Assembly (NCBI RefSeq): GCF_001183865.1
Contig: NZ_CP012020.1
Span: 2,165,839 to 2,229,838, forward strand
DNA length: 64,000 nucleotides
Reading direction: 5' to 3'
Origin: Methylophilus sp. TWE2
Lineage (GTDB): Bacteria > Pseudomonadota > Gammaproteobacteria > Burkholderiales > Methylophilaceae
Shown here: in pieces, positions 1 to 64,000 of the stretch
How the letters are laid out: every line of letters begins with the position of its first letter
Position numbering within the stretch: the stretch's first letter is position 1
Notes under the pieces: generated by a model
What the model was told of the DNA's origin: nothing
The model's database searches: none
What the model saw: the letters and a program-made list of their open reading frames with translations, nothing else
Translations under genes and position numbers: made by a program

Positions 1-1894
1 GCGTATCTTGTGTCGTCACGTTTTGCCTGCGCAAATCGAACAAGGCCACGGTATATAAACTCTGGCTTTCTTTAGGCTGGAAACGCAAGCCCAACTCATA
101 CTGTTTGCCGGTTTCCGGTTTGAAAGCAGACCCTGCGAACGTGGTGCCTATGACAGGCAGGAAAGATTCGGTATAGCTCGCATAAGGGGAAAGGCCATTA
201 TCGGCCAGGTAGACCAGGCCCGCACGCCAGGTTTCAGCCTGGTCTTTTTGTGAAGAAGAAGCCGATGGTGTACGCAAATTATCGGTTTCCATACGCGTCC
301 AGTCTTTACGGCCACCCAAGGTCGCTACCCATTTACCGTCAACCTTGATCTGGTCCTGCAAATAAGCCCCTGTCTGGCGTTGGCGTTGTTCAATATTGGC
401 ACTTTCAGCCAGGTTAACGGCTGTTTGCCCATAGACAGGTGCATAGATATCCAATGTACCTGCCAGTGCAAAGGTACGGCGCTGATCGTTGTTCAGGCGC
501 TGGCTATCAATCCCGGCAACGACAGTATGCTCAAAGTCACCGTGTGACCATTTCGCTTGCAAATGACTATCTACCACCAGGTTATCGACATCTTCCTCAT
601 TGCCACCCGTCTCACGCGTGATGGTGCGCTGGTCAGCCTGCAACGCCCGCAAATAGGTAGAAATCGCATCGGTGGTCATACGCTGGTAGCGCAGGTTCTG
701 GCGGAAGGTAAAAGTCTGGTTGAAGACATGCTCAAACTGGTAGCCTAATGAATAACGTTCCTGCTCGTATTTATCCAGACCGGGTTCACCAAGGAAGCGG
801 CTAGTCGACACTTTGCCAAAACGGCCGTCCACTAATGTCCCTATACGCGGCCAGGCCTGGTAGCCCTGGCCGCGGTCATTTTTCTGGTAATCAGAGAGCA
901 ATGTGAGCGTCGTAAAATCGCTAGGGCGCCAAGTCAATGACGGCGCAATATAAATGCGGTCGTCTTTCACATGATCAATCTGGGTATCACTGTCCTGCAC
1001 CAGGCCAGCAACACGATAAGACCAGATGCCATCCTCGGTGAGGTAGTCACTGAAGTCGCCGTTCACTTGCTTGCGGTCGTATTGCCCGAGAACAACACCC
1101 ACTTCATGTAAAGGCTTATCCGTTGGCCGTTTGCTCACCAGATTCACGATCCCCCCAGGCGCGCCCTGCCCATATAAAATCGACGAGGGTCCCCGCAGCA
1201 CTTCTACACGTTCCAGGCCAAACGGTTCCATCACTGTACCGCCCTGGTTACTGAATGCATAATTGCGCAGGCCATCGCGATACTGGTCACGGCCGATGCT
1301 GAAACCGCGCACGCCTATGGTATCTGCGCGTGGATCAGGCCCATTGGACTCCGCAACAATACCAGCGCTGTAACGCAAGGCTTCCCCCACAGACTGCACC
1401 GCCTGCATGGTCATCTGGTCACGCGTGATGACGGAGATCGACTGCGGAGATTCCAGAATATCGCTGTCGGTTTTGGTCGCAGTGATATTGCGCTTGGCGA
1501 CATAGCCTTTCATCCTGGCATTCGCCCGCTCTCTCTCGGCTGCGCCGGCCACACTCACTTCCGGCATCAATTGGGGTTCTGCATGGCTTTTTTCAGGAGG
1601 TGGCGCTTTAACCAGTGTAAAGCCACCACCTGGCGTGGCTTTAAGTTCCAGGCCGCTGCCGTTCAATAATTTATCCAGCGCTTGGCGTACGCTGTAATCA
1701 CCCTTGAGTGCAGGTGACTTCTTGTTTTCAGTCAGTCCGGTAGAGAAAATAATGCGTTCCCCGGTTTGATGCGCCAAGGCATTGAGCGCTTTATCCAGTG
1801 GTTGCGATGGTATGTCGAGCTCAACCGCATGGACGGAAGTGACAAGGCTGGCCATCAACATGGCCAGTAGAGTAGGTTTGCAAATATGTGACAT
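1..1894 (-). CDS. TonB-dependent siderophore receptor with STN domain (C-terminus outside window)
   Basis: An open minus-strand frame runs without a stop from an ATG at 1894 to the window edge. It starts with a signal peptide (about residues 1-23, ending SVHA). A Secretin/TonB short N-terminal (STN) domain follows (about 25-100), then a plug domain with ESPQSISVITRDQM and the typical VEVLRGPSSILYGQGAPGG stretch, then beta-barrel strands. The STN domain marks a transducer-type receptor that signals through FecR to an ECF sigma factor. Those two genes lie immediately upstream in the same orientation (fecI-fecR-receptor), so ferric-siderophore uptake with self-regulation is the likely role, in the outer membrane. 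The C-terminal strands are missing only because the window ends. The ligand cannot be told from sequence. Confidence 0.9.
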   Translation of the reverse strand, partial: MSHICKPTLLAMLMASLVTSVHAVELDIPSQPLDKALNALAHQTGERIIFSTGLTENKKSPALKGDYSVRQALDKLLNGSGLELKATPGGGFTLVKAPPPEKSHAEPQLMPEVSVAGAAERERANARMKGYVAKRNITATKTDSDILESPQSISVITRDQMTMQAVQSVGEALRYSAGIVAESNGPDPRADTIGVRGFSIGRDQYRDGLRNYAFSNQGGTVMEPFGLERVEVLRGPSSILYGQGAPGGIVNLVSKRPTDKPLHEVGVVLGQYDRKQVNGDFSDYLTEDGIWSYRVAGLVQDSDTQIDHVKDDRIYIAPSLTWRPSDFTTLTLLSDYQKNDRGQGYQAWPRIGTLVDGRFGKVSTSRFLGEPGLDKYEQERYSLGYQFEHVFNQTFTFRQNLRYQRMTTDAISTYLRALQADQRTITRETGGNEEDVDNLVVDSHLQAKWSHGDFEHTVVAGIDSQRLNNDQRRTFALAGTLDIYAPVYGQTAVNLAESANIEQRQRQTGAYLQDQIKVDGKWVATLGGRKDWTRMETDNLRTPSASSSQKDQAETWRAGLVYLADNGLSPYASYTESFLPVIGTTFAGSAFKPETGKQYELGLRFQPKESQSLYTVALFDLRRQNVTTQDT

Positions 1895-1985
1895 CTTTTT
1901 TCCAGTGATTATTTACTTACACTGGTATGTCGTTTGAGCGTAGAAAGATGTTGATGTCCGATTAAAAAATTTTAGATCATGATGA

Positions 1986-2837
1986 TTAACGGTGCCTGAT
2001 GACCACAGACTGGTCCGCGTGCCTTTCAACGCGTACCGGCAATATCTCGGACAAGACATCAATCAGCGCATCAATGCCGTGAATGTCATATTCACCTGAT
2101 AACTGGTACTGCCCCACATGCGAGTCTGCAATTTGAATCTGGCCCGCATGGTAGCGCTGCAACTCAGCCACAACTGCACTCAAGGGTTGGGCGTCAAACA
2201 TTAATCGCCCTTGCTGCCAGGCCGTGGCTGACTCTGCCGAGATGTGACGTATATCCGAAAGTGCACCGGCCTCTGAGCGTAGTGTTTGATGATGGCTTAG
2301 CACCTGTTTGGCTGTGCCAGTGATCACTTCTACCAACCCTTCTATCACGGTGACTTCGGCACCATGAGCGGTATTGCGCACATTAAAGACGGTCCCAATA
2401 TCCCTGATGGTGGTCTGGTAGGCGTACACAGTGAACGGACGCCAGCCATGCTGCACGCGGAACAGCGCTTCCCCCTGCGGCAATCGCAGTTGGCGCGAAT
2501 AAAGATGCTGCTCGACGACCAGTAGGCTATTGGTATTCAGGGTGACCTCGCTACCATCTTTTAAATGGTAAGTGGCTTGCTGGCCCACTGCCGTTTGCAT
2601 TGATTCACGTTGCAATACCGGATCTATATACCAGCTCAAAGCCAGTGCCAGGCAGGAGGCAACTACGCCCGCTGTTTTCTTTAACCCGCGTTGACGCCGC
2701 GTCTGCCGTTTGGCTTCACGCAGAATCTCCTCGCGTGAAGGAAAATGCTCGCGTAACGCCAGAGTATATGGGCTTAAGTGATCCTCGCCTGCGAATGGTT
2801 CTGGCCGGGACAGCTCATCATGACGTATATTCATCAT
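1986..2837 (-). CDS. fecR: FecR-family anti-sigma/sigma-regulator protein
   Basis: Inner-membrane regulator that passes the ligand signal from the receptor's STN domain to the ECF sigma factor. The N-terminal cytoplasmic part carries a basic stretch (RQTRRQRGLKKTAG) before a single membrane helix (AGVVASCLALALSWYI). The periplasmic FecR domain follows, with the family pattern FTVYAYQTTIRDIGTVFNV and VTVIEGLVEV. The C-terminal STN-contacting region ends at the TAA at 1986. I place the start at the ATG at 2837, which overlaps the fecI stop by 4 bp (ATGA coupling). An in-frame GTG at 2852 is possible but less likely. About 90 bp separate it from the receptor gene. Confidence 0.87.
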   Translation of the reverse strand: MMNIRHDELSRPEPFAGEDHLSPYTLALREHFPSREEILREAKRQTRRQRGLKKTAGVVASCLALALSWYIDPVLQRESMQTAVGQQATYHLKDGSEVTLNTNSLLVVEQHLYSRQLRLPQGEALFRVQHGWRPFTVYAYQTTIRDIGTVFNVRNTAHGAEVTVIEGLVEVITGTAKQVLSHHQTLRSEAGALSDIRHISAESATAWQQGRLMFDAQPLSAVVAELQRYHAGQIQIADSHVGQYQLSGEYDIHGIDALIDVLSEILPVRVERHADQSVVIRHR

Positions 2838-3346
2838 GCCGCCACCCCCCATTGTTGCTCTATGCTGGTCATGGCCTTGGTGAAATGCTGCGTGACCATA
2901 TTGCGTGAAATGCCCAGCTCGTTTGCAATTTCCTGTTGCGGCATATCGTGCAGCCTGTGCAACAAAAACACTTGCCGCTGGCGTGCTGGTAAAGCTTCAA
3001 TAATGCGTTTCAATGCTTCCAGCCGTTGCACAAAATGTAGCACCCGTTCGCCATCCACATGGTGGCTATGGCTCGCCATGGTTTGCATGTCATTCAAGTG
3101 GATTTGCTGGGTCTGGTACTGGCGGTAGCGGTCAATTGCCCGGTGGTTGGAAAGTTTGCGCAGAAAAGCCATGGGCGTATGCACGGTGGTGGTCAGCGGT
3201 CGCTCCATGAGCTCCACGCATACATCGTGTACCACATCACGGGCAAAATGATGGTCACCAAAGCGACGCTTCACATAGTTGATCAGCTCGTCATAGTGAT
3301 AGACCAGCGCGACCACAAGCTTGGAGTTTTCAGGATGTTGCAGCAC
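2834..3346 (-). CDS. fecI: FecI-type ECF RNA polymerase sigma factor
   Basis: A 170-residue sigma-70 family ECF factor. Region 2 is seen in VKRRFGDHHFARDVVHDVCVELMERP. Region 4 helix-turn-helix is seen in LPARQRQVFLLHRLHDMPQQEIANELGISRNMV. The combination with fecR and an STN-bearing TonB receptor downstream is the classic iron-starvation surface-signalling cassette, so it probably transcribes the receptor gene. The start is a GTG at 3346; no upstream ATG in frame is better. A Fur-like box about 60-80 bp upstream suggests iron repression. Confidence 0.88.
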   Translation of the reverse strand: MLQHPENSKLVVALVYHYDELINYVKRRFGDHHFARDVVHDVCVELMERPLTTTVHTPMAFLRKLSNHRAIDRYRQYQTQQIHLNDMQTMASHSHHVDGERVLHFVQRLEALKRIIEALPARQRQVFLLHRLHDMPQQEIANELGISRNMVTQHFTKAMTSIEQQWGVAA

Positions 3347-3403
3347 AGCAATCAGCAGAAATTGGAAATAGCTGCTATGTTAACGGCCTCCGCGCCAAAA
3401 TTC

Positions 3404-3424
3404 AAATGAAAATCATTATCAATT
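3404..3424. promoter_or_regulatory. Fur-box-like site upstream of fecI
   Basis: The stretch tgaaaatcattatcaatta resembles the inverted GATAAT/ATTATC hexamers of the Fur operator. It sits about 60-80 bp upstream of the fecI start, where an iron-repressed promoter would be expected. The match was judged by eye. Confidence 0.6.
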
Positions 3425-3465
3425 ATATCAAGAAAAGAAAATTTGCCACATCACGAGACTTGCAA

Positions 3466-3500
3466 AGAAAAACCCGGACACATGTAAAAAGTGTCCGGGT
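3466..3500 (-). terminator. Intrinsic terminator of metE
   Basis: A perfect 10-bp inverted repeat (ACCCGGACAC / GTGTCCGGGT, 3472-3481 and 3491-3500) with a 9-nt loop. Reading on the minus strand it is followed by a T-rich run. It lies about 30 bp beyond the metE stop codon. Confidence 0.85.
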
Positions 3501-3528
3501 CGCTAGTACCACAATAAATCAGATCGAA

Positions 3529-5823
3529 TTATGCAGCTGCACGCAAGGTTTTGGCTGCGGCCACCATATTACTTAATGCAGGCAACACCTCTGCCCACTG
3601 GCGGGTTTTCAAGCCACAGTCCGGGTTCACCCACAACCGCTCAGCCGGAATTCGCTCAGCTGCCTTTTGCATGAGTTGCACGATATGGTCCTCGGTCGGG
3701 ATATTCGGCGAATGGATGTCATACACACCTGGCCCGATCTCGTTCGGGTAGTTAAAGTTGTCGAATGCATCCAGCAGCTCCATGTCGGAACGTGAAGTTT
3801 CAATCGTGATCACGTCGGCATCCATCTCGGCTATCGAGGCGATGATGTCATTAAACTCGGAGTAACACATATGCGTATGAATCTGTGTTTCATCCGCCAC
3901 GCCGTTGGCGGTAATGCGGAAAGATTCTACCGCCCAGTTCAGGTACTCTTTCCACTGCGACTTGCGTAATGGCAGGCCTTCGCGCAAGGCTGCTTCGTCA
4001 ATCTGGATAACGCTAATGCCAGCCTTTTCCAGATCCAGCACTTCCTCACGGATTGCCAGCGCCAGTTGGTAGCAACTCACTGCACGCGGCTGGTCATCGC
4101 GCACGAAGGACCAGTTCAGAATCGTCACCGGGCCAGTCAGCATGCCTTTCATCGGCTTGCTGGTCAGCGACTGGGCATACTTGATCCACTCTACGGTCAT
4201 TGCCTTAGGTCGACTGATATCGCCAAACAGAATCGGCGGTTTGACACAACGTGAACCATAAGACTGCACCCAGCCAAACTGGCTAAAGGCATAACCCTCC
4301 AGCTGTTCGCCAAAATATTCCACCATGTCGTTACGCTCAGCCTCGCCATGCACCAAGACATCCAGGCCCAGTGCTTCCTGCTCACGCACACTGCGTTCGA
4401 TTTCAGCTTTCATTTCCGCCTGATATGCCGCATGATCAATCTCGCCAGCCTTGAACTGGCTGCGTGCCTGGCGGATTTCTGTCGTTTGCGGGAATGAACC
4501 GATAGTGGTGGTTGGATACTTGGGCAGTTTAAGCAAAGCAGCCTGTTTCGCTGCGCGCTGCACATACGTATTCTGCCGCTGCCCCAGTTGTGGTGTCAGT
4601 GTTTCCAGTGCAGCTTTCACCTGCGGATTATGCACTCGCTTGGAGCTACGGCGCGCCTCAATCGCCACCTGGTTCACTGCCAGGGCCACTTTCACAGCAT
4701 CCCGCCCATGGTTCAATGCGGTCGCCAACACCTGCAACTCCTCGAGCTTTTGTTTGGCAAAAGCCAGCCAGGACTTGATCTCAGACTCCAGCTTCACTTC
4801 GCTATCCAGATCCACCGGCACATGTAGTAAAGAGCATGAAGGTGCGAGCCACAAGCGCTCACCCAAGCGTTCGGCAATGGGCTCCAGCCAGTCCAGCGTC
4901 GCGCTCAAGTCGGTTTTCCAGATATTGCGGCCATTAATCACACCAATTGAAAGCACTTTATGCGCAGGCAGCTGGTTAATCAGTGGCACGATTTCACTGC
5001 GTGCATTGATCGCATCCACATGCAAGCCAGCCACAGGCAGGTTCGCTGCCAGATATTGGTTATCGGCTAACTGGCCAAAGTAGGTTGCGACCAGCAACTT
5101 CACGCGGCTGCTCTTTAATTGGTGATAGGCCAGGTTAAACGCATGCTGCCATTGTGCATCCAGTTCAGTGCCCAGAATAGGTTCATCAACCTGCACCCAC
5201 TCTACGCCCTGGGCTGCCAGGGTTTCCAGCAACTCGGTATATACATTTAACAACTGTGGCAGGAGTGCCAGCCGGTCAGAATCATCCTTGGCTTTACCAA
5301 TCCCCAGGTAAGTCACTGGGCCAATAATCACAGGCTTAGCGTTGATATTTTGCGTTTTGGCCTCAGCCAATTGCTCCAGCAAACGGCTGGCATCCAGCTT
5401 AAACTGCGTCTCTGCAGTAAACTCCGGCACGATATAGTGATAATTGGTATCAAACCACTTGGTCATCTCGCCTGCCGCCACGCCGCCGCAGCATTGCGCA
5501 TGCGCTTCGGCAGATTCCGCAGAACGGCCACGTGCCACACGGAAATAGTTATCCAGCGGGTCGCCGTGAAAATCCTGTACGCGGGCTGGCAAATTACCAA
5601 GCGTAAAGCTCATGTCCAGCACCTGGTCATAAAAGGCAAAATCGCCTACCGGTATAAAATCCAGATTGGATTGCAGCGCCCAGTTTCCCTGGCGCAGACT
5701 CTTACCCACCTGCTTTAAATCGTCTAAAGAAGATTGGCCTTTCCAATAGGCTTCTAAAGCAAACTTCAGTTCGCGCTTGGCCCCTATGCGCGGAAAGCCA
5801 AGGTTATGTGTGGTGATCATCAT
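3529..5823 (-). CDS. metE: Cobalamin-independent methionine synthase
   Basis: Cytoplasmic enzyme that transfers the methyl group of 5-methyltetrahydropteroyl-tri-L-glutamate to homocysteine, the last step of methionine synthesis. The 764-residue product has the usual length (E. coli MetE is about 753). The C-terminal catalytic barrel contains the zinc ligands: His651 and Cys653 in HTHMCYSEF, and Cys736 in [11 protein letters not shown], with the same Cys-Cys spacing as in the E. coli enzyme. The N-terminal half has the family start ([13 protein letters not shown]). The start ATG at 5823 follows an AAGGAACC ribosome-binding sequence. metR is divergent, as in enterobacteria, so homocysteine-responsive activation by MetR is likely. 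No cobalamin riboswitch fits in the short upstream gap. Confidence 0.97.
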
Positions 5824-5869
5824 GGGTTCCTTAACAAATCAGAACCCGCATTCTAGGAAACACAAACCA

Positions 5870-5892
5870 TGAAGTAAAATGGTATTATTTCA
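5870..5892. promoter_or_regulatory. Candidate MetR operator between metE and metR
   Basis: The 101-bp divergent gap contains an imperfect dyad beginning TGAAGTAAAA and ending TATTTCA, with about 8 of 11 half-site positions symmetric. Its TGAA...TTCA ends recall the MetR site, though the spacing differs from the enterobacterial consensus. The assignment rests on position and symmetry only. Confidence 0.35.
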
Positions 5893-5924
5893 ACAATCAA
5901 TTAATTTTATTCATATATCAAAAC

Positions 5925-6803
5925 ATGATTGAACGTATCCACTTAGCCATTATTCGCGAAGTTGAGCAACAAGGTTCATTGACAGCCGCCGCTGAAAAGC
6001 TGTTTCTGACCCAATCGGCCCTCAGCCACTCAATGAAAAAACTGGAGCAACAACTAGGGACGGATATCTGGCTTCGTGAAGGCCGCAGCCTGCGCCTGAC
6101 CCAGGCCGGGCAATACCTGCTGGCAGTGGCTAATCGACTATTACCGCAGCTCTCTCTCGCCGAAGAGCGCCTGCGCCAATTTGCGCAGGGCGAACGCGGC
6201 ACCTTGCGTATCGGCATGGAGTGCCATCCGTGCTATCAATGGCTGCTCAAGGTGGTATCACCTTATTTGGCCGACTGGCCGGATGTGGATGTAGACGTCA
6301 AACAGAAATTCCAGTTTGGCGGCATAGGCGCCTTGTTTGGCTATGAGATTGATATGCTGGTCACGCCTGACCCGCTGTATAAACCCGGCCTAATGTTTCA
6401 ACCCGTGTTTGATTACGAACAGGTATTGGTTGTCCATCGCCAACATACCTTAGCGCAAACGGAATACGTGACGCCCGCACAACTCAGCAGCGAAACGCTC
6501 ATTACCTACCCGGTAGACATAGACCGACTCGATATTTACAACCAGTTTCTGCAACCGGCAGGCATCAGCCCGCATCTGCATAAACCGATTGAGACCACCG
6601 ACATCATGCTACAAATGGTCGCCAGCGGCCGTGGTGTCGCCGCCCTGCCGCGCTGGCTAGTGGAGGAATATCAACACCGGTTTGATGTGGTGCCAGTCAA
6701 GCTTGGCAAACAAGGCATTGCCAAGCAGATTTACCTGGGGATACGGGAAGCTGATGTGCAGATTGATTATGTGCAGGCGTTTATTGATTTGGCGCAGAAA
6801 TAG
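5925..6803 (+). CDS. metR: LysR-family regulator MetR
   Basis: A 292-residue LysR-type regulator. The N-terminal winged helix-turn-helix is seen in HLAIIREVEQQGSLTAAAEKLFLTQSALSHSMKKLEQ. The C-terminal effector-binding domain begins near residue 90 (GTLRIGMECHPCYQWL, strongly MetR-like). Orientation and adjacency to metE support MetR, which uses homocysteine as co-activator. The ATG at 5925 has no strong Shine-Dalgarno sequence, only an A/T-rich leader. Confidence 0.92.
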   Translation: MIERIHLAIIREVEQQGSLTAAAEKLFLTQSALSHSMKKLEQQLGTDIWLREGRSLRLTQAGQYLLAVANRLLPQLSLAEERLRQFAQGERGTLRIGMECHPCYQWLLKVVSPYLADWPDVDVDVKQKFQFGGIGALFGYEIDMLVTPDPLYKPGLMFQPVFDYEQVLVVHRQHTLAQTEYVTPAQLSSETLITYPVDIDRLDIYNQFLQPAGISPHLHKPIETTDIMLQMVASGRGVAALPRWLVEEYQHRFDVVPVKLGKQGIAKQIYLGIREADVQIDYVQAFIDLAQK

Positions 6804-6812
6804 TTTTACCGC

Positions 6813-6832
6813 GTGGGCAACAAGTTACCCAC
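6813..6832. other. Stem-loop between convergent genes
   Basis: GTGGG-C-AAC pairs with GTT-A-CCCAC around a 2-nt centre, with one mismatch, just after the metR stop. No adjacent T-run exists, although a T-rich segment follows 25-40 bp later. It may slow transcription between metR and the opposing lipoprotein gene. Confidence 0.3.
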
Positions 6833-6861
6833 CCTACCTGGCTTTACTCTGCCTTCAAATT

Positions 6862-7425
6862 TTAATTTTTTTCCAGATCACTTACAGCTGTTAGGTCTAC
6901 CGTCGGCAACGCTCTCAAGGCTTGATAGGTTGATTGCATTTCATTAGTTGTTGCCTGATAGTTTCGAACTACTTTCTTTACAGACCAATGCCATATTGCA
7001 CTTCTGTGCTGCAAGGTAGTTGAAAAGTCTGCAGTGTAATCTCCCAAGTAATATGCTTGATTAGCTTTTAATTCGAAAGATTGTAAGTCAGTTCCATCGT
7101 AAGCTTCCCGCCCCATGACATATCCATCAACATCAGAATATATAAGCTCTTTTAGACTGCAATTTGCGGGTTTCAACTTCAACGCAAACACTGGACTAGC
7201 GTTATAAAACTTAAGATTGTAGTGACTGCCATCGTCGCATTTAATGACAAAACCCATGCTTATTTGACCATCCAAAGATAGCACTCCACTTGGAGCATCA
7301 ATATAAAATCTCCCATAGAGATAAGCTGAAGAATGATCAATTGCTTCCGTTGGTAGCGCCCTCTTTGTGTAATTGGCACAGCCTGCAAGGAAAATTAGGG
7401 TAATTATTGCTAATCTTTGCATCAT
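6862..7425 (-). CDS. Predicted lipoprotein of unknown function
   Basis: A 187-residue product with a clear lipoprotein signal peptide: a hydrophobic segment and lipobox LAGC at about residues 12-15. It should be exported and lipidated. I do not recognise a family in the mature part, which looks mostly beta-strand (for example FYIDAPSGVLSLDGQISMGF) and keeps two further Cys residues that could form a disulfide. It stands alone, convergent with metR and upstream of the efflux operon end, with no evident functional link to either. Base composition is slightly more A/T-rich than the neighbours, so acquisition is possible. Confidence 0.7.
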   Translation of the reverse strand: MMQRLAIITLIFLAGCANYTKRALPTEAIDHSSAYLYGRFYIDAPSGVLSLDGQISMGFVIKCDDGSHYNLKFYNASPVFALKLKPANCSLKELIYSDVDGYVMGREAYDGTDLQSFELKANQAYYLGDYTADFSTTLQHRSAIWHWSVKKVVRNYQATTNEMQSTYQALRALPTVDLTAVSDLEKN

Positions 7426-7519
7426 AAATTAATTGCGGGGTTTGGGGCCAGAGTAAAAACAGATTGAGACCATCCTAAGACACCAGCATAAACCCGTCAA
7501 TCATACCTTTTGTGAAACC

Positions 7520-8902
7520 TCAATTCCCACCCAGCGCTTTATACAAGCCTACCTGATTCTGCAACGCCTGCTGCTGAATCTGCACGGCTTGCGACTGCGC
7601 ATCCAACACGCTGCGTTGGGCATCGAGCAACTCCAGATACGTCACCAGTCCCTGATCAAGCTTGCGTTTCACCAATTGCAAGCGACTGCTCTCCAGCTCT
7701 CGCAAACGTTCTCTGGCGGCAAACTCTTCGGCAATCACTGTGCGCGTACTCAGTACATCCATGACTTCTTTAAACGCGGTCTGGATGGTTTTTTCGTAAT
7801 TCACGACCTCGATATGCTGGCGCGCTTCGGCCAGTTTGAGGCTGGCTTTATTTCGGCCATAGTTAAAAATAGGGATGATCAGTTGCGGGCTAAAGGCCCA
7901 GTAGTTGCTGCCGGTATCCGAGAACAGTTTTGCGAAGTCTGAGTTGACAAGGCCAACATTGGTGGTGAGTTGCAGGCGTGGGTAAAACGCGGCCCGTGCT
8001 GCGCCGATATTGGCGTTGGCAGCTTTGAGCTGATGCTCGGCGGCGCGGATATCGGGTCGGCGGGTGAGTAAAGTTGATGGCAAACCAGGTGTCACGTCGG
8101 CCAGTTTTAATGCCTCAAGCGGTTTGACTGGCAACGGCGTGCTTTGCGAAGGCTCGCCCAGCAGTAAATACAGGGCATTTTTTGTGGTGGCCAGCTGGCG
8201 TTGCCATTGCGCGAGCTGTGCCTGCACCTGCTCGACTTGAATTTGCGCGGCTTTGACATCTAGCACTTGGTCCAGCCCGGCATCGAAACGGCGCTGGGTG
8301 CGTTGCAACATTTGCTGCCGGTCAGCCAGGGTTTGCTGGGTGACTTTGAGCTGTGCATGAATGGCCAGGTAATTCACATACTGCGTGGCAATTTCAGTAA
8401 TCAAGGTCGCCTGCACGGCTTGCCGGTTTTCAGTCACGGCGAGATATTGCTCGAGTGCAGATTGCGTCAGGCTTTTGACGCGGCCAAACACATCGATTTC
8501 ATATTCGCTAATGCCTACACCCACCCTGAACAGCTCAGCCTCAAACGCCTGGCTGGAGCTGAATACGGTGCGGCTGCGGTCGTAATTCAGGTTGCCCTGA
8601 ACAGTCGGCAGCCGGTCTGCTTTTTGCACGCCATAAGTCGCCTTGGCTTCGTCCATGCGTAATACCGCAGTTTTGAGGTCGCGGTTATGCTGCAAGCCAA
8701 CCTGTATCAGTTTCTGCAAGTCGGCATCAGGGAAGTAGGTTTGCCAGGTGAGTGGTGGCGTTTCGGCCACTGTCTCATTGACTCGCTGGCCAGGATAGGT
8801 TTCTGGTACCGGTGCAGCAGGCCTGAAATACTCAGGCACCAGCGAACAGCTACTGATGGCAAATGCCAGCGCGAGAATGAGGGAAATACGACTAAACTTC
8901 AT
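7520..8902 (-). CDS. Outer-membrane efflux lipoprotein, TolC/NodT (OprM) family
   Basis: Third gene of the RND efflux operon, making the outer-membrane exit duct. The N-terminal signal peptide has a lipobox (ISSC near residue 19). Two OEP repeats follow, with the family stretches TWQTYFPDADLQKLIQVGLQHNRDL near the N-terminus and YLELLDAQRSVLDAQ near the C-terminus. At 460 residues it has normal length for this family. Its start overlaps the end of the RND gene by 11 bp, indicating translational coupling. Substrates cannot be inferred. Confidence 0.93.
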   Translation of the reverse strand: MKFSRISLILALAFAISSCSLVPEYFRPAAPVPETYPGQRVNETVAETPPLTWQTYFPDADLQKLIQVGLQHNRDLKTAVLRMDEAKATYGVQKADRLPTVQGNLNYDRSRTVFSSSQAFEAELFRVGVGISEYEIDVFGRVKSLTQSALEQYLAVTENRQAVQATLITEIATQYVNYLAIHAQLKVTQQTLADRQQMLQRTQRRFDAGLDQVLDVKAAQIQVEQVQAQLAQWQRQLATTKNALYLLLGEPSQSTPLPVKPLEALKLADVTPGLPSTLLTRRPDIRAAEHQLKAANANIGAARAAFYPRLQLTTNVGLVNSDFAKLFSDTGSNYWAFSPQLIIPIFNYGRNKASLKLAEARQHIEVVNYEKTIQTAFKEVMDVLSTRTVIAEEFAARERLRELESSRLQLVKRKLDQGLVTYLELLDAQRSVLDAQSQAVQIQQQALQNQVGLYKALGGN

Positions 8903-11900
8903 GTGACACCCTTTGCTGTGCGGCCGGTTTTTTCATCCAGCGCCCCACCACAATAAAAAATAACGGCACAAAAAAGATAGCGAGCAAGGTGGCAGTGATG
9001 ATGCCGCCAAGCACACTGGTGCCGATGGCAATTTGTGCGCCTGAGGCTGCGCCACTGGAGAATGCCAGCGGAATCACGCCCACACCAAAGGCCAGCGAGG
9101 TCATGACAATCGGGCGCAGACGCTCTTTGGCCGCCAGCAAGCTGGCTTCGATTAACGGCATGCCTTGTAGTACGTGTTCGCGCGCAAACTCGACAATCAG
9201 GATGGCATTTTTCGCGGACAAGCCAATCGTGGCAATCAGACCCACCTTGAAGTAAATGTCATTTGGTAAACCTCTAATCGTCACTCCGAGCAAGGCACCT
9301 AGAACACCCAATGGCACCACCAGGATAACTGCAAATGGAATCGCCCAGCTTTCATACAAAGCAGCCAGTACAAGGAAAACCACCAGAATGGACAAGCCAA
9401 ACAGCAAGCTGGCTTGACTGCCGGATTGTTTTTCCTCCAGCGACTGCCCTGCCCATTCAAAACCGATGCCTTTACCCAGGCCTTGCACCAGTTTTTCTAT
9501 GGTCTGCATGGCTTCACCACTACTGTAACCAGGAGCGGCACCGCCATTGATGTTGAAGGAGGGGAAGCCGTTAAAGCGCGTGCGCTGTGGGCTCCCCATG
9601 GCCCAGTCTAGCGTCATGATGGAAGCCAGTGGTACCAGGCTGCCATCCTTAGCTTTGAGGCGGATTTTCTTGATATCTTCCAGCGTCTGGCGCTGCTTGC
9701 CATCGGCTTGCACAATAATCCGGCGCACCTGGTTGCCGTAGACGAAATCACCCAGATAGTTAGATCCTAGCAAGGTAGCCAGTGAGTCATTGATTTCATC
9801 CAGCGAAATACCCAGCGCATTGGCTTTGCTACGGTTGAGTTGCATATTGACCACGGGCGTATCGTACAACCCGGCGAACAATACATTGGCCAGCTCAGGA
9901 TGCTTGGCGGACTCTGCCAGCAATTGATCACGCGCTTTCATTAATGTCTCAATACCGACACTGGCGCGGTCGACCAGGCGCATATCGAATCCACCCACGC
10001 TGCCAAGCTCAGGCAATGGCGGCGCATTCATGGCAAAAATAGTTAAATTAGGTCGTCCATAAAACTGCTGATTGACCCGGTTGACGATGGCCTGCACCTG
10101 TTGCTCCGGGTTGGGCCGCTCGGCCCAGTCTTTGAGCGTGATAAACAGCATGCCGCTATTGGTGCTGGTGCCGTAGAAACTAAAGCCACTCACCTCAAAA
10201 ATAATATCCACCGGTTCATGCTCTTGAATATAACGGCTCATATCGCCGAGCACCTCAGCGGTTTCTGCCAGGGTAGCGCCTTGTGGCAATGACACCATGA
10301 CCATAAAGTTACCCTGGTCTTCTTCTGGCAAAAACGCGCCTGGCAATCGCGTGAATAACCAGACGACCAGCCCCACAATCAAGGCAAACACAGCGAGCCA
10401 GCGCAGTGGCTTTTTGAGCAAGCGCCCGGTCAGGCCAGTGTAGCGTTCAGTCATGCATTTGAAACTGCGGTTAAACCAGACGAAAAACCGAGCCTTGGGG
10501 CTGGACTCATGTCGCAGTAGCGTCACGCACAAAGCAGGGGTAAGCGAGAGCGCCAGAAACGCCGAAAAGCTGATGGAGACAGACAAAGCTAATGAAAACT
10601 GGCGGTAAATATTGCCTACCGCGCCACTGAAAAACGCCATGGGGATAAACACAGACACAAGTACTGCGGTAATCCCGACCACAGCACCGCTGATTTGCGA
10701 CATGGCCTTGATGGTGGCATCACGGGCAGACAGACCCTCCTCCACAATCAGACGCTCGACGTTTTCCACCACCACAATCGCATCGTCGACCAGAATACCA
10801 ATCGCCAGCACCACGCCGAACATGGTCAGCACATTGATGGAATACCCCAGCCAGTACATGACGGCAAAGGTGCCCAACAGGGCAATGGGTACCACGATGG
10901 TGGGGATCAGCGTCGCCCGCAGGTTCTGCATAAATAAATACATGACCACAAACACCAGCAACACGGCCTCTACCAGTGTCTGGATCACTTTTTTAATCGA
11001 GATCGACACAAAGGCTGATGAGTCATAAGACAGCTGGAACATGACGTTAGGCGGGAAATACGGCTGCATGTTCTCCATGGCCTCTTTCACGCGCTTGATG
11101 GTTTCAACGGCATTGGAACCAGGTGCCAGCTTGATCGCCATGCCGGCCGCATTTTTGCCATTGACGCGGGAGCTGTAGGTGTAGTCACTGCTGCCCAGCT
11201 CTACCCGCGCGACATCTTTCACCAGCAAGGCTGAACCATCGGCCTGGCTGCGAATAGGCACATTGGCAAAATCTTCCACGGTCTTGAGCGTGGCCTCAGC
11301 CTCCAGGGAGACGCTGAGCGGGGCGCCTTCGGGCACACCGCTGGCGCCTACCTGCCCCAGTGTGAGGCGGGTATTGTAGCTACGCAAAGCATTGGAAATT
11401 TCGGTGATGCTGACATTCAGGCCTGCCATTTTTTGCGGGTCCGGCCAGATGCGCATCGCATATTCGGGGCTGAAAGACTGCACCTTGCCTACGCCTTGCA
11501 CACGCTTGAGGGTAGGCATCACTGTGGCTGAAGACAACTCGCCAAGGTCAATTTCACTGTAGCGGTTATCCTCCGACGTCAGGGATACGATCAGCTGGAA
11601 ACTATCCGCTGACTTCTCCACCATGATGCCGCTACGGCGAACGATTTCTGGCAAGCGGACTTCCACACTTTTGAGCCGGTTTTGCACATCAACGGCCGCC
11701 AGGTCAGGATTGGTGCCCTGCTTGAAGGTGACACTGACAGACGCCATGCCAAAGTTGCTGGTGGCAGACACATACATCAGCCCTGGCATACCATTCATTT
11801 CACGCTCGATAATCGAGGTCACGGTTTCTTCAACCACCTTGGCCGAGGCACCGGGATAAGTGGCAGCAATATTCACCACCGGCGGCGCAATGTCAGGATA

Positions 11901-12002
11901 TTGCGCAATCGGTAATTGTTTGATGGAGATCAGGCCCGCCAGCACAATCAGGATGGCAATCACCCAGGCAAAGATGGGGCGATCAATAAAAAAACGACTC
12001 AT
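8892..12002 (-). CDS. RND multidrug efflux permease, HAE1 (AcrB/MexB) family
   Basis: A 1036-residue inner-membrane proton-driven pump of standard AcrB length. It begins with the family motif MSRFFIDRPIFAWVIAILI and shows twelve predicted membrane helices in two halves around large periplasmic loops. The proton-relay motif in TM4 is visible as VLAIGILVDDAIVVVENVER, with the two aspartates. The C-terminal half contains SAKNAILIVEFA. It is transcribed after the adaptor gene (57-bp gap) and before the outer-membrane factor (overlap), forming a complete tripartite pump, probably repressed by the divergent TetR regulator. Confidence 0.96.
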   Translation of the reverse strand: MSRFFIDRPIFAWVIAILIVLAGLISIKQLPIAQYPDIAPPVVNIAATYPGASAKVVEETVTSIIEREMNGMPGLMYVSATSNFGMASVSVTFKQGTNPDLAAVDVQNRLKSVEVRLPEIVRRSGIMVEKSADSFQLIVSLTSEDNRYSEIDLGELSSATVMPTLKRVQGVGKVQSFSPEYAMRIWPDPQKMAGLNVSITEISNALRSYNTRLTLGQVGASGVPEGAPLSVSLEAEATLKTVEDFANVPIRSQADGSALLVKDVARVELGSSDYTYSSRVNGKNAAGMAIKLAPGSNAVETIKRVKEAMENMQPYFPPNVMFQLSYDSSAFVSISIKKVIQTLVEAVLLVFVVMYLFMQNLRATLIPTIVVPIALLGTFAVMYWLGYSINVLTMFGVVLAIGILVDDAIVVVENVERLIVEEGLSARDATIKAMSQISGAVVGITAVLVSVFIPMAFFSGAVGNIYRQFSLALSVSISFSAFLALSLTPALCVTLLRHESSPKARFFVWFNRSFKCMTERYTGLTGRLLKKPLRWLAVFALIVGLVVWLFTRLPGAFLPEEDQGNFMVMVSLPQGATLAETAEVLGDMSRYIQEHEPVDIIFEVSGFSFYGTSTNSGMLFITLKDWAERPNPEQQVQAIVNRVNQQFYGRPNLTIFAMNAPPLPELGSVGGFDMRLVDRASVGIETLMKARDQLLAESAKHPELANVLFAGLYDTPVVNMQLNRSKANALGISLDEINDSLATLLGSNYLGDFVYGNQVRRIIVQADGKQRQTLEDIKKIRLKAKDGSLVPLASIMTLDWAMGSPQRTRFNGFPSFNINGGAAPGYSSGEAMQTIEKLVQGLGKGIGFEWAGQSLEEKQSGSQASLLFGLSILVVFLVLAALYESWAIPFAVILVVPLGVLGALLGVTIRGLPNDIYFKVGLIATIGLSAKNAILIVEFAREHVLQGMPLIEASLLAAKERLRPIVMTSLAFGVGVIPLAFSSGAASGAQIAIGTSVLGGIITATLLAIFFVPLFFIVVGRWMKKPAAQQRVSHEV

Positions 12003-12059
12003 GGTTTGGCTTTCTCTAGATTGCCTGTTAAATAAACAGCCTGATAAATAGACTGCCCG

Positions 12060-13223
12060 TTAAGAGGCCAGCGCTTTCGTGATCTTGTCTTTGGCATTCA
12101 CCAGCTTGGGCGTCACCTTGGTGCCTGCCGTTTGCGTGGCGGCATTGGTGACGACAACACGCTCACCCGGCTTGAGGCCGTGCTCAACCACCCATTGTTT
12201 ATCGACCACGCTCCCGGTTTGCACTTCGCGGGATTCCAGCTCGTTCTTGGCATTGACTACCCAGACGCGGGCCGAAAACTGATCGCGGATCAAGGCATCC
12301 CGGGGCAGCAGGATAGCGTTGGGATTGGTCGCCTGGCGGATTTTGAGGCGTACATAGGCGCCAGGCATCAGTTCTTGCTGTGGATTGTCGAAAATAGCCC
12401 GCATCACCACCGAGTCTGTGGTCTGGTTGACGGAAACATCCGAAAATGAGAGCTTGCCCACACTTGGGTACAGCGAACCATCAGGCAGCAACAATTCAAT
12501 TTTGAACCGGCCGTCATTGCCCTTGAGTTGTCCATCGCGCAAGGCTTTACGCAGCGCAAATACTTCGGAGGATGACTGAGCAAAGTTAACGTAGACCGGA
12601 TTCACCTGTTCTACCGTGGTCAGGTGAGTCGCTTCATCTTTACCAACCAATGCACCTTCGGTCACCAGCGCACGACGGGCCACACCATCAATCGGCGCGG
12701 TCACATTGGCGTATCCCAGATCCAGCTTGGCGCGGTTCAATTTGGCTTGTGCTGACGCCACTTCAGCCTTGGCTAACTGCGCTTCTGCCTGCGCTGCCCG
12801 ATAGTCGCGCTGACTCACCGATTGGTCGCCAACCAGTGCCTGGTAGCGCTGTAATTTGTCGTTCGCGTTCACCAGGTTAGCCTCAGTCCTTGCCAATTCT
12901 GCCTCTGCTTCCAGCTTACTGGCCTGTAGCTGCTCAGGGTTGATTTGGAATAAGGGTGTCCCGGCTTTGACTACCTGCCCTTCCTGATACAGGCGTTTGG
13001 CTACAATACCCGAGACACGTGCTCTCACCTCAGCGATGCGGTAGGCTTCAACGCGCCCTGGCAACTCCACTTCATCGGGAATATCAGCGACCTGGACGGC
13101 CACCACTTCCACTTCAGGGGCAACCGTTGCAGCCTGGGTGGACTCCTGGGGTTTGCTGCAGGCTGATAACTGCAATAACACAAACGTGGAGACTAAGGCC
13201 GTACTGACAGAAAATCTGGACAT
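12060..13223 (-). CDS. RND efflux periplasmic adaptor lipoprotein (AcrA/MexA family)
   Basis: First gene of the efflux operon. The 387-residue product has a lipoprotein signal peptide (lipobox LSAC near residues 19-22). A barrel-sandwich/lipoyl half (VELPGRVEAYRIAEVRARVSG) follows, then a coiled-coil hairpin (about residues 95-170, rich in A/E/Q/K), the second lipoyl half (LDLGYANVTAPIDGVA) and beta-barrel/membrane-proximal domains. It links the AcrB-like pump to the outer-membrane duct. The ATG at 13223 faces the TetR gene across about 130 bp containing the palindromic operator. Confidence 0.95.
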   Translation of the reverse strand: MSRFSVSTALVSTFVLLQLSACSKPQESTQAATVAPEVEVVAVQVADIPDEVELPGRVEAYRIAEVRARVSGIVAKRLYQEGQVVKAGTPLFQINPEQLQASKLEAEAELARTEANLVNANDKLQRYQALVGDQSVSQRDYRAAQAEAQLAKAEVASAQAKLNRAKLDLGYANVTAPIDGVARRALVTEGALVGKDEATHLTTVEQVNPVYVNFAQSSSEVFALRKALRDGQLKGNDGRFKIELLLPDGSLYPSVGKLSFSDVSVNQTTDSVVMRAIFDNPQQELMPGAYVRLKIRQATNPNAILLPRDALIRDQFSARVWVVNAKNELESREVQTGSVVDKQWVVEHGLKPGERVVVTNAATQTAGTKVTPKLVNAKDKITKALAS

Positions 13224-13270
13224 GAAAATGACTTCTTACTATATGGACATCAATATTCTATCTGCACCCC

Positions 13271-13302
13271 AATAATTAATCAATCATGACTGATTAATTA
13301 TT
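13271..13302. promoter_or_regulatory. Near-perfect palindromic operator for the TetR/AcrR repressor
   Basis: A 32-bp inverted repeat with arms starting AATAATTAATCA and ending TGATTAATTATT. Only one symmetric base pair is broken. It is centred between the divergent efflux operon and the TetR gene. Size and position fit a TetR-family operator able to control both directions. Confidence 0.75.
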
Positions 13303-13350
13303 TTTTGATATCATAGCCATATTGTTTGATGGATGATCCGCCTAGAAATC

Positions 13351-13962
13351 ATGGCCAGAAAAACCAAAGAAGACGCACAAAAAAGCCGCGACCAGATACT
13401 GGATGCGGCAGAGCATGTGTTTTACCGCAAAGGCTTTACCCTGGCGACCATGGCAGACATTGCCGAGGCCGCACAACTGTCTCGCGGCGCCGTGTATGGC
13501 CATTACAAGGGCAAACTCGAAGTCGCCACCGCCATGGCCGAGCGCGTGATTCAGCAAGCTTCTCCCTTTCAGGCAGACGTCGCACTCAGTGCGCTCAAAA
13601 ATCTAAAACAGTATTGCTTACAGGAAGTCCGCAGTTATATCGAACCCAGCTCTATCCAGCGCGTGCTGTTCTTTTTGTATGTGGGCATTGATGACTCGCC
13701 TGAGTTACTGCAACTGCGCTTTGACTGGGAGAAAAAACGCATTACGCAGATCAGCCAGTTGCTCACCCAGGCCATGACGAATGGGGAGCTGCCTGCTGAC
13801 ATCGATTTTGATTTAATCAATCTGTATTGCCAGTCGGTGATCGAGGGCGTGTTCAGCATTGTCTACTTTGGCAGCATGAGCGAAAGCGAGCGCTGGCAGC
13901 GTGCAGAACAACTTTGTACTTACAGCTTGCAACGCTTGTCCATGCCGCTTTCGCCACCTTGA
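13351..13962 (+). CDS. TetR-family efflux repressor (AcrR-like)
   Basis: Begins MARKTKEDAQKSRDQILDAA, closely matching AcrR/TtgR-type repressors. I therefore place the start at the ATG at 13351 rather than at codons up to 18 bp upstream. The helix-turn-helix (about residues 30-60, TMADIAEAAQLSRGAVYGHY) is followed by an all-helical ligand domain. Being divergent from the RND operon, with a palindrome between, makes it the likely local repressor, relieved by pump substrates. Confidence 0.9.
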   Translation: MARKTKEDAQKSRDQILDAAEHVFYRKGFTLATMADIAEAAQLSRGAVYGHYKGKLEVATAMAERVIQQASPFQADVALSALKNLKQYCLQEVRSYIEPSSIQRVLFFLYVGIDDSPELLQLRFDWEKKRITQISQLLTQAMTNGELPADIDFDLINLYCQSVIEGVFSIVYFGSMSESERWQRAEQLCTYSLQRLSMPLSPP

Positions 13963-13988
13963 TCCAGCACATTGGATCCAGCACATTG
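13961..13988. repeat. Exact 14-bp tandem duplication at the TetR gene stop
   Basis: The unit GATCCAGCACATTG occurs twice head to tail. The first copy begins with the second base of the stop codon. It leaves the coding frame intact and looks like a small slippage or duplication event. Confidence 0.8.
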
Positions 13989-14174
13989 CTCATTGACGAG
14001 CCATGGCCTCTTGCTGCAAGATAAAAGCAAATATATTGATTTCAATCTAACTTTCTGGCCTGTACAAGGTCAGTCAGAGTGGTTGCGCTCATTGCGGTCA
14101 ACATCTGATCACTGATCGCGACTACCACTTTGTGCATGTCTGCGCGAATAAAAAAACTTAAAGAAACCTTTGCT

Positions 14175-15878
14175 ATGGACCATAACCTGACCTTAATCAC
14201 AACCCTTGCCGTCGCATTTGCGCTGGCACTGGTATTTGGGCTGATCGCTGAAAAACTCAAATTGCCCGCCCTGATTGGCTATTTGCTGGCTGGCATCATG
14301 ATTGGCCCGGCGACGCCTGGCTTTGTGGCCGATATTGAAATTGCCTCACAGCTCTCAGAGATTGGCGTCATGTTATTGATGTTTGGCGTCGGCTTACATT
14401 TTTCGGTACAAGACCTGCTCTCGGTCCGGCGTATTGCCTTACCCGGCGCACTGGCACAAATGACGCTGGCAACGTTATTGGGCATGCTGGTCGCCTGTAG
14501 CTGGCACTGGAGCTTGGGCGAAGGCCTGGTGTTTGGCTTATCCCTGTCATGTGCGAGTACCGTGGTCTTGCTCAAGGCGCTGGAGTCGCGCCGCATTCTG
14601 GAAAGCATGAATGGCAAAATTGCCGTGGGCTGGCTGGTTGTGGAAGACATGGTGACGGTATTGGTATTGGTGCTGATGCCCGCTTTGGCAGGCGTGCTGG
14701 GCGGCACCCAAAACGAAGCCACGAATGTCACGGCGATCTGGGAAACGATAGGCATGACCTTGCTCGAAGTGGCCGGGTTTATTGCCATCATGCTGGTGGT
14801 CGGCAAGCGCGTGCTGCCCTGGTTACTGTGGTACGTCGCTGGCACTGGCTCGCGTGAACTGTTCACGCTGACTGTGATCGCGGTGGCGATCGGTGTCGCA
14901 TTTTTTGCCTCATCCTTATTTAATGTTTCATTCGCATTGGGCGCGTTTTTTGCGGGCATGATCATGCGCGAATCAGAGTACAGTCACCGTGCTGCAGAAG
15001 ATTCGCTGCCGTTCCGTGATGCGTTTGCCGTGCTGTTTTTTGTCTCTGTGGGCATGTTGTTTGATCCGGGTATTTTGATCCATCAGCCCGCACAGGTATT
15101 GTCGGTGGTGGCCATCATCATTTTGGGTAAATCACTGGCAGCGGTCGCCATTGTGCTGGCCTTACGTTATCCCTTAAATACGGCGTTGACGGTGGCTGCC
15201 AGCCTTGGGCAAATCGGTGAGTTCTCATTTATTTTGGCTGGACTGGGCGTGTCGCTCAACTTGATGTCTCCCGATGGCATGAGCCTGGTGTTGGCTGGCG
15301 CGCTGATTTCCATTGCGCTCAATCCGCTGGTATTTGCGTCTATCAAGCCATTGACCAACTGGATTGTGAATAAATCAGACTTGGCCAGAAGTCTTTCGCT
15401 ACGCATGGATCCTTATGGTGAATTACCCATGACCACAGAGCGAAAGTTCCTGGAGGGACAGGCGGTACTGGTTGGCTATGGCCGCGTTGGTAAACGCATT
15501 GCACAATCGCTCACATACGCTGGCATCCCGTTTGTGGTCGCCGAACAAAACCGTGAAGTGGTGGAAAAACTGCGCAAACAGGGTCAGCCTGCGGTCTCCG
15601 GGAACGCTGCCGACCCGATGGTATTGATCCAGGCGCATATTGCCAATGCCTCCATGCTGATCATTGCTACACCGGATGCCATGCATATCCGCAAAATGGT
15701 GGAGATCGCCAAACAGCTCAAACCGGACATTGAAGTGGTGATCCGTACCCATCATGAAGATGAGTATCAACGTCTGCAAAAAGAGTTGGGAAGCAGCGAA
15801 GCGGTGTTTTTTGGCGAGGAGGAACTGGCCAAAGGTATGGCGGCACACGTGTTGCAGCGCTACGAGCGTGCCGTTTAA
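14175..15878 (+). CDS. ybaL: YbaL/KefB-type cation:proton antiporter with TrkA-N domain
   Basis: CPA2-family inner-membrane antiporter, about 567 residues from the ATG at 14175 (MDHNLTLITTLAVAFALAL). An in-frame extension to 14130 is not membrane-like and lacks a better ribosome site. There are about twelve membrane helices with the family stretch LKLPALIGYLLAGIMIGP. A Rossmann-fold RCK/TrkA-N domain from about residue 428 (AVLVGYGRVGKRIAQSL) gives nucleotide- or glutathione-type gating. The order and sequence resemble E. coli YbaL most. Transport of K+ or Na+ against protons is family knowledge; the substrate here is not established. It is separated from amiE by a 240-bp leader region. Confidence 0.88.
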   Translation: MDHNLTLITTLAVAFALALVFGLIAEKLKLPALIGYLLAGIMIGPATPGFVADIEIASQLSEIGVMLLMFGVGLHFSVQDLLSVRRIALPGALAQMTLATLLGMLVACSWHWSLGEGLVFGLSLSCASTVVLLKALESRRILESMNGKIAVGWLVVEDMVTVLVLVLMPALAGVLGGTQNEATNVTAIWETIGMTLLEVAGFIAIMLVVGKRVLPWLLWYVAGTGSRELFTLTVIAVAIGVAFFASSLFNVSFALGAFFAGMIMRESEYSHRAAEDSLPFRDAFAVLFFVSVGMLFDPGILIHQPAQVLSVVAIIILGKSLAAVAIVLALRYPLNTALTVAASLGQIGEFSFILAGLGVSLNLMSPDGMSLVLAGALISIALNPLVFASIKPLTNWIVNKSDLARSLSLRMDPYGELPMTTERKFLEGQAVLVGYGRVGKRIAQSLTYAGIPFVVAEQNREVVEKLRKQGQPAVSGNAADPMVLIQAHIANASMLIIATPDAMHIRKMVEIAKQLKPDIEVVIRTHHEDEYQRLQKELGSSEAVFFGEEELAKGMAAHVLQRYERAV

Positions 15879-15987
15879 TCTGTCGCACGGAGAATCCCGG
15901 ATACGCCAATTAACGTATGGCAAGCGCACCCTCCTGACGTTAAATTACCACCAAGGTTATTACCTGCTACGCCCTACATTTTAATCA

Positions 15988-16028
15988 CACCGTCAACAGC
16001 GCCGGTGATGATTCGAGCAAAAAAGCTC
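15988..16028 (+). promoter_or_regulatory. amiE leader: two hexaloop hairpins, AmiR (ANTAR) target
   Basis: Hairpin 1 (15988-16007) pairs CACCG with CGGTG, has one T.C mismatch and a C-G closing pair, and exposes the six-base loop AACAGC. Hairpin 2 (16015-16028) pairs GAGC with GCTC around the loop AAAAAA. The 3' arm of hairpin 2 is also part of the 5' arm of the terminator that follows, so forming one blocks the other. This is the layout of ANTAR antitermination targets. Both loops keep A at position 1 but have A rather than G at position 4, unlike the nitrate leaders in this window. Confidence 0.65.
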
Positions 16029-16062
16029 ACCCGCCATCTGGATGGCCGGTGGGCTTTTTTTA
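16021..16062 (+). terminator. Attenuator terminator upstream of amiE
   Basis: A long stem begins AAAAGCTCACC and ends GGTGGGCTTTT. It has one mismatch and one G.T pair, the tetraloop CTGG, and a run of eight T. It lies about 60 bp before amiE and 140 bp after ybaL. It may also end ybaL transcripts, but the overlapping hexaloop hairpin argues for regulated read-through. Confidence 0.8.
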
Positions 16063-16120
16063 TGCGTAATCGGTATGTATCGAGTCTTAAGCCTTTTTTA
16101 ACTCTTTCAGGAGAAGTTTC

Positions 16121-17143
16121 ATGATACATGGTGATATTTCCAGCAGTCAGGACACCGTCGGCGTTGCCGTCGTCAATTACAAAATGCCGCGCTTGCATAC
16201 CAAGGCCGAGATTCTGGCCAACTGCCGCAACATTGCCGACATGGTGGTGAATATGAAAGCGGGCCTGCCTGGCATGGACCTGGTGATTTTCCCCGAATAC
16301 AGCACGCACGGCATCATGTATGACGGCCAGGAAATGTATGACAATGCCACCACCGTGCCCGGCCCGGAAACCGACATTTTTGCCGAAGCCTGCCGCAAGG
16401 CCAAAGTGTGGGGCGTGTTCTCAATTACCGGTGAGCAGCACGAAGAGCATCCGAAAAAAGCGCCTTACAACACCTTGATCCTGATGAATGACAAAGGTGA
16501 AATTGTGCAGAAGTACCGCAAAATCATGCCATGGGTGCCGATTGAAGGCTGGTACCCAGGCAAGGAGACCTTTATCAGCGAAGGCCCCAAAGGCCTTAAG
16601 GTCAGCCTGATTATCTGTGACGATGGCAACTACCCTGAAATCTGGCGCGATTGTGCCATGAAGGGGGCAGAACTGATTGTGCGTTGCCAAGGCTATATGT
16701 ATCCAGCCAAAGAGCAGCAAATCCTCATTAGCAAAGCGATGGCGTTTGCCAATAACACGTATGTCGCGGTGTCCAATGCGGCCGGCTTTGATGGCGTCTA
16801 CTCCTACTTTGGTCACTCTGCGATTATCGGCTTTGATGGCCGCACGCTGGGCGAATGTGGCGAGGAAGAAAATGGCGTGCAGTATGCGGCCTTAAGCAAA
16901 CACCTGATCCGTGACTTCCGTAAACATGGCCAGTCCGAAAACCACCTGTTCAAGCTGCTGCACCGTGGCTACACCGGTGTGCTCAACTCAGGCGATGGCG
17001 ACCAGGGCGTGGCAGCCTGCCCTTACAGTTTCTACAGCAAATGGGTGCAGGACCCGGCGGCTGCGCGTGACATGGTAGAATCCTTTACACGCTCTACCCT
17101 GGGTACCAAAGAGGCGCCGATAGAAGGGTTACCTAATGAATAG
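16121..17143 (+). CDS. amiE: Aliphatic amidase (acylamide amidohydrolase)
   Basis: Cytoplasmic nitrilase-superfamily enzyme hydrolysing short aliphatic amides such as acetamide to the acid and ammonia. The 340-residue product follows Pseudomonas aeruginosa AmiE almost residue by residue from the N-terminus ([19 protein letters not shown]). The catalytic triad falls at the same numbers: Glu59 in FPEYS, Lys134 in YRKIMPW and Cys166 in [10 protein letters not shown]. The start ATG at 16121 is preceded by AGGAGAAG. It is first in amiE-amiC-amiR and is preceded by an attenuator. The P. aeruginosa operon's amiB and amiS are absent, so amide uptake must be by diffusion or another transporter. Confidence 0.95.
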
Positions 17144-17166
17144 TCGGCTAGCCTGACTAAACAAAA

Positions 17167-17214
17167 GGGCATGGTCAGCGTACAAATGATCAATGTCTCT
17201 CGCACACCATGCCC
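17167..17214 (+). other. Intercistronic stem-loop between amiE and amiC
   Basis: A perfect 9-bp inverted repeat (GGGCATGGT / ACCATGCCC) with a 30-nt loop and no following T-run. It could stabilise the amiE part of the transcript or damp read-through, giving more amidase than regulator. That role is inferred. Confidence 0.5.
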
Positions 17215-17262
17215 CGTTAAAAAATCGTCCCGGTCTGGCCGGGGCACTGATGAAAGATCTTC

Positions 17263-18429
17263 ATGGCAAACACTGACCCGATCCATGTCGGCGTGCTGTT
17301 TTCCACCAGCGGCACCACGGCGACCATAGAACGCTCACAAGCATTTGCCACATTTTTTGCCATTGATGAAATCAATGCGGCGGGCGGTATTCATGGGCGT
17401 GAACTGGTGCCTATCCACTACGATCCGCAGGGCATGCCGCAACAATACCAGTTATTGGCCGAGCGCATGATCTGTGAAGATGGCGTCAATGTGATCTTTG
17501 GCTGCTACCTCTCCAGCACGCGCAAAGCGGTGATTCCGGTGGTGGAAAAATGGCGCAAGCTGCTGTTTTACCCCACGCCCTATGAGGGCTTTGAGTTCTC
17601 GCCGCATGTGATTTACACCGGCGCGGCCCCCAACCAGAACAGTGCACAATTGGCCGATTACATGACACGGCATTTTGGCGCGCGCGTCTACATGATTGGT
17701 TGCGACTACATCTATCCGTATGAGTCTAACCGCATCATGAGCGATTTTATTCTTGAAGTGCCGGGCGGCAAAAAACTGGCTGAACGCTATGTGCCGCTGA
17801 CTGCCACAGAAAAAGATTTTTTAGTGGTGGTGAAAGATATCAAAGCCAAGGCGCCAGACTTTGTGTTTTCTACTGTCGTCGGCCAAGCCACGCAGCGTCT
17901 CTACCGAGCCTACGCCGAACTCGGCATGGATGCGCAGCAAACACCGATTGCCAGCCTGACCACCTCAGAAGCAGAAGTGGCAGAAATGGGGGCTGCTGCG
18001 GCCCACGGTCACCTGACCTCTGCCGCTTATTTTCAAAGCATTCACAGCGCCCAAAATCAGGCCTGCATCGCCCGTTTTCAGCAGCAATATGGCACTGAGA
18101 TTGCGCCCAATATGGCCTGGGAAGCGGCTTACTTTCAAACAAACCTGTTTGCCGAAGCCATGCGTGCCGCGGGCAGTGACCAATATGATGTGCTGCTGCC
18201 GCACTTGCTGGGCCGCGAATTTGAGGCCTTGCAAGGACGCATTGCCATTGACGCAGGCAACCACCATACCAGCCTGCATCCGCGCATTGCCCGTGTGAAT
18301 GCCAGCGGCCAGTTTGAAATCATTGCCGGTGGCGGCTCCCAGGCGGTCATGCCGGATCCTTACTTGGTCACGCATCCCGGTGCCAGCTGGAACAACCTGA
18401 CCCAGGCAACGGAGTATCGCGTTGGCTGA
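17263..18429 (+). CDS. amiC: AmiC, amide-sensing negative regulator (periplasmic-binding-protein fold)
   Basis: A 388-residue Type 1 periplasmic-binding-protein-fold polypeptide without a signal peptide, so cytoplasmic. It resembles P. aeruginosa AmiC throughout (FGCYLSSTRKAVIPVVE, YPTPYEGFEFSPHVIYTG, ASLTTSEAEVAEMG) and less closely the exported urea/amide binder UrtA. In the Pseudomonas system AmiC sequesters AmiR until amides bind. The stop codon of amiC overlaps the TTG start of amiR by 8 bp, the coupling expected for a stoichiometric sensor-antiterminator pair. Confidence 0.9.
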   Translation: MANTDPIHVGVLFSTSGTTATIERSQAFATFFAIDEINAAGGIHGRELVPIHYDPQGMPQQYQLLAERMICEDGVNVIFGCYLSSTRKAVIPVVEKWRKLLFYPTPYEGFEFSPHVIYTGAAPNQNSAQLADYMTRHFGARVYMIGCDYIYPYESNRIMSDFILEVPGGKKLAERYVPLTATEKDFLVVVKDIKAKAPDFVFSTVVGQATQRLYRAYAELGMDAQQTPIASLTTSEAEVAEMGAAAAHGHLTSAAYFQSIHSAQNQACIARFQQQYGTEIAPNMAWEAAYFQTNLFAEAMRAAGSDQYDVLLPHLLGREFEALQGRIAIDAGNHHTSLHPRIARVNASGQFEIIAGGGSQAVMPDPYLVTHPGASWNNLTQATEYRVG

Positions 18430-19084
18430 CACCCCTGCACCCGCTCAGCGCACAACCAAGCCAGCGTCAGCCCAGCGCTCAACGCTGGAGTTATTCCGCC
18501 ATTTGCGGCATGCCTGCATCGCCATTTTTCATCCCGAAGACCAGAACCGCGAAATCTTGATCCAGCAATTGCACCGGATTGGCTGCCAGACGGTGGCTTT
18601 GTGGCCGCCCACCCCACAGCTGCCCAAAGACACCGAGCTGGTGATTTTTTTGCTGGATGCCGAAGCAAGCGCGAAAAAGAAATTGCCCTGGCTGACGCCG
18701 GATTCGGCGATTCCATTAATCGGTGTCCTCGATTATGAAAACCCGACCACGCTGGAGACAGCCACCGCGCTGGGTTGCCATGGCATGCTGGTCCGGCCAC
18801 TGCAAGCCAAAGGCTTGCTCTCCACTATCATCCTGACCATGCATCATTGCCAGCAATTAAAAACCTTGCGCAAACGTAACCAGCGCCTGGAGGAAAAGTT
18901 GCAAGCGGCGGGCGAAATCAGTGCGGCACAAGCCATGTTGGCGCATGCGCGCGGAATCAGTGCAACCGAGGCTTACAAAGTCCTGCGCGAGCAGGCCATG
19001 CTCAAGCGCGTGACGGTGGAAGACATTGCACGTGCGCTGCTACAAACCGACGGTCTATTGTCCAATCCAGCCAAACACCGTTAG
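18422..19084 (+). CDS. amiR: AmiR, ANTAR-domain transcription antiterminator
   Basis: A 220-residue protein with an N-terminal pseudo-receiver region (about residues 30-135). A coiled coil follows (QLKTLRKRNQRLEEKLQAAGE), then a C-terminal ANTAR RNA-binding domain (about 155-210: AQAMLAHARGISATEAYKVL). It is expected to bind the hexaloop pair in the amiE leader and prevent terminator formation once released by AmiC. The start is a TTG at 18422 inside the amiC stop region. The pseudo-receiver lacks an obvious phospho-acceptor setting, consistent with control by AmiC rather than a kinase. Confidence 0.9.
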   Translation: MADTPAPAQRTTKPASAQRSTLELFRHLRHACIAIFHPEDQNREILIQQLHRIGCQTVALWPPTPQLPKDTELVIFLLDAEASAKKKLPWLTPDSAIPLIGVLDYENPTTLETATALGCHGMLVRPLQAKGLLSTIILTMHHCQQLKTLRKRNQRLEEKLQAAGEISAAQAMLAHARGISATEAYKVLREQAMLKRVTVEDIARALLQTDGLLSNPAKHR

Positions 19085-19145
19085 AATGCACGCCCTTGCA
19101 TGGCCGCTGCCGGTCCTGCGCACAGTTTTTGCTTGAATTAGCCTG

Positions 19146-20414
19146 ATGATGACCGACATTTCCCCCGCACAAACCATTACCCTGGCCAAAATCAGGCATA
19201 TCGAGGAGCTCGAGCGTCTGGATAGCTGCATTGCGTTTGTCGAAAAAATTGGCCAGTTGATCCACCAGTTACAAATCGAGCGCGGCGCCAGTTGCCTATT
19301 CATCGCCTCTGGGGGCCAGCGTTTTTCTGCAGAGCGCGCAGAGATTGTGGCGCAGAACCAATCCATCGAAACCGTCTTCACGGCCGCTTTACAGCAACAT
19401 CTGGACAGGAACAGCCGCGCCGATGCCAAGCAACTGACGCTGATCTCCTGGATATTGCTGGGCCTGGACCAGCTCACCACACTGCGGCATCAAATCACAC
19501 TGCTCAATATCTCGTTTGCCGATAGCATCGAATCATTCAACCGCCTGATAGGTAGCCTGATTGCGCTGATATTCGAGATCACCGACAGCTCAGTCAACAG
19601 CAAGATCTCTACCTGCCTGCTGACCCTGTATAACCTGATCCAGGGCAAGGAATTTGCCGGTCAGGAACGTGCGGTGGGTGCCTATTTATTTGGCTCTGGC
19701 AGCTTGCAATTGCCACATCAACAAAAGTTGTTTGAACTGATTGCGCAGCAGGAACGGCACTTTGAACTGGTATGCCAGTTTGGCAGCAAAGAGCTGTGTG
19801 AGGCCTGGCAACAGTGGCAAGCCAGTGACTGGCAGCTGCAACATGCTAAGTACCGCGCCAAGCTGACCAGCGCGCGCGACCAACAAACCCTGACCCCCAG
19901 CCATGCCGACCTCTGGTTTGACTTATGCAGCCGCCGCCTGAGCGAGATGTGGCAGATTCAGTGCCAGCTGGTCGACACTATGCATGAACTGCTGGCCGGA
20001 CTCACCCGCCAGGCCAAACAAGATTACGAGCAAACCCGCCAGTACCTGCAAACCATACAGGCCAGTCCGCAAGCCAACCTGAACAGTACCTTTTTCAACC
20101 TGGCGATTCCTGTTGAAAATGCCTTGAATTTTCAGGCACATGACACGTCGCAGACCTACCCCATGGCATCGATGATCGCTTTACTCCAACACCAGTCACG
20201 GCAAATTGCCGACATGGAAACCGAGTTATCAGACACCAAAAAGGCATTGACCGAGCGCAAATTGATTGAGCGTGCCAAAGGCTTGCTCATGAGTACGCTT
20301 GGAGTCACCGAAATGGAGGCTTACAAGACCTTACGCAGTACAGCCATGGAGCAGAACCGCAAGGTGATTGATATCGCAGAAAACATCCTTGCCAGCCATC
20401 GGCAACCCGGCTGA
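19146..20414 (+). CDS. nasR: NasR-like nitrate/nitrite-responsive antiterminator (NIT-ANTAR)
   Basis: A 422-residue soluble protein. The N-terminal two-thirds (about residues 30-300) is an all-helical NIT nitrate/nitrite-sensing domain, with the characteristic IHQLQIERGASCLFIASGG near residue 40. The last 60 residues form an ANTAR domain (ERKLIERAKGLLMSTLGVTEMEAYKTL). This is the domain order of Klebsiella NasR, which binds nitrate or nitrite and relieves attenuation in the nas leader. It stands 61 bp after amiR and just upstream of the first of three nitrogen leaders with hexaloop hairpins, which are its probable targets. No transmembrane segment is seen. Confidence 0.92.
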   Translation: MMTDISPAQTITLAKIRHIEELERLDSCIAFVEKIGQLIHQLQIERGASCLFIASGGQRFSAERAEIVAQNQSIETVFTAALQQHLDRNSRADAKQLTLISWILLGLDQLTTLRHQITLLNISFADSIESFNRLIGSLIALIFEITDSSVNSKISTCLLTLYNLIQGKEFAGQERAVGAYLFGSGSLQLPHQQKLFELIAQQERHFELVCQFGSKELCEAWQQWQASDWQLQHAKYRAKLTSARDQQTLTPSHADLWFDLCSRRLSEMWQIQCQLVDTMHELLAGLTRQAKQDYEQTRQYLQTIQASPQANLNSTFFNLAIPVENALNFQAHDTSQTYPMASMIALLQHQSRQIADMETELSDTKKALTERKLIERAKGLLMSTLGVTEMEAYKTLRSTAMEQNRKVIDIAENILASHRQPG

Positions 20415-20436
20415 ATGCTTGTCAAGATGGTGCGCT

Positions 20437-20453
20437 TGCACTTATGTGGTGCG
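20437..20453. promoter_or_regulatory. NtrC-type enhancer site for fnt operon
   Basis: TGCACTTATGTGGTGCG matches the NtrC consensus TGCAC-N7-GTGCA except for the last base. Its centre is about 111 bp upstream of the start site predicted from the sigma-54 promoter. Confidence 0.7.
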
Positions 20454-20529
20454 CTCCAGGCAAGATAACTCGCGTGGCTTGGCGAGCAAAAACAGTCTTT
20501 AACAGCCGGATTTAAGCGATCCAGCCATC

Positions 20530-20545
20530 TGGCACGACAATTGCA
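20530..20545 (+). promoter_or_regulatory. Sigma-54 promoter of fnt-cynS operon
   Basis: TGGCACGACAATTGCA matches the -24/-12 consensus TGGCAC-N5-TTGC exactly, with correct GG-N10-GC spacing. Transcription should start near 20556, just before the hexaloop leader. Confidence 0.9.
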
Positions 20546-20595
20546 TTCATGACATTCCAGTAGGTGACCATGCGGGGTCTCAGGCGTCAAGAGGA

Positions 20596-20665
20596 GTGTC
20601 AACGGCGATACGCTCTCTAATATCAAGCCAGACCACCGCATAAGCACTGATGGACAAAGGCGTCC
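20596..20665 (+). promoter_or_regulatory. fnt leader: dual hexaloop ANTAR target
   Basis: Hairpin 1 (20596-20611) is GTGTC-AACGGC-GATAC with one G.T pair. Hairpin 2 (20652-20665) is GGAC-AAAGGC-GTCC. Both six-base loops have A at position 1 and G at position 4, the known ANTAR-recognition signature. Hairpin 2 shares its loop and 3' arm with the 5' arm of the terminator. Confidence 0.85.
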
Positions 20666-20706
20666 TGCCTGAAGATGAACTCTTCAGGCAGGACGCCTTT
20701 TTTATT
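20656..20706 (+). terminator. Attenuator terminator upstream of fnt
   Basis: A perfect 20-bp stem (20656-20675 with 20681-20700), 5-nt loop and T-run. It is only about 30 bp before the fnt start codon, so fnt should be silent unless NasR favours the hexaloop hairpins. Confidence 0.93.
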
Positions 20707-20733
20707 TTGTTTCAGCGTGATATTAGAGAAAGT

Positions 20734-21555
20734 ATGAGGTATTCGATGTCTTATTTAGCTCCCTCAGAGTTTGTATCCAAAATGGTAGATGCCGGAGAGT
20801 CAAAGATTTACATGTCTACACGTGACACCGTGATACGTGCTTATATGGCTGGGGCCATCTTGGCTTTAGCGGCAGTGTTTGCCGTCAGTATTGCGATTGC
20901 CACGGAATCCCATTTAATTGGTTCCATTTGTTTCCCTGTTGGTTTTTCCATGCTTTATCTGATGGGGTTTGATTTGTTAACAGGCGTGTTTGTGTTAACA
21001 CCATTGGCTTGGCTAGATAAACGTCCAGGCGTGACCTGGAATCAAATCCTGAGAAACTGGGGATTGGTGTTTTTGGGTAATTTTGCTGGCGCATTAACCG
21101 TGGCGGCGATGATGTCTTTTATTTTCACCTATGGCTACAACACAGATGGAGGTGCTATTGCGACCAAAGTAGCGGGCATTGGTGAAGCACGTACTTTAGG
21201 TTACGCAAAATATGGCATGGATGGCTGGTTTACCATTTTCATTCGCGGCATGTTATGTAACTGGATGGTCTCCATGGGCGTCGTAGGGGCCATGATCTCA
21301 ACTTCAGTGAGTGGCAAAGTGATTGCCATGTGGATGCCTATTTTCCTCTTCTTCTTTATGGGGTTTGAGCACTCAGTCGTGAATATGTTCTTGTTTCCAT
21401 TCGGTTTGATTATGGGCGGCAATTTTTCTATTGCTGACTACTTTATTTGGAATGAAATTCCAACTGCTTTAGGCAACATGGTGGGCGGTTTAGCCTTTAC
21501 TGGTTTAACCCTTTATACAACCCATGTCAGAACAAAAGCAAAACGTACCCTTTAA
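20734..21555 (+). CDS. Formate/nitrite transporter (FNT) family channel
   Basis: An about 273-residue inner-membrane protein with six predicted membrane helices and FNT signatures (AYMAGAILALAAVFAVSIA near the N-terminus, FLGNFAGALTVAAMMSFIF in the middle, FEHSVVNMFLFPFGLIMGG near the C-terminus). A longer reading from the ATG at 20650 would start inside the terminator hairpin, so I choose the ATG at 20734, preceded by AGAGAA. FNT proteins move small monovalent anions such as formate, nitrite or hydrosulfide. Co-transcription with cyanase and nitrate-type control point to nitrite or cyanate. It is not resolved which. Confidence 0.88.
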   Translation: MRYSMSYLAPSEFVSKMVDAGESKIYMSTRDTVIRAYMAGAILALAAVFAVSIAIATESHLIGSICFPVGFSMLYLMGFDLLTGVFVLTPLAWLDKRPGVTWNQILRNWGLVFLGNFAGALTVAAMMSFIFTYGYNTDGGAIATKVAGIGEARTLGYAKYGMDGWFTIFIRGMLCNWMVSMGVVGAMISTSVSGKVIAMWMPIFLFFFMGFEHSVVNMFLFPFGLIMGGNFSIADYFIWNEIPTALGNMVGGLAFTGLTLYTTHVRTKAKRTL

Positions 21556-21571
21556 TGAACGCAATAAGCCA

Positions 21572-21592
21572 CCTCAGCCATGATGGCTGAGG
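21572..21592 (+). other. Stem-loop between fnt and cynS
   Basis: A perfect 9-bp stem (CCTCAGCCA / TGGCTGAGG) with a 3-nt loop, followed by only three T and later a TTTTT. It could be a leaky terminator or an mRNA-stabilising hairpin. Confidence 0.5.
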
Positions 21593-21632
21593 TTTACTTC
21601 AGGGCTTTTTATAAAATGATTAGGAGTAAGCA

Positions 21633-22076
21633 ATGACACGCAATGAAGTCACCGAACTGATTATTACGCAAAAACTCAAATTGAATCTCACCTGGAAGCA
21701 ATTGGCAGACGCGATTGGTCTGAGTAAAGAATGGACAACCGCGGCGCTCATGGGACAAATGACGCTCAGCGCAGAGCAAGCCAGCACCATAGGCAGCATG
21801 CTACAACTACCGCCTGACGCCATCACGCAATTACAAGTCGTGCCTTATAAGGGTTCATTGCCCACGGCTGTGCCAACGGACCCTTTAATTTATCGCTTTT
21901 ATGAATTAATCAGTGTCTATGGCACCACGTTTAAGGCCTTGATTCACGAAGAGTTTGGTGACGGCATCATGAGTGCGATTGATTTCAATATGGAGATTAA
22001 ACGCGAAGCTGATCCTAAAGGTGACCGTGTCAACATCACCATGAGCGGTAAGTTCCTGCCTTATAAATCCTATTAA
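21633..22076 (+). CDS. cynS: Cyanate hydratase (cyanase)
   Basis: A 147-residue protein decomposing cyanate plus bicarbonate to ammonia and CO2. It has the N-terminal POU-like helix bundle (LTWKQLADAIGLSKEW). The C-terminal catalytic segment contains Arg88, Glu91 and Ser114, with the spacing (3 and 23 residues) of the E. coli active-site trio Arg96/Glu99/Ser122. The start ATG at 21633 follows a purine-rich TTAGGAG. It lies in the sigma-54/NasR-controlled operon with fnt and without the CynR/CynT genes of E. coli, so cyanate use here appears tied to nitrogen limitation and nitrate/nitrite. Confidence 0.95.
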   Translation: MTRNEVTELIITQKLKLNLTWKQLADAIGLSKEWTTAALMGQMTLSAEQASTIGSMLQLPPDAITQLQVVPYKGSLPTAVPTDPLIYRFYELISVYGTTFKALIHEEFGDGIMSAIDFNMEIKREADPKGDRVNITMSGKFLPYKSY

Positions 22077-22108
22077 TCCGTCGCATCCATCTAAAGCAGC
22101 TTTATTGT

Positions 22109-23923
22109 ATGCAAAAGCAACTGATTGTCGATAAGGGTGCCTGCTCAAAGGCAGGACGCAAACAAGTCAATCAGGATGCCGAAGGTGGACGCGTTCCCGA
22201 AGCGCCTGCGCTGAGCAGCAAAGGCGCTGCCTTTGCCATTGCAGATGGCATCAGCAGCAGCGATGTCAGCGATCAAGCCAGCCGAATCGCCATCACGAGG
22301 TTTCTTGAGGACTATTACCACACCCCCATCGAATGGTCAGTCAAGTCTTCAGTGCAGCATGTGTTGCTGGCGATTAATTCATGGCTAAATGCACAGACTT
22401 TCCGCAGCCCACATCGTTTTGATAAAAACAAAGGGTTTGTTTGTACATTTAGTGCGCTGGTTATTAAGTCGCGCATGGTGCATATTTTTCACCTGGGCGA
22501 CACCCGCGTTTACCGTGTCAGAGCTGGTCATTTAGAGCAACTGACAGAAGACCATCGCTTCTGGGGCGAGGAAAATCGCAGTTACCTGGCACGTGCCCTG
22601 GGCATGAGCCCGCATCTGGAAATTGACTATACAAGCCATGAAGTAACAGTCGGTGACGTCTATCTATTGATGTCTGATGGTGTCTATGATCACTTAAAAA
22701 GTGATGACATCCTGACACTGCTTAACTCAGAGACTGACTTGGCCCAGGTGAGCCAGCAATGGGTGGCGCTGGCACACGAGCGCGGCAGTGCCGACAACCT
22801 GACCGCCATCGCCGTCCGCTTGCTACAACTGCCCGACCATGATGTGGCATCGCTGTATCAGGCCTTAAGCGCTTTGCCACTGCCCCCTGCCCTTGAAGAA
22901 GGTAAGCAGTTTGAGGGTTACCATATCCTGCGTGTACTGCATCAAAGTCACCGCAGTCAGGTCTACCTTGCCCGCGACATACCCACGGGCAGTCAGGTCG
23001 TGCTGAAAGTGCCGGCCACGGATTTAGCGGCCTCTGCCGAAACGCTGGAAAGATTTTATCTGGAGGAGTGGATCGGCCGCCGCATCCAGCACCGGCATGT
23101 GTTGCGCCCTTTCGCTTCTGAAAGACAGCGGCAGTCTCTTTACAGTGTGATGGAGTATGTGCCAGGGCAGACCCTGCAGCAGTGGATGCTGGATCATCCG
23201 CAACCCTCGCTGGAGATGGTCAGGCACATTGTAGAGCAGCTTGCCAATGCACTAGCAGCGTTTCATCGTCTGGAAATGGTCTACCAGGACCTGCAACCGG
23301 CCAACATCCTGATTGATGAGGATGGCAAAATCACGCTGATCGACTTTGGTGCAGTCAGCGTGGCAGGATTGGATGAAATGTACAGCCACACACAGACATG
23401 GGGGCTGTTGGGCAGCGTGCAATATTCTGCGCCAGAGCAGTTTATCGGCCAGCCTGGCAGTGTGCAAAGTGATTTATTTGCATTGGGATGTATTACCTAT
23501 CAGTTACTGACCGGAAAACTGCCCTATGGCACCGAGGTCGCCAAAATTAAGCACGGTGATGACCGCTTGCGTTTGTATTACCGCGATATCCGCTACGAAC
23601 AACCGGATTTTCCGGCCTGGATGGATCAGGCCATTGCACGCGCTGTACACCCCTATGCGGAAAAACGCTACCCCAGCCTGTCTGAGTTCGTGTTCGACTT
23701 ACGTACACCCAACCCTGCATTTAACCGCCACAGCCATCCTGCGTTGCTGCAAAGACATCCACTGGCGTTCTGGCGCGGCTTGAGTTTTTTGCTGGCCTGC
23801 GTGGTTTTTGTGCTGTTGGGCATGCTGGCCAACCAGCAGCAGGCCGAGCGCGCCAATCTTGAGCAAGCCGCACAAAAGCAGTGCGATTCAACCCACCGCC
23901 CGCTTGCCTGCCAAGCCAAATAA
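22109..23923 (+). CDS. PP2C phosphatase-Ser/Thr kinase fusion protein, copy 1
   Basis: A 604-residue two-enzyme polypeptide. Residues about 10-240 form a PP2C phosphatase (QVNQDAEGG, AIADGISSSDV, HLGDTRVYRV, LMSDGVYDHL, GSADNLTAIAV). Residues about 265-540 form a Hanks-type kinase with a lysine in VVLKVPA, a catalytic loop reading YQDLQPANILI instead of HRD, and an intact DFG. One C-terminal membrane helix (about 560-582) anchors it. Third in the fnt-cynS unit. Such fusions occur in nitrate loci of other proteobacteria. Substrates are unknown; a permease or NasR is an inference only. Confidence 0.88.
   Translation: MQKQLIVDKGACSKAGRKQVNQDAEGGRVPEAPALSSKGAAFAIADGISSSDVSDQASRIAITRFLEDYYHTPIEWSVKSSVQHVLLAINSWLNAQTFRSPHRFDKNKGFVCTFSALVIKSRMVHIFHLGDTRVYRVRAGHLEQLTEDHRFWGEENRSYLARALGMSPHLEIDYTSHEVTVGDVYLLMSDGVYDHLKSDDILTLLNSETDLAQVSQQWVALAHERGSADNLTAIAVRLLQLPDHDVASLYQALSALPLPPALEEGKQFEGYHILRVLHQSHRSQVYLARDIPTGSQVVLKVPATDLAASAETLERFYLEEWIGRRIQHRHVLRPFASERQRQSLYSVMEYVPGQTLQQWMLDHPQPSLEMVRHIVEQLANALAAFHRLEMVYQDLQPANILIDEDGKITLIDFGAVSVAGLDEMYSHTQTWGLLGSVQYSAPEQFIGQPGSVQSDLFALGCITYQLLTGKLPYGTEVAKIKHGDDRLRLYYRDIRYEQPDFPAWMDQAIARAVHPYAEKRYPSLSEFVFDLRTPNPAFNRHSHPALLQRHPLAFWRGLSFLLACVVFVLLGMLANQQQAERANLEQAAQKQCDSTHRPLACQAK
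23869..23885. promoter_or_regulatory. NtrC-like dyad upstream of nrtA promoter
   Basis: CGCAC-N7-GTGCG within the end of the kinase gene, centred about 119 bp before the predicted nrt start. It has the geometry of NtrC sites but differs from consensus at the outer bases. Confidence 0.45.
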
Positions 23924-23969
23924 ATAAAAATACTTATATATATCATGTAGTTAATTTTAAATTTCAAGC

Positions 23970-23985
23970 TGGCACACCACTTGCT
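23970..23985 (+). promoter_or_regulatory. Sigma-54 promoter of the nrt-nir-nas operon
   Basis: TGGCACACCACTTGCT fits the -24/-12 consensus fully. Start expected near 23996, giving a leader of about 185 nt before nrtA. Confidence 0.9.
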
Positions 23986-24025
23986 TTAAGACAAGCAAGA
24001 GTCAAACTCTTAACTGCCAGGGACC

Positions 24026-24095
24026 TGTCAACGGAGACATGCCCATCAATAGCAGCTGATATATAGATTAGTAAGTAACCCGGACAAAGGCGTCC
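24026..24095 (+). promoter_or_regulatory. nrtA leader: dual hexaloop ANTAR target
   Basis: Hairpin 1 (24026-24039) is TGTC-AACGGA-GACA. Hairpin 2 (24082-24095) is GGAC-AAAGGC-GTCC, identical to that of the fnt leader. Both loops carry A1 and G4. The distance from first to second hairpin (about 42 nt) is nearly the same as in fnt (about 40 nt). Confidence 0.87.
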
Positions 24096-24143
24096 TGAGT
24101 GCAAACAAAACACCGTTTGCACTCAGGACGCCTTTTTGTTTTT
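24086..24143 (+). terminator. Attenuator terminator upstream of nrtA
   Basis: A perfect 21-bp stem (24086-24106 with 24115-24135), 8-nt loop, and a T-rich tail of TTTTT-G-TTTTT. The first ten bases of the 5' arm are the same as in the fnt attenuator; the rest differ, showing conservation of pairing rather than sequence. Confidence 0.95.
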
Positions 24144-24180
24144 GCGTTTCCAGTTAATTTCACTTTACCAGGGAGAAAAC

Positions 24181-25482
24181 ATGAGTAGTTTTGACAAGAA
24201 AACCGCAGTCGAGACGACTGTCGTTCAGGCCACATCCGTAGACCAAACGCGCCGCCAATTTTTCCGCCAAGCCATTGCGGGCGCTGTCGGTGCTGCCGCA
24301 ATGATGAACATGGTGCCGCCTGTCATTCGCAGCCAGGCTTGGGCCGCAGGCTCTGATGCGCCAGAAATCACAGAAGTCAAAGTGGGCTTTATTCCATTGA
24401 CTGACTGTGCACCGATTATCGTCGCCGCCCAGATGGGTTTTGATAAAAAATACGGCATCAAGATTGTCCCTTCCAAAGAAGCCTCCTGGGCTGGCGTACG
24501 TGACAAGCTGGCGAATGGTGAGTTGCACGCTGCCCACGTGTTATACGGCCTGATTTATGGGGTGCAGATGGGTATCGGTGGTCAGCAAAAAGACATGAGT
24601 ATCCTGATGACGCTGAACCATAACGGCCAGGGCATCACACTGGCAAACCAGCTCAAGGAAAAAGGCGTGACCAGCGGCGGCACATTAAAACGCCTGCTCG
24701 ATAACGAAAACCGTGACTTTACCTTTGCCCAGACCTTCCCGACAGGCACGCACGCCATGTGGCTGTATTACTGGCTGGCCAACTATGGTATTAACCCGAT
24801 GCAGGACGTAAAAACCATCGTGGTGCCTCCGCCACAAATGGTGGCAAACATGCGTATTGGCAATATGGACGGTTACTGCGTGGGCGAACCCTGGAATGCG
24901 CGTGCCATTTATGACAAGGTCGGCTACACCGTGGCCACCACACAAGATATCTGGGTAGACCACCCTGAAAAAGTCCTGGGTACGACTGCTGACTTTATTG
25001 CCAAAAACCCCAACACGGCCCTGGCGCTCACCAAGGCCATCCTCGAAGCTTCGCGCTATATCGACGCGACCAAGAACCGCGCTGAAGTGGCCAAACTGAT
25101 TTCCGGCAAAGCCTACGTCAACGCACCGGAAGAAGTGATTGAAGGCCGCTTCCTCGGCCACTACGACAATGGCATCGGCAAAAAATGGGAAGACCCAAAC
25201 TACATGAAGTTCTTTAACGATGGCAAGGTCAGCTTCCCTTACCTGTCTGACGGCATGTGGTTCCTCACCCAGCATAAACGTTGGGGCTTGCTGAAGTCCG
25301 ATCCTGACTACCTGGGCATCGCCAAAAAAGTGAACCGTATTGATATCTACACTGAAGCTGCTAAATCACTGGGCATTAGCGTACCGACAGACGTCATGCG
25401 TAGCAGCAAGCTGATCGATGGCGTGGTGTGGGATGGCAAGGATCCTAAAGCCTACGCCAACAGTTTCAAGGTTAAAGCTTAA
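24181..25482 (+). CDS. nrtA: Nitrate ABC transporter substrate-binding protein (Tat-exported)
   Basis: A 433-residue NrtA/CmpA-family binding protein. The start ATG at 24181 follows AGGGAGAAAAC; upstream alternative codons overlap the terminator. A twin-arginine signal (TRRQFFRQAIAGAVGAAAMM, about residues 23-42) directs folded export. The mature domain begins with the family stretch KVGFIPLTDCAPIIVAAQMGF. It delivers nitrate, possibly nitrite, to NrtBC. First gene of a roughly 14-kb operon, expected to be off unless both sigma-54 activation and antitermination occur. Confidence 0.93.
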   Translation: MSSFDKKTAVETTVVQATSVDQTRRQFFRQAIAGAVGAAAMMNMVPPVIRSQAWAAGSDAPEITEVKVGFIPLTDCAPIIVAAQMGFDKKYGIKIVPSKEASWAGVRDKLANGELHAAHVLYGLIYGVQMGIGGQQKDMSILMTLNHNGQGITLANQLKEKGVTSGGTLKRLLDNENRDFTFAQTFPTGTHAMWLYYWLANYGINPMQDVKTIVVPPPQMVANMRIGNMDGYCVGEPWNARAIYDKVGYTVATTQDIWVDHPEKVLGTTADFIAKNPNTALALTKAILEASRYIDATKNRAEVAKLISGKAYVNAPEEVIEGRFLGHYDNGIGKKWEDPNYMKFFNDGKVSFPYLSDGMWFLTQHKRWGLLKSDPDYLGIAKKVNRIDIYTEAAKSLGISVPTDVMRSSKLIDGVVWDGKDPKAYANSFKVKA

Positions 25483-25500
25483 CTTTAGAGGAGAGTCACC

Positions 25501-26427
25501 ATGAGTGTCGTCAGCTTTAACAAGGAAAAGACTATGCAAACAAGCGAGCCAACTGTGAAAACAGTGCCTGCTAAACCAGTTGTTGCTGTGGTTAAACCTC
25601 TCTCAACCACAGCGACAGCAGCCGCCCCGCTTTTGCAGAAACGTGGAGCATGGGCGGCAACCGCCAAACGCGTATTTGAATGGCTGTTGCCGCCTGTGAC
25701 TGGCTTGCTGATATTTGCTGCCATCTGGGCCACGGTGTCTGCGCTCACACAAGGCTTGCCGGGCCCAGTCAAGACCTGGCAATCAGCCGTTGAGTTGTTC
25801 AGTGATCCGTTTTACATCAACAACCCGAATGATATGGGCATCGGCTGGAACATCCTTAACTCACTCAAACGGGTCGCCACCGGTTTTGCTTTGGCAGCCG
25901 TTGTCGGTATCCCGATGGGGTTTGTGATAGGCCGTTATGCGTTTATGTCGAGAATGGCTGCGCCTATCATCAGCTTGCTGAAACCAGTCTCGCCACTGGC
26001 CTGGTTACCGATTGGCCTGCTTGTTTTCAAGGCAGCTAACCCTGCTGCGATCTGGGTTATTTTCATCACTGCCGTGTGGCCCATGATCATCAACACTGCC
26101 GTCGGTGTCAGCAAGGTGCCACAAGACTATATGAATGTCGCCAAGGTGCTCAATTTATCTGAGTGGAAAATCGTCACCAAAATCCTGTTGCCATACGTGA
26201 TGCCTTACATGATGACGGGCGTACGTCTCTCCATCGGTGCAGCCTGGCTGGTGATTGTGGCAGCAGAAATGCTGACTGGCGGCGTGGGCATCGGCTTCTG
26301 GGTGTGGGATGAGTGGAACAACCTCAATGTTGAACACATCATCATCGCCATCTTTATTGTCGGTATTGTCGGCCTGCTGTTGGAACAATGCCTGGTGCTG
26401 GTGGCAAAACGCTACAGCTACGAATAA
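25501..26427 (+). CDS. nrtB: Nitrate ABC transporter permease
   Basis: A 308-residue inner-membrane permease of the NrtB/SsuC type. A cytoplasmic N-terminal tail of about 50 residues (A/T/V/P-rich) precedes about six membrane helices. The coupling-helix region is seen in YMNVAKVLNLSEWKIVTKILLP. The ATG at 25501 has GAGGAGAG upstream; a second ATG at 25534 with AAGGAAAAG is also plausible and would remove 11 residues. Placed 18 bp after nrtA and 23 bp before the ATPase gene. Confidence 0.93.
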   Translation: MSVVSFNKEKTMQTSEPTVKTVPAKPVVAVVKPLSTTATAAAPLLQKRGAWAATAKRVFEWLLPPVTGLLIFAAIWATVSALTQGLPGPVKTWQSAVELFSDPFYINNPNDMGIGWNILNSLKRVATGFALAAVVGIPMGFVIGRYAFMSRMAAPIISLLKPVSPLAWLPIGLLVFKAANPAAIWVIFITAVWPMIINTAVGVSKVPQDYMNVAKVLNLSEWKIVTKILLPYVMPYMMTGVRLSIGAAWLVIVAAEMLTGGVGIGFWVWDEWNNLNVEHIIIAIFIVGIVGLLLEQCLVLVAKRYSYE

Positions 26428-26450
26428 CCCGCTGCTAAAGGAATACCACT

Positions 26451-27260
26451 ATGACGAACAATATGATGCAAGACCGTTATGTCCTGATTGAAAACGTCAA
26501 CATGACGTTTCAAACCAAAAAAGGCAGCTTCCAGGCACTTAAAGATATCAACCTGAATATCCGTGAAGGCGAGTTTATTTCCATCATCGGTCACTCAGGT
26601 TGCGGTAAATCTACCGTGCTCAACCTGATTGCCGGTTTGCTGCAGCCTACTGAAGGCTACCTGTTTTGTGCCGGCCGCGAAATTGCCAAGCCTGGCCCAG
26701 AACGCGCTGTCGTGTTCCAGAACCATTCTCTGCTGCCCTGGCTGACCTGTTTTGAAAATGTCTACCTGGCGGTGGAGCGTGTGTTTGGTGATACGGAAGG
26801 ACCGACGCAATTAGCCGAACGTACACGTGCCGCGCTGGAACTCGTTGGTTTAAGCCACGCCGTGGAAAAACGCCCGAATGAAATCTCCGGCGGCATGAAA
26901 CAGCGCGTGGGCATTGCCCGCGCCCTGGCCATGGAGCCCAAAGTGCTACTTCTGGACGAGCCGTTTGGTGCGTTGGATGCACTCACCCGGGCCGGACTGC
27001 AAGACGAGCTGATGGCCATCATGTCCCGTTCCGGTTGCACGGCCGTCATGGTCACACACGATGTCGACGAAGCCGTACTGTTATCAGACCGCATCGTCAT
27101 GATGACCAATGGCCCGGCAGCAACGATTGGTGAAATTTTAGAGGTTGATCTGCCACGTCCGCGCAAACGCCTGGAGCTGGTAGAAGACCCGGCTTACACG
27201 CATCTGCGTAGCGAGGTCTTGAAGTTTTTGTATGAAAGACACGCCAAAAAGGCGGCATAA
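26451..27260 (+). CDS. nrtC: Nitrate ABC transporter ATPase
   Basis: A 269-residue ATP-binding subunit. It has Walker A GHSGCGKST, Q-loop near VVFQNHSLLPW, signature ISGGMKQRVGIARAL, Walker B VLLLDEPFGALD and the switch His in VTHDVDEAV. It resembles NrtD/NasD ATPases and lacks the C-terminal nitrate-binding extension of cyanobacterial NrtC. The next gene follows after an 84-bp gap. Confidence 0.92.
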   Translation: MTNNMMQDRYVLIENVNMTFQTKKGSFQALKDINLNIREGEFISIIGHSGCGKSTVLNLIAGLLQPTEGYLFCAGREIAKPGPERAVVFQNHSLLPWLTCFENVYLAVERVFGDTEGPTQLAERTRAALELVGLSHAVEKRPNEISGGMKQRVGIARALAMEPKVLLLDEPFGALDALTRAGLQDELMAIMSRSGCTAVMVTHDVDEAVLLSDRIVMMTNGPAATIGEILEVDLPRPRKRLELVEDPAYTHLRSEVLKFLYERHAKKAA

Positions 27261-27344
27261 AAAATGATGCTGACGGGCGGTCACCCGCCAGCATCCACAC
27301 CTCATCGAAGTATGGTTACCCCCACATTGAAAAAGGAGCAACAC

Positions 27345-28775
27345 ATGAAAGCTAACTCACACCCACGCCTGCGTCAAGTTTCACTCGCGATTTTACTGGC
27401 AGCACTGAGCCAGCAGGTGATGGCTGAAGAAGAGGTTATCCCTGAATACACTTTTATGGACGCCATTAAAACCGGTAAAAACCTGACCAGTTTCAGATTG
27501 CGCTATGAGCATGTAGACCAGGATGGATTGCAACCTGGTGCTTTTGCTAATGGTAGTGCAAACCCGACTGGCGCCCGCGAATTGGATAATGCCAATGCGG
27601 TGACACTGCGCAGCCTGATTGGCTGGCAAACGGCGCCTTACCATAACTGGAGCTTTGCGGCACAAATTACTAATGTCAGCAAATTGAAGGATGACTTCAA
27701 TGACGGCACCAACACCGTCCGCACCAATGGTGCTTCCAACGAAAGCGATAGAATCAACTATGCCAAGGTGGTGGATCCCGACTACACGGATTTTAACCAG
27801 CTGTTTGTGGACTGGACTGGCATCAAAAACACCCGCGTGCGTGCCGGGCGCCAAATCGTCAATTTAGACAATGTACGATTCATTGGTGACATTGCATTCC
27901 GTCAGAATACGCAAGTGTTCGATGGCGTCTCGGTATTTAACAAAAGCATTCCCGACACCGAAATCTTTCTGGCCCACTTTGACCGTGTACGTCAGATTTT
28001 CACCACACACCGCAGTGGTGATCTCGAAATCGCTAATGCACGTTATCGCATCTCGCCTACCGAATTCCTGGTCGGTTATGGTTATTTTTCAAACTTTGAG
28101 AACCTGGGCCTGGGCAATGCCTGGTTTGGCGCGGGTGGCGCCAATCTGCTGGCAGACCAATCGAACAAAATTATCGGTTTACGCCTGGATGGTACCCATC
28201 CGTTCACACCTAATTACCGTGCGCATTACACGGCGGAATACGCCAAGCAGACGGATTACAAAGGCGGTGACAGTCGTATTGACGCCCACTATTACAAACT
28301 GGGTGGCGGCTTTGGCATAGACAACTTCAACCTGCGCATTGACCAGGAACTGCTCTCCAGCAACGACGGCCAGTATGCCTTCCAGACTCCGTTTGGCACC
28401 AACCACCTGTTCCAGGGCTGGGTAGACAAATTTCTGGTCACACCACGTCAGGGTATTAAAGACACCTTTATCACCGCCACCTACAAATATGGCGACTTCC
28501 TGTTTTTCGTCGACTACCACGACATTCGCTCTGATGAAGACTTTTTTACCGTGAATGGTGGCGCCAGCGCTAACGGTCACCGTTATGGCCGCGAGTGGAA
28601 TGCCGCCGTGACCTGGAATATGGACAAGAACTGGATGACCAAACTCGAGTATGGCAAATATACCGAAGATGACCAGTACGCAGCCGCTGCCAATACTGTG
28701 ACCAATGCAGCCAGTAATCGCGGCCGCATCCAGGACACAGAAAAATTATGGCTGACTGCCATGTATACCTTTTGA
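27345..28775 (+). CDS. Outer-membrane porin, alginate-export (AlgE-like) family
   Basis: A 476-residue protein with a signal peptide (about 1-27, cut after QQVMA) and then beta-barrel strands with alternating hydrophobic residues, ending in the outer-membrane signature TAMYTF. The ATG at 27345 has AAAAAGGAGCAAC upstream; earlier in-frame codons are unlikely. The family name comes from alginate export, but members are found in many nutrient loci. Its place between nrtC and cobA suggests passage of nitrate or nitrite across the outer membrane. Specificity is inferred from position only. Confidence 0.82.
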   Translation: MKANSHPRLRQVSLAILLAALSQQVMAEEEVIPEYTFMDAIKTGKNLTSFRLRYEHVDQDGLQPGAFANGSANPTGARELDNANAVTLRSLIGWQTAPYHNWSFAAQITNVSKLKDDFNDGTNTVRTNGASNESDRINYAKVVDPDYTDFNQLFVDWTGIKNTRVRAGRQIVNLDNVRFIGDIAFRQNTQVFDGVSVFNKSIPDTEIFLAHFDRVRQIFTTHRSGDLEIANARYRISPTEFLVGYGYFSNFENLGLGNAWFGAGGANLLADQSNKIIGLRLDGTHPFTPNYRAHYTAEYAKQTDYKGGDSRIDAHYYKLGGGFGIDNFNLRIDQELLSSNDGQYAFQTPFGTNHLFQGWVDKFLVTPRQGIKDTFITATYKYGDFLFFVDYHDIRSDEDFFTVNGGASANGHRYGREWNAAVTWNMDKNWMTKLEYGKYTEDDQYAAAANTVTNAASNRGRIQDTEKLWLTAMYTF

Positions 28776-28798
28776 TTTAACCAAGTAAGGAACTGCCT

Positions 28799-29584
28799 AT
28801 GACTTCAGCCGCAAAAGTGTATTTAGTGGGTGCCGGACCCGGCGATCCCGACCTCATTACGCTCAAGGCCATCAAGGTCCTGCAGCAAGCAGAGGTTGTG
28901 CTGGTCGATGACCTGGTCAATCCGGCCTTGCTCGCGCATTGCCCGCAGGCACGCATCGTGCCGGTTGGCAAGCGTGGCGGCTGCAAGTCTACCCCGCAGC
29001 ACTTCATCAACCGCATGCTGGTCGCACTGGCCGAACAGGGACAAGTGGTTGTCCGCCTCAAGGGCGGCGACCCTTTTGTCTTTGGCCGGGGCGGTGAAGA
29101 AATGCTGGCGTTAAGAGCGGCAAATATCCCCTATGAAATTATTCCAGGCATGACCAGTGGTTTGAGCGCCTGCGCCAGTATGGAAGTGCCAGCCACCCAC
29201 CGCAGTTACAACCATGGTGTCACGCTGATTACCGGTCACACCCAGGACGGGGAGCCATTGCCGTGGCGAGCCCTGGTGGAGAGTCATACCACGCTGGTAA
29301 TTTACATGGGCATGCAGCACCTGCCAGACATCAGCCGCGGGCTCATTGCTGCCGGCATGTCTCCTGACATGCCCTGCATGGTGGTAGAGAACGGTACCCG
29401 CGACAACCAGCGCGCGGCCATTTCTTCATTACAGGCCATGCCTTATGAGGCGCATCAGCAAGGTCTGAAAAGCCCGGCCATTATCGTGGTCGGTGAAGTT
29501 GTGAAATTAGCAAGAACAAGCCAGCAAGACCAAGACTGGCAACAAAACCTGCAACGCTGGGCCAGCCTGGCGGATGCAGCATAA
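28799..29584 (+). CDS. cobA: Uroporphyrinogen-III C-methyltransferase (SUMT) for siroheme
   Basis: A 261-residue S-adenosylmethionine-dependent enzyme making precorrin-2, the precursor of siroheme. It has the tetrapyrrole-methylase motif VGAGPGDPDLITLKAIKVLQ at the N-terminus and RLKGGDPFVFGRGGEE near residue 85. It is a stand-alone methyltransferase without the oxidase/chelatase half of CysG, so ferrochelation must be encoded elsewhere. Its position directly before nirB, which needs siroheme, fits a dedicated cofactor supply. Confidence 0.93.
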   Translation: MTSAAKVYLVGAGPGDPDLITLKAIKVLQQAEVVLVDDLVNPALLAHCPQARIVPVGKRGGCKSTPQHFINRMLVALAEQGQVVVRLKGGDPFVFGRGGEEMLALRAANIPYEIIPGMTSGLSACASMEVPATHRSYNHGVTLITGHTQDGEPLPWRALVESHTTLVIYMGMQHLPDISRGLIAAGMSPDMPCMVVENGTRDNQRAAISSLQAMPYEAHQQGLKSPAIIVVGEVVKLARTSQQDQDWQQNLQRWASLADAA

Positions 29585-29607
29585 ATGATCAGTAAGGAGT
29601 GATTAAG

Positions 29608-32031
29608 ATGAAACAGAAACTGGTGGTCGTCGGCAACGGCATGGCCGGCATGCGGGCAGTGGAAGAGCTGCTCAAGATTGCGCCGGACATGTATGACATT
29701 ACCGTCTTTGGGGATGAGCCTTATCCAAACTATAACCGCATCATGTTGTCACCCGTCCTGGCCAACGAACAGACGATTGATGACATCATCCTGAATACAC
29801 GCGAGTGGTACGCAGAGAACAATATTACGTTGCATACCAGCGCACGCGTCAACAAAATTGACCGTAAAGCGCGCACGGTGACCGCAGAAGACGGCACCAC
29901 CGTTCCCTATGATCGCCTGTTACTGGCGACGGGTTCCAAGCCCTTTATATTACCGATTCCGGGTGCTGACCTGCAGGGTGTGCTGGGTTACCGTGACATC
30001 AAAGACACCAACGACATGATAGAGGCCGCCAAAACGCACAAGCATGCCGTGGTCATTGGCGGTGGCTTGCTGGGCCTGGAGGCGGCGAATGGCCTCAAAA
30101 TCCAGGGCATGGATGTGACGGTGGTGCATAAAAACGAGTGGTTGCTGGAGCGCCAGCTGGATAAGGTGTCCGGCAAGATGCTGCAAAAATCTCTTGAAGC
30201 GCGCGGCCTGACATTCTTGCTGCAAAAAGACACTGAACAACTCATAGGCAAAGATGGCCGCGTGGTGGCCGTACGCTTCAAAGACGGCCAGGAAATCCCG
30301 GCAGACCTGGTGGTCATGGCTGTCGGCATCCGCCCGAACTACGCATTGGCCGCATCTGCAGGCATCCACTGCAACCGTGGCATTGTGGTGAATGACACGA
30401 TGCAAACCTATGACCCTCGCATTTATGCTGTGGGTGAATGTGTCAGCCATCGTGGCATGACTTACGGCCTGGTGGCGCCCTTATTTGAAATGGCCAAAGT
30501 GTGCGCCACACATTTGGCCAACTTCGGCATCGGTCTATACAAAGGTTCGGTCACCTCAACAAAACTGAAGGTGACTGGCATTGATTTGTTTTCTGCCGGT
30601 GACTTCATGGGCGGTGACGATGCCGAAGAAATTTTACTGCACGACGCGGTCGGCGGGGTTTACAAAAAACTCGTGATCAAAGATGACACAATCATCGGTG
30701 CCGTGCTGTATGGCGATACGACGGATGGGGCCTGGTATTTCCAGCTGTTGCGCGACAGGAAACCGATACACGAAATTCGTGATCACCTCATGTTCGGGCA
30801 AGACAGTCTGGGCAATACCGGCCACCAGGGTCAGGACAAAGTGTCTGCCATGACCGACGAAATGGAAGTCTGTGGCTGTAACGGTGTGTGCAAGGGCACC
30901 ATCGTCAAGGCGATTCAGGAAAAAGGCCTGTTCACGCTGGATGATGTTAAAAAACAAACCAAAGCCGGTTCAAGCTGCGGCAGTTGTACCGGCCTGGTTG
31001 AACAGATTCTGGCCTCCACCCTGGGCGGCGGCTATGCGCCACCTTCCAGCAGCAAGGCTGTGTGCGGCTGTACCGACTTCAATCATGAAGAAGTGCGTGA
31101 AGAAATCCGCAAACATAAGTATTTAAGCATTCCGAGTGCCATGAAAGGTATGGGCTGGAAAACGCCTAACGGTTGCGCGACCTGCAGGCCGGCGCTCAAT
31201 TACTATTTGATTTCCACCTGGCCGCATGAAGCCAAGGATGACCCACAATCGCGCTTTATCAACGAGCGTGTACACGCCAACATCCAGAAAGATGGTACTT
31301 ACTCAGTCGTGCCCCGTATGTATGGTGGCGTGACCTCCCCTGACCAATTACGCAAAATTGCCGATGTGGCTGACAAGTACAACGTGCCTATGGTGAAAGT
31401 CACTGGCGGCCAGCGGATTGATTTGCTGGGTGTCAAAAAAGAAGACCTGACCAATATGTGGGCCGACCTGGATATGCCGTCCGGCTATGCCTATGGCAAA
31501 TCCATACGCACGGTCAAAACCTGTGTGGGTTCAGAGTTCTGCCGCTTTGGCACGCAAAACTCCACGCAGCTAGGCATCGATATTGAAAAAGCCTTTGACC
31601 ATATGTGGGCACCACATAAGGTCAAATTCGCGGTGTCTGGTTGTCCGCGTAACTGTGCCGAGTCCGGCATCAAGGACGTAGGCGTGATTGGCGTGGATTC
31701 GGGCTGGGAGATTTATGTCGGCGGCAACGGCGGCATCAAAACCGAAGTGGCGCAATTCCTGTGCAAGGTGAAAACCGCTGAAGAGGTGATTGAGTACTCA
31801 GGTGCCTTTATTCAGCTCTACCGCGAAGAAGCGCGTTACCTGGACCGCACGGTGCACTGGATTGAACGTGTCGGGCTGGATTATGTGAAAAAACGCATTC
31901 TTGAAGATGCCGAAGGCCGCAAAGCGGCGTATGAGCGTTTGCTCTATGCGCTGCAAGGGGCGGTGGACCCGTGGGCAGAGCGCGTCAACAAGCGTGATGA
32001 ACACAAAGAATTTGACACCATTACTGTTTAA
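29608..32031 (+). CDS. nirB: Assimilatory nitrite reductase large subunit, copy 1
   Basis: An about 807-residue NAD(P)H-nitrite reductase subunit reducing nitrite to ammonium in the cytoplasm. Domains in order: FAD/NAD(P)H oxidoreductase (GNGMAGMRAVEELL at the N-terminus, VVIGGGLLGLEAANGLK near 150), two BFD-like [2Fe-2S] segments (VCGCNGVCKG... CGSC, and VCGC...CATC), then the sulfite/nitrite reductase halves. The siroheme-[4Fe-4S] cysteines are near 639, 645, 679 and 683 (CVGSEFC, CPRNC). The ATG at 29608 follows AAGGAG. The small subunit NirD is not adjacent but three genes downstream. Confidence 0.95.
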   Translation: MKQKLVVVGNGMAGMRAVEELLKIAPDMYDITVFGDEPYPNYNRIMLSPVLANEQTIDDIILNTREWYAENNITLHTSARVNKIDRKARTVTAEDGTTVPYDRLLLATGSKPFILPIPGADLQGVLGYRDIKDTNDMIEAAKTHKHAVVIGGGLLGLEAANGLKIQGMDVTVVHKNEWLLERQLDKVSGKMLQKSLEARGLTFLLQKDTEQLIGKDGRVVAVRFKDGQEIPADLVVMAVGIRPNYALAASAGIHCNRGIVVNDTMQTYDPRIYAVGECVSHRGMTYGLVAPLFEMAKVCATHLANFGIGLYKGSVTSTKLKVTGIDLFSAGDFMGGDDAEEILLHDAVGGVYKKLVIKDDTIIGAVLYGDTTDGAWYFQLLRDRKPIHEIRDHLMFGQDSLGNTGHQGQDKVSAMTDEMEVCGCNGVCKGTIVKAIQEKGLFTLDDVKKQTKAGSSCGSCTGLVEQILASTLGGGYAPPSSSKAVCGCTDFNHEEVREEIRKHKYLSIPSAMKGMGWKTPNGCATCRPALNYYLISTWPHEAKDDPQSRFINERVHANIQKDGTYSVVPRMYGGVTSPDQLRKIADVADKYNVPMVKVTGGQRIDLLGVKKEDLTNMWADLDMPSGYAYGKSIRTVKTCVGSEFCRFGTQNSTQLGIDIEKAFDHMWAPHKVKFAVSGCPRNCAESGIKDVGVIGVDSGWEIYVGGNGGIKTEVAQFLCKVKTAEEVIEYSGAFIQLYREEARYLDRTVHWIERVGLDYVKKRILEDAEGRKAAYERLLYALQGAVDPWAERVNKRDEHKEFDTITV

Positions 32032-32041
32032 ATGAAAAAGT

Positions 32042-32068
32042 GGCGTGCGAGCATTGCTATCGCACGCC
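32042..32068 (+). other. Stem-loop between nirB and the nitrate permease
   Basis: A perfect 9-bp stem (GGCGTGCGA / TCGCACGCC) with a 9-nt loop, ending just before the GGAGAG ribosome site of the next gene. No T-run follows, so it may affect message stability or translation rather than terminate. Confidence 0.5.
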
Positions 32069-32081
32069 CTGGAGAGACAAG

Positions 32082-33293
32082 ATGCAAAAAAGCTTTTGGG
32101 AAGTCGGCCATAAACCTACTCTGTTTTCGGCCTTTTTTTACTTTGACCTGAGTTTTATGGTCTGGGTCATGCTGGGGCCACTGGCGGTACAAATCGCTGC
32201 TGACCTGCAACTGAATCCGGCCCAAAAAGGCCTGATGGTGGCCACTCCGGTGCTCACCGGGGCTATCCTGCGTATCGTCATGGGCGTGCTGGTAGACCAG
32301 CTCAAGCCGAAAAAAGCAGGCCTGATCGGCCAGGTCATTGTGATTGCAGCCTTGCTGACCGCATGGCTGCATGGCATCCAAACTTATCAGCAGGCCTTGC
32401 TGCTGGGCGTGTTCCTCGGCTTTGCTGGCGCAGCATTTGCGGTGGCGTTGCCGCTGGCTTCCCGCTGGTATCCGCCTGAGCACCAGGGGACTGCCCTGGG
32501 CATTGCAGGCGCAGGTAACTCCGGCACGGCATTGGCCGCCCTGTTTGCGCCTGGCCTGGCGGTCGCCTTTGGCTGGAACAATGTGTTTGGCCTGGCACTG
32601 ATTCCACTGGCGCTCGCCCTGATTGTCTATGTCGCCATGGCCAAAGATGCGCCTGATACGCCTGCGGCCAAATCGCTATCGCAATATCTGGCAGTGCTCA
32701 AGGATAAAGACGCCTGGTGGTTTATGTTTTTCTACAGTGTCACTTTTGGCGGTTTTGTCGGGATGGCGTCTTCATTAACCATTTACTTCCATGACCAGTA
32801 TGGTCTGGATGCGGTACATGCAGGTTACTTTACAGCCGCGTGTGTCTTTGCCGGCTCACTGGTGCGCCCGTTCGGTGGCTTACTGGCAGACCGTATTGGC
32901 GGCATCCGCAGCCTGAGCAGCATGTATGTGCTGGCAGCCGTGTTCCTGTTTATCCTGAGCTTTGGCATTGCTAGCCAGTCCTTAGGATTATTGGTTGTCG
33001 TGTTGGCGATGGCGGCTCTGGGCATGGGCAATGGCGCCGTGTTCCAGCTGGTGCCTCAGCGCTTCCGCAAGGAAATCGGGGTCATGACTGGCCTGGTCGG
33101 TATGGCAGGCGGGGTGGGTGGTTTTTACCTGGCATCCAGCCTGGGCTATTCCAAGCAAATCAGCGGCAGCTACCAGCTGGGCCTGACCATTTTTGCCGGA
33201 TTGGCGATCTTGGCGCTGATCGGCTTGTCCAGCGTGAAAAACCGCTGGCGTACCACCTGGGGCGCAGCAACCGTGACCACAGCCAAGATTTAA
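32082..33293 (+). CDS. MFS nitrate/nitrite transporter (NarK/NasA family)
   Basis: A 403-residue inner-membrane permease with about twelve helices. Nitrate-permease signatures are visible: GAILRIVMGVLVDQL (with the nitrate-contacting Arg region), GIAGAGNSGTALAALFAPG and the C-terminal-half GLVGMAGGVGGFYLASSLG. The ATG at 32082 has GGAGAGACAAG upstream. Having both an ABC importer and this MFS permease in one operon suggests use over different nitrate ranges, or nitrite export by this one. Confidence 0.92.
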   Translation: MQKSFWEVGHKPTLFSAFFYFDLSFMVWVMLGPLAVQIAADLQLNPAQKGLMVATPVLTGAILRIVMGVLVDQLKPKKAGLIGQVIVIAALLTAWLHGIQTYQQALLLGVFLGFAGAAFAVALPLASRWYPPEHQGTALGIAGAGNSGTALAALFAPGLAVAFGWNNVFGLALIPLALALIVYVAMAKDAPDTPAAKSLSQYLAVLKDKDAWWFMFFYSVTFGGFVGMASSLTIYFHDQYGLDAVHAGYFTAACVFAGSLVRPFGGLLADRIGGIRSLSSMYVLAAVFLFILSFGIASQSLGLLVVVLAMAALGMGNGAVFQLVPQRFRKEIGVMTGLVGMAGGVGGFYLASSLGYSKQISGSYQLGLTIFAGLAILALIGLSSVKNRWRTTWGAATVTTAKI

Positions 33294-33345
33294 GCTAGCA
33301 TCCATACCGTTATTCAAACATAGCGTCATTCAAACGGAAGCCAGG

Positions 33346-35034
33346 ATGAAACTCACTTTCAGTGTAGGCGAAAGCAGTCTGACAGGGCCCAGACCTCGCA
33401 ATGAGGACTATATCGGCCTGGTCACGCCTGCGGATGCCCAACTGGGCATCAAAGGGGCTTTGCTGGCGGTGGCCGATGGCGTGAGTGGTGGCGAGGGAGG
33501 TAAAGAAGCGGCTGAAATGACGGTACGCACGATCTCGGCAGACTACTATGCGACACCGGACACCTGGACCGTACAGCACGCGCTGGACAAAGTCATCCAG
33601 GCAGCTAACCGCTGGGTATTATCGCAAGCGCGCAAGCATAATCACATGGCTGGCATGGCCACCACCCTCTCCTTGATGGTATTGCGCGGGCAGCGGTATG
33701 TGATGGCCCATGTCGGCGATACACGCATTTACCGCCTACGCGAGCAATCCCTGCAATGCCTGACCACTGACCATGTGTGGGACAGGCCGGATATGCGCCA
33801 TGTCCTCAAACGGGCGGTCGGTCTGGATGACCAGCTCAGTGTCGATTACGCTGAAGGACTGCTACAAACAGGGGATGTCTATGCCATCGTCAGTGACGGT
33901 GTGTGGGCGGCGCTGGGTGATGCCGAAGTGCATAAAGTGCTCATGCTCTACCATACCCCGCAGCTGATGGCCGAGCATCTGGCCAGCCTGGCGCTTGAAA
34001 AAGGGGGGCAGGATAACGCCTCCGCAGTGGTGGTACGTATTGACCAGGTGGGGGAAGATCAGCTGACCGACATGCTGGCTGACGCGCTCAGTTTGCCTGT
34101 GCCAGCCAAGCTTGCCATTGGCGATCAACTGGATGGCTTTACCGTCACACAAATCCTGCACGATTCGCGCGTCAGCCTCATTTATCAGGTCAGGAATGCC
34201 ACCGGGCAGCTGTTTGTATTAAAAACGCTGCAACCCAACCGGGCAGATGATAAAACCACTTGTGAAGCCCTGCTCAATGAGGAGTGGCTGGCCAAACGCG
34301 TGGTGTCTCAGTGTGTGCCACAGATATTGCCGCTCACACGCGAGCAGCGCAGTGCGCTCTATTACGTGATGACCTGGCATGAGGGTGCCACTCTGCAACA
34401 ACGGCTTGAGGCCGGGCATCATTTCACCATCAATGGTGTAGCCAATATCGGCCAGGAGTTGCTACGTGGCCTGAGCATGCTGCACCGCCTGGATATTGTG
34501 CACCGCGACATCAAACCGGCCAACATCCATATGGGCAGTGACAACCGTTTGCGTATCCTGGACCTGGGCGTGGCCCTAAGTAGCACCGTGCCTATGCCTG
34601 AGCAAATGGAAAATCCCGGTACGCCCAGCTTTATGGCGCCAGAGCTGTTTGACGGCAAAGTAGCTGACCGCCAGGCAGACATCTACGCGGCCGGTGTGAC
34701 GCTTTATCACTTGCTGACACGCAAGTATCCCTACGGTGAAATCGAGCCTTTCCAGTCACCCCGCTTTGGTGAGCCTATCCGGCCTAGCCGTTACCGGCCC
34801 GAAATCCCCGCCTGGCTGGAAAACGTGATTCTTAAGGCCATTGCCAGAAAGCCGGCTGATCGTTTTGAAACGGCTGAAGAAATGCTGCTGGCCATGGAAC
34901 ACGGCGAACTGAAACCGATAGTGATTCCCCGTACACCGCTCATTGCACGGGCGCGTCTGGTCAAATGGCAATGGCTGGCCGTCATCTCGCTGTGTATGAA
35001 TGTGTTATTGATTTATTTGTTACTGGTTTCTTAA
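33346..35034 (+). CDS. PP2C phosphatase-Ser/Thr kinase fusion protein, copy 2
   Basis: A 562-residue fusion with the same order as copy 1: PP2C (about 5-235; RNEDYIGLV, VADGVSGGEGG, HVGDTRIYRL, SDGVWAAL, GGQDNASAVVV), kinase (about 260-525) and a C-terminal membrane helix (WLAVISLCMNVLLIYLLLV). Here the catalytic loop is canonical (IVHRDIKPANIHM), the lysine is in FVLKTLQPN, and DFG reads DLG. Set between the nitrate permease and nirD. The two copies are diverged, so they are an old duplication or separately acquired. A role in reversible control of nitrate uptake is only inferred. Confidence 0.88.
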   Translation: MKLTFSVGESSLTGPRPRNEDYIGLVTPADAQLGIKGALLAVADGVSGGEGGKEAAEMTVRTISADYYATPDTWTVQHALDKVIQAANRWVLSQARKHNHMAGMATTLSLMVLRGQRYVMAHVGDTRIYRLREQSLQCLTTDHVWDRPDMRHVLKRAVGLDDQLSVDYAEGLLQTGDVYAIVSDGVWAALGDAEVHKVLMLYHTPQLMAEHLASLALEKGGQDNASAVVVRIDQVGEDQLTDMLADALSLPVPAKLAIGDQLDGFTVTQILHDSRVSLIYQVRNATGQLFVLKTLQPNRADDKTTCEALLNEEWLAKRVVSQCVPQILPLTREQRSALYYVMTWHEGATLQQRLEAGHHFTINGVANIGQELLRGLSMLHRLDIVHRDIKPANIHMGSDNRLRILDLGVALSSTVPMPEQMENPGTPSFMAPELFDGKVADRQADIYAAGVTLYHLLTRKYPYGEIEPFQSPRFGEPIRPSRYRPEIPAWLENVILKAIARKPADRFETAEEMLLAMEHGELKPIVIPRTPLIARARLVKWQWLAVISLCMNVLLIYLLLVS

Positions 35035-35079
35035 GCCCTGGCGCTGAGAAAACAGATTCAAGTTGGAAAAGAGGAAATA

Positions 35080-35391
35080 ATGAGTTGGACTAAAATTTGC
35101 CCGGTAAACGACATCCCGGCCCTGGGCGCGCGCGTGGTGCGTCATGGCGAGATCGACATCGGCGTGTTCCGTACACAAGATGACCGCGTATTCGCACTCA
35201 ACAACAGTTGCCCGCACAAAGGTGGCCCGCTGTCACAAGGCATTGTCTATGGTGACAAAGTCGCCTGTCCACTGCACAGCTGGAAAATCAGCCTGGTGGA
35301 TGGCAAGGCCGAAGAACCGGATGTTGGTGAAACCGCCTGCTATGCCGTCAAGGTAGAAGATGGCATGGTCTATCTGCAATTAAATAAGTAA
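35080..35391 (+). CDS. nirD: Nitrite reductase small subunit with Rieske site
   Basis: A 103-residue Rieske-fold protein that pairs with NirB. The four [2Fe-2S] ligands are intact: Cys44/His46 in SCPHKGGP and Cys63/His66 in CPLHSW. Many NirD proteins, including that of E. coli, lack these, so this is the cluster-bearing form. The ATG at 35080 follows GAGGAAATA. The catalytic nitrate reductase gene starts 22 bp after it. Confidence 0.93.
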   Translation: MSWTKICPVNDIPALGARVVRHGEIDIGVFRTQDDRVFALNNSCPHKGGPLSQGIVYGDKVACPLHSWKISLVDGKAEEPDVGETACYAVKVEDGMVYLQLNK

Positions 35392-35412
35392 TTTGTAATT
35401 TCCAGGTATCGT

Positions 35413-38181
35413 ATGACGCAACAGCAACAACTCCAGACCTCCAACCATGCGCTGACCGCAGAGCCGGTCACGTTTTACCAGCAACGGCGCGAAACGCGCA
35501 GCACTTGCTGCTATTGCGGCGTTGGCTGTGGCGTCATCATTACCACTGAAGGCCAGCAGATTGTTGATGTGAAGGGTGACCCCGAGCACCCTGCCAACTA
35601 TGGCCGCTTATGCACCAAAGGCTCTACGCTACACCTGACCGCCAAACTGGATGCACGCGCGCTGTACCCGGAAGTCCGCCTGTCGCGAGACCTGCCGCGT
35701 ACGCGCGTCAGCTGGGATACCGCGCTCGATCATGTGGTTGAGCGCTTTGCCGAGATTATCAACACCCATGGCCCGGATGCAGTGGCTTTTTATATCTCCG
35801 GCCAGTTGCTCACCGAAGATTATTATGTCTTTAACAAGCTGGCCAAGGGCCTGATTGGCACCAACAACGTCGATACCAATTCCCGCCTGTGCATGAGTTC
35901 TGCCGTCGCCGGTTACAAGGCCACGCTGGGCGCCGATGCACCACCGGCCTGTTATGAGGATATCGACCATACGCAATGCCTGTTTATTGCTGGCTCGAAT
36001 ACCGCTTTTGCCCACCCGATTGTGTTCCGCCGTATTGAAGATGCCAAAGCCAGGAATCCGGATATGAAAATGGTGGTGGTCGATCCACGCCGCACCGATA
36101 CCGCACAGCTGGCCGACTTGCACCTGGCAATTTTGCCCGGCACCGATGTCGCGCTATTTAACGGCTTGCTGCATGTGATGCTGTGGGAAGGCCTACTGGA
36201 TATGGCTTATATCCGCAACCATACCGAAGGCTTTGAAGCGCTCAAGGAAACCGTGCGCGAATATACGCCCAAGATGGTGGCGGATATTTGCGGTGTGCGC
36301 GAAGCAGACATTATCCAGGCCGCCAAGTGGTTTGGTGCGGGCCCAACCTTGTCCATGTATTGCATGGGGCTGAACCAGTCCATCCATGGCACCGAAAAAA
36401 ATGCCGCGCTGATCAACCTGCACCTGGCCACCGGCCAGATCGGCAAGCCCGGCGCAGGCCCGTTCTCGCTGACGGGCCAACCCAACGCCATGGGCGGCCG
36501 TGAGGTCGGCGGCATGGCCAACCTGCTGTCGGGCCACCGCGACCTGGCCAATGCCGACCACCGTGCAGAAGTCGCGCGCCTGTGGGGCGTGCCCGACGTC
36601 CCGGCCACGCCAGGCAAAACCGCCGTGGAAATGTTTGAAGCGGTTCAAAATAGCGAGATCAAGGCAATCTGGATTGCCTGCACCAACCCTGCGCACTCCA
36701 TGCCAGACCTCAATAATGTGCTGGCGGCCTTGCAGAATGCCGAGCTGGTCGTACTGCAAGATGCGTTTAATAATACCGACAGCAATCCCTATGCCGATGT
36801 GTTGCTGCCTGCCTCCACCTGGGGCGAAAAAGAAGGCACGGTCACCAACTCAGAGCGCCGCATCACACGCGTGCAGCCTGCGGCGCCCAAGCCGGGTGAA
36901 GCCCGTCATGACTGGGAAGCCGTGGTCGACTTTGCGCAGCGGCTGGAACAGAAACTGGGTAAAACCCAAACGCTGTTTAATTACCCGAACACCGAAACCA
37001 TTTTTAATGAGCACCGCGAAAGTACACGTGGCCGCGATCTTGATATCACCGGTCTGACCTATAAGATTCTGGAAAGCCAGGGTCCGCAACAATGGCCCTT
37101 TAAATCTGGGGCCACCCAAGGCGAAGCCCGCTTGTATACCGATGGCGTGTTCCAGAAACCGGGTGGCAAGGCGCATTTTGTCAGCGCGGTCTATAAACCA
37201 ACCGCGGACAAACCGGATGCGCGTCATCCGTTCCACCTGCTGACCGGCCGCCTGCGCGACCAGTGGCATGGCATGAGCCGTACCGGCACCCTGGCTCAGC
37301 TTTACAACCATGTTGAAGAACCAGTCGTATCCATGCACCGCGACGACATGCAGCGCCGCCAAATTAAAGACGGTGACATCGTTAAACTCAGTAACAAGCG
37401 CGGGGAGTTAACCATCAAGGTGCAGGCATCGGACGAAGTCAAACCGGCAGAGTTGTTTATCCCCATGCACTGGGGCAGCCAGTTTATGCATGGCCTGGGC
37501 GTGAATGCGCTGATGCCGCCTGCGTTTGACAAAAGCTCCAAGCAACCCGAGCTGAAACACACCGCAGTCAAGATCGAAAAACTGAGCTTGCCGTGGCAGA
37601 TGACGGTGATGCGCAGTTGTAACGACCTGACCTTGCTGGCCGAAATACGTCGCCTGTTGGTCGCCTTTGATTATGCGACCGTGGGCCTGTATGGCCGTGG
37701 CAGCGGCATGCTGATTTTACGGGCTGCCCACAGCGCCGCGCCGGATAGTAAACTGATTGCTCAACTGGACCAGTTGCTCGGCATGGTAGAGGATGCGCCC
37801 ATGCTGCGCCTGGATGATGTCAAACGTGGCATTAGCAAACGTATCCTGGTCGAACAAGGCCAGGTCAGCGCAGTTCGCCTGATTGGTGAAACGCTGGCAG
37901 CAGACTGGCTCAAGCAAGTCATGCTTGAAGGCCAGTTTACCGACGAGCTGCGCAAGTGGGCTCTCGCCCCGCTGGCCGCGCCGCCTACAGGACAAAAATC
38001 ACGCGGCAAAATCGTCTGTAACTGTCTGGATGTCTCAGAAAACGAGATTATCGAAGCCTGCCTACAGGGAGCAGATTTGCCCACGCTGCAAGCCAAGCTC
38101 AAATGCGGCACCAGCTGCGGCTCCTGCTTACCAGAGCTTAAACGGCTGGTGAAACTGCATGGCAAAACCCATGCGGAGTAA
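35413..38181 (+). CDS. nasC: Assimilatory nitrate reductase catalytic subunit
   Basis: A 922-residue cytoplasmic molybdoenzyme reducing nitrate to nitrite. The N-terminal [4Fe-4S] motif is Cys32-Cys35-Cys39...Cys67 (CCYCGVGCG ... RLCTKG). The bis-MGD molybdopterin oxidoreductase body includes GTNNVDTNSRLCMSSAVAGY, whose Cys is the likely Mo ligand. The molydopterin dinucleotide-binding domain begins near HPFHLLTGRLRDQWH. A C-terminal BFD-like [2Fe-2S] domain (VCNCLDVSENEI ... CGTSCGSC) ends the protein, as in Klebsiella NasA. No separate flavoprotein partner (NasB/NasC-type) is in the window. Last gene of the operon. Confidence 0.94.
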   Translation: MTQQQQLQTSNHALTAEPVTFYQQRRETRSTCCYCGVGCGVIITTEGQQIVDVKGDPEHPANYGRLCTKGSTLHLTAKLDARALYPEVRLSRDLPRTRVSWDTALDHVVERFAEIINTHGPDAVAFYISGQLLTEDYYVFNKLAKGLIGTNNVDTNSRLCMSSAVAGYKATLGADAPPACYEDIDHTQCLFIAGSNTAFAHPIVFRRIEDAKARNPDMKMVVVDPRRTDTAQLADLHLAILPGTDVALFNGLLHVMLWEGLLDMAYIRNHTEGFEALKETVREYTPKMVADICGVREADIIQAAKWFGAGPTLSMYCMGLNQSIHGTEKNAALINLHLATGQIGKPGAGPFSLTGQPNAMGGREVGGMANLLSGHRDLANADHRAEVARLWGVPDVPATPGKTAVEMFEAVQNSEIKAIWIACTNPAHSMPDLNNVLAALQNAELVVLQDAFNNTDSNPYADVLLPASTWGEKEGTVTNSERRITRVQPAAPKPGEARHDWEAVVDFAQRLEQKLGKTQTLFNYPNTETIFNEHRESTRGRDLDITGLTYKILESQGPQQWPFKSGATQGEARLYTDGVFQKPGGKAHFVSAVYKPTADKPDARHPFHLLTGRLRDQWHGMSRTGTLAQLYNHVEEPVVSMHRDDMQRRQIKDGDIVKLSNKRGELTIKVQASDEVKPAELFIPMHWGSQFMHGLGVNALMPPAFDKSSKQPELKHTAVKIEKLSLPWQMTVMRSCNDLTLLAEIRRLLVAFDYATVGLYGRGSGMLILRAAHSAAPDSKLIAQLDQLLGMVEDAPMLRLDDVKRGISKRILVEQGQVSAVRLIGETLAADWLKQVMLEGQFTDELRKWALAPLAAPPTGQKSRGKIVCNCLDVSENEIIEACLQGADLPTLQAKLKCGTSCGSCLPELKRLVKLHGKTHAE

Positions 38182-38234
38182 GGATATCCAAACCGGACTT
38201 ACCTGAGGGCAGTTGAATCTCAACAGTGGCCAAA

Positions 38235-38266
38235 ACAGGATTGCGCCAAGGATGGTGCAATCCTGT
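38235..38266 (+). other. Strong hairpin with an ANTAR-like hexaloop after nasC
   Basis: ACAGGATTGC pairs perfectly with GCAATCCTGT. The stem continues with GCC/GGT (one G.T) and closes the six-base loop AAGGAT, which has A1 and G4. It sits upstream of the sigma-54 promoter of the next unit, so it would be in the nasC 3' region, not in the nirB2 leader. No T-run follows. Several GTGCA half-sites occur at 38254-38291. Confidence 0.55.
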
Positions 38267-38417
38267 GCACATGCCTCATTAGCGTGCACCAGACCAATGG
38301 CAGATGGATCGCGCGGTGCCCGCAAGCTCAAACATACACGCAAGCTTGCAGATAAAACACATCAGGAACAATGACTTAGCATAAATCCTGATTCATCTGC
38401 GCCCCCATCCTGGCGGT

Positions 38418-38433
38418 TGGCATGCCAATTGCT
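38418..38433 (+). promoter_or_regulatory. Sigma-54 promoter of the second nirBD unit
   Basis: TGGCATGCCAATTGCT fits the -24/-12 consensus (T for C at one tolerated position) with exact spacing. Start expected near 38444, about 230 nt before the second nirB gene. I could not find a clear NtrC dyad at the -115 position used by the other units. Confidence 0.85.
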
Positions 38434-38476
38434 TTTTTATCACAAAGTGGCGTTTTATCATGCCATTTTTAAATCA

Positions 38477-38522
38477 GAGATTTTCCATCGTCGGCAAATC
38501 TCATACTGGACAACGGCGTCCA
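38477..38522 (+). promoter_or_regulatory. nirB2 leader: dual hexaloop ANTAR target
   Basis: Hairpin 1 (38477-38502) has a 7-bp stem GAGATTT/AAATCTC, one T.C mismatch and CC/GG closing the loop ATCGTC (A1, G4). Hairpin 2 (38507-38522) is TGGAC-AACGGC-GTCCA (A1, G4). The two are only 4 nt apart, much closer than in the fnt and nrtA leaders. Confidence 0.82.
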
Positions 38523-38587
38523 TAGCTTGTTTCGCAGGATTGCAATGTGCAATCGCGGCATAGGCTATGGACGCCGTTTTTGTTTTT
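38512..38587 (+). terminator. Attenuator terminator upstream of nirB2
   Basis: A perfect 15-bp stem (38512-38526 with 38564-38578) and T-run TTTTT-G-TTTTT. Its 37-nt loop contains a further small hairpin GATTGC/GCAATC. The 5' arm begins at the hexaloop of hairpin 2, so the structures are mutually exclusive. Confidence 0.93.
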
Positions 38588-38673
38588 AGGCTTTGAGTTT
38601 GGTAACGCAATGCTCGCAACTGACATGAAAAACATCGTGACACTGCCTGCTTGCATCTGATTAGGAATACAAG

Positions 38674-41250
38674 ATGAATCAACACACACGCATCCTCGTC
38701 GTCGGCAACGGCATGGTGGGACATTACTTTGTGCAAGAACTGGTGAAACGCCACCCTGACCTGGCCGCCGCCAACCTGCAAGTCACCGTGCTGGGCGAAG
38801 AACCACGCCCGGCTTATGACCGCGTGCACCTCTCCAGTTTTTTCTCGGGCAGCACGGCGGAAGACCTGTCGCTGGTCGAGCCTGGATTTTATGACCGGCC
38901 GGGCCTGACGTTGCGCCTCAATGCCCGCGTCAGCCATATAGACCGCCACCAGCATACCGTGACACTGACAGACGACACGATCTTGGCCTATGACAAGCTG
39001 GTGCTGGCGACCGGCTCTTATCCATTTGTCCCTGCTGTCGCCGGGCGTGACCGTGAGAACTGTTTTGTCTACCGCACCATTGAAGACCTGGAAGCGATGA
39101 CGGCCGCAGGCAAAACCACCAAGAGCGGTGTCGTCGTTGGCGGCGGCCTGCTGGGCCTGGAATGTGCCAAGGCATTGAAAGACATGGGCCTGGAAACCCA
39201 TGTGGTTGAATTTGCGCCCCGTTTGATGGCAGTGCAAGTGGACGAAGCGGGCGGCAAAGTGCTGCGCAGCAAAATTGAGGAGCTGGGTGTACACGTGCAC
39301 ACCAGCCGCAATACCACGGCGATTGTCGATGGGGCAACGGCGCGTCACCGTATGGTGTTCTTTGATGACACCTGGCTGGAAACCGACATGATCGTGTTCT
39401 CTGCAGGTATCCGCCCCCGTGATGAACTGGCGCGTAACTGCGGCCTGGCCATCGGTGCCCGTGGCGGTATCGCCATTGATAACTTCTCCCGCTCCAGTGA
39501 CCACAATATCTACGCCATCGGCGAATGCGCCAGCTGGAACGACGAGATGTTTGGCCTGGTCGCGCCTGGCTATGACATGGCCCGCACCGCCTGCGCACAT
39601 CTGCTGGGTGAAACATCGACCACTTTCCAGGGCGCAGACATGAGCACCAAGCTCAAACTGATGGGTGTGGATGTCGCCAGCGTGGGCGATGCGCATGGCA
39701 AAACCCATGGTTGCCGCAGCTACCAGTACACCGATGAGGTGCGCAATATCTACAAAAAAATCGTCGTCAGTGAAGATGGCAAAAAACTGCTGGGCGCCGT
39801 GCTGATTGGCAATGCCGATGAATACGGCACGCTGCAACAGATGACCGTCAACGCCATGCCGCTGCCGGAAAATCCTGAATTCCTGATTCTGCCAGCCAGT
39901 GATGGCAAGGAAAAACCTGGCCTGGGCGTGGATGCCCTGCCGGATACCGCGGTACTGTGTTCTTGCAATAATGTCAGTAAGGGTGCAATTGGTGAAGCGG
40001 TGGCGGCTGGCAATTGCAGCATAGGCGCCATCAAGTCCTGCACCAAAGCCGGTACCGCCTGTGGTGGCTGCGTGCCGTTGGTGACGCAGGTGATGAAAGC
40101 GCAGATGGTGAAGCTGGGCATGACCGTCAACAATCACCTGTGCGAACACTTCCCGTATTCGCGCCAGGAGCTTTACCACCTGGTGCGTGTGGGCCAGATT
40201 AAAACCTTTGACGAGTTATTGCATAAACATGGCCAAGGCTTGGGCTGCGATATCTGCAAACCCACCGCTGCCAGCATTCTGGCCTCATGCTGGAACGAAT
40301 TTATCCTGAAAAAAGACCTGGCGTCTTTGCAAGACTCCAATGACTATTTCCTGGGCAACATCCAGAAAGACGGTAGCTACTCGGTAGTGCCACGTATGCC
40401 GGGCGGCGAAGTCACGCCAGATGGCCTGATCGCCATCGGCCAGATTGCGAAAAAATATGGCTTATATACCAAAGTCACCGGTGGCGCACGCGTGGACATG
40501 TTTGGTGCCCGCGTGGAGCAATTACCCAATATCTGGGAAGAGTTGATTGCTGCCGGCTTTGAATCTGGCCATGCTTACGGCAAATCGCTACGTACGGTCA
40601 AAAGCTGCGTCGGCTCCACCTGGTGCCGCTATGGCGTGGATGACAGTGTTGGCCTGGCAGTGCAGCTGGAAAACCGTTACAAAGGCCTGCGTGCGCCGCA
40701 CAAAATCAAGTTTGGGGTGTCTGGCTGCACGCGCGAATGCGCCGAAGCGCAAGGAAAGGATGTGGGATTGATTGCGACTGAAAACGGCTGGAACCTCTAT
40801 GTGTGCGGCAATGGTGGCATGAAGCCACGCCATGCCGAGCTGCTTGCAAGCGATCTCAGCAAAGAAGATGCCATCCGCATGATAGACCGCTTCCTGATGT
40901 TCTACATCCGTACGGCAGACCGCCTGCAACGGACCAGCACCTGGCGCGACAACCTCGAAGGTGGCCTGGATTACCTCAAACAAGTCGTGATTGAAGATTC
41001 ATTAGGCCTGGGCGCAGAGCTGGAAGCCCAAATGCAACACGTGGTAGACAACTACCAAGATGAATGGAAAACCGCAGTCACCGATCCCGAAGTACGCAAG
41101 CGCTTCCGCAGCTTCGTCAACAGTGTCGCGGGGGATGACAATATTGTCTTCGTCAATGAGCGCAACCAGATCCGTCCGGCCACACCCGCAGAAAAACAGC
41201 AGACCGTACCTGCCGCCAAGGTCATTCCCATCCTGGCGGCGACAGAGTAA
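38674..41250 (+). CDS. nirB: Assimilatory nitrite reductase large subunit, copy 2
   Basis: An 858-residue second NirB with the full domain set: FAD domain (VVGNGMVGHYFVQEL), NAD(P)H domain (VVVGGGLLGLECAKALK), BFD-like Cys segments (LCSCNNVSKG ... CGGC, and a second with CDIC), then the siroheme half with CVGSTWC and CTRECA. It has an extended C-terminus compared with copy 1. Under its own sigma-54 promoter and attenuator and followed immediately by a second nirD. It is closer in layout to enterobacterial nirBD than copy 1 is. Either copy might serve different nitrite levels; this is inferred. Confidence 0.94.
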   Translation: MNQHTRILVVGNGMVGHYFVQELVKRHPDLAAANLQVTVLGEEPRPAYDRVHLSSFFSGSTAEDLSLVEPGFYDRPGLTLRLNARVSHIDRHQHTVTLTDDTILAYDKLVLATGSYPFVPAVAGRDRENCFVYRTIEDLEAMTAAGKTTKSGVVVGGGLLGLECAKALKDMGLETHVVEFAPRLMAVQVDEAGGKVLRSKIEELGVHVHTSRNTTAIVDGATARHRMVFFDDTWLETDMIVFSAGIRPRDELARNCGLAIGARGGIAIDNFSRSSDHNIYAIGECASWNDEMFGLVAPGYDMARTACAHLLGETSTTFQGADMSTKLKLMGVDVASVGDAHGKTHGCRSYQYTDEVRNIYKKIVVSEDGKKLLGAVLIGNADEYGTLQQMTVNAMPLPENPEFLILPASDGKEKPGLGVDALPDTAVLCSCNNVSKGAIGEAVAAGNCSIGAIKSCTKAGTACGGCVPLVTQVMKAQMVKLGMTVNNHLCEHFPYSRQELYHLVRVGQIKTFDELLHKHGQGLGCDICKPTAASILASCWNEFILKKDLASLQDSNDYFLGNIQKDGSYSVVPRMPGGEVTPDGLIAIGQIAKKYGLYTKVTGGARVDMFGARVEQLPNIWEELIAAGFESGHAYGKSLRTVKSCVGSTWCRYGVDDSVGLAVQLENRYKGLRAPHKIKFGVSGCTRECAEAQGKDVGLIATENGWNLYVCGNGGMKPRHAELLASDLSKEDAIRMIDRFLMFYIRTADRLQRTSTWRDNLEGGLDYLKQVVIEDSLGLGAELEAQMQHVVDNYQDEWKTAVTDPEVRKRFRSFVNSVAGDDNIVFVNERNQIRPATPAEKQQTVPAAKVIPILAATE

Positions 41251-41266
41251 TCAAGGAAACCGTTTT

Positions 41267-41632
41267 ATGAATCAGTTACAAGCAACAATCGCCCCGCCTG
41301 CTACGGCAGCCCTGGCATGGCACCCAGTGTGCGCACTTGAGGATATCTGGCCGAATATGGGGGTCTGTGCCCTGATTGAAGGCCAGCAGATCGCCATTTT
41401 CCGCCTCAAAGACGACCAGCTGTACGCGCTGGATAATCACGACCCGCATAGCGAGGCCAATGTGCTATCCCGCGGCCTGGTCGGTGATTTGGGCGGCGAG
41501 CCTGTGGTCGCCTCGCCTATTTACAAGCATCACTACCAGCTTCGGACAGGCGTGTGCGTCGAAGACGCAACGGTGTGTCTGCATGTTTACCCAGTCGAAG
41601 TCAGGGATGGCATGGTGTGGGTTCAAGGATAA
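41267..41632 (+). CDS. nirD: Nitrite reductase small subunit, cluster-less NirD type
   Basis: A 121-residue Rieske-like fold. Aligning with copy 1, three of four cluster ligands are replaced: Cys44 by Asp59, Cys63 by Ser83 and His66 by Tyr86, while His61 remains (DNHDPHSEANVLSRG, VASPIYKHH). This matches the E. coli NirD type, which carries no iron-sulfur cluster. The ATG at 41267 has AAGGAAACC upstream and lies 16 bp after nirB2, so the pair probably forms one enzyme. Confidence 0.92.
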   Translation: MNQLQATIAPPATAALAWHPVCALEDIWPNMGVCALIEGQQIAIFRLKDDQLYALDNHDPHSEANVLSRGLVGDLGGEPVVASPIYKHHYQLRTGVCVEDATVCLHVYPVEVRDGMVWVQG

Positions 41633-41656
41633 CCAGGTGATTCAGAGGACAGCGCG

Positions 41657-42316
41657 ATGCACGCCATGAGAAAGACAGAAAAACCCGGCCAGCAGACCAT
41701 CCTGAATAGCGATCGCATGGTGGCGCTGATCAACCTGTCTGGCCGCCAGCGCATGTTGTCGCAACGGATCGTGCTCAACCTGGTGATGAGTACGCACCAC
41801 CCAGAAGCGCTGGCCCAGGCTAAAGAAGCGCTGGCCTTGTTTAGCCAGACGCATGCGCTGCTGGTCAAAGGCAATCATGAATATCCTGGGGTTTATTTTG
41901 AGGCGCTGGAAAAAGTCTTGTTTGGCCCGGAAGACAACGAAGCCAAAATACGGCAATTTATCCAGCATTGCCAACAAGCCATTACCACCTGTGAAAGCAA
42001 TCAAGGTCTGCCCGCAGCCATGATCTCGTTGCTGGGTGAAGAAGCCGGTTTAATCGTCGCCGTCCTCAACCAGATCACGGTCACGTACGAAAATGAATCT
42101 AAACGCTGCGAGTTGCTCAGGCGTAAAAAGCAGGAAAACCTGATGAGCAGCATCCAGAAAATCGCCAAAGAAGCCAAAATCGTCTCGTTTAATGCGCAGG
42201 TGATTGCCGCACGGTCGGGTGACGCTGGCAAAGAGTTTGCGGTCGTGGCGAGTGTGATGACTGACATTACCAATGAAATTGAACAGCTGGTTGCGGCTGC
42301 GATGACCGCTACATGA
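41657..42316 (+). CDS. PilJ-type sensor domain fused to a short MCP signalling tip
   Basis: A 219-residue protein without a membrane segment. Residues about 15-120 match a PilJ / type IV pili methyl-accepting N-terminal domain (LINLSGRQRMLSQRIVLNLV), a helical module related to nitrate/nitrite-sensing bundles. Residues about 170-215 resemble the MCP hairpin tip (IAKEAKIVSFNAQVIAARSGDAGKEFAVVA), but the long coiled-coil and methylation helices are missing. It lies 24 bp after nirD2 in the same unit, so it may be a soluble nitrogen-oxyanion sensor. Whether it reaches a chemotaxis array is unknown. Confidence 0.75.
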   Translation: MHAMRKTEKPGQQTILNSDRMVALINLSGRQRMLSQRIVLNLVMSTHHPEALAQAKEALALFSQTHALLVKGNHEYPGVYFEALEKVLFGPEDNEAKIRQFIQHCQQAITTCESNQGLPAAMISLLGEEAGLIVAVLNQITVTYENESKRCELLRRKKQENLMSSIQKIAKEAKIVSFNAQVIAARSGDAGKEFAVVASVMTDITNEIEQLVAAAMTAT

Positions 42317-42368
42317 CAATGCTGGCCGGGCGTATAAGTCCATCGATGCTTTAAGACCTAAACGCATA

Positions 42369-42395
42369 CAGGGAGAAACATTTAGCCTCTCCCTG
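42369..42395. other. Hairpin between convergent genes
   Basis: CAGGGAGA pairs with TCTCCCTG over an 11-nt loop between the PilJ-like gene and the opposing receptor gene. No T-run on either side, so termination activity is doubtful. Confidence 0.4.
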
Positions 42396-42411
42396 TCATG
42401 CGACACGTGAT

Positions 42412-44790
42412 TTAAAAGTCTGCCGAAACAGAAAGCAAGACCGTTCTAGGCGCACCTACTGACAAGCCTTCACGCGCTGCGGAAAGCCAGTAGTTCTTGT
42501 CAAACAAGTTTTCGATAGTGCCCCTTATCGTCACTGGCACTTTTCCGCTGGTAAACGCATAACGTGCACCAATGTCATAACGATTCCATGACGGGATTTT
42601 TTGGGTATTCGCCGCATCCAGATACTGTTCACCGGTATGCAACATCCGTGCAGTGAGTGTGAAACCGGGCAGCATAGGCGTGTCCCACTCTGCGGCCAGG
42701 TTGAATTGTTGCCGTGGAACAGCGGGTGCAGTATTGCCATCATTGCTGCCAGCGGCTGTCTTGACTAATTCTCCATCAGTCAACGCCAAACCACCCAATA
42801 CTCTGACATTGTCGACGACCTCGCCCTGCATCAGAAACTCAACCCCGCGATTGCGCTGTTTTCCATTCACCTCCAGCCTTAAAGTGTTTGGATCAGTAAT
42901 GGCGCTTGGGCGCTCAATTTCAAACATACTCACTGTGGTAGCAAAACGGCCAAAATCATACTTCACTCCCGCTTCGCGTTGCTTGGAGACCGTAGGAGCG
43001 AATACCTGCCCGGCATTGGCTGCTGTAGAAGAGGCGATGGGACCCTGATTTAATGCTTCAATATAGTTGGCATAGAAAGAGAGTTGCTCGGTGGGTCGCA
43101 CCAGCACGGCGACTGTCGGGGTCAGTTTGGACTCATCATAGTGCTGATCAAGCCTGCGGTTGCCTGCCGCGTCAAAGCTGTTCACAATGACTTCTTGATG
43201 GCGCAGCCCGAGGGTGAGTTGCACTTTGTTATCCAGCATCGCCATGGTATCGGCCAGCGCAATGCTACGCAGCCTAGTCTCGCTCACTTTGGGAATATTG
43301 CCCACCAGTGCAATCCCTGGCTTGCCAAAATCTTGCATAGCGTAGAGATTTGAAAAACTCAATACGCTGGAGCCAGGTAACGATCCCGTTTCCATAAAAT
43401 AACTGCTGACACTTAACACTGGCGCGTGATCAAGAGCGCCGGTCACGAATTTGCCTCTGACACCAACCTCCCCACTCAGGGTATTTACATATTGTTTGGT
43501 GCGCGAAGGTCTGGTCCGCATGTCGCCCTGTTGGCTCAGCAACTGCCAACTGGTCTGCAGGCTGCTGAAATCATATTCAGAACCGCCTAAAGCCCCATAC
43601 ACCGTCCAGTTAGTGGTCAGGTCAAATTCTGCACGGGTCGCACCTGAAATCTGATTACTGTCCCAGTAAGTCCAGCTGGGAAAATAATTACGGCTAGCAT
43701 CGGGCGCAGAGCCGATCTGGACGCCAGAAGCCACAAACAATAAACCACTGCGCGCATAGGTCAGGCGGTTTTGATAATTCAGGTCGCCTTCCCAGCGAAA
43801 TCGTTCGCCCTGGAAATCGAGACCAATCGCAATCGCATCCAGCCTTTCTTTAGAGCCATCCACTGGCGTATCGCCAGAACTCTTAATCGCATTAATACGC
43901 ACACCAAACTGCTGATCCCCACCATAACGTCTTGCCACATCAGCGTGCGCTGCCAGCTGGCTATCGTCAATAAACGACAAGGTCATGCGATTAAGCGGTT
44001 GATCTCCTGCCCGTTTTGGCACGAGGTTAATGGCACCACCTACCGAGCCACCAGGGGCAATCCCGTTCAGCAAAGCATTTGGCCCTCTCAGCACTTCAAC
44101 GCGCTCTATGCCAATCATTGAGCTGGAATCGCGAGGTGAAACGCCGTATAAACCGTTGAACATGGCATCGTAATTGAACACCGTAAATCCACGGATATTG
44201 AATTCATCACGTCCTGAACCACGTGAATAGGTATTGCGGATAGAAGGATCATTGACCAGTACATCGCCGAGATTTTGTGCCTGCTGGTCCGCGATGAGTT
44301 TAGAGGTGTACTGGGTGGCGCTGAATGGGGTATCCATCATCTCCTTGTCACCGAGCAAACCGACTTTTCCGCCACGGGCCACCTGGCCTCCGGCATATTC
44401 AGTTGGCTTGTCTTGAATGGCTTTTCCCTTCACTTGCACTTCAGGCAGCGTTTCGGTTTTATGTTCCACGTCCTTGACTACAGAATAACCGGCCGGTGTT
44501 TTTTGTGTGGTTAAGCCGCTGCCTTTCAACAAGATGTCCAGGGCTTGTTCAACACTGTAATTGCCTTTGATGGCAGGGGCTTTCAACTTACTAGCTAGGT
44601 CTGACGGAAATGCGATATTCTCGCCGCTCTGTTTGCCTAGGGCTAAAATAGCCTGATCCAATGATTGCGCGGCGATATCTACATTGGCGCTCACTGCATG
44701 GGCGTGGATACTGATTGAAAGTAATGCTGCGATGGATAATTGTCGCAACCGGGCGCGACGATGAGGTTGTAAGTGTGGACGTGCTGTCAT
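42412..44790 (-). CDS. TonB-dependent siderophore receptor with STN domain
   Basis: A 792-residue outer-membrane receptor. The signal peptide has a long basic start (ends near HAHAVSA). An STN signalling domain follows (about 38-110, VDIAAQSLDQAILALGKQSGENI), then a plug (VEVLRGPNALLNGIAPGGSVG), a 22-strand-type barrel and the terminal VLLSVSADF ending in Phe. Third gene of a fecI-fecR-receptor set like that at the window start, but of different sequence, so probably for another ferric siderophore. Confidence 0.93.
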   Translation of the reverse strand: MTARPHLQPHRRARLRQLSIAALLSISIHAHAVSANVDIAAQSLDQAILALGKQSGENIAFPSDLASKLKAPAIKGNYSVEQALDILLKGSGLTTQKTPAGYSVVKDVEHKTETLPEVQVKGKAIQDKPTEYAGGQVARGGKVGLLGDKEMMDTPFSATQYTSKLIADQQAQNLGDVLVNDPSIRNTYSRGSGRDEFNIRGFTVFNYDAMFNGLYGVSPRDSSSMIGIERVEVLRGPNALLNGIAPGGSVGGAINLVPKRAGDQPLNRMTLSFIDDSQLAAHADVARRYGGDQQFGVRINAIKSSGDTPVDGSKERLDAIAIGLDFQGERFRWEGDLNYQNRLTYARSGLLFVASGVQIGSAPDASRNYFPSWTYWDSNQISGATRAEFDLTTNWTVYGALGGSEYDFSSLQTSWQLLSQQGDMRTRPSRTKQYVNTLSGEVGVRGKFVTGALDHAPVLSVSSYFMETGSLPGSSVLSFSNLYAMQDFGKPGIALVGNIPKVSETRLRSIALADTMAMLDNKVQLTLGLRHQEVIVNSFDAAGNRRLDQHYDESKLTPTVAVLVRPTEQLSFYANYIEALNQGPIASSTAANAGQVFAPTVSKQREAGVKYDFGRFATTVSMFEIERPSAITDPNTLRLEVNGKQRNRGVEFLMQGEVVDNVRVLGGLALTDGELVKTAAGSNDGNTAPAVPRQQFNLAAEWDTPMLPGFTLTARMLHTGEQYLDAANTQKIPSWNRYDIGARYAFTSGKVPVTIRGTIENLFDKNYWLSAAREGLSVGAPRTVLLSVSADF

Positions 44791-44876
44791 GTTTTCCCTT
44801 AATCATATGCACGGCCTCAATGTGGCCGTTATACCGTTAAGGCGATTGACGCCAATGAAATTAGCACGTCATGCAC

Positions 44877-45728
44877 TCATTTTTTTTGAATTTTTATTTC
44901 ACCGCTATCCAGGCGGGTGACTTTTACCGGGAACATGGACTCCATGCTATCCAGTAATTGTTCGACTTTGCTGACATCGTAAATGCCAGTGATCAGCAAA
45001 TTTTCCAGGCGGGGATCAAGCTCGATGGCTGCTTTTCTATAGCGCTGGATATTGGCAATCGCCTGTTTTAAAGGGGTTTTGTTGAACAGGATTTTCCCGT
45101 GATGCCAAGCGGTCACCATGTCCAGGTCTGCAGGGTAAGGAGAGCCGGTTTCAGCAAGAGAAACCTGTATCGATTGTCCTGAAGTTAGGCGCGTTTTCTG
45201 GTCACCGGTGTGCAATTCGACTTCACCTTCTAACACGGTGGTCGTGAACGATTGATCCCCTGTTGAGATATTAAATACCGTCCCGATATCGCGCACAGTA
45301 GAAGCATTCACCGCCACCGTAAATGGCCTGAGTTCATGTTCCACGGTAAATGAAGCCTCCCCTTTCTCCAGCGTCATCTCCCTGGAGCGCAGCCTCAATT
45401 TCGAAATCAATCTAGTGTTTGAGTTCAAATGCACACGACTGGCATCGGGTAATGAGAATTGTGCATTTTCAGCATACTGGGTGGTATATATGTCAGTAGA
45501 GATCGTAGGGTTTACTGCCCAAATGCTCGCAGCAAAAAAAACAAAAACCGCCGTGTATTGCACGGTCCTGGTCAGCTTTTTACGATGATCCCTGTCGCTG
45601 TTGATCTCGGCGAACAATTCCTCTTTGGAGGGAAATTGATCTTTTGCTGCCCGGATGTACGGCATCAAATCTGAGACTTGTGGCTCGGCTTCTGATGACT
45701 GATGCGGCGGCTTTCTGGAGGAGTTCAT
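44877..45728 (-). CDS. fecR: FecR-family sigma regulator
   Basis: A 283-residue inner-membrane protein with a cytoplasmic N-terminal part, a membrane helix (TVQYTAVFVFFAASIWAV, about residue 57-74) and a periplasmic FecR domain (FTVAVNASTVRDIGTVFNI, TTVLEGEVELHTG). It links the downstream receptor to the ECF sigma factor encoded 53 bp upstream. A short inverted repeat (ACGGCC/GGCCGT, 44811-44829) lies between it and the receptor gene. Confidence 0.9.
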   Translation of the reverse strand: MNSSRKPPHQSSEAEPQVSDLMPYIRAAKDQFPSKEELFAEINSDRDHRKKLTRTVQYTAVFVFFAASIWAVNPTISTDIYTTQYAENAQFSLPDASRVHLNSNTRLISKLRLRSREMTLEKGEASFTVEHELRPFTVAVNASTVRDIGTVFNISTGDQSFTTTVLEGEVELHTGDQKTRLTSGQSIQVSLAETGSPYPADLDMVTAWHHGKILFNKTPLKQAIANIQRYRKAAIELDPRLENLLITGIYDVSKVEQLLDSMESMFPVKVTRLDSGEIKIQKK

Positions 45729-45781
45729 GTCTGGGAGCGTTTAATAGTCGGGCGTGGAATTAAGTAGCTATGTTATTTATT

Positions 45782-46294
45782 CTAAAACGATAGCTGCTTC
45801 CTGGCGATGGTGATGCTTGCCAGCGCTTTATTGAAATGCCGTGACACCATATTGGCGGATATCCCCATTTTCACGGCAATCTCGTGCTGTGGAATTTCGT
45901 GCAGTTGATGCAATAAAAATACCTGCCTTTGCTTTCTGGGCAAAGCCTCAATCATCTGTTTGATCTGCGCGATTTTCTGTGCAAATTCTAACGCGGCAGC
46001 CCCATCATAAAAATGACTGTCACCACCATCCGGTAGTTTTGCAAGGTAATCCGCCCCCACTTTTTCATGCCGGGTACGATCCAGCGCCCGGTGCATACTG
46101 ACTTTTCTGAGATAGCTTAGCGGCGCCCTGATTTCTGTCACTGGCGGGTTTTCCATCAGCTGAATACAGACATCGTGAACGACATCTTCCGCAAAATGGC
46201 GGCTGCCAAAATGGTGATTGACGTGATTGACTAGCTCACCATAATGCAAGACCAATGATGATAACAACCTACTTTTTGTGAGATCAATCTGCAA
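45782..46294 (-). CDS. fecI: FecI-type ECF sigma factor
   Basis: A 170-residue ECF sigma factor with region 2 (HFGSRHFAEDVVHDVCIQLMEN) and region 4 (LPRKQRQVFLLHQLHEIPQHEIAVKMGISANMV). The same length and layout as the first FecI in the window but clearly diverged. Translation appears to start at a TTG at 46294; no better ATG is seen. A Fur-like box lies about 50-70 bp upstream. Confidence 0.87.
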   Translation of the reverse strand: MQIDLTKSRLLSSLVLHYGELVNHVNHHFGSRHFAEDVVHDVCIQLMENPPVTEIRAPLSYLRKVSMHRALDRTRHEKVGADYLAKLPDGGDSHFYDGAAALEFAQKIAQIKQMIEALPRKQRQVFLLHQLHEIPQHEIAVKMGISANMVSRHFNKALASITIARKQLSF

Positions 46295-46341
46295 GTGAGA
46301 AACTTCTGCACGGATAACATGTTGAATAGATCTCCGATTAT

Positions 46342-46363
46342 ATTGATAATGGTTCTCATTAGC
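46342..46363. promoter_or_regulatory. Fur-box-like site upstream of the second fecI
   Basis: TTGATAATGGTTCTCATTA has the GATAAT...CATTA arrangement of Fur operators, at the expected promoter position for the minus-strand sigma-factor gene. Confidence 0.55.
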
Positions 46364-46426
46364 AATATAGGCAACTTGAAGTCAACAAACTTTAACTTAG
46401 CAGGGTTTTAGCTTAGCGATGTCTGA

Positions 46427-47293
46427 TCATTCACGCGCGGGGAAAGAAATCGAGCTGAAGGTGACCGCACTGATCACCAGTACCGCCCCAAACAGTTGCG
46501 CATGGGTGGGAGGAATATGTTCAAAAGCAGCGATGATCATCGTAGTAACGGGTACCAGGTTCAGGAAAATGGCCGCTTTTGACGGGCCCAGATGTGAAAT
46601 GCTGGCATTCCAGAACAGGTAGGCCAATACACCACCACCCAAAGACATCATCAACAGTGCAGCACCTGTCTCCATGGTTGGCAACACAAGGCTGTTACCA
46701 TGTAGCCCCGCTGCCACGGACAGTGCTATCGCACCTATCGTCATGATGCCTGCGGTACTTGCGATGCCACTCACCTCTTTGGGCATCATTTTTTTCACAA
46801 GCACGTTGTACAGTGCCCAATTGAAATTGGCGATTAAAATATACACATCCCCGATAGAGACCGTCAGCTGTGCGCCAGCCCCCAGCACCACAATCGCCAC
46901 CCCGGCAATGCCAATCGGGAATGCAAGCAATTGTCGGGTGGTGGGTTTGTCACCAACGATCAGGTAGCCAAGAATGGCCGTGAGCAAGGGATTCAGCCCC
47001 ATGATCAGCGCACCATTAATGGCCGAGGAAGTCTCCATGCCCAGAAAGAAAAACAGGTTGAAGCCGAACACCCCAACCACGCCTAACGTCAAATAGGCTT
47101 TCCAATGGCGCAAAGGGATCGCGTCTTTTTTGACCCACACGATCAATACCATCACGGCGGCAGCCAACACATAACGGCTGGCACCGGCAATATACGGGCT
47201 CATTTCCGCCAACACAGGTTTGGCCAGATTGAAATTGGCACCCCAGAATACTGCAGCAAGGGTGGCCATTAAATAGGTTTTCATAGTGTGCAT
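46427..47293 (-). CDS. EamA-family (DMT) transporter
   Basis: A 288-residue inner-membrane protein with ten predicted helices in two EamA repeats (AVFWGANFNLAKPVLAEMSP, then NFNWALYNVLVKKMMPKEV). Members export metabolites, amino acids or drugs; the substrate here is unknown. It follows the ArsR-family gene by 53 bp in the same direction and is likely co-transcribed and repressed by it. Confidence 0.85.
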   Translation of the reverse strand: MHTMKTYLMATLAAVFWGANFNLAKPVLAEMSPYIAGASRYVLAAAVMVLIVWVKKDAIPLRHWKAYLTLGVVGVFGFNLFFFLGMETSSAINGALIMGLNPLLTAILGYLIVGDKPTTRQLLAFPIGIAGVAIVVLGAGAQLTVSIGDVYILIANFNWALYNVLVKKMMPKEVSGIASTAGIMTIGAIALSVAAGLHGNSLVLPTMETGAALLMMSLGGGVLAYLFWNASISHLGPSKAAIFLNLVPVTTMIIAAFEHIPPTHAQLFGAVLVISAVTFSSISFPARE

Positions 47294-47346
47294 GGGATCT
47301 TCTTGGTAGCGGGATTTGACGGCCTCTTAACTTCAGGCAGGCGCCA

Positions 47347-47658
47347 TCAGGCTTGAGTCAATGATTTAAGTATCGCCTGCAATACGCCAGGAAATTTTTG
47401 CTCAATCTCCGCCACCCTGAGCGCATTCATATGTTCGGTACCTTCAATCAGGGTCTCGACCAGGCCAGCAGAACGCAAAATTTTAAAGTGGTGTGACATA
47501 CTGGATTTGGGGCGATTCAGGTCAAACTCCCCACACGTCATTTTTCGCCCTGCCTTGGCCAGACGGGCAACAATCTCCAAGCGTGTCGGGTCTGACAGAG
47601 CATACATAATGTCTGCCAATTCCACTTGTTCAATGGCCGGATGTTTAATTTGTCTCAT
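47347..47658 (-). CDS. ArsR-family transcriptional repressor
   Basis: A 103-residue winged-helix protein (YALSDPTRLEIVARLAKAG, FDLNRPKSSMSHHFKILRSAGLVE). The recognition helix lies at about residues 50-65. A single Cys (TCGEF) is present, with no CxC metal motif, so it need not be a metal sensor. It is divergent from an Old Yellow Enzyme gene with a perfect palindrome between, so it probably controls both directions. Confidence 0.88.
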   Translation of the reverse strand: MRQIKHPAIEQVELADIMYALSDPTRLEIVARLAKAGRKMTCGEFDLNRPKSSMSHHFKILRSAGLVETLIEGTEHMNALRVAEIEQKFPGVLQAILKSLTQA

Positions 47659-47686
47659 GCCCTGAATTTATCATAGTACTTGCCAT

Positions 47687-47722
47687 AATTCTATTGTTCG
47701 ATTATATTCGAACAATAGAATT
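47687..47722. promoter_or_regulatory. Perfect 36-bp palindromic operator (ArsR/OYE)
   Basis: Arms AATTCTATTGTTCGA and TCGAACAATAGAATT match without mismatch around a 6-nt centre. It overlaps the expected divergent promoters of the ArsR and flavin-oxidoreductase genes. Confidence 0.8.
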
Positions 47723-47760
47723 TAAAAACCAAACTCCAATATTTTTTCAAAGGACTGTTT

Positions 47761-48867
47761 ATGGCTGACTTGTTTTCTAGTTTTGCATTAAAAAGCGTGA
47801 CGCTACGCAACCGTATCGCGATCCCACCCATGTGCCAATACATGGCGGAAGACGGCGTGGTGAATGACTGGCACCTGGCCCATTACACCAGCCTGGCGCG
47901 CGGTGGCAGTGGATTGGTGATCGTCGAGGCAACCGGTGTGGCGCCGGAAGGTCGCATTACCCCAGGATGCCTGGGCATCTGGAATGATGCACAAGCGGAA
48001 AAACTGCGTGAAATTGCCGCCGCCATCAAGGCCGCAGGCGCAGTGCCCGGTATCCAGATTGCGCACGCGGGTCGCAAAGCCAGCGCCAATAAACCCTGGG
48101 AAGGCGACGACCATATTCCAGAAAACGATCCCCGCGCCTGGCAACCAATCGCCCCCTCCGCGATTGCGTTTGGTGGTGACTTGCCGCGCGTGCCAAAAGA
48201 AATGACGATAGATGACATTAACCGTGTGAAAAATGACTTTGTTGCCGCCGCCAAGCGCGCACTGGAGGCAGGCTTTGAATGGCTGGAAATCCACTTTGCA
48301 CATGGCTACCTCGGGCAAAGCTTTACCTCTGCGCACTCCAACCACCGTACCGATAGTTACGGTGGCAGTTTCGAAAACCGCTCACGCTTTACCATAGAAA
48401 CCTTGGAGGCCATTCGTAAAGTCTGGCCGGAAAACCTGCCATTGACTGCACGCTTCGGGGTGATTGAATATGATGGCAAAGATGAAGAAACCTTAGCCGA
48501 GTCGATTCAACTGGTGAAAGCCTGGAAACAGCGCGGACTGGATATGCTGAGCGTAAGCGTGGGCTTTACCATTCCAGAAACCAATATCCCGTGGGGACCA
48601 GCGTTCCTCGGCCCTATTGCACAACGCGTGCGTAATGAAGCAGGCATCCCGGTTTCATCCGCCTGGGGATTTGGCGCCCCTGCGCTGGCAGACAATGCTA
48701 TCCGCAACGAACAGCTTGACCTGACTATGATAGGCCGCGCGCATCTGGAAAACCCACACTGGCCTTACTTTGCGGCAAAAGCCTTAAATAAGGAAAACGC
48801 AGCCTGGGTATTACCGGCGCCGTATGCGCACTGGCTGGCAAGATACAGAAGCCCGATACAAGAGTAG
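47761..48867 (+). CDS. NADH:flavin oxidoreductase, Old Yellow Enzyme family (YqjM/XenA class)
   Basis: A 368-residue FMN-dependent ene-reductase with the thermophilic-like/YqjM-class N-terminus (LRNRIAIPPMCQYMAEDG) including Cys25 and Tyr27 equivalents of YqjM. FMN/substrate histidines are in IQIAHAGRKAS and IHFAHGYL. It reduces activated C=C bonds of electrophiles such as enals, quinones or nitro compounds. Control by the divergent ArsR protein suggests induction by such toxic compounds. Confidence 0.93.
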   Translation: MADLFSSFALKSVTLRNRIAIPPMCQYMAEDGVVNDWHLAHYTSLARGGSGLVIVEATGVAPEGRITPGCLGIWNDAQAEKLREIAAAIKAAGAVPGIQIAHAGRKASANKPWEGDDHIPENDPRAWQPIAPSAIAFGGDLPRVPKEMTIDDINRVKNDFVAAAKRALEAGFEWLEIHFAHGYLGQSFTSAHSNHRTDSYGGSFENRSRFTIETLEAIRKVWPENLPLTARFGVIEYDGKDEETLAESIQLVKAWKQRGLDMLSVSVGFTIPETNIPWGPAFLGPIAQRVRNEAGIPVSSAWGFGAPALADNAIRNEQLDLTMIGRAHLENPHWPYFAAKALNKENAAWVLPAPYAHWLARYRSPIQE

Positions 48868-48877
48868 TGTTCATGCC

Positions 48878-48912
48878 AATAAATAAACCTGCATTAAGCA
48901 GGTTTATTTATT
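48878..48912. terminator. Bidirectional terminator between OYE and TetR genes
   Basis: A perfect 15-bp A/T-rich stem (AATAAATAAACCTGC / GCAGGTTTATTTATT) with a 5-nt loop between convergent genes. Its arms supply U-rich tails in both directions. Confidence 0.75.
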
Positions 48913-48967
48913 TAGGACTTTGCCGAGCTTGAGTATTGATGATGCTAGGGCCAGTCTGGTGACCTTC

Positions 48968-49576
48968 CTAAGCCTTGGGCCAGGCATCAAGTGCCAGATC
49001 AGCAATTGACAGTAACTCCTCTTTGGAAGCGCCACTGGTGGCTTGCACCGACATTCCCTGATGCAACGTTGCCAGATATTTTGCCAGGGCTTGCGGACTG
49101 GCGTCACTAGGCAAGTCTCCGTCTGATTTGGCTTGTTCAAACCGTTTTGTCAGCAGTTTTTCATAGGCAGCGCGATATTGAATAAGCACTTTTTTAACCA
49201 TCTCGGCACTTTCTCCCCCAGACAACGCACCCTGAACAACCATGCAGCCTTTAGGGTGTGAAGGCTGTGTCAAGAACTCAGCCGCTTCGTATAAGAAACG
49301 TTGCGCTACTGCACGCGCGGTGGGCTCATTGACCACGTCTCTGACAAAGGCTACCGGGCCGGTTGTGTACTTGGATAACGCCTTCATAAACAGCTCTTCT
49401 TTGTTACCAAACGCTGCATACAGGCTGGGTTTATTGACACCCAAGGTTTCCGTCAACTCAGCCAGCGACGTGCCTTCATAGCCTCTATTCCAGAAAATCT
49501 GCAACGCTTTATCCAGCGCCTCATCGGGGTCAAACACTCTGGGCCGCCCACGTGCTTTCTTGGTTTCCGTCGTCAT
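48968..49576 (-). CDS. TetR-family transcriptional regulator
   Basis: A 202-residue regulator with the N-terminal basic arm and helix-turn-helix (EALDKALQIFWNRGYEGTSLAELTETLGVNKPSLYAAF), of the class often annotated with a TetR_C_16/YcdC-like ligand domain. It faces the MFS exporter gene across about 160 bp, so it is its probable repressor. A possible operator pair is listed separately. Confidence 0.88.
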   Translation of the reverse strand: MTTETKKARGRPRVFDPDEALDKALQIFWNRGYEGTSLAELTETLGVNKPSLYAAFGNKEELFMKALSKYTTGPVAFVRDVVNEPTARAVAQRFLYEAAEFLTQPSHPKGCMVVQGALSGGESAEMVKKVLIQYRAAYEKLLTKRFEQAKSDGDLPSDASPQALAKYLATLHQGMSVQATSGASKEELLSIADLALDAWPKA

Positions 49577-49593
49577 GCTTCAAGCCTCTAAAT

Positions 49594-49658
49594 ATAAATA
49601 ATATACCAATTGTTACAAAAAATGATTGACAAGGCAAGCGCTGCTCAATATTATTTAT
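49594..49658. promoter_or_regulatory. Distant inverted repeats in the TetR/MFS divergent region
   Basis: ATAAATAATAT (49594-49604) and its exact reverse complement ATATTATTTAT (49648-49658) bracket the divergent promoter region. Both are A/T-only, so chance is a real alternative. Confidence 0.3.
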
Positions 49659-49739
49659 TTACTCATCGGTATTAAATTAAAGATTGCATTCCTGACATTC
49701 CGTTGGGATTGCAATCACGACACAGGACCAGAAACCGAC

Positions 49740-51164
49740 ATGCCATCACTAGAAGCAAGCTATAGCCAGCCTGAAAAAGCAGTCACAAATCCCTGGCGGG
49801 TGTTTGCGATTGCCTGTATTGCGATTTTTATGGTGTCGTTGGACAACACCATTCTTTATGCAGGCTTTAGCAACATTCTGCGCAGTTTCCCAGGGGCGAC
49901 TGCCGCAGGCCTATCTTGGGCAATGAATGCCTATTCGATTGTGTATGCCGCCATGCTGATTCCTGCGGGCGGGGTGGCGGATAAGTTTGGCAGGAAGAAA
50001 ATATTCATCCTGGGCGTACTGCTGTTTATCAGCGCATCATTCGCCTGCGGCGCCTCCCCCAGTGTAGGTTGGCTGATCGTCGCCCGCGTCGTCCAGTCCA
50101 TAGGTGCGTGCCTGCTTTCTCCAGCTGCGCTGGCCATCGTGCTGCAAGCATTTCCCAGGGATAAGCGCATGATCGTCATGGGCGCCTGGGGCGCAGTAGG
50201 TGCCCTGGCGGCGGCCTTAGGCCCTGGCATAGGCTCACTGATCATTGAACTCGGCGGCTGGCAATGGGCTTTTTTCATCAATATCCCGATTGGCTTATTG
50301 TGTATCTGGCAAAGCGTTACCATCTTGCAGGAATCGACCCAGCCAAGGGATAAACTTCGCCTGGACTGGGTAGGCATATTGCAACTGATGACCGGCGTTG
50401 GTGCCATTACGTTTGGCATTGTCGAGCTGAATTCTACGCACTGGCCTGCTGTCGAGTTGGCTGGCATCGTCCTGGCCGGCTTAGTTTTATTATTGAGTTA
50501 TATTCCGTGGGCAAAGTCCAACCCGGAGCCTTTATTTGAATTAAGCCTGTTTAAAAATAACACCTTCCTGTTCGCCAATGTGGCCGGGTTTATGTTCGCA
50601 ATTGCCTTTGCCATCATGTTTTTCTCTTTCTTTTTCTGGATGAAGACTATCTGGCACTTTAGCCAGTGCATGGCCGGCACTGCCATCATGCCGGGGCCAT
50701 TAACCGTGGTCCCCACGGCTATCCTCTCTGGCAAGATTGCCTCAAAAATCGGCCATAGGCCATTGCTGATCACTGGCAGCATCACCTATGCACTCAGCGG
50801 CCTCTGGTTTATGTGGGTACCCGATGCCAGCCCTGATTACCTGACAGAATGGTTACCAGGCTTGCTATTGAGTGGCCTCTCGGTCGGTCTGGTGATTCCC
50901 TCATTATCGGCAGCGTCGGTCTTTGGACTCCCGGCCAAAGATTATGCGGTAGGCAGTGCAATCAACCATGCCGTGCGTCAGGTGGGCACAGTGATAGGCG
51001 TAGCACTGACTGTGCTATTACTCGCAAAACCTCACTTGCAGATCGCCGATTTTCACCAGATGTATGCCATCCACATTGCGCTGGCGCTCATGACGGGCTT
51101 ATTGTGCCTGCCCATCAATACGCACCCCAGGCAATTACTGGTGAAATCGAACAGTACCGTTTAA
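49740..51164 (+). CDS. MFS exporter, DHA2 (EmrB/QacA-type) 14-helix family
   Basis: A 474-residue inner-membrane transporter. The chosen ATG at 49740 (MPSLEASYSQ) has AGGACCAG upstream; an in-frame extension to 49626 crosses the promoter region and is not credible. It has the DHA2 motif SLDNTILYAGFSNI in helix 1, VADKFGRKKIF after helix 2 and GPGIGSLIIELGGWQWAFFIN in helix 5. Drug or metabolite export with protons is the family role. It is followed 12 bp later by a FabF-like gene. Confidence 0.9.
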   Translation: MPSLEASYSQPEKAVTNPWRVFAIACIAIFMVSLDNTILYAGFSNILRSFPGATAAGLSWAMNAYSIVYAAMLIPAGGVADKFGRKKIFILGVLLFISASFACGASPSVGWLIVARVVQSIGACLLSPAALAIVLQAFPRDKRMIVMGAWGAVGALAAALGPGIGSLIIELGGWQWAFFINIPIGLLCIWQSVTILQESTQPRDKLRLDWVGILQLMTGVGAITFGIVELNSTHWPAVELAGIVLAGLVLLLSYIPWAKSNPEPLFELSLFKNNTFLFANVAGFMFAIAFAIMFFSFFFWMKTIWHFSQCMAGTAIMPGPLTVVPTAILSGKIASKIGHRPLLITGSITYALSGLWFMWVPDASPDYLTEWLPGLLLSGLSVGLVIPSLSAASVFGLPAKDYAVGSAINHAVRQVGTVIGVALTVLLLAKPHLQIADFHQMYAIHIALALMTGLLCLPINTHPRQLLVKSNSTV

Positions 51165-51176
51165 CAGGATATGCAT

Positions 51177-52448
51177 ATGAAAAGAATCGTGATTACAGGC
51201 ATGGGCGCTGTCAGCCCGCTAGGTACCGGCGTTGAGCTGGCATGGCAACACTTGCTGCAAGGCAAATCAGGCATTTCCACACTTCCTGATATCCTGGCGG
51301 AAGGCAGTCCAGTCAGCATTGCCGGCTGGGTAAAACCTGCCGAAACCGACCCCATCATGGGGCTGGATCTGGCAAGCCACATCAATGCCAAAGAGCTGCG
51401 CAGGATAGACAGGTTTATCCAGTTTGCATTGATTGCGGCCGAAGAAGCCGTTAATCAGGCAGGCTGGCATCCAGCCACGGAGATGGAAAGTGAACGCACC
51501 GCCACCATTATCGCTTCCGGCATCGGTGGCTTTCCTGCCATCGCTCAGGCCGTGCGCAAAGGCGAACTGGAGGGGGTGGACAGGCTCTCTCCTTTCACGA
51601 TCCCTTCGTTTCTTGTCAACCTCGCAGCTGGCCAGGTCGCACTCAAATACAAACTCAAAGGTCCGTTGGGTGCGCCTGTCACCGCTTGTGCTGCCGGGGT
51701 CCAGGCCATTGGCGATGCGGCCAGGATGATTCAGGCCAATGAAGCCGATATTGCGATTTGCGGTGGCGCCGAAGCCTGCATAGACAAAGTCAGCCTGGGC
51801 GGCTTTGCGGCGGCAAAAGCGCTCAGCACGGGATTTACCGACACCCCTGAACGTGCGTCACGGCCATTTGATAATCGCCGTGACGGGTTTGTCATGGGTG
51901 AAGGTGCAGGCATCCTGGTCATAGAATCCTATGAGCATGCCATGGCGAGAGGCGCAACACCGATTGCCGAACTGGTTGGGTACGGTACAACCTCGGACGC
52001 CTACCATATTACATCTGGCCCGGAAGACGGCGCCGGTGCGGCCCGGGCCATGACCATCGCACTCAACCAGGCTGGTTTAGCCCCAGTTGACATCGACCAT
52101 ATCAATGCGCACGCCACTTCAACGCCCGTCGGCGATGCCGGAGAACTGGCGGCCATCAAGCGTGTATTCGGCACGAAACATGGCATACCCGCCATCAGCG
52201 CCACCAAATCCTCCACCGGTCATTTACTGGGCGCTGCTGGCTGTCTGGAAGCCATCTTTACGATTAAAGCAATCACTGATCAATGCTGCCCGCCTACCAT
52301 TAATCTGGAACAAGCGGATGAACGTGCCAGTGGACTCACGCTGGTGGGCAAGGAGCCGCTACAAAGGAAAATTGACTATGCCTTATCCAATGGATTTGGG
52401 TTCGGTGGCGTCAACGCATCTGTCATTTTCAAGCGCTTTACCGGATAA
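51177..52448 (+). CDS. FabF-like beta-ketoacyl-ACP synthase II
   Basis: A 423-residue condensing enzyme with all three catalytic residues: Cys171 in VTACAAG, His312 in NAHATSTPVGD and His349 in KSSTGHLLGAAG. ATG 51171 is too near AGGA; ATG 51177 has proper spacing. Housekeeping fabF normally sits with acpP/fabG; here it lies alone between an exporter and a hydrolase, under a TetR gene. So it is probably an accessory synthase, for a special acyl product or as an inhibitor-tolerant duplicate. Confidence 0.9.
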   Translation: MKRIVITGMGAVSPLGTGVELAWQHLLQGKSGISTLPDILAEGSPVSIAGWVKPAETDPIMGLDLASHINAKELRRIDRFIQFALIAAEEAVNQAGWHPATEMESERTATIIASGIGGFPAIAQAVRKGELEGVDRLSPFTIPSFLVNLAAGQVALKYKLKGPLGAPVTACAAGVQAIGDAARMIQANEADIAICGGAEACIDKVSLGGFAAAKALSTGFTDTPERASRPFDNRRDGFVMGEGAGILVIESYEHAMARGATPIAELVGYGTTSDAYHITSGPEDGAGAARAMTIALNQAGLAPVDIDHINAHATSTPVGDAGELAAIKRVFGTKHGIPAISATKSSTGHLLGAAGCLEAIFTIKAITDQCCPPTINLEQADERASGLTLVGKEPLQRKIDYALSNGFGFGGVNASVIFKRFTG

Positions 52449-52499
52449 CGCGTACACCATTCAACCAAACCTGTTCAATATTGATCAAAGGGGAAACAA

Positions 52500-53372
52500 A
52501 TGCAGAAAGCAGCACAAGATTTGAAATTCAGTGGCGAAGAATCATTCATCACACTGGCAGAAGGCGAAACTGTGCGTGTGATTAAAACCGGGCAAGGCGC
52601 GCCCTTGTTACTGATGCATACCATACGCACGCAAATAGAGTACTTTAGCGAAATGATCCCGTTCTATGCGGCGAACCATACCGTGTATGCGGTGGACCTG
52701 CCGGGACATGGCCAGTCATCCATCAACAAACACATCAATTATGACGAGCCTTATTTACGCGCCGCCATCACGCAGGTGATTCAACAGCTGGGATTAAGCC
52801 ATCTCACCCTGGTCGGCGAATCCATAGGCGCCACCCTTGCTCTCACCCTCGCGGCCACCCTGCCCAATCACATCAAACAGGTATTTGCAGTGAACCCGTA
52901 TGACTATGAGACCCGCTATGCCGATGGTATCCGGCGCGGCAACCTGATTGCCAATTTCATGCTGTGGAATTACTCTATTCCTGTGCATGGTGCGATCTTT
53001 GCCGCGTTTGAAAATCGTTTCTTCCTGAGCCTGGTGATGAACGGAGGTGTCACTAATATCCGTAAAATACCCGACTGGTTGATGAAGCTGTTTGCGCAAA
53101 CAGGTCGCCAGCCAGGTTATAAATATCTGGGTAGGAATATCCTTAAAAACTGGGAAAGCTGGTCACAAGCCACCGCCCTTTACCCTCAAGTCACCTGCCC
53201 GGTGACATTGGTATATGGCGAATTTGACTGGTCCCGCCATCAGGAAAGAACACGGACATTGCATAGGTTAGCCACGGCCAAACTGGAAACGGTTACTGGT
53301 GCCGGGCATTTTCTCAGCCTGGACAATCCAGAAGCACTTCAACGGGTTTTCACCACCACCTATCAGTCATGA
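52500..53372 (+). CDS. Alpha/beta-hydrolase
   Basis: A 290-residue alpha/beta-hydrolase fold protein without a signal peptide. Nucleophile Ser108 is in VGESIGA, an acid in GEFDWSRH and the His in GAGHFLSL. The oxyanion region reads MHTIRTQ rather than the common HGxxG. Esterase, thioesterase or epoxide-hydrolase-like activity is possible; the substrate is unknown. It lies 51 bp after the FabF-like gene and probably belongs to the same unit. Confidence 0.85.
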   Translation: MQKAAQDLKFSGEESFITLAEGETVRVIKTGQGAPLLLMHTIRTQIEYFSEMIPFYAANHTVYAVDLPGHGQSSINKHINYDEPYLRAAITQVIQQLGLSHLTLVGESIGATLALTLAATLPNHIKQVFAVNPYDYETRYADGIRRGNLIANFMLWNYSIPVHGAIFAAFENRFFLSLVMNGGVTNIRKIPDWLMKLFAQTGRQPGYKYLGRNILKNWESWSQATALYPQVTCPVTLVYGEFDWSRHQERTRTLHRLATAKLETVTGAGHFLSLDNPEALQRVFTTTYQS

Positions 53373-53497
53373 CCAGCATTGGCCGACCCTCCAAAATTCT
53401 TACAAGACGGTCAGTGATGATCCGATAACCCTATCTGTCATCCATATTTAATATTGTGGTTTATCCAATCAATAGCACTCGTTTGAAAGGAACCACG

Positions 53498-53677
53498 ATG
53501 ACAACCGATCCTAAAGGCTTGATTGAAGAGATCATTGACAATGCGATGACACCTGCGAAAGATCTTAAGGTTGACCAACATGAAAAAGCTGGGACCCATA
53601 CACAGGCAGACCGCAAAAGCACAGTCCAGACAGCACCGGACAATCGCTTGAAAGAAGCTCGTTTGCGCCGCAAGTAA
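53498..53677 (+). CDS. Small highly charged protein of unknown function
   Basis: A 59-residue, soluble, Lys/Asp-rich product (starts MTTDPKGLIEEIIDNAM, ends KEARLRRK). The ATG at 53498 follows GAAAGGAACC. I recognise no family. It is 41 bp upstream of a DUF2383 gene with which it may be co-expressed, perhaps in stress or stationary phase. Confidence 0.55.
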   Translation: MTTDPKGLIEEIIDNAMTPAKDLKVDQHEKAGTHTQADRKSTVQTAPDNRLKEARLRRK

Positions 53678-53718
53678 GCGGTTGGCTATCTGCACTGATC
53701 TTCACAAAGGAGAGACTC

Positions 53719-54183
53719 ATGGTTGATAACAATGATGTGATTGCCATTTTGAACGAACTCATTGAAACCTCTAAAGACGGCGAAGAAGGTTTCCGCAGCT
53801 CTGCAGAAAACGTCGAAGACGCCCGCTTGAAAGAGTTTTTCCTGCGTCGCTCGCAAGAGGTAGGAGATAGCGTACGGGAATTGCAGGGTCTGGTACGCTC
53901 ATTGGGTGGCATTCCCGTCAACGCAACTTCTATCGGCGGCACCTTACACAGACGCTGGATTGAGCTCAAGACAGCGCTGACCAACAATGATAACCTGGCC
54001 GTCCTCAATGAAACAGAACGGGGGGAAAGCATTGCGGTCGCTGCGTATGAAAGTGCATTGGAGCTGGCACTTCCGGCAGAGATTAGAGCTGTGGTTCTCC
54101 GTCAACTGGAAGGTGCAAAACGCAATACAGGCTTGGTCAAACAATTGCGGGCCGTCTATGAAGCCGAGACGGCATTGCGTTGA
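53719..54183 (+). CDS. PA2169-family four-helix-bundle protein (DUF2383)
   Basis: A 154-residue all-helical protein resembling the PA2169/DUF2383 family (VIAILNELIETSKDGEEGFRSSAENV, FLRRSQEVGDSVRELQ). The family has a ferritin-like bundle with unclear function, often stress-associated. The ATG at 53719 has a strong AAAGGAGAG upstream. No metal-binding Glu/His set is evident by eye. Confidence 0.8.
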   Translation: MVDNNDVIAILNELIETSKDGEEGFRSSAENVEDARLKEFFLRRSQEVGDSVRELQGLVRSLGGIPVNATSIGGTLHRRWIELKTALTNNDNLAVLNETERGESIAVAAYESALELALPAEIRAVVLRQLEGAKRNTGLVKQLRAVYEAETALR

Positions 54184-54217
54184 TTAAAGTCTGGACAAAA
54201 GACAGCGCTAAACCCCT

Positions 54218-54994
54218 TTATCCATCATAACCCATTAATTTTAACCGGTTGAGCTCACTGGTATTTTCAGCGCTATGGCACTCCAGTACAGCCAAGTCCC
54301 CTTCTTTAAAAGTCACCTTATCCATCGCATTAATGTTTTTTGCATACTGTGAATTCAGCTCGCCGCACTTTTTATTGCGGCTATTCACATACTGCAGGTA
54401 TTCTTTTTTCCTGAGTTCGGCCCTTAAAGAGCCATCATTCATGAGTTTGGTATACAGGCTCCTCAAGCGGAGTTCGGAAATACTCCATAGGCTGAAGGCA
54501 ACCGTTTCATTGTTAATCGCGGGTTCGGGAGCAGGGGTTTCTACCGTGACAATATCCCGTCCTGGCTCAAGCGTGGTCTCGGTACTTTGCACAGGTGGCG
54601 GCAGACTCTCGTCTTCGGTAGAAAGGACCGTTGAAGGCTCTTTGGTTTCACTTTTTTGCGGAGGGGTGACCAGGGTAGGCTCTGCACTGATATCCAGCTC
54701 CTCCTCGATTGAAGGTAACTGCACCTGCTGTTCAGATGGTGTTAAAGTCTCTGCCAGCTCGACAGCAGGCTCAATCACCAGTGGCAACTCCACCTCTTTC
54801 CAATGCGCGAGCATCCAGACTAAGGTCACCAGCCCCGCACTATAGAAGAGGAAGGTAACGTATAGGCTCCATTTTTCGTTACGAATGTTGGCACTGCCAC
54901 AGTTGGGGCAATTAACCGATTCAATTTCATCTGCGGGATACCATACTTGCCCGCATGATTCGCAAATTTTCTGAGGTCGAAGAAAAATACTCAT
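54218..54994 (-). CDS. Zinc-ribbon membrane protein of unknown function
   Basis: An about 258-residue protein. The N-terminal zinc ribbon has two CxxC knuckles (CESCGQVW and CPNCGSAN). One membrane helix follows (about residues 43-64, YVTFLFYSAGLVTLVWMLAHW), then a Glu/Pro/Thr-rich linker (about 70-165) and a helical C-terminal domain with Cys residues (KKCGELNSQYAKNINAMDKV). The ATG at 54994 has GAGAACAGG upstream; a 13-residue longer start is less likely. Topology suggests a cytoplasmic zinc ribbon and an exported tail. Function unknown. Confidence 0.65.
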   Translation of the reverse strand: MSIFLRPQKICESCGQVWYPADEIESVNCPNCGSANIRNEKWSLYVTFLFYSAGLVTLVWMLAHWKEVELPLVIEPAVELAETLTPSEQQVQLPSIEEELDISAEPTLVTPPQKSETKEPSTVLSTEDESLPPPVQSTETTLEPGRDIVTVETPAPEPAINNETVAFSLWSISELRLRSLYTKLMNDGSLRAELRKKEYLQYVNSRNKKCGELNSQYAKNINAMDKVTFKEGDLAVLECHSAENTSELNRLKLMGYDG

Positions 54995-55124
54995 CCTGTT
55001 CTCTTTTATAGTTAGTGGATGGTTGAATGACACAGAGTTTTAATGTGCGTTCATTTTGTTTAACCGGTTTGCTTTTTTGATTGGATGTTTAATTTCATTT
55101 CATCTGGGGAAAGTAATGACGGAT

Positions 55125-56195
55125 TTACTCCATCAGCGCCACTGATTTCACCTGTAGCCAGACAAGCTGGCCGACAGTCATGCCCAATATCTCAGCGGAG
55201 CGTTTGGTAAGCCTGGCAATCAGTGCTGACGCGCCGACTTTGACACGCACCAGCATGACTCCGGGATGGCTGTCTGCCGCCATGGCATCCACCACGCCCT
55301 GCAACTGGTTCTGGATGCTGCTACCGGTTTGTGGCTGGGTCGCCACACTGACATCGCGGGCCAATATATGCACCCGCACCTTTCGACCTAGCGGCAAATC
55401 ATGTTGCCGCGTCCACACACTGCCACCGTCAAACGCCAGCCGCATCAGGTGCCATTGCTGGTCGTGCTCAATGACCTGTGCTTGTAGTACTACACCAAAA
55501 TCTTCTCCCAGGCGGATCGGTGTATCCAGTTGCGCCAGCGTCTCAAGTAGTGGCCCTTGTGCCAGCACTTTGCCCGCTTGCAGCATGACAATATGATCGG
55601 CGAGTCTCGCCACTTCATCAGGGGCATGGCTGACATATAGCAGTGGAATATCCAGATGGTCATGCAGGCGCTCCAGATAGGGCAGAATTTCCTGTTTGCG
55701 CGCGTAATCAAGTGCTGCAAGCGGCTCGTCCATCAATAGCAGACGCGGACGCACCGCCAGCGCCCTTGCCATGGCTACCCGTTGTCGCTCCCCGCCGGAC
55801 AAATGTGCCGGGTTTCTGCCCAACAACTGAGTCAATTCCAGCAAGGTAATGGCCGCCTCCAGATCTGCTGGCCGTGCCTGTGCATTGCGTTTAAGACCAA
55901 AACGCAGGTTGTCCATGACCGTCAGATGCGGAAACAGACTGGCTTCCTGAAACACATAACCAATAGGACGGCGATGTGTAGGCAGGTAATACTGGCCATC
56001 CTGCCATAACTCACCCTGAAAGCGCAGATAACCCTGACGGGGACGCTCCAGCCCGGCTATGCAGCGCAACAGCGTGGTTTTGCCTGAACCAGAAGCGCCA
56101 AACAAAGCTGTAATGCCGCGCCCTGGCAGTGTCAGGTCGACATGCAATGTAAAGCCCGGCCATGCCAGATTAAAACGTGCCTGTATCTCATCCAT
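55125..56195 (-). CDS. modC: Molybdate ABC transporter ATPase
   Basis: A 356-residue ModC. The ABC domain has Walker A GASGSGKTT, signature LSGGERQRVAMARAL and Walker B LLLMDEPLAALD. A C-terminal TOBE/molybdopterin-binding-like domain follows (about 290-356). The ATG at 56195 overlaps the modB end by 8 bp; a longer start inside modB is unlikely. It energises molybdate import for NasC and other molybdoenzymes. Confidence 0.95.
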   Translation of the reverse strand: MDEIQARFNLAWPGFTLHVDLTLPGRGITALFGASGSGKTTLLRCIAGLERPRQGYLRFQGELWQDGQYYLPTHRRPIGYVFQEASLFPHLTVMDNLRFGLKRNAQARPADLEAAITLLELTQLLGRNPAHLSGGERQRVAMARALAVRPRLLLMDEPLAALDYARKQEILPYLERLHDHLDIPLLYVSHAPDEVARLADHIVMLQAGKVLAQGPLLETLAQLDTPIRLGEDFGVVLQAQVIEHDQQWHLMRLAFDGGSVWTRQHDLPLGRKVRVHILARDVSVATQPQTGSSIQNQLQGVVDAMAADSHPGVMLVRVKVGASALIARLTKRSAEILGMTVGQLVWLQVKSVALME

Positions 56196-56874
56196 GACTG
56201 TGCCCCCTGTTCGCTTGCGCACGCCACACATACAGCGCCAGCAACACCACAAACGAAAACAGCAGCATGACAGCGGCTAGAGTATGTGCCTCACTGTATT
56301 CCAGCGCTTCCACATGGTCATAAATCTGCACCGAGGCAACGCGGGTTTGACCCGGCACATTGCCCCCTATCATCAGTACCACCCCAAATTCACCGACGGT
56401 GTGGGCAAATGTGAGCATGGCTGCCGTCAGAAATCCCGGCCAGGCCATCGGCAGCACCACGCTAAAAAACGTATCCAGTGGCGAAGCACGCAAGGTCGCC
56501 GCCACCTCCAGAGGCCGTTCGCCGACAGATTCAAATGCGGTTAGCAAAGGTTGCACCATAAATGGCAACGAATAAATCACCGACGCTAGCACCAGTCCCC
56601 AGAAAGTAAAGGGTAAACTGCCAAGACCGGCGGCCTGTGTCAGCTTGCCCAACGGGCCTTGCGGCCCCATGGCCAGCAACAGGTAAAACCCCAGCACAGA
56701 GGGTGGCAATACCAAAGGTAAGGCAACCACTGCGGCCACGGGGGCTTTCCACCAGGTGCGGCTGCGTGCCAGCCACCATGCGACGGGGGTACCAATGATG
56801 AGCAATAGCAGGGTGACCACGCTGGCCAGCTTGATGGTCAGCCAAATGGCCTGTATATCCTCGGTGCTTAACAT
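56188..56874 (-). CDS. modB: Molybdate ABC transporter permease
   Basis: A 228-residue inner-membrane permease with about five helices and the ModB/CysT coupling-loop signature EVAATLRASPLDTFFSVVLPMAWPG. It begins with the usual LSTEDIQAIWLTIKLA. It lies 20 bp after modA and overlaps modC. Confidence 0.95.
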   Translation of the reverse strand: MLSTEDIQAIWLTIKLASVVTLLLLIIGTPVAWWLARSRTWWKAPVAAVVALPLVLPPSVLGFYLLLAMGPQGPLGKLTQAAGLGSLPFTFWGLVLASVIYSLPFMVQPLLTAFESVGERPLEVAATLRASPLDTFFSVVLPMAWPGFLTAAMLTFAHTVGEFGVVLMIGGNVPGQTRVASVQIYDHVEALEYSEAHTLAAVMLLFSFVVLLALYVWRAQANRGHSHG

Positions 56875-56894
56875 GACGTTTCCTGTATGGTGCC

Positions 56895-57650
56895 TCAGGG
56901 CAATTTATAACCGTTTTTGGCAAAGATGGCACGCGCCTTTTCCGACTGCACGAACTCATAAAACTTGCGGGCACTATCGGCATGGGCGTCTATGCCATGC
57001 TTTAAAATCACTATCCCTTGTGCAATCGGCTCATAACTCTCTTCCGGCACGGCTACCCATTTACCCTTGCCTGCTGTTTCCGGCGCAATAACGATGGACT
57101 TGGCACTGAAGCCGACATCGACGGCTTTGCTCTCCACAAACTGGCTGACCTGGGTAATGCTCTCACCATAGACCAGTTTGGGCTCGAGTGCGGCTTTCAC
57201 CTTGTAATATTCCATGGATTTGACAGACTGCTTGCCAAAAGGCGCCAGCTTTGGATTGGCGATGGCCACGTTACCCACTGTCTTATTCGCCAGTCCGGCC
57301 ACCCCTTTACTTAAATCGGCACCGGTTTGTGACCACAATACCAGCACGCCATAGGCGTATGGTTTGGGCGCAGTCACAGCATAGCCTTCTTTATACAAGC
57401 CCTCGGGAAACTCCATATCAGCAGACATGAATACATCAAAGGGCGCGCCCTGACGTACCTGTGTGGCAATTTTGCCAGAGGCGTTGACTATGCTTTGAAC
57501 CTCAATGCCAGTCTCCTTTTTAAACTCGGCAGCCAGGTCATCAAACACGTATTTGAGATTGGCGGCAATGGCTACAGTAAAAAGCTCGGCTGCATTGACT
57601 GATGTAAAAACCAGAGTACAGGCCAACAACAGATATTTGAGTATTTGCAT
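56895..57650 (-). CDS. modA: Molybdate-binding periplasmic protein
   Basis: A 251-residue binding protein with a Sec signal peptide (MQILKYLLLACTLVFTSVNA, start at 57650 after AGGAAATTGT). The mature N-terminus FTVAIAANLKYVFDDLAAEF and SIVNASGKIATQVRQGAPFDVF contain the Ser-bearing loops that bind the oxyanion. First gene of modABC; no ModE regulator is adjacent. Confidence 0.94.
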   Translation of the reverse strand: MQILKYLLLACTLVFTSVNAAELFTVAIAANLKYVFDDLAAEFKKETGIEVQSIVNASGKIATQVRQGAPFDVFMSADMEFPEGLYKEGYAVTAPKPYAYGVLVLWSQTGADLSKGVAGLANKTVGNVAIANPKLAPFGKQSVKSMEYYKVKAALEPKLVYGESITQVSQFVESKAVDVGFSAKSIVIAPETAGKGKWVAVPEESYEPIAQGIVILKHGIDAHADSARKFYEFVQSEKARAIFAKNGYKLP

Positions 57651-57755
57651 ACAATTTCCTTGTCTCGTAAACATGAGTCTAGCCCGGAGCATATAAGCGT
57701 TTGCATATATTCAGGCAGATATTAACAAGACATTAAACATTTATTGGAGCACAAT

Positions 57756-57786
57756 AAAAAAACCTGCCTAACCAGGGCAGGTTTTT
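57756..57786 (-). terminator. Terminator downstream of amtB
   Basis: AAAAACCTGCC / GGCAGGTTTTT, a perfect 11-bp stem with a 7-nt loop. Read on the minus strand it ends in a T-run and follows the amtB stop by about 55 bp. It insulates amtB from modA. Confidence 0.88.
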
Positions 57787-57840
57787 GATTGGTTGTATCT
57801 TCGACAGAGTTAATAATTTACAGTTAACCCCCCTAAGTTA

Positions 57841-59028
57841 CTAGTCTGCAGAAACGGATGGGATTTTGTGTATGCTAAGGTCGGCGCCGTCAAACTCGGA
57901 TTCTTTATCTAGACGGATACCTACAAGCATCTTTAATATACCGTAAACGATTGCGCCACCGACGAGGGCTATCAGCACACCAGCAAGTGTGCCTAGCAAC
58001 TGGCTCACAAAACTCACGCCGCCCATGCCACCCAGGCTGGCAGAACCAAAAATTCCAGCAGCAATACCGCCCCAGGCACCACATAAACCATGTAATGGCC
58101 ATACACCGAGCACATCGTCAATTTTCAAACGGTTCTGTGTTATCGTAAACGCCCATACAAACAAAGCGCCTGCAACGGCACCCGTGGCCAATGCGCCTAA
58201 GGGATGCATGATGTCCGAACCTGCACACACCGCAACCAGGCCCGCCAAAGGACCGTTATGCACAAAACCGGGGTCATTTTTGCCCAGCACCAGCGCGGCC
58301 AGCGTTCCCCCAACCAGGGCCATCAGGGAATTGACGGCGACCAGGCCGGAAATGTTCTGGATAGATTGTGCAGACATCACGTTAAAGCCAAACCAGCCCA
58401 CGGTCAGAATCCAGGCGCCCAAAGCCAGGAAAGGGATGTTAGAAGGTGGATAGGCATGCAACTTACCCTCTTTATAGCGCCCATTTCGCGCGCCCAGGAG
58501 AATAACGGCTGCCAGAGCAATCCAACCGCCCATGGCATGCACGACAATAGAGCCGGCAAAATCGTGGAAATTGGCACCAAAGCTGTTTTTTAACCATTCC
58601 TGGAAGCCGAAGTGGCCATTCCAGGCAATGCCTTCGAAGAATGGATAGACGAAGCCGACAATCAGAAAAGTAGCCGCCATTTGTGGGTTGAATTTGGCAC
58701 GCTCAGCAATCCCGCCAGATACAATGGCTGGAATTGCCGCTGCAAAGGTCAGCAGGAAAAAGAATTTGACGAGGTCATAACCACTTTTGGCAGCCAGTAC
58801 ATCAGCACCGCTGAAAAAGTTGATGCCATAGGCAATGCTGTAACCAATAAAAAAATAGGCAATGGTAGAGACACAAAAATCCACCATAATTTTCACCAGG
58901 GCATTGACCTGGTTTTTTTGACGTACGGTACCGACTTCCAAAAAGGCAAACCCGGCATGCATCGCCAGCACCATAATGGCTCCCAGCAATACAAACAAGA
59001 CGTCATTTGCTGACACTAATGCTTCCAT
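57841..59028 (-). CDS. amtB: Ammonium transporter (Amt/MEP/Rh family)
   Basis: A 395-residue inner-membrane channel with eleven predicted helices. The pore histidines are in SIVVHAMGGW (His164) and WPLHGLCGAWGG. Unlike E. coli AmtB it shows no N-terminal signal sequence: the first helix begins at residue 8 and is followed by AMHAGFAFLEVGTVRQKN. No glnK gene is adjacent. Upstream there are NtrC-type dyads and a possible sigma-54 promoter, in line with nitrogen-limited expression. Confidence 0.95.
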   Translation of the reverse strand: MEALVSANDVLFVLLGAIMVLAMHAGFAFLEVGTVRQKNQVNALVKIMVDFCVSTIAYFFIGYSIAYGINFFSGADVLAAKSGYDLVKFFFLLTFAAAIPAIVSGGIAERAKFNPQMAATFLIVGFVYPFFEGIAWNGHFGFQEWLKNSFGANFHDFAGSIVVHAMGGWIALAAVILLGARNGRYKEGKLHAYPPSNIPFLALGAWILTVGWFGFNVMSAQSIQNISGLVAVNSLMALVGGTLAALVLGKNDPGFVHNGPLAGLVAVCAGSDIMHPLGALATGAVAGALFVWAFTITQNRLKIDDVLGVWPLHGLCGAWGGIAAGIFGSASLGGMGGVSFVSQLLGTLAGVLIALVGGAIVYGILKMLVGIRLDKESEFDGADLSIHKIPSVSAD

Positions 59029-59113
59029 TTCGCTCTCCGAACTATATTTATATTCAAAACTGGCGCTTTTAACGCCTTATTTAAAAGTGCTCTATCCTGA
59101 GCGCGGAATCTTA

Positions 59114-59129
59114 AGCAAATATCAGACCA
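59114..59129 (-). promoter_or_regulatory. Possible weak sigma-54 promoter for amtB
   Basis: On the minus strand TGGTCTGATATTTGCT keeps the essential GG-N10-GC spacing and TTGC, but the rest of the -24 element is off-consensus. An NtrC-like dyad about 115 bp upstream supports it. Confidence 0.4.
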
Positions 59130-59199
59130 TCTTTAAATGGTTGATTTAAAAGGGAGTACGTTTTGGGAGCGGGCTTATTTGCACCAAAATTGACACATC

Positions 59200-59226
59200 A
59201 AAAGTGCATTGCACTTTTTAAGTGCA
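59200..59226. promoter_or_regulatory. Overlapping NtrC-type dyads upstream of amtB
   Basis: TGCACTTTTTAAGTGCA (59210-59226) is a perfect TGCAC-N7-GTGCA dyad. It overlaps a second palindrome AAAAGTGCATTGCACTTTT (59200-59218). The latter could also act as a weak terminator for the unknown gene that ends at 59230. Confidence 0.6.
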
Positions 59227-59229
59227 TTT

Positions 59230-59904
59230 TTATATGATTTCAGGCGGTTGCAACTGCTTGAGCATTTCAACCGCCTCAGGATGGGCGGCCCAGAAATAAT
59301 AAAACTCACGTACTGCGTTTAAAAACAGGTGACGGGTATTTTTGAGATTGAATAGCGGTAAAGTGGCATCCGCTGTAATTCGGTAGGCATTTTTCTCTGA
59401 CAGGGGTGCCTCACGTAATCGCAACAACATCAGCTTGGCCATGCGGGTACGGATTTCTATCTCCATGTCCTGCTTGTTGTCCATGGATTTCAGGGCTTTG
59501 ACATACCCATTGAGCGCCCACAACTCCGAGGTCTCAAACTTTTCAGACTGTAACGCTGGCCACACCGATTGCAGATCAATCACGGCCGGCTGCCAGCCGA
59601 TAGGATGCAACTCGAAACCTACCGTGTCAGCATATTGCATCACGGCTTTGACATCTCCGCGCCAAAACGGGTAAAACTCACGGATAATCGTCAGTAGCTC
59701 TGGCCACATTTGTGCCGGTTTACCTTCCAGACAATGATCGACCGCCTGACGGTAGGCAGTACTGGTACACTCCTGGTTTTCCAGCAAAGGGCCTAACTCT
59801 GCCAGCAACGCATCACGCTGCGCCATAATAGCGGCATCCGCGCCCTTGCTATGCAATAAATTATAATAAGCTTGAATAGCCTCTGCTTCGCGGGTTGAGC
59901 TCAT
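59230..59904 (-). CDS. Conserved-looking protein of unknown function
   Basis: A 224-residue soluble, mainly helical protein with many aromatic residues (YYNLLHSKGAD, IIREFYPFWRGDVKAV, LFLNAVREFYYFWAAHPEAV). I do not recognise a family. It has no signal peptide or membrane helix. Two FYPFW / FYYFW segments in its two halves hint at an internal repeat. Ends just before the amtB regulatory region and faces the DUF3301 gene divergently. Confidence 0.65.
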   Translation of the reverse strand: MSSTREAEAIQAYYNLLHSKGADAAIMAQRDALLAELGPLLENQECTSTAYRQAVDHCLEGKPAQMWPELLTIIREFYPFWRGDVKAVMQYADTVGFELHPIGWQPAVIDLQSVWPALQSEKFETSELWALNGYVKALKSMDNKQDMEIEIRTRMAKLMLLRLREAPLSEKNAYRITADATLPLFNLKNTRHLFLNAVREFYYFWAAHPEAVEMLKQLQPPEII

Positions 59905-59986
59905 ACTTGATTAAGGAATATTGTTTTGATTTTGACTGAATACCATCATACACCGAAACACAACATGGTCTTAACGGAGAACAGCA

Positions 59987-60295
59987 ATGGCTGAATGGGC
60001 TTTATTAGCCATATTGATGGCTGGCGCCTGGTTTTGGATGGACTCTGTCGCTAAACGCGAAATTGCACTCAAGATTGGTCGCCAGCTGGCAGACCGTTGC
60101 CATTTGCAATTTCTGGATGAAACCGTGGCCTGCTCACGGGTAGGCTTTGCTAGGGATGGCAATGGCCGCATGCAATTGCAGCGTACTTATACTTTTGATG
60201 TTTCCAGCCAGGGGGTAGAGCGCATGGCCTGCCATTTGCAACTGCGCGGCGGCCAACTGGTCGCCTGGCATATTCCACCTTACGCAACCCAGTAA
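59987..60295 (+). CDS. DUF3301 family membrane-anchored protein
   Basis: A 102-residue protein with one N-terminal membrane helix (MAEWALLAILMAGAWFWMD) and a small cytoplasmic or periplasmic domain containing LQFLDETVACSRVG and RTYTFDVSS, typical of DUF3301. Function unknown. Only 11 bp separate it from the GluQ-RS gene, so they are co-transcribed. Confidence 0.82.
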   Translation: MAEWALLAILMAGAWFWMDSVAKREIALKIGRQLADRCHLQFLDETVACSRVGFARDGNGRMQLQRTYTFDVSSQGVERMACHLQLRGGQLVAWHIPPYATQ

Positions 60296-60306
60296 ACCTG
60301 AAGTCT

Positions 60307-61179
60307 ATGGTGATTGGTCGTTTCGCCCCCTCCCCCACCGGCCCCTTGCATTTTGGATCCCTGGTGGCCGCTGTCGCCAGTTATTGCGATGCCAAAAGTC
60401 AAGGTGGGAAATGGCTGTTGCGGATTGAGGATGTAGATATCACCCGCCGGGTCGAAGGCGCAAGTGACGACATTATCCGCACCCTACAGCGCTACGGATT
60501 TGAATGGGATGGAGCAATCGTTTACCAGAGCCAGCGCAGCGAGTATTACGAGCATGCGCTCACCCGGTTAAGACATTTGGGGCTTGCCTACCCTTGCACA
60601 TGCTCGCGTAAGGAGATTGCCGACTCCTCGACGCAAAAGGGGATTGAAGGCGTCATTTACCCTGGTACTTGCCTACATCATCCCATTAAACCAAATACAT
60701 CTATCGCCTGGCGTTTGAAAACACCCGCTAAGAAAATCAGCTTTGAAGACAGGATTGTCGGCTGGCAAGAACATAACATTGGCCAGGACATAGGCGACTT
60801 TGTGATCAAACGTGCAGATGGCCTGTTTAACTATCAGCTTGCAGTGGTAGTGGATGATGCCATGCAAGGCATCACCCATGTGGTCCGTGGCGCCGACCTG
60901 CTCCAATCGACAACGAGACAGATATACCTGCAACAATGCTTGGGTTACGCCCCGCTGGCGTATGCACATATCCCGCTGGTATTGAACAACCAAGGTCAAA
61001 AACTCAGCAAACAAACTATGGCCGCCAGTGTTGCTAATAGCTCACCAGCTGAAACCATATACCAGGCACTTTGCTTTTTACAGCAGTCTCCGCCTGACAC
61101 CATCAAAAACGCCACACTGAATAGAGTGTGGCGTTGGGCGATCTCCAACTGGAATGCCAATCGTTTGGCAGGGGCTTAG
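60307..61179 (+). CDS. gluQ: Glutamyl-Q tRNA(Asp) synthetase
   Basis: A 290-residue paralogue of the glutamyl-tRNA synthetase catalytic domain that attaches glutamate to queuosine in tRNA-Asp. It has the Rossmann motif FAPSPTGPLHFGSLV and the zinc ligands Cys97, Cys99, Tyr118 and Cys122 (CTCSRKE ... YPGTC). A KLSKQ loop replaces KMSKS. It lacks the anticodon-binding domain, as expected. Its stop codon abuts the stop of the opposing receptor gene with no gap. Confidence 0.94.
   Translation: MVIGRFAPSPTGPLHFGSLVAAVASYCDAKSQGGKWLLRIEDVDITRRVEGASDDIIRTLQRYGFEWDGAIVYQSQRSEYYEHALTRLRHLGLAYPCTCSRKEIADSSTQKGIEGVIYPGTCLHHPIKPNTSIAWRLKTPAKKISFEDRIVGWQEHNIGQDIGDFVIKRADGLFNYQLAVVVDDAMQGITHVVRGADLLQSTTRQIYLQQCLGYAPLAYAHIPLVLNNQGQKLSKQTMAASVANSSPAETIYQALCFLQQSPPDTIKNATLNRVWRWAISNWNANRLAGA
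61105..61135 (-). terminator. Terminator of the receptor gene, embedded in gluQ
   Basis: An 11-bp perfect stem (AACGCCACACT / AGTGTGGCGTT, 61108-61118 and 61125-61135) with a 6-nt loop. On the minus strand it is followed by TTTTT. It lies about 45-75 bp past the minus-strand receptor stop but inside the plus-strand gluQ coding region. Confidence 0.75.
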
Positions 61180-63291
61180 TTAAAAATCATAACGCGCACC
61201 GACTTGAATCAAGCCTGGCATGCCAGTCAAAATTCCGCGGGTACGGTCAACAATATACTCTTTATCAAAAATGTTCTTGCCCACCAGGAAGATGGTTGTT
61301 TTGTACTCTGGCATCTTGTAGTTGATGGCAGCGTTGTAGATGGTATAGCTTGAAATTTCGCCATTTTGTCCGGTTGCGTTAACCGCTTCTGTTTCGGCAA
61401 AATCCGCATATTGCTTGCCAACATGGACCGCCTCAATCATTGCGTCCCATGAACCAACTCTATACCCGAATGCGGCTGTGATCGTGTTTTCTGGAGCATA
61501 TGGCTGACGATTTCCTGACGCGCTGCCGCCCACAATCACGTTGTTGTCTACACGACGGAAGGGTGAAGTTTGTTCAGCAATTGGCGTCCAAGTGTAAGCT
61601 AGTCGGGTATACATGCCATTATCGAATTGATAGCTACCCAACACTTCTAAACCACCAAATTTTGCTTTACCTTCAGATAAAGCTGGCAAGTTAGCCGCTA
61701 CAGAACCAACAGCAATCAAGTTATCAAAGTCGTTGTAAAATGCGGTGGATTCAATACTAAGTGCTTTTGTGGGGCGAGCTCTAAAGCCAAGTTCATAATT
61801 TGTAGAACGCTCTACGCCCACTTCTGTAGAACCGTTTCCGACAATTAAATCTTCTACACGGGGTGGTGCAAAACCTCTATGCACGCCACCATAAAGCGTG
61901 TACTGATCATTGACGGTATACGCCGCAGAAATACCGGGCACCCACTCAGTGAGGGACTCACTGCCACGTTGACCATTTAAGTTGTTCTTACGGCTGTTAT
62001 CGATATACTCGTAGCGTAATACTGGCGTGATATTGAACTGACCAATATCAAAACGGTTACTTACAAAACCTGAATAAGCATCCGTTTTACGTATATTATC
62101 TTCTACACGAACACCTGAGCGAGCTGTGGTCGTGTTACCGTTGTCTTGGCGGCGATCCTGGTCTTCAAAATGCGCGCGAAAACCTAACTCTAGTTGCCCC
62201 ATTCCATGGTCAACTGTTAATCGTGGTTCTACTCCGTAGGTTTCATAAGTTCTTTGTCGGCCTTGATTGGCTTGACAAATACTTGGATCAACACGCACAC
62301 CCGCCAAACGCTGGTCACGTAACAAAGTACAGTTACTTGCTCCGCCTAAATTATCGTTAGAGTTACTGGAAGAACGCCACCAGTCACGGTCAAAGTAGCT
62401 GTAGTAGTAATTAGTGCGCAATAAAGCACTATCTGAAATCTGCCAGTCATGGGTTAAAGAAAGCCCATAGCGTTTGGTATCGAAACTGTCATTTTTATAA
62501 GGATAGTATTCGCCACCAAAGTTATTAAACTCAGCACTTGTTAAGCCAGAATATCCAACTTGCGAGTTCTCGGAGAAGTAATTGGCACGGAATGTGACCG
62601 CATGAAAGTCGTTAATAGCTTTAGTAATTTTAAAGTTTAAGTCGTCAATATTGAGATTGGTATTATCGCGGTTACCTTCGCCAGATTTATGTGTGTAATC
62701 AAGCAACATGCCGTTTCCGCCGATGTTAAACCGAGCATTTTTATAATCACGGTTACCGAACATCACACTTGCCCAGCCACCAAACTCTTCTCGTGCATCT
62801 GGGGTAATGTGGTTGATAACCCCTCCAATCGTTTGCGGACCAAACTTGACCTGATTAGCCCCTTTTTGCACTTCAATACGGGAAAATCGATCAATCGATG
62901 GATAGTAGTAACTTGCGTTATCGCCATAAGGCGCATAGGCCAATGGAATACCATCTTCAAGCAACATGACTTTGGTTGAGCGGGTTGGATTAAGGCCTCT
63001 AATACTGACATTAGGGCGAATACCAAAGCCCTCTTCGTCACGCACGACCACGCCTGGAACTTTACGCAAGGCTTCATTAGTGGTCATTACGTGAGCACTT
63101 TCCAGCTCTTTTTGTTCCACAATAGTGGATGTGCTGGACTGTTTGAACTGTTGATCTTTTGTGCCGATAACATCAACGCGGGGAACTTCCAAAAGAAGTT
63201 GTTTTTTGGCTTGGCTAATATCCTCTGATAGTGCAATGGTCGAAAATGCAGACAATAGGGCTAGATTGATCCATGAAAGGGTCATTTTCAT
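61180..63291 (-). CDS. TonB-dependent outer-membrane receptor (FecA/ferric-chelate-like, no STN domain)
   Basis: A 703-residue receptor with a signal peptide (ends near STIALS). The plug contains ESAHVMTTNEALRKVPGVVVRDEEGFGIRPNVSIRG and FGPQTIGGVINHITP. Barrel strands follow, ending GARYDF. It lacks the STN domain of the two other receptors and no fecI/fecR is adjacent, so it is not of the surface-signalling type. A strong Fur box precedes it, so ferric-chelate uptake is likely. Confidence 0.92.
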   Translation of the reverse strand: MKMTLSWINLALLSAFSTIALSEDISQAKKQLLLEVPRVDVIGTKDQQFKQSSTSTIVEQKELESAHVMTTNEALRKVPGVVVRDEEGFGIRPNVSIRGLNPTRSTKVMLLEDGIPLAYAPYGDNASYYYPSIDRFSRIEVQKGANQVKFGPQTIGGVINHITPDAREEFGGWASVMFGNRDYKNARFNIGGNGMLLDYTHKSGEGNRDNTNLNIDDLNFKITKAINDFHAVTFRANYFSENSQVGYSGLTSAEFNNFGGEYYPYKNDSFDTKRYGLSLTHDWQISDSALLRTNYYYSYFDRDWWRSSSNSNDNLGGASNCTLLRDQRLAGVRVDPSICQANQGRQRTYETYGVEPRLTVDHGMGQLELGFRAHFEDQDRRQDNGNTTTARSGVRVEDNIRKTDAYSGFVSNRFDIGQFNITPVLRYEYIDNSRKNNLNGQRGSESLTEWVPGISAAYTVNDQYTLYGGVHRGFAPPRVEDLIVGNGSTEVGVERSTNYELGFRARPTKALSIESTAFYNDFDNLIAVGSVAANLPALSEGKAKFGGLEVLGSYQFDNGMYTRLAYTWTPIAEQTSPFRRVDNNVIVGGSASGNRQPYAPENTITAAFGYRVGSWDAMIEAVHVGKQYADFAETEAVNATGQNGEISSYTIYNAAINYKMPEYKTTIFLVGKNIFDKEYIVDRTRGILTGMPGLIQVGARYDF

Positions 63292-63349
63292 TTGTTACGT
63301 ATCCTCTTCTACTACCTTGTTAATATTTATTGATTAAGTTTATTATCTC

Positions 63350-63372
63350 GATAATGATAACTGTTATCATTT
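63350..63372. promoter_or_regulatory. Strong Fur box upstream of the third receptor gene
   Basis: GATAATGATAACTGTTATCATT matches the Fur consensus GATAATGATAATCATTATC closely, lying about 60-80 bp from the receptor start and 43 bp before hslO. Confidence 0.8.
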
Positions 63373-63414
63373 AAAAGCTCAAGTTCTTAGTTGAGAGTAG
63401 TGAGAAATGTTAAA

Positions 63415-64000
63415 ATGAGCCTCATGACAAATGACCAACTACACCCTTTTATTTTTGAAGAATCCGCTGTACGCGGTAACCATGTCCAGCTCGACCAAAG
63501 CCTGTTTACTGCACTAGAACACCAGACCTTGCCGCCTGCCCTTAAAAAGGTGATTGGCGAATTCACGGCTGCCAGTGTGCTGCTGACCGCTACCCTCAAA
63601 ATGCAGGGCAAACTGATTTTGCAATTACAAAGCCAGGGCACTTTGCAATTATTGGTAGTGGAATGCACCTCTGACCTGAATATTCGCGCCACGGCTAAAG
63701 TCGCTGGTGAGTTGCAGGGAGATAGCCTGACTGACTGGCTAAGACAAGGCCAACTGGTCATTACCCTGATGCCTGAGCAGGGCGAACCATACCAGGGAAT
63801 CGTCCCACTTGAGGGCGACAATATTGCGACAATGCTCGAGAATTACATGTTGCGCTCGCAACAGATTGACACCCGCCTATGGCTGACTGCTGAAGGCGAC
63901 CGTGCCGCCGGCCTGCTGTTACAGAAACTGCCTCAACAACAAGAACATGATCTGGATTGCTGGAATCGTGTCCAGCACTTGGCTGGGACTGTGACGGATG
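63415..64000 (+). CDS. hslO: Hsp33 redox-regulated chaperone (C-terminus outside window)
   Basis: The frame from the ATG at 63415 (alternative ATG at 63424) is open to the window end. It shows Hsp33 features: an N-terminal substrate-binding domain with GNHVQLDQSLFTALE, KKVIGEFTAASVLLTATLK and LLQKLPQQQE. The zinc-binding four-cysteine redox switch would lie beyond the window. It is divergent from the Fur-controlled receptor gene. Confidence 0.9.
   Translation, partial: MSLMTNDQLHPFIFEESAVRGNHVQLDQSLFTALEHQTLPPALKKVIGEFTAASVLLTATLKMQGKLILQLQSQGTLQLLVVECTSDLNIRATAKVAGELQGDSLTDWLRQGQLVITLMPEQGEPYQGIVPLEGDNIATMLENYMLRSQQIDTRLWLTAEGDRAAGLLLQKLPQQQEHDLDCWNRVQHLAGTVTD

Follow-up and report, generated by a model that had tools for sequence, protein, structure and literature searches.

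The ANTAR protein EutV contacts the guanine at the fourth position of a hexaloop (G4) through Glu160, and the E160A substitution causes a 60-fold loss of affinity. EutV also needs Met172, and it binds single hexaloops. In the eut leaders, changing G4 to A in either loop lowers induction, induction of eutP is abolished without the first hairpin (P1), and the linker between P1 and the second hairpin (P2) spans 5-12 nt, with 14 nt being too long and impairing function. Multi-operon ANTAR regulons have been described using a search model that specified adenine at the first loop position (A1) together with G4 and allowed a variable linker (Ramesh 2012), and a multi-operon regulon has been reported for NasT in Bradyrhizobium. 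Because ANTAR targets were searched for with A1/G4 models, leaders with adenine at position 4 (A4) could be missed.

Here we analyse a nitrogen locus of the methanol-consuming bacterium Methylophilus sp. TWE2, whose genome is close to Methylophilus methylotrophus, in a stretch of 64,000 nucleotides (the window). We put the probability at roughly two in three that the locus encodes four dual-hexaloop attenuators, with NasR reading the G4 leaders of the nitrate genes, AmiR reading the A4 leader of amiE, and loop position 4 telling them apart.

Genes of the locus

The genes considered are the following.

16121..17143, + strand, amiE, aliphatic amidase (CN_hydrolase)
17263..18429, + strand, amiC, AmiC-type ligand-binding regulator (PDB 1pea, AmiC, E 2e-94)
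18422..19084, + strand, amiR, pseudo-receiver and ANTAR (best PDB match 1qo0)
19146..20414, + strand, nasR, NIT and ANTAR (Pfam and PDB matches)
20744..22076, + strand, unit 1, fnt (formate/nitrite transporter; start codon inferred) and cynS (cyanase)
22109..23923, + strand, unit 1, fusion of PP2C and Ser/Thr kinase
24181..38181, + strand, unit 2 (extent inferred), nrtA, nrtB and nrtC through nasA nitrate reductase
35080-35391, + strand, nirD-like ORF in unit 2 (ORF only, outside the Pfam scan)
38674..41632, + strand, unit 3 (extent inferred), nirB2 and a Rieske-type ORF

Between nrtC and nasA, unit 2 contains an outer-membrane porin-like gene, a tetrapyrrole methylase, nirB1, an MFS transporter, a second kinase and the nirD-like ORF. 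AmiE is 82-98% identical to the 80 relatives kept, and its Paraburkholderia homologue is labelled 'aliphatic amidase'.

NasR comprises a NIT domain (PF08376, E 2.8e-43) and then an ANTAR domain (PF03861, E 1.2e-19), and matches PDB 4akk with an E value of 2e-31. At the equivalents of EutV positions 142, 149, 160, 164 and 172 it has Arg, Lys, Glu, Tyr and Met, keeping the RNA-contact residues. Directly before nasR lies the gene for a second ANTAR regulator, which the preliminary description of this DNA had not mentioned: AmiR, with an AmiR_N pseudo-receiver and an ANTAR domain, and with AmiC adjoining. It retains Tyr164 and Met172 and has Ala, Gln and Ala at positions 142, 149 and 160, lacking the Glu160/Lys149 of the Pseudomonas aeruginosa type. 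The genome has four ANTAR genes, the other two encoding an orphan 77-aa protein and a receiver-ANTAR protein (L002).

Three leaders in the nitrate locus

The preliminary description had reported three sigma-54-driven leaders, each with two A1/G4 hexaloop hairpins and a perfect terminator of 15-21 bp overlapping P2. The description was confirmed, with the hairpins found where they had been placed, upstream of fnt-cynS-kinase (leader 1), nrtABC...nasA (leader 2) and nirB2 (leader 3).

20529..20545, + strand, leader 1 sigma-54 -24/-12 site (exact pattern match)
20596..20611, + strand, leader 1 P1 hairpin GTGTC[AACGGC]GATAC
20652..20665, + strand, leader 1 P2 hairpin GGAC[AAAGGC]GTCC
20656..20700, + strand, leader 1 terminator, 20 bp, both arms perfect, then a T run
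23969..23985, + strand, leader 2 sigma-54 site (exact pattern match)
24026..24039, + strand, leader 2 P1 hairpin TGTC[AACGGA]GACA
24082..24095, + strand, leader 2 P2 hairpin GGAC[AAAGGC]GTCC
24086..24135, + strand, leader 2 terminator, 21 bp
38417..38433, + strand, leader 3 sigma-54 site (exact pattern match)
38478..38501, + strand, leader 3 P1 hairpin AGATTTTCC[ATCGTC]GGCAAATCT, one internal mismatch
38507..38522, + strand, leader 3 P2 hairpin TGGAC[AACGGC]GTCCA
38512..38578, + strand, leader 3 terminator, 15 bp without a mismatch, followed by a branched inner stem

The P2 core is identical in leaders 1 and 2 and altered by one base in leader 3. All three leaders have the two hairpins of at least 3 bp with A1/G4 hexaloops specified in the Ramesh 2012 model, and the P2-overlapping intrinsic terminator of that model occurs in all four leaders, including that of amiE (see below). 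The P1-P2 linker is 5 nt in leader 3 and 7 nt in the amiE leader. At 40 nt in leader 1 and 42 nt in leader 2 it lies outside the eut range, and these two linkers count against our reading of the locus, 14 nt being already too long in eut.

To assess chance, we scanned the window for hexaloop hairpins whose loop begins a terminator arm, leaving the loop letters free, and obtained seven matches: leaders 1-3, the amiE leader and three weaker ones with a first loop letter other than A. Two matches in total, neither with A1 and G4, came from five shuffled windows in which letters were permuted inside 500-base blocks. Folding z-scores were -6.9, -7.3 and -7.5 for leaders 1-3 and -4.8 for the amiE leader. 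In the window, exact copies of the sigma-54 pattern YTGGCAYN5TTGCW number three, all at leaders 1-3, where it predicts promoter use; with one mismatch allowed, the window total of 8 is about equal to the 6.0 in shuffles. Exact copies of the core GGACAANGGCGTCC occur in the whole genome only at leaders 1-3. Searching the genome with this exact core thus returned no further leader, a search that may overlook leaders built on a different core. Around each of the three one-mismatch copies, 251 bases were read and no terminator was seen. An Rfam search of the window gave no match at the gathering score.

NtrC sites numbered 12, against 16.7 expected in shuffles. The only fair candidate lies before leader 1, where an NtrC-like palindrome is a weak match:

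20437..20453, + strand, NtrC-like palindrome TGCACTTATGTGGTGCG

A long-range pairing of TCTCTAATATCA with TGATATTAGAGA near leader 1 was rejected as a general part of the leaders: it is present in the window and the closest relative, and absent from the other five fnt leaders.

Conservation of the leaders in the family

We read 23 NasR loci of the family and found dual-hexaloop leaders in 21 of them, 41 in total; a locus whose NasR frame has one stop (G071) and four partly matched genomes (G006, G007, G011, G116) were left out. Every one of the 41 has G4 in P2 and, by a looser pattern applied within 230 nt, a sigma-54-like site; their paired terminators were a condition of the scan. Just inside P2, the 41 leaders have 18 different 8-base arm sequences. 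For two leaders (G057 fnt and G062 nirB2), in which a shifted hairpin had been picked by the scan, the register was reset from the core.

P1 is weaker than P2. Of 28 fnt, nrtA and porin leaders, 23 had a scored A1/G4 P1, 21 of these with the loop AAYGGN, and in a comparison with shuffles 21/28 reach p<=0.05; the P1 with the best score is 25-132 nt distant. Leader 2 P1 went unscored in this survey because its stem has just 4 bp before a mismatch. A canonical loop is present in 4 of 13 nirB2 leaders, or 5 if that of G105 is counted, whose P1 is listed in the leader scans and lies outside the P1 scoring set. The loop of leader 3 P1 is poorly kept in more distant relatives, and we rejected this hairpin as a conserved canonical hexaloop.

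A fourth leader upstream of amiE

A further leader, also new relative to the preliminary description, precedes amiE.

15988..16007, + strand, amiE leader P1 hairpin CACCGTC[AACAGC]GCCGGTG, loop A1 A4 (minimum-energy hairpin)
16015..16028, + strand, amiE leader P2 hairpin GAGC[AAAAAA]GCTC, loop A1 A4
16019..16060, + strand, amiE leader terminator, 5' arm beginning at loop 2

Both hexaloops have A1 and neither has G4. A4 occupies both loops in all nine Methylophilaceae amiE leaders, where the P1 loop is AACAGC or AACAGA and the P2 loop is AAAAAA in eight (the window counted among the nine) and AAGAAA in one; AmiR is found together with amiE and amiC in all nine loci. The P1 stem is a perfect 7 bp in L085, L086 and L087. 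P1 can also be drawn in an alternative register, with the A1/G4 loop AGCGCC, in the window and in the four relatives nearest to it; this register tied in the crude scan where that scan was run, and is not the minimum-energy fold.

Residue 160 of AmiR and loop position 4

Across 39 AmiR-leader pairs, Glu160 accompanies G4 in P1 in 23/23 and a residue other than Glu accompanies A4 in 16/16. Column 160 alone gave a perfect separation in a comparison of AmiR columns with no more than 4 gaps. The A4 leaders pair with several distinct replacements (Ala, Ile, Asp, Asn, Lys and Arg), and one genome (G1165) encodes two AmiR paralogues, one with Glu and a G4 leader, the other with Asp and an A4 leader. 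Lys149 and Arg142 were considered as the deciding residue and proved weaker than residue 160, because Asp160 and Asn160 proteins with Lys149 also pair with A4, and because Ala142/Glu160 proteins pair with G4 (L293, L297).

The rule has exceptions. A Roseibium AmiR (L246) has Glu160 and two leaders; it was counted with its G4 leader, and the second, with P1 loop AACAGC (A4), breaks the rule outside the 39. Loop 2 breaks it too, several Glu160 AmiRs having A4 there and one T4. On the best tree residue 160 and loop 4 show three independent changes, one of them on well supported branches, and the sign test is not significant.

The P1 hairpins were picked by hand with the residues known. When the 50 nt preceding P2 were refolded in a uniform way, the same P1 hairpin came back in 39/39; in 15 of these, loop letters 1 and 6 are paired, which makes the predicted 'hexaloop' a tetraloop. 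A more distant hairpin outscored the chosen P1 in L298 and L299, and one tied in L155, L217, L223 and L227. L145 (P2 loop of 7) was read by eye, as was the P1 of L296. L090 is a repeat of G075. Dropped before the 39 were counted were AmiRs with no leader found (L209, L210, L229, L231, L237, L239, L242, L243, L244, L247, L301, L302), loci with P1 not identified (L290, L291), a leader for which no AmiR reading frame was found (L240), a subclass whose residue 172 is Thr (L214, L218, L220, L221, L222, L225, L232, L294, L305, L306, L308-L313), L215 (Lys149 replaced, no leader) and divergent ANTAR proteins (L212, L241, L300, L304, L307). Fourteen named ANTAR loci near amiE were not entered (L110, L114, L115, L117, L119, L120, L123, L126, L132, L146, L151, L164, L166, L169); they carry Glu160, and the P2 loop of L110 and L120 is ATCGAA (G4).

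Our literature search found no report of a position-4 code. These alignments suggest one in which Glu160 would read G4 and the AmiR clades lacking Glu160 would read A4, making nasR/amiR a natural orthogonal pair of antiterminators without cross-talk; we regard the odds for such a code as even. In a Delftia-like genome (G644), a Glu160 AmiR whose leader has G4 in P1 occurs together with a NIT protein that, at 478 aa, has the size of NasR. Separation is thus not always needed, and on this case, in which the protein was recognised by NIT and size, we rejected insulation as a general rule.

Discussion

We propose that the three nitrate-locus leaders, driven by sigma-54, would stop by default at the intrinsic terminator. 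NasR, with its NIT domain as the sensor of nitrate or nitrite, would hold the hexaloop hairpins and so keep P2 out of the terminator, allowing the nitrate genes to be read through. The amidase leader would work in the same way with AmiC-controlled AmiR as its reader. Specificity would lie in loop position 4, the Glu160 of NasR reading G4 and an AmiR without Glu160 serving a leader with A4 in both loops.

NasR could instead read all four leaders, with AmiR a relic or active elsewhere, A4 the product of drift and the amiE leader working by stem and closing pair; C:G-closed hexaloops with A1 and the P2-terminator overlap are indeed common to all four. We think this improbable, since G4-to-A changes lower induction in the EutV system, 9/9 relatives have conserved A4 in the two loops, and AmiR retains Tyr164 and Met172 and is grouped with amiE and amiC in all nine. 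Still less probable, to the point of being hard to credit, is that one of the leaders is read by either of the two ANTAR proteins encoded elsewhere in the genome: the 77-aa orphan keeps Glu160 and Tyr164, but both are encoded far from the locus and lack the Met172 needed by EutV, and L002 lacks Tyr164 as well.

Two further alternatives are unlikely in our view, though they deserve more weight. The association of residue 160 with loop 4 may reflect the shared ancestry of a few clades and no functional link, as the three changes in all, with one independent pair on starred branches, would allow; against this, residue 160 is the best AmiR column compared, had been named beforehand by the EutV structure, and has several distinct replacements accompanying A4. 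It is likewise unlikely that P2 is the only working site in the nitrate leaders, which would make P1 optional and 'dual hexaloop' an overstatement. The distance of the best P1 in fnt, nrtA and porin leaders, the 9 of 13 nirB2 leaders in which no A1/G4 P1 was scored, and the binding of single hexaloops by EutV all point that way, whereas the frequency of A1/G4 loops and of AAYGGN among the 28 fnt, nrtA and porin leaders, their scores against shuffles and the loss of eutP induction on P1 deletion argue for a working P1.

The preliminary interpretation is partly supported. Its local NasR regulon fits in that a NIT-ANTAR protein adjoins and the leaders recur at the nitrate genes of relatives that have NasR and no AmiR match; it was incomplete in omitting AmiR and the amiE leader, and 'regulon' is overstated, since the three operons are neighbours within a single nitrate locus and the genome holds no other exact copy of the core. 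Cyanate genes had been counted in, and cynS is the second gene of unit 1, but only 4 of 7 loci with fnt have a cyanase. Three leaders do go beyond the single nas leader of Klebsiella, but multi-operon ANTAR regulons had been reported earlier.

A residue-to-base code, if true, would let regulators be matched to RNAs by sequence, would give tool builders two independent antiterminators, and would open to experiment the question of how ANTAR proteins that share a cell keep off one another's leaders.

The locus resembles Klebsiella oxytoca nasF/NasR in its NIT-ANTAR regulator (PDB 4akk), A1/G4 hexaloops, C:G closing pair and nitrate genes, and differs in having three leaders, two long P1-P2 linkers and a second ANTAR system alongside. 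That second system recalls AmiC-AmiR of P. aeruginosa, with amiC-amiR beside amiE and 1qo0 and 1pea as best PDB matches; the P. aeruginosa AmiR, however, has Lys149 and Glu160 and a leader reported with A1/G4 in both loops, in place of the Gln149/Ala160 and two A4 loops found here. With Enterococcus faecalis EutV/eut the locus shares P1/P2 hexaloops, the opposition of P2 and terminator, and the Tyr and Met contacts, whereas EutV has a phosphorylated receiver input and a 5-12 nt linker and belongs to a firmicute. Ramesh 2012 and Bradyrhizobium NasT likewise offer several nitrogen operons with ANTAR leaders per genome, under other regulators and with other gene sets, and 'cyanate' is absent from either main text. 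The Rfam consensus RF00625 (Pseudomonas sRNA P11) has a GG-N10-GC sigma-54-like site, the P2 GGAC[AAAGGC]GUCC, an overlapping terminator and the P1 loop AUAGAA; the window leaders score 33.6, 32.3 and 21.0 bits, below its gathering score of 70. Unlike the leaders here, P11 is filed as a free sRNA gene. If it were a sigma-54/ANTAR attenuator leader, the Pseudomonas RNA reported to train worms to shun the bacterium would be a prematurely ended nitrate-operon transcript, with an abundance expected to vary with nitrate and with the supply of nitrogen.

The three nitrate-gene leaders and their locus

The preliminary description of this DNA had assigned to three nitrogen units a common leader with two hexaloop hairpins (P1 and P2), a terminator and a sigma-54 promoter. 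All of these hairpins, loops, terminators and sigma-54-like sites were found in the window before fnt, nrtA and nirB2 (leaders 1-3), and the dual-hexaloop anatomy of the three nitrate-gene leaders is real. A scan for hexaloop hairpins whose loop starts a terminator arm, with the loop letters left free, returned seven places in the window, including leaders 1-3 and one before amiE, while five shuffled windows gave two hits in total. The core GGACAANGGCGTCC has three exact copies in the 3.08 Mb genome, every one in this locus; no terminator was seen in the 251 bases read around the three one-mismatch copies. The genes are ordered as follows.

Plus strand, start of the locus: amiE, amiC, amiR, nasR, then leader 1
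Plus strand, leader 1 unit: fnt, cynS, PP2C-kinase
Plus strand, leader 2 unit: nrtA, nrtB, nrtC, porin-like, tetrapyrrole methylase, nirB1, MFS, PP2C-kinase, nirD-like, nasA
Plus strand, leader 3 unit: nirB2, Rieske

The further claim, a NasR regulon extending beyond the single nas leader, stood in part: the leaders are real and NasR is their likely regulator, but several ANTAR leaders serving nitrogen genes are a kind of arrangement already known. Of greater interest is a second ANTAR pair alongside, made up of AmiR and the amiE leader, whose code is different.

Other features of the locus were observed. Two fusions of PP2C with a Ser/Thr kinase lie within the nitrate units (22109-23923 and 33346-35034), as they do in relatives. 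This one nitrate locus also has two nitrite reductase genes of the NirB type, different from each other and placed in separate units (29599-32031 and 38674-41250). At 59210-59226 lies a perfect palindrome, TGCACTTTTTAAGTGCA, that looks like an NtrC site.

A probable ANTAR pair with adenine at loop position 4

The amiR gene, encoding AmiR_N and ANTAR domains, is located between amiC and nasR. The fourth leader, upstream of amiE, has the loops AACAGC (P1) and AAAAAA (P2), with A at position 4 (A4) in both. AmiR was matched in 9 of 150 Methylophilaceae genomes, and all nine carry an amiE leader (P1 loop AACAGC or AACAGA; P2 loop AAAAAA or AAGAAA) together with NasR, the copy in genome G139 being split across two contigs. 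Methylophilus methylotrophus DSM 46235 is the closest of the named relatives in the list of AmiE matches (AmiE 98 percent). An alternative P1 register with the loop AGCGCC (A1, G4) scored equally well when a crude scan was run on the window and its nearest relatives (4 of 9 rows); there the minimum-energy fold chooses AACAGC, and by eye the AGCGCC register is not preserved in the relatives' loci L084-L087.

No gap interrupts the alignment of EutV (chain 6wsh) with NasR and AmiR of the window across the ANTAR domain, and residue positions can therefore be read across. In EutV, G4 is held by Arg142, Lys149 and Glu160 and stacks against Tyr164, and Met172 sits in the loop as a plug; the mutations E160A and Y164A cost 60-fold and 55-fold, and M172A abolishes binding. 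Residues 142, 149, 160, 164 and 172 are R/K/E/Y/M in NasR and A/Q/A/Y/M in AmiR.

Two other ANTAR proteins are encoded in the same genome. One (locus L004, 1474-1707, minus strand) is a 77-aa protein comprising little beyond the ANTAR domain, in which Glu160 and Tyr164 are kept and Met172 is not. The other (locus L002, 1462-2082, minus strand) is a receiver-ANTAR protein adjoining an ORF that by eye is kinase-like; its RNA-contact residues are mostly changed, and hexaloops may be outside its reach.

Association of residue 160 with loop position 4 among the AmiR proteins compared

AmiR proteins were collected by searching for AmiR_N in overlapping genome sets (order, 25/399; class, 4/369; one further family, 17/349; phylum, 25/398), part of the hits being fetched, and by adding AmiE loci of named genomes (80 kept out of at least 591) and plasmid records (252 matched; 9 read, 3 + 6). 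The comparison set comprised 39 proteins whose ANTAR domain could be read and for which P1 was identified. With P1 picked by hand, mostly as the nearest good hairpin and with the residues known at the time, G4 in P1 accompanies Glu160 in 23 of 23 proteins and A4 accompanies another residue in 16 of 16 (nine from Methylophilaceae plus comparison loci L111, L299, L303, L226, L213, L228 and L211, with L111 and L299 identical across the stretch of AmiR that entered the tree). Column 160 is the sole perfect separator among AmiR columns with at most four gaps, the next being position 143 (0.875).

As a uniform check on the choice of P1, the 50 nt preceding each P2 were refolded by one rule, and the named P1 was the minimum-energy hairpin in 39/39. 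Of these hairpins, 24 kept an A1 hexaloop, from 12 non-Glu proteins, each with A4, and 12 Glu proteins, each with G4; the remaining 15, from 4 non-Glu and 11 Glu proteins, had a pair between loop letters 1 and 6 and hence a tetraloop. Genome G1165 has both a Glu160 and a non-Glu160 AmiR (L297, L299), and each goes with the leader type that fits it. The exception is the second leader of a Roseibium locus (L246), with P1 loop AACAGC despite a Glu160 AmiR. Loop 2 is less strict, as Glu160 AmiRs also occur with A4 and once with T4.

A tree from which the ANTAR domain was left out shows three changes each for residue 160 and loop position 4. All three pairs agree, only one of them on well supported branches; several branches are long and their placement unsure. 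Because just one pair is well supported, a sign test is unable to reach significance. An earlier 31-row tree gave four changes.

An AmiR-like subclass has Thr at the Met172 position (L214, L218, L220, L221, L222, L225, L232, L294, L305, L306 and L308-L313), with Thr, Val, Ile or Ala at 149 where read. Clear A1 hexaloop leaders were almost absent nearby, so the subclass may read another RNA form. Separately, the Paraburkholderia plasmid locus L213 bears two divergent A4 leaders (at 691 and 930), one preceding amiE and the other, on the opposite strand, upstream of a cytosine permease gene at the locus edge; this is possibly an A4 regulon of two units.

The papers defining ANTAR RNAs, in the passages available, give the loop letters as A1/G4. 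One of them reports these letters as conserved in more than 50 percent in actinobacteria, so that departures from G4 are already in print. Those passages contain no protein partner code for non-G4 loops, and among the CC-licensed PMC papers searched no title dealt with A4 loops or with a code at residue 160.

Relation to the Rfam family P11

At a lenient cut-off, RF00625 ('Pseudomonas sRNA P11') matched all three nitrate leaders from one end of the model to the other. The scores were 33.6, 32.3 and 21.0 bits (E values 0.00046, 0.001 and 0.74), the gathering score being 70. The matches are:

20518-20697, RF00625 match
23958-24132, RF00625 match
38406-38575, RF00625 match

The weakest means little by itself, because the opposite strand of leader 1 gives 21.2 bits. 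The printed consensus contains UUGGCACAagcaCUGCa at sigma-54 spacing, a P1 of CCcG[AUAGAA]CgGG (A1, G4) and a P2 of GGAC[AAAGGC]GUCC that continues into a terminator. Matches, none above the cut-off, occurred in 9 of 139 genomes of the class, eight besides this one. Five of the eight (L314, L315, L317, L318, L321) have the P2-terminator overlap and are followed by a gene for an NMT1_2 protein (nitrate-binding type) or a NirB-like oxidoreductase, and each has an ANTAR gene within ~4.5 kb upstream of the leader with contacts R/K/E/Y-or-H/M; the overlap was not seen in the remaining three. The anatomy of its consensus makes P11 look like an attenuator leader of the ANTAR kind and not like an independent sRNA gene.

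This reading may already be in print: a 2012 Microbiology study of nirBD antitermination and a 2024 preprint may describe P11 in this way. The passages of the P11 literature at hand do not call it an ANTAR-controlled leader. They describe P11 as a small RNA with two roles, regulation of the nitrogen-assimilation operon of PA14 and induction of an avoidance that worms inherit (PMC12080996). Inheritance of the avoidance is a disputed claim (PMC11942167), and NfiR, a P. stutzeri ncRNA placed beside a nitrite reductase gene, is listed as a homologue with P11 (PMC6606865).

Proposed mechanism and conservation of the nitrate leaders

The sequences show the anatomy, its conservation and the residue-loop association; we infer promoter use, ligands, binding, read-through and specificity. 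By default, sigma-54 transcription, expected under nitrogen shortage, would stop at the terminator. With nitrate present, NasR would bind through an ANTAR domain released by NIT, and would hold P2 out of the terminator. At amiE, AmiC would release AmiR upon amides.

Of 150 genomes in the family, 28 gave a NasR match at E 1e-10, in several cases only a partial one. We read 23 NasR loci (20 relatives, the window, G139 and G010; G071, with a stop in its NasR frame, is outside this set), and leaders were present in 21, with none found at the G016 and G010 loci. The 41 leaders precede nrtA (19), nirB2 (13), fnt (7) or a porin-like gene (2), and all 41, two of them re-registered by the core, have G4 in loop 2; a loose sigma-54 pattern lies within 230 nt upstream of each. 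The arm just inside P2 takes 18 distinct 8-base sequences, pairing being required by the scan.

Of the 28 fnt, nrtA and porin-type leaders, 23 received a score for an A1/G4 P1 (21 leaders at p up to 0.05 against shuffles), a scoring that overlooked the plain 4-bp P1 of leader 2; the loop is AAYGGN in 21 of the 23. Only 4 of 13 nirB2 leaders scored, with G105 (ACCGTC) recorded in addition; by eye, most others keep the helix beside P2 with a loop of apparently at least 7 nt. For the best-scoring P1 of the fnt, nrtA and porin leaders, the distance to P2 is 25 to 132 nt, which exceeds the linker tolerated by eut leaders. This length is easier to accept because EutV, in the passages available of a later structural study, contacts a single hexaloop at a time.
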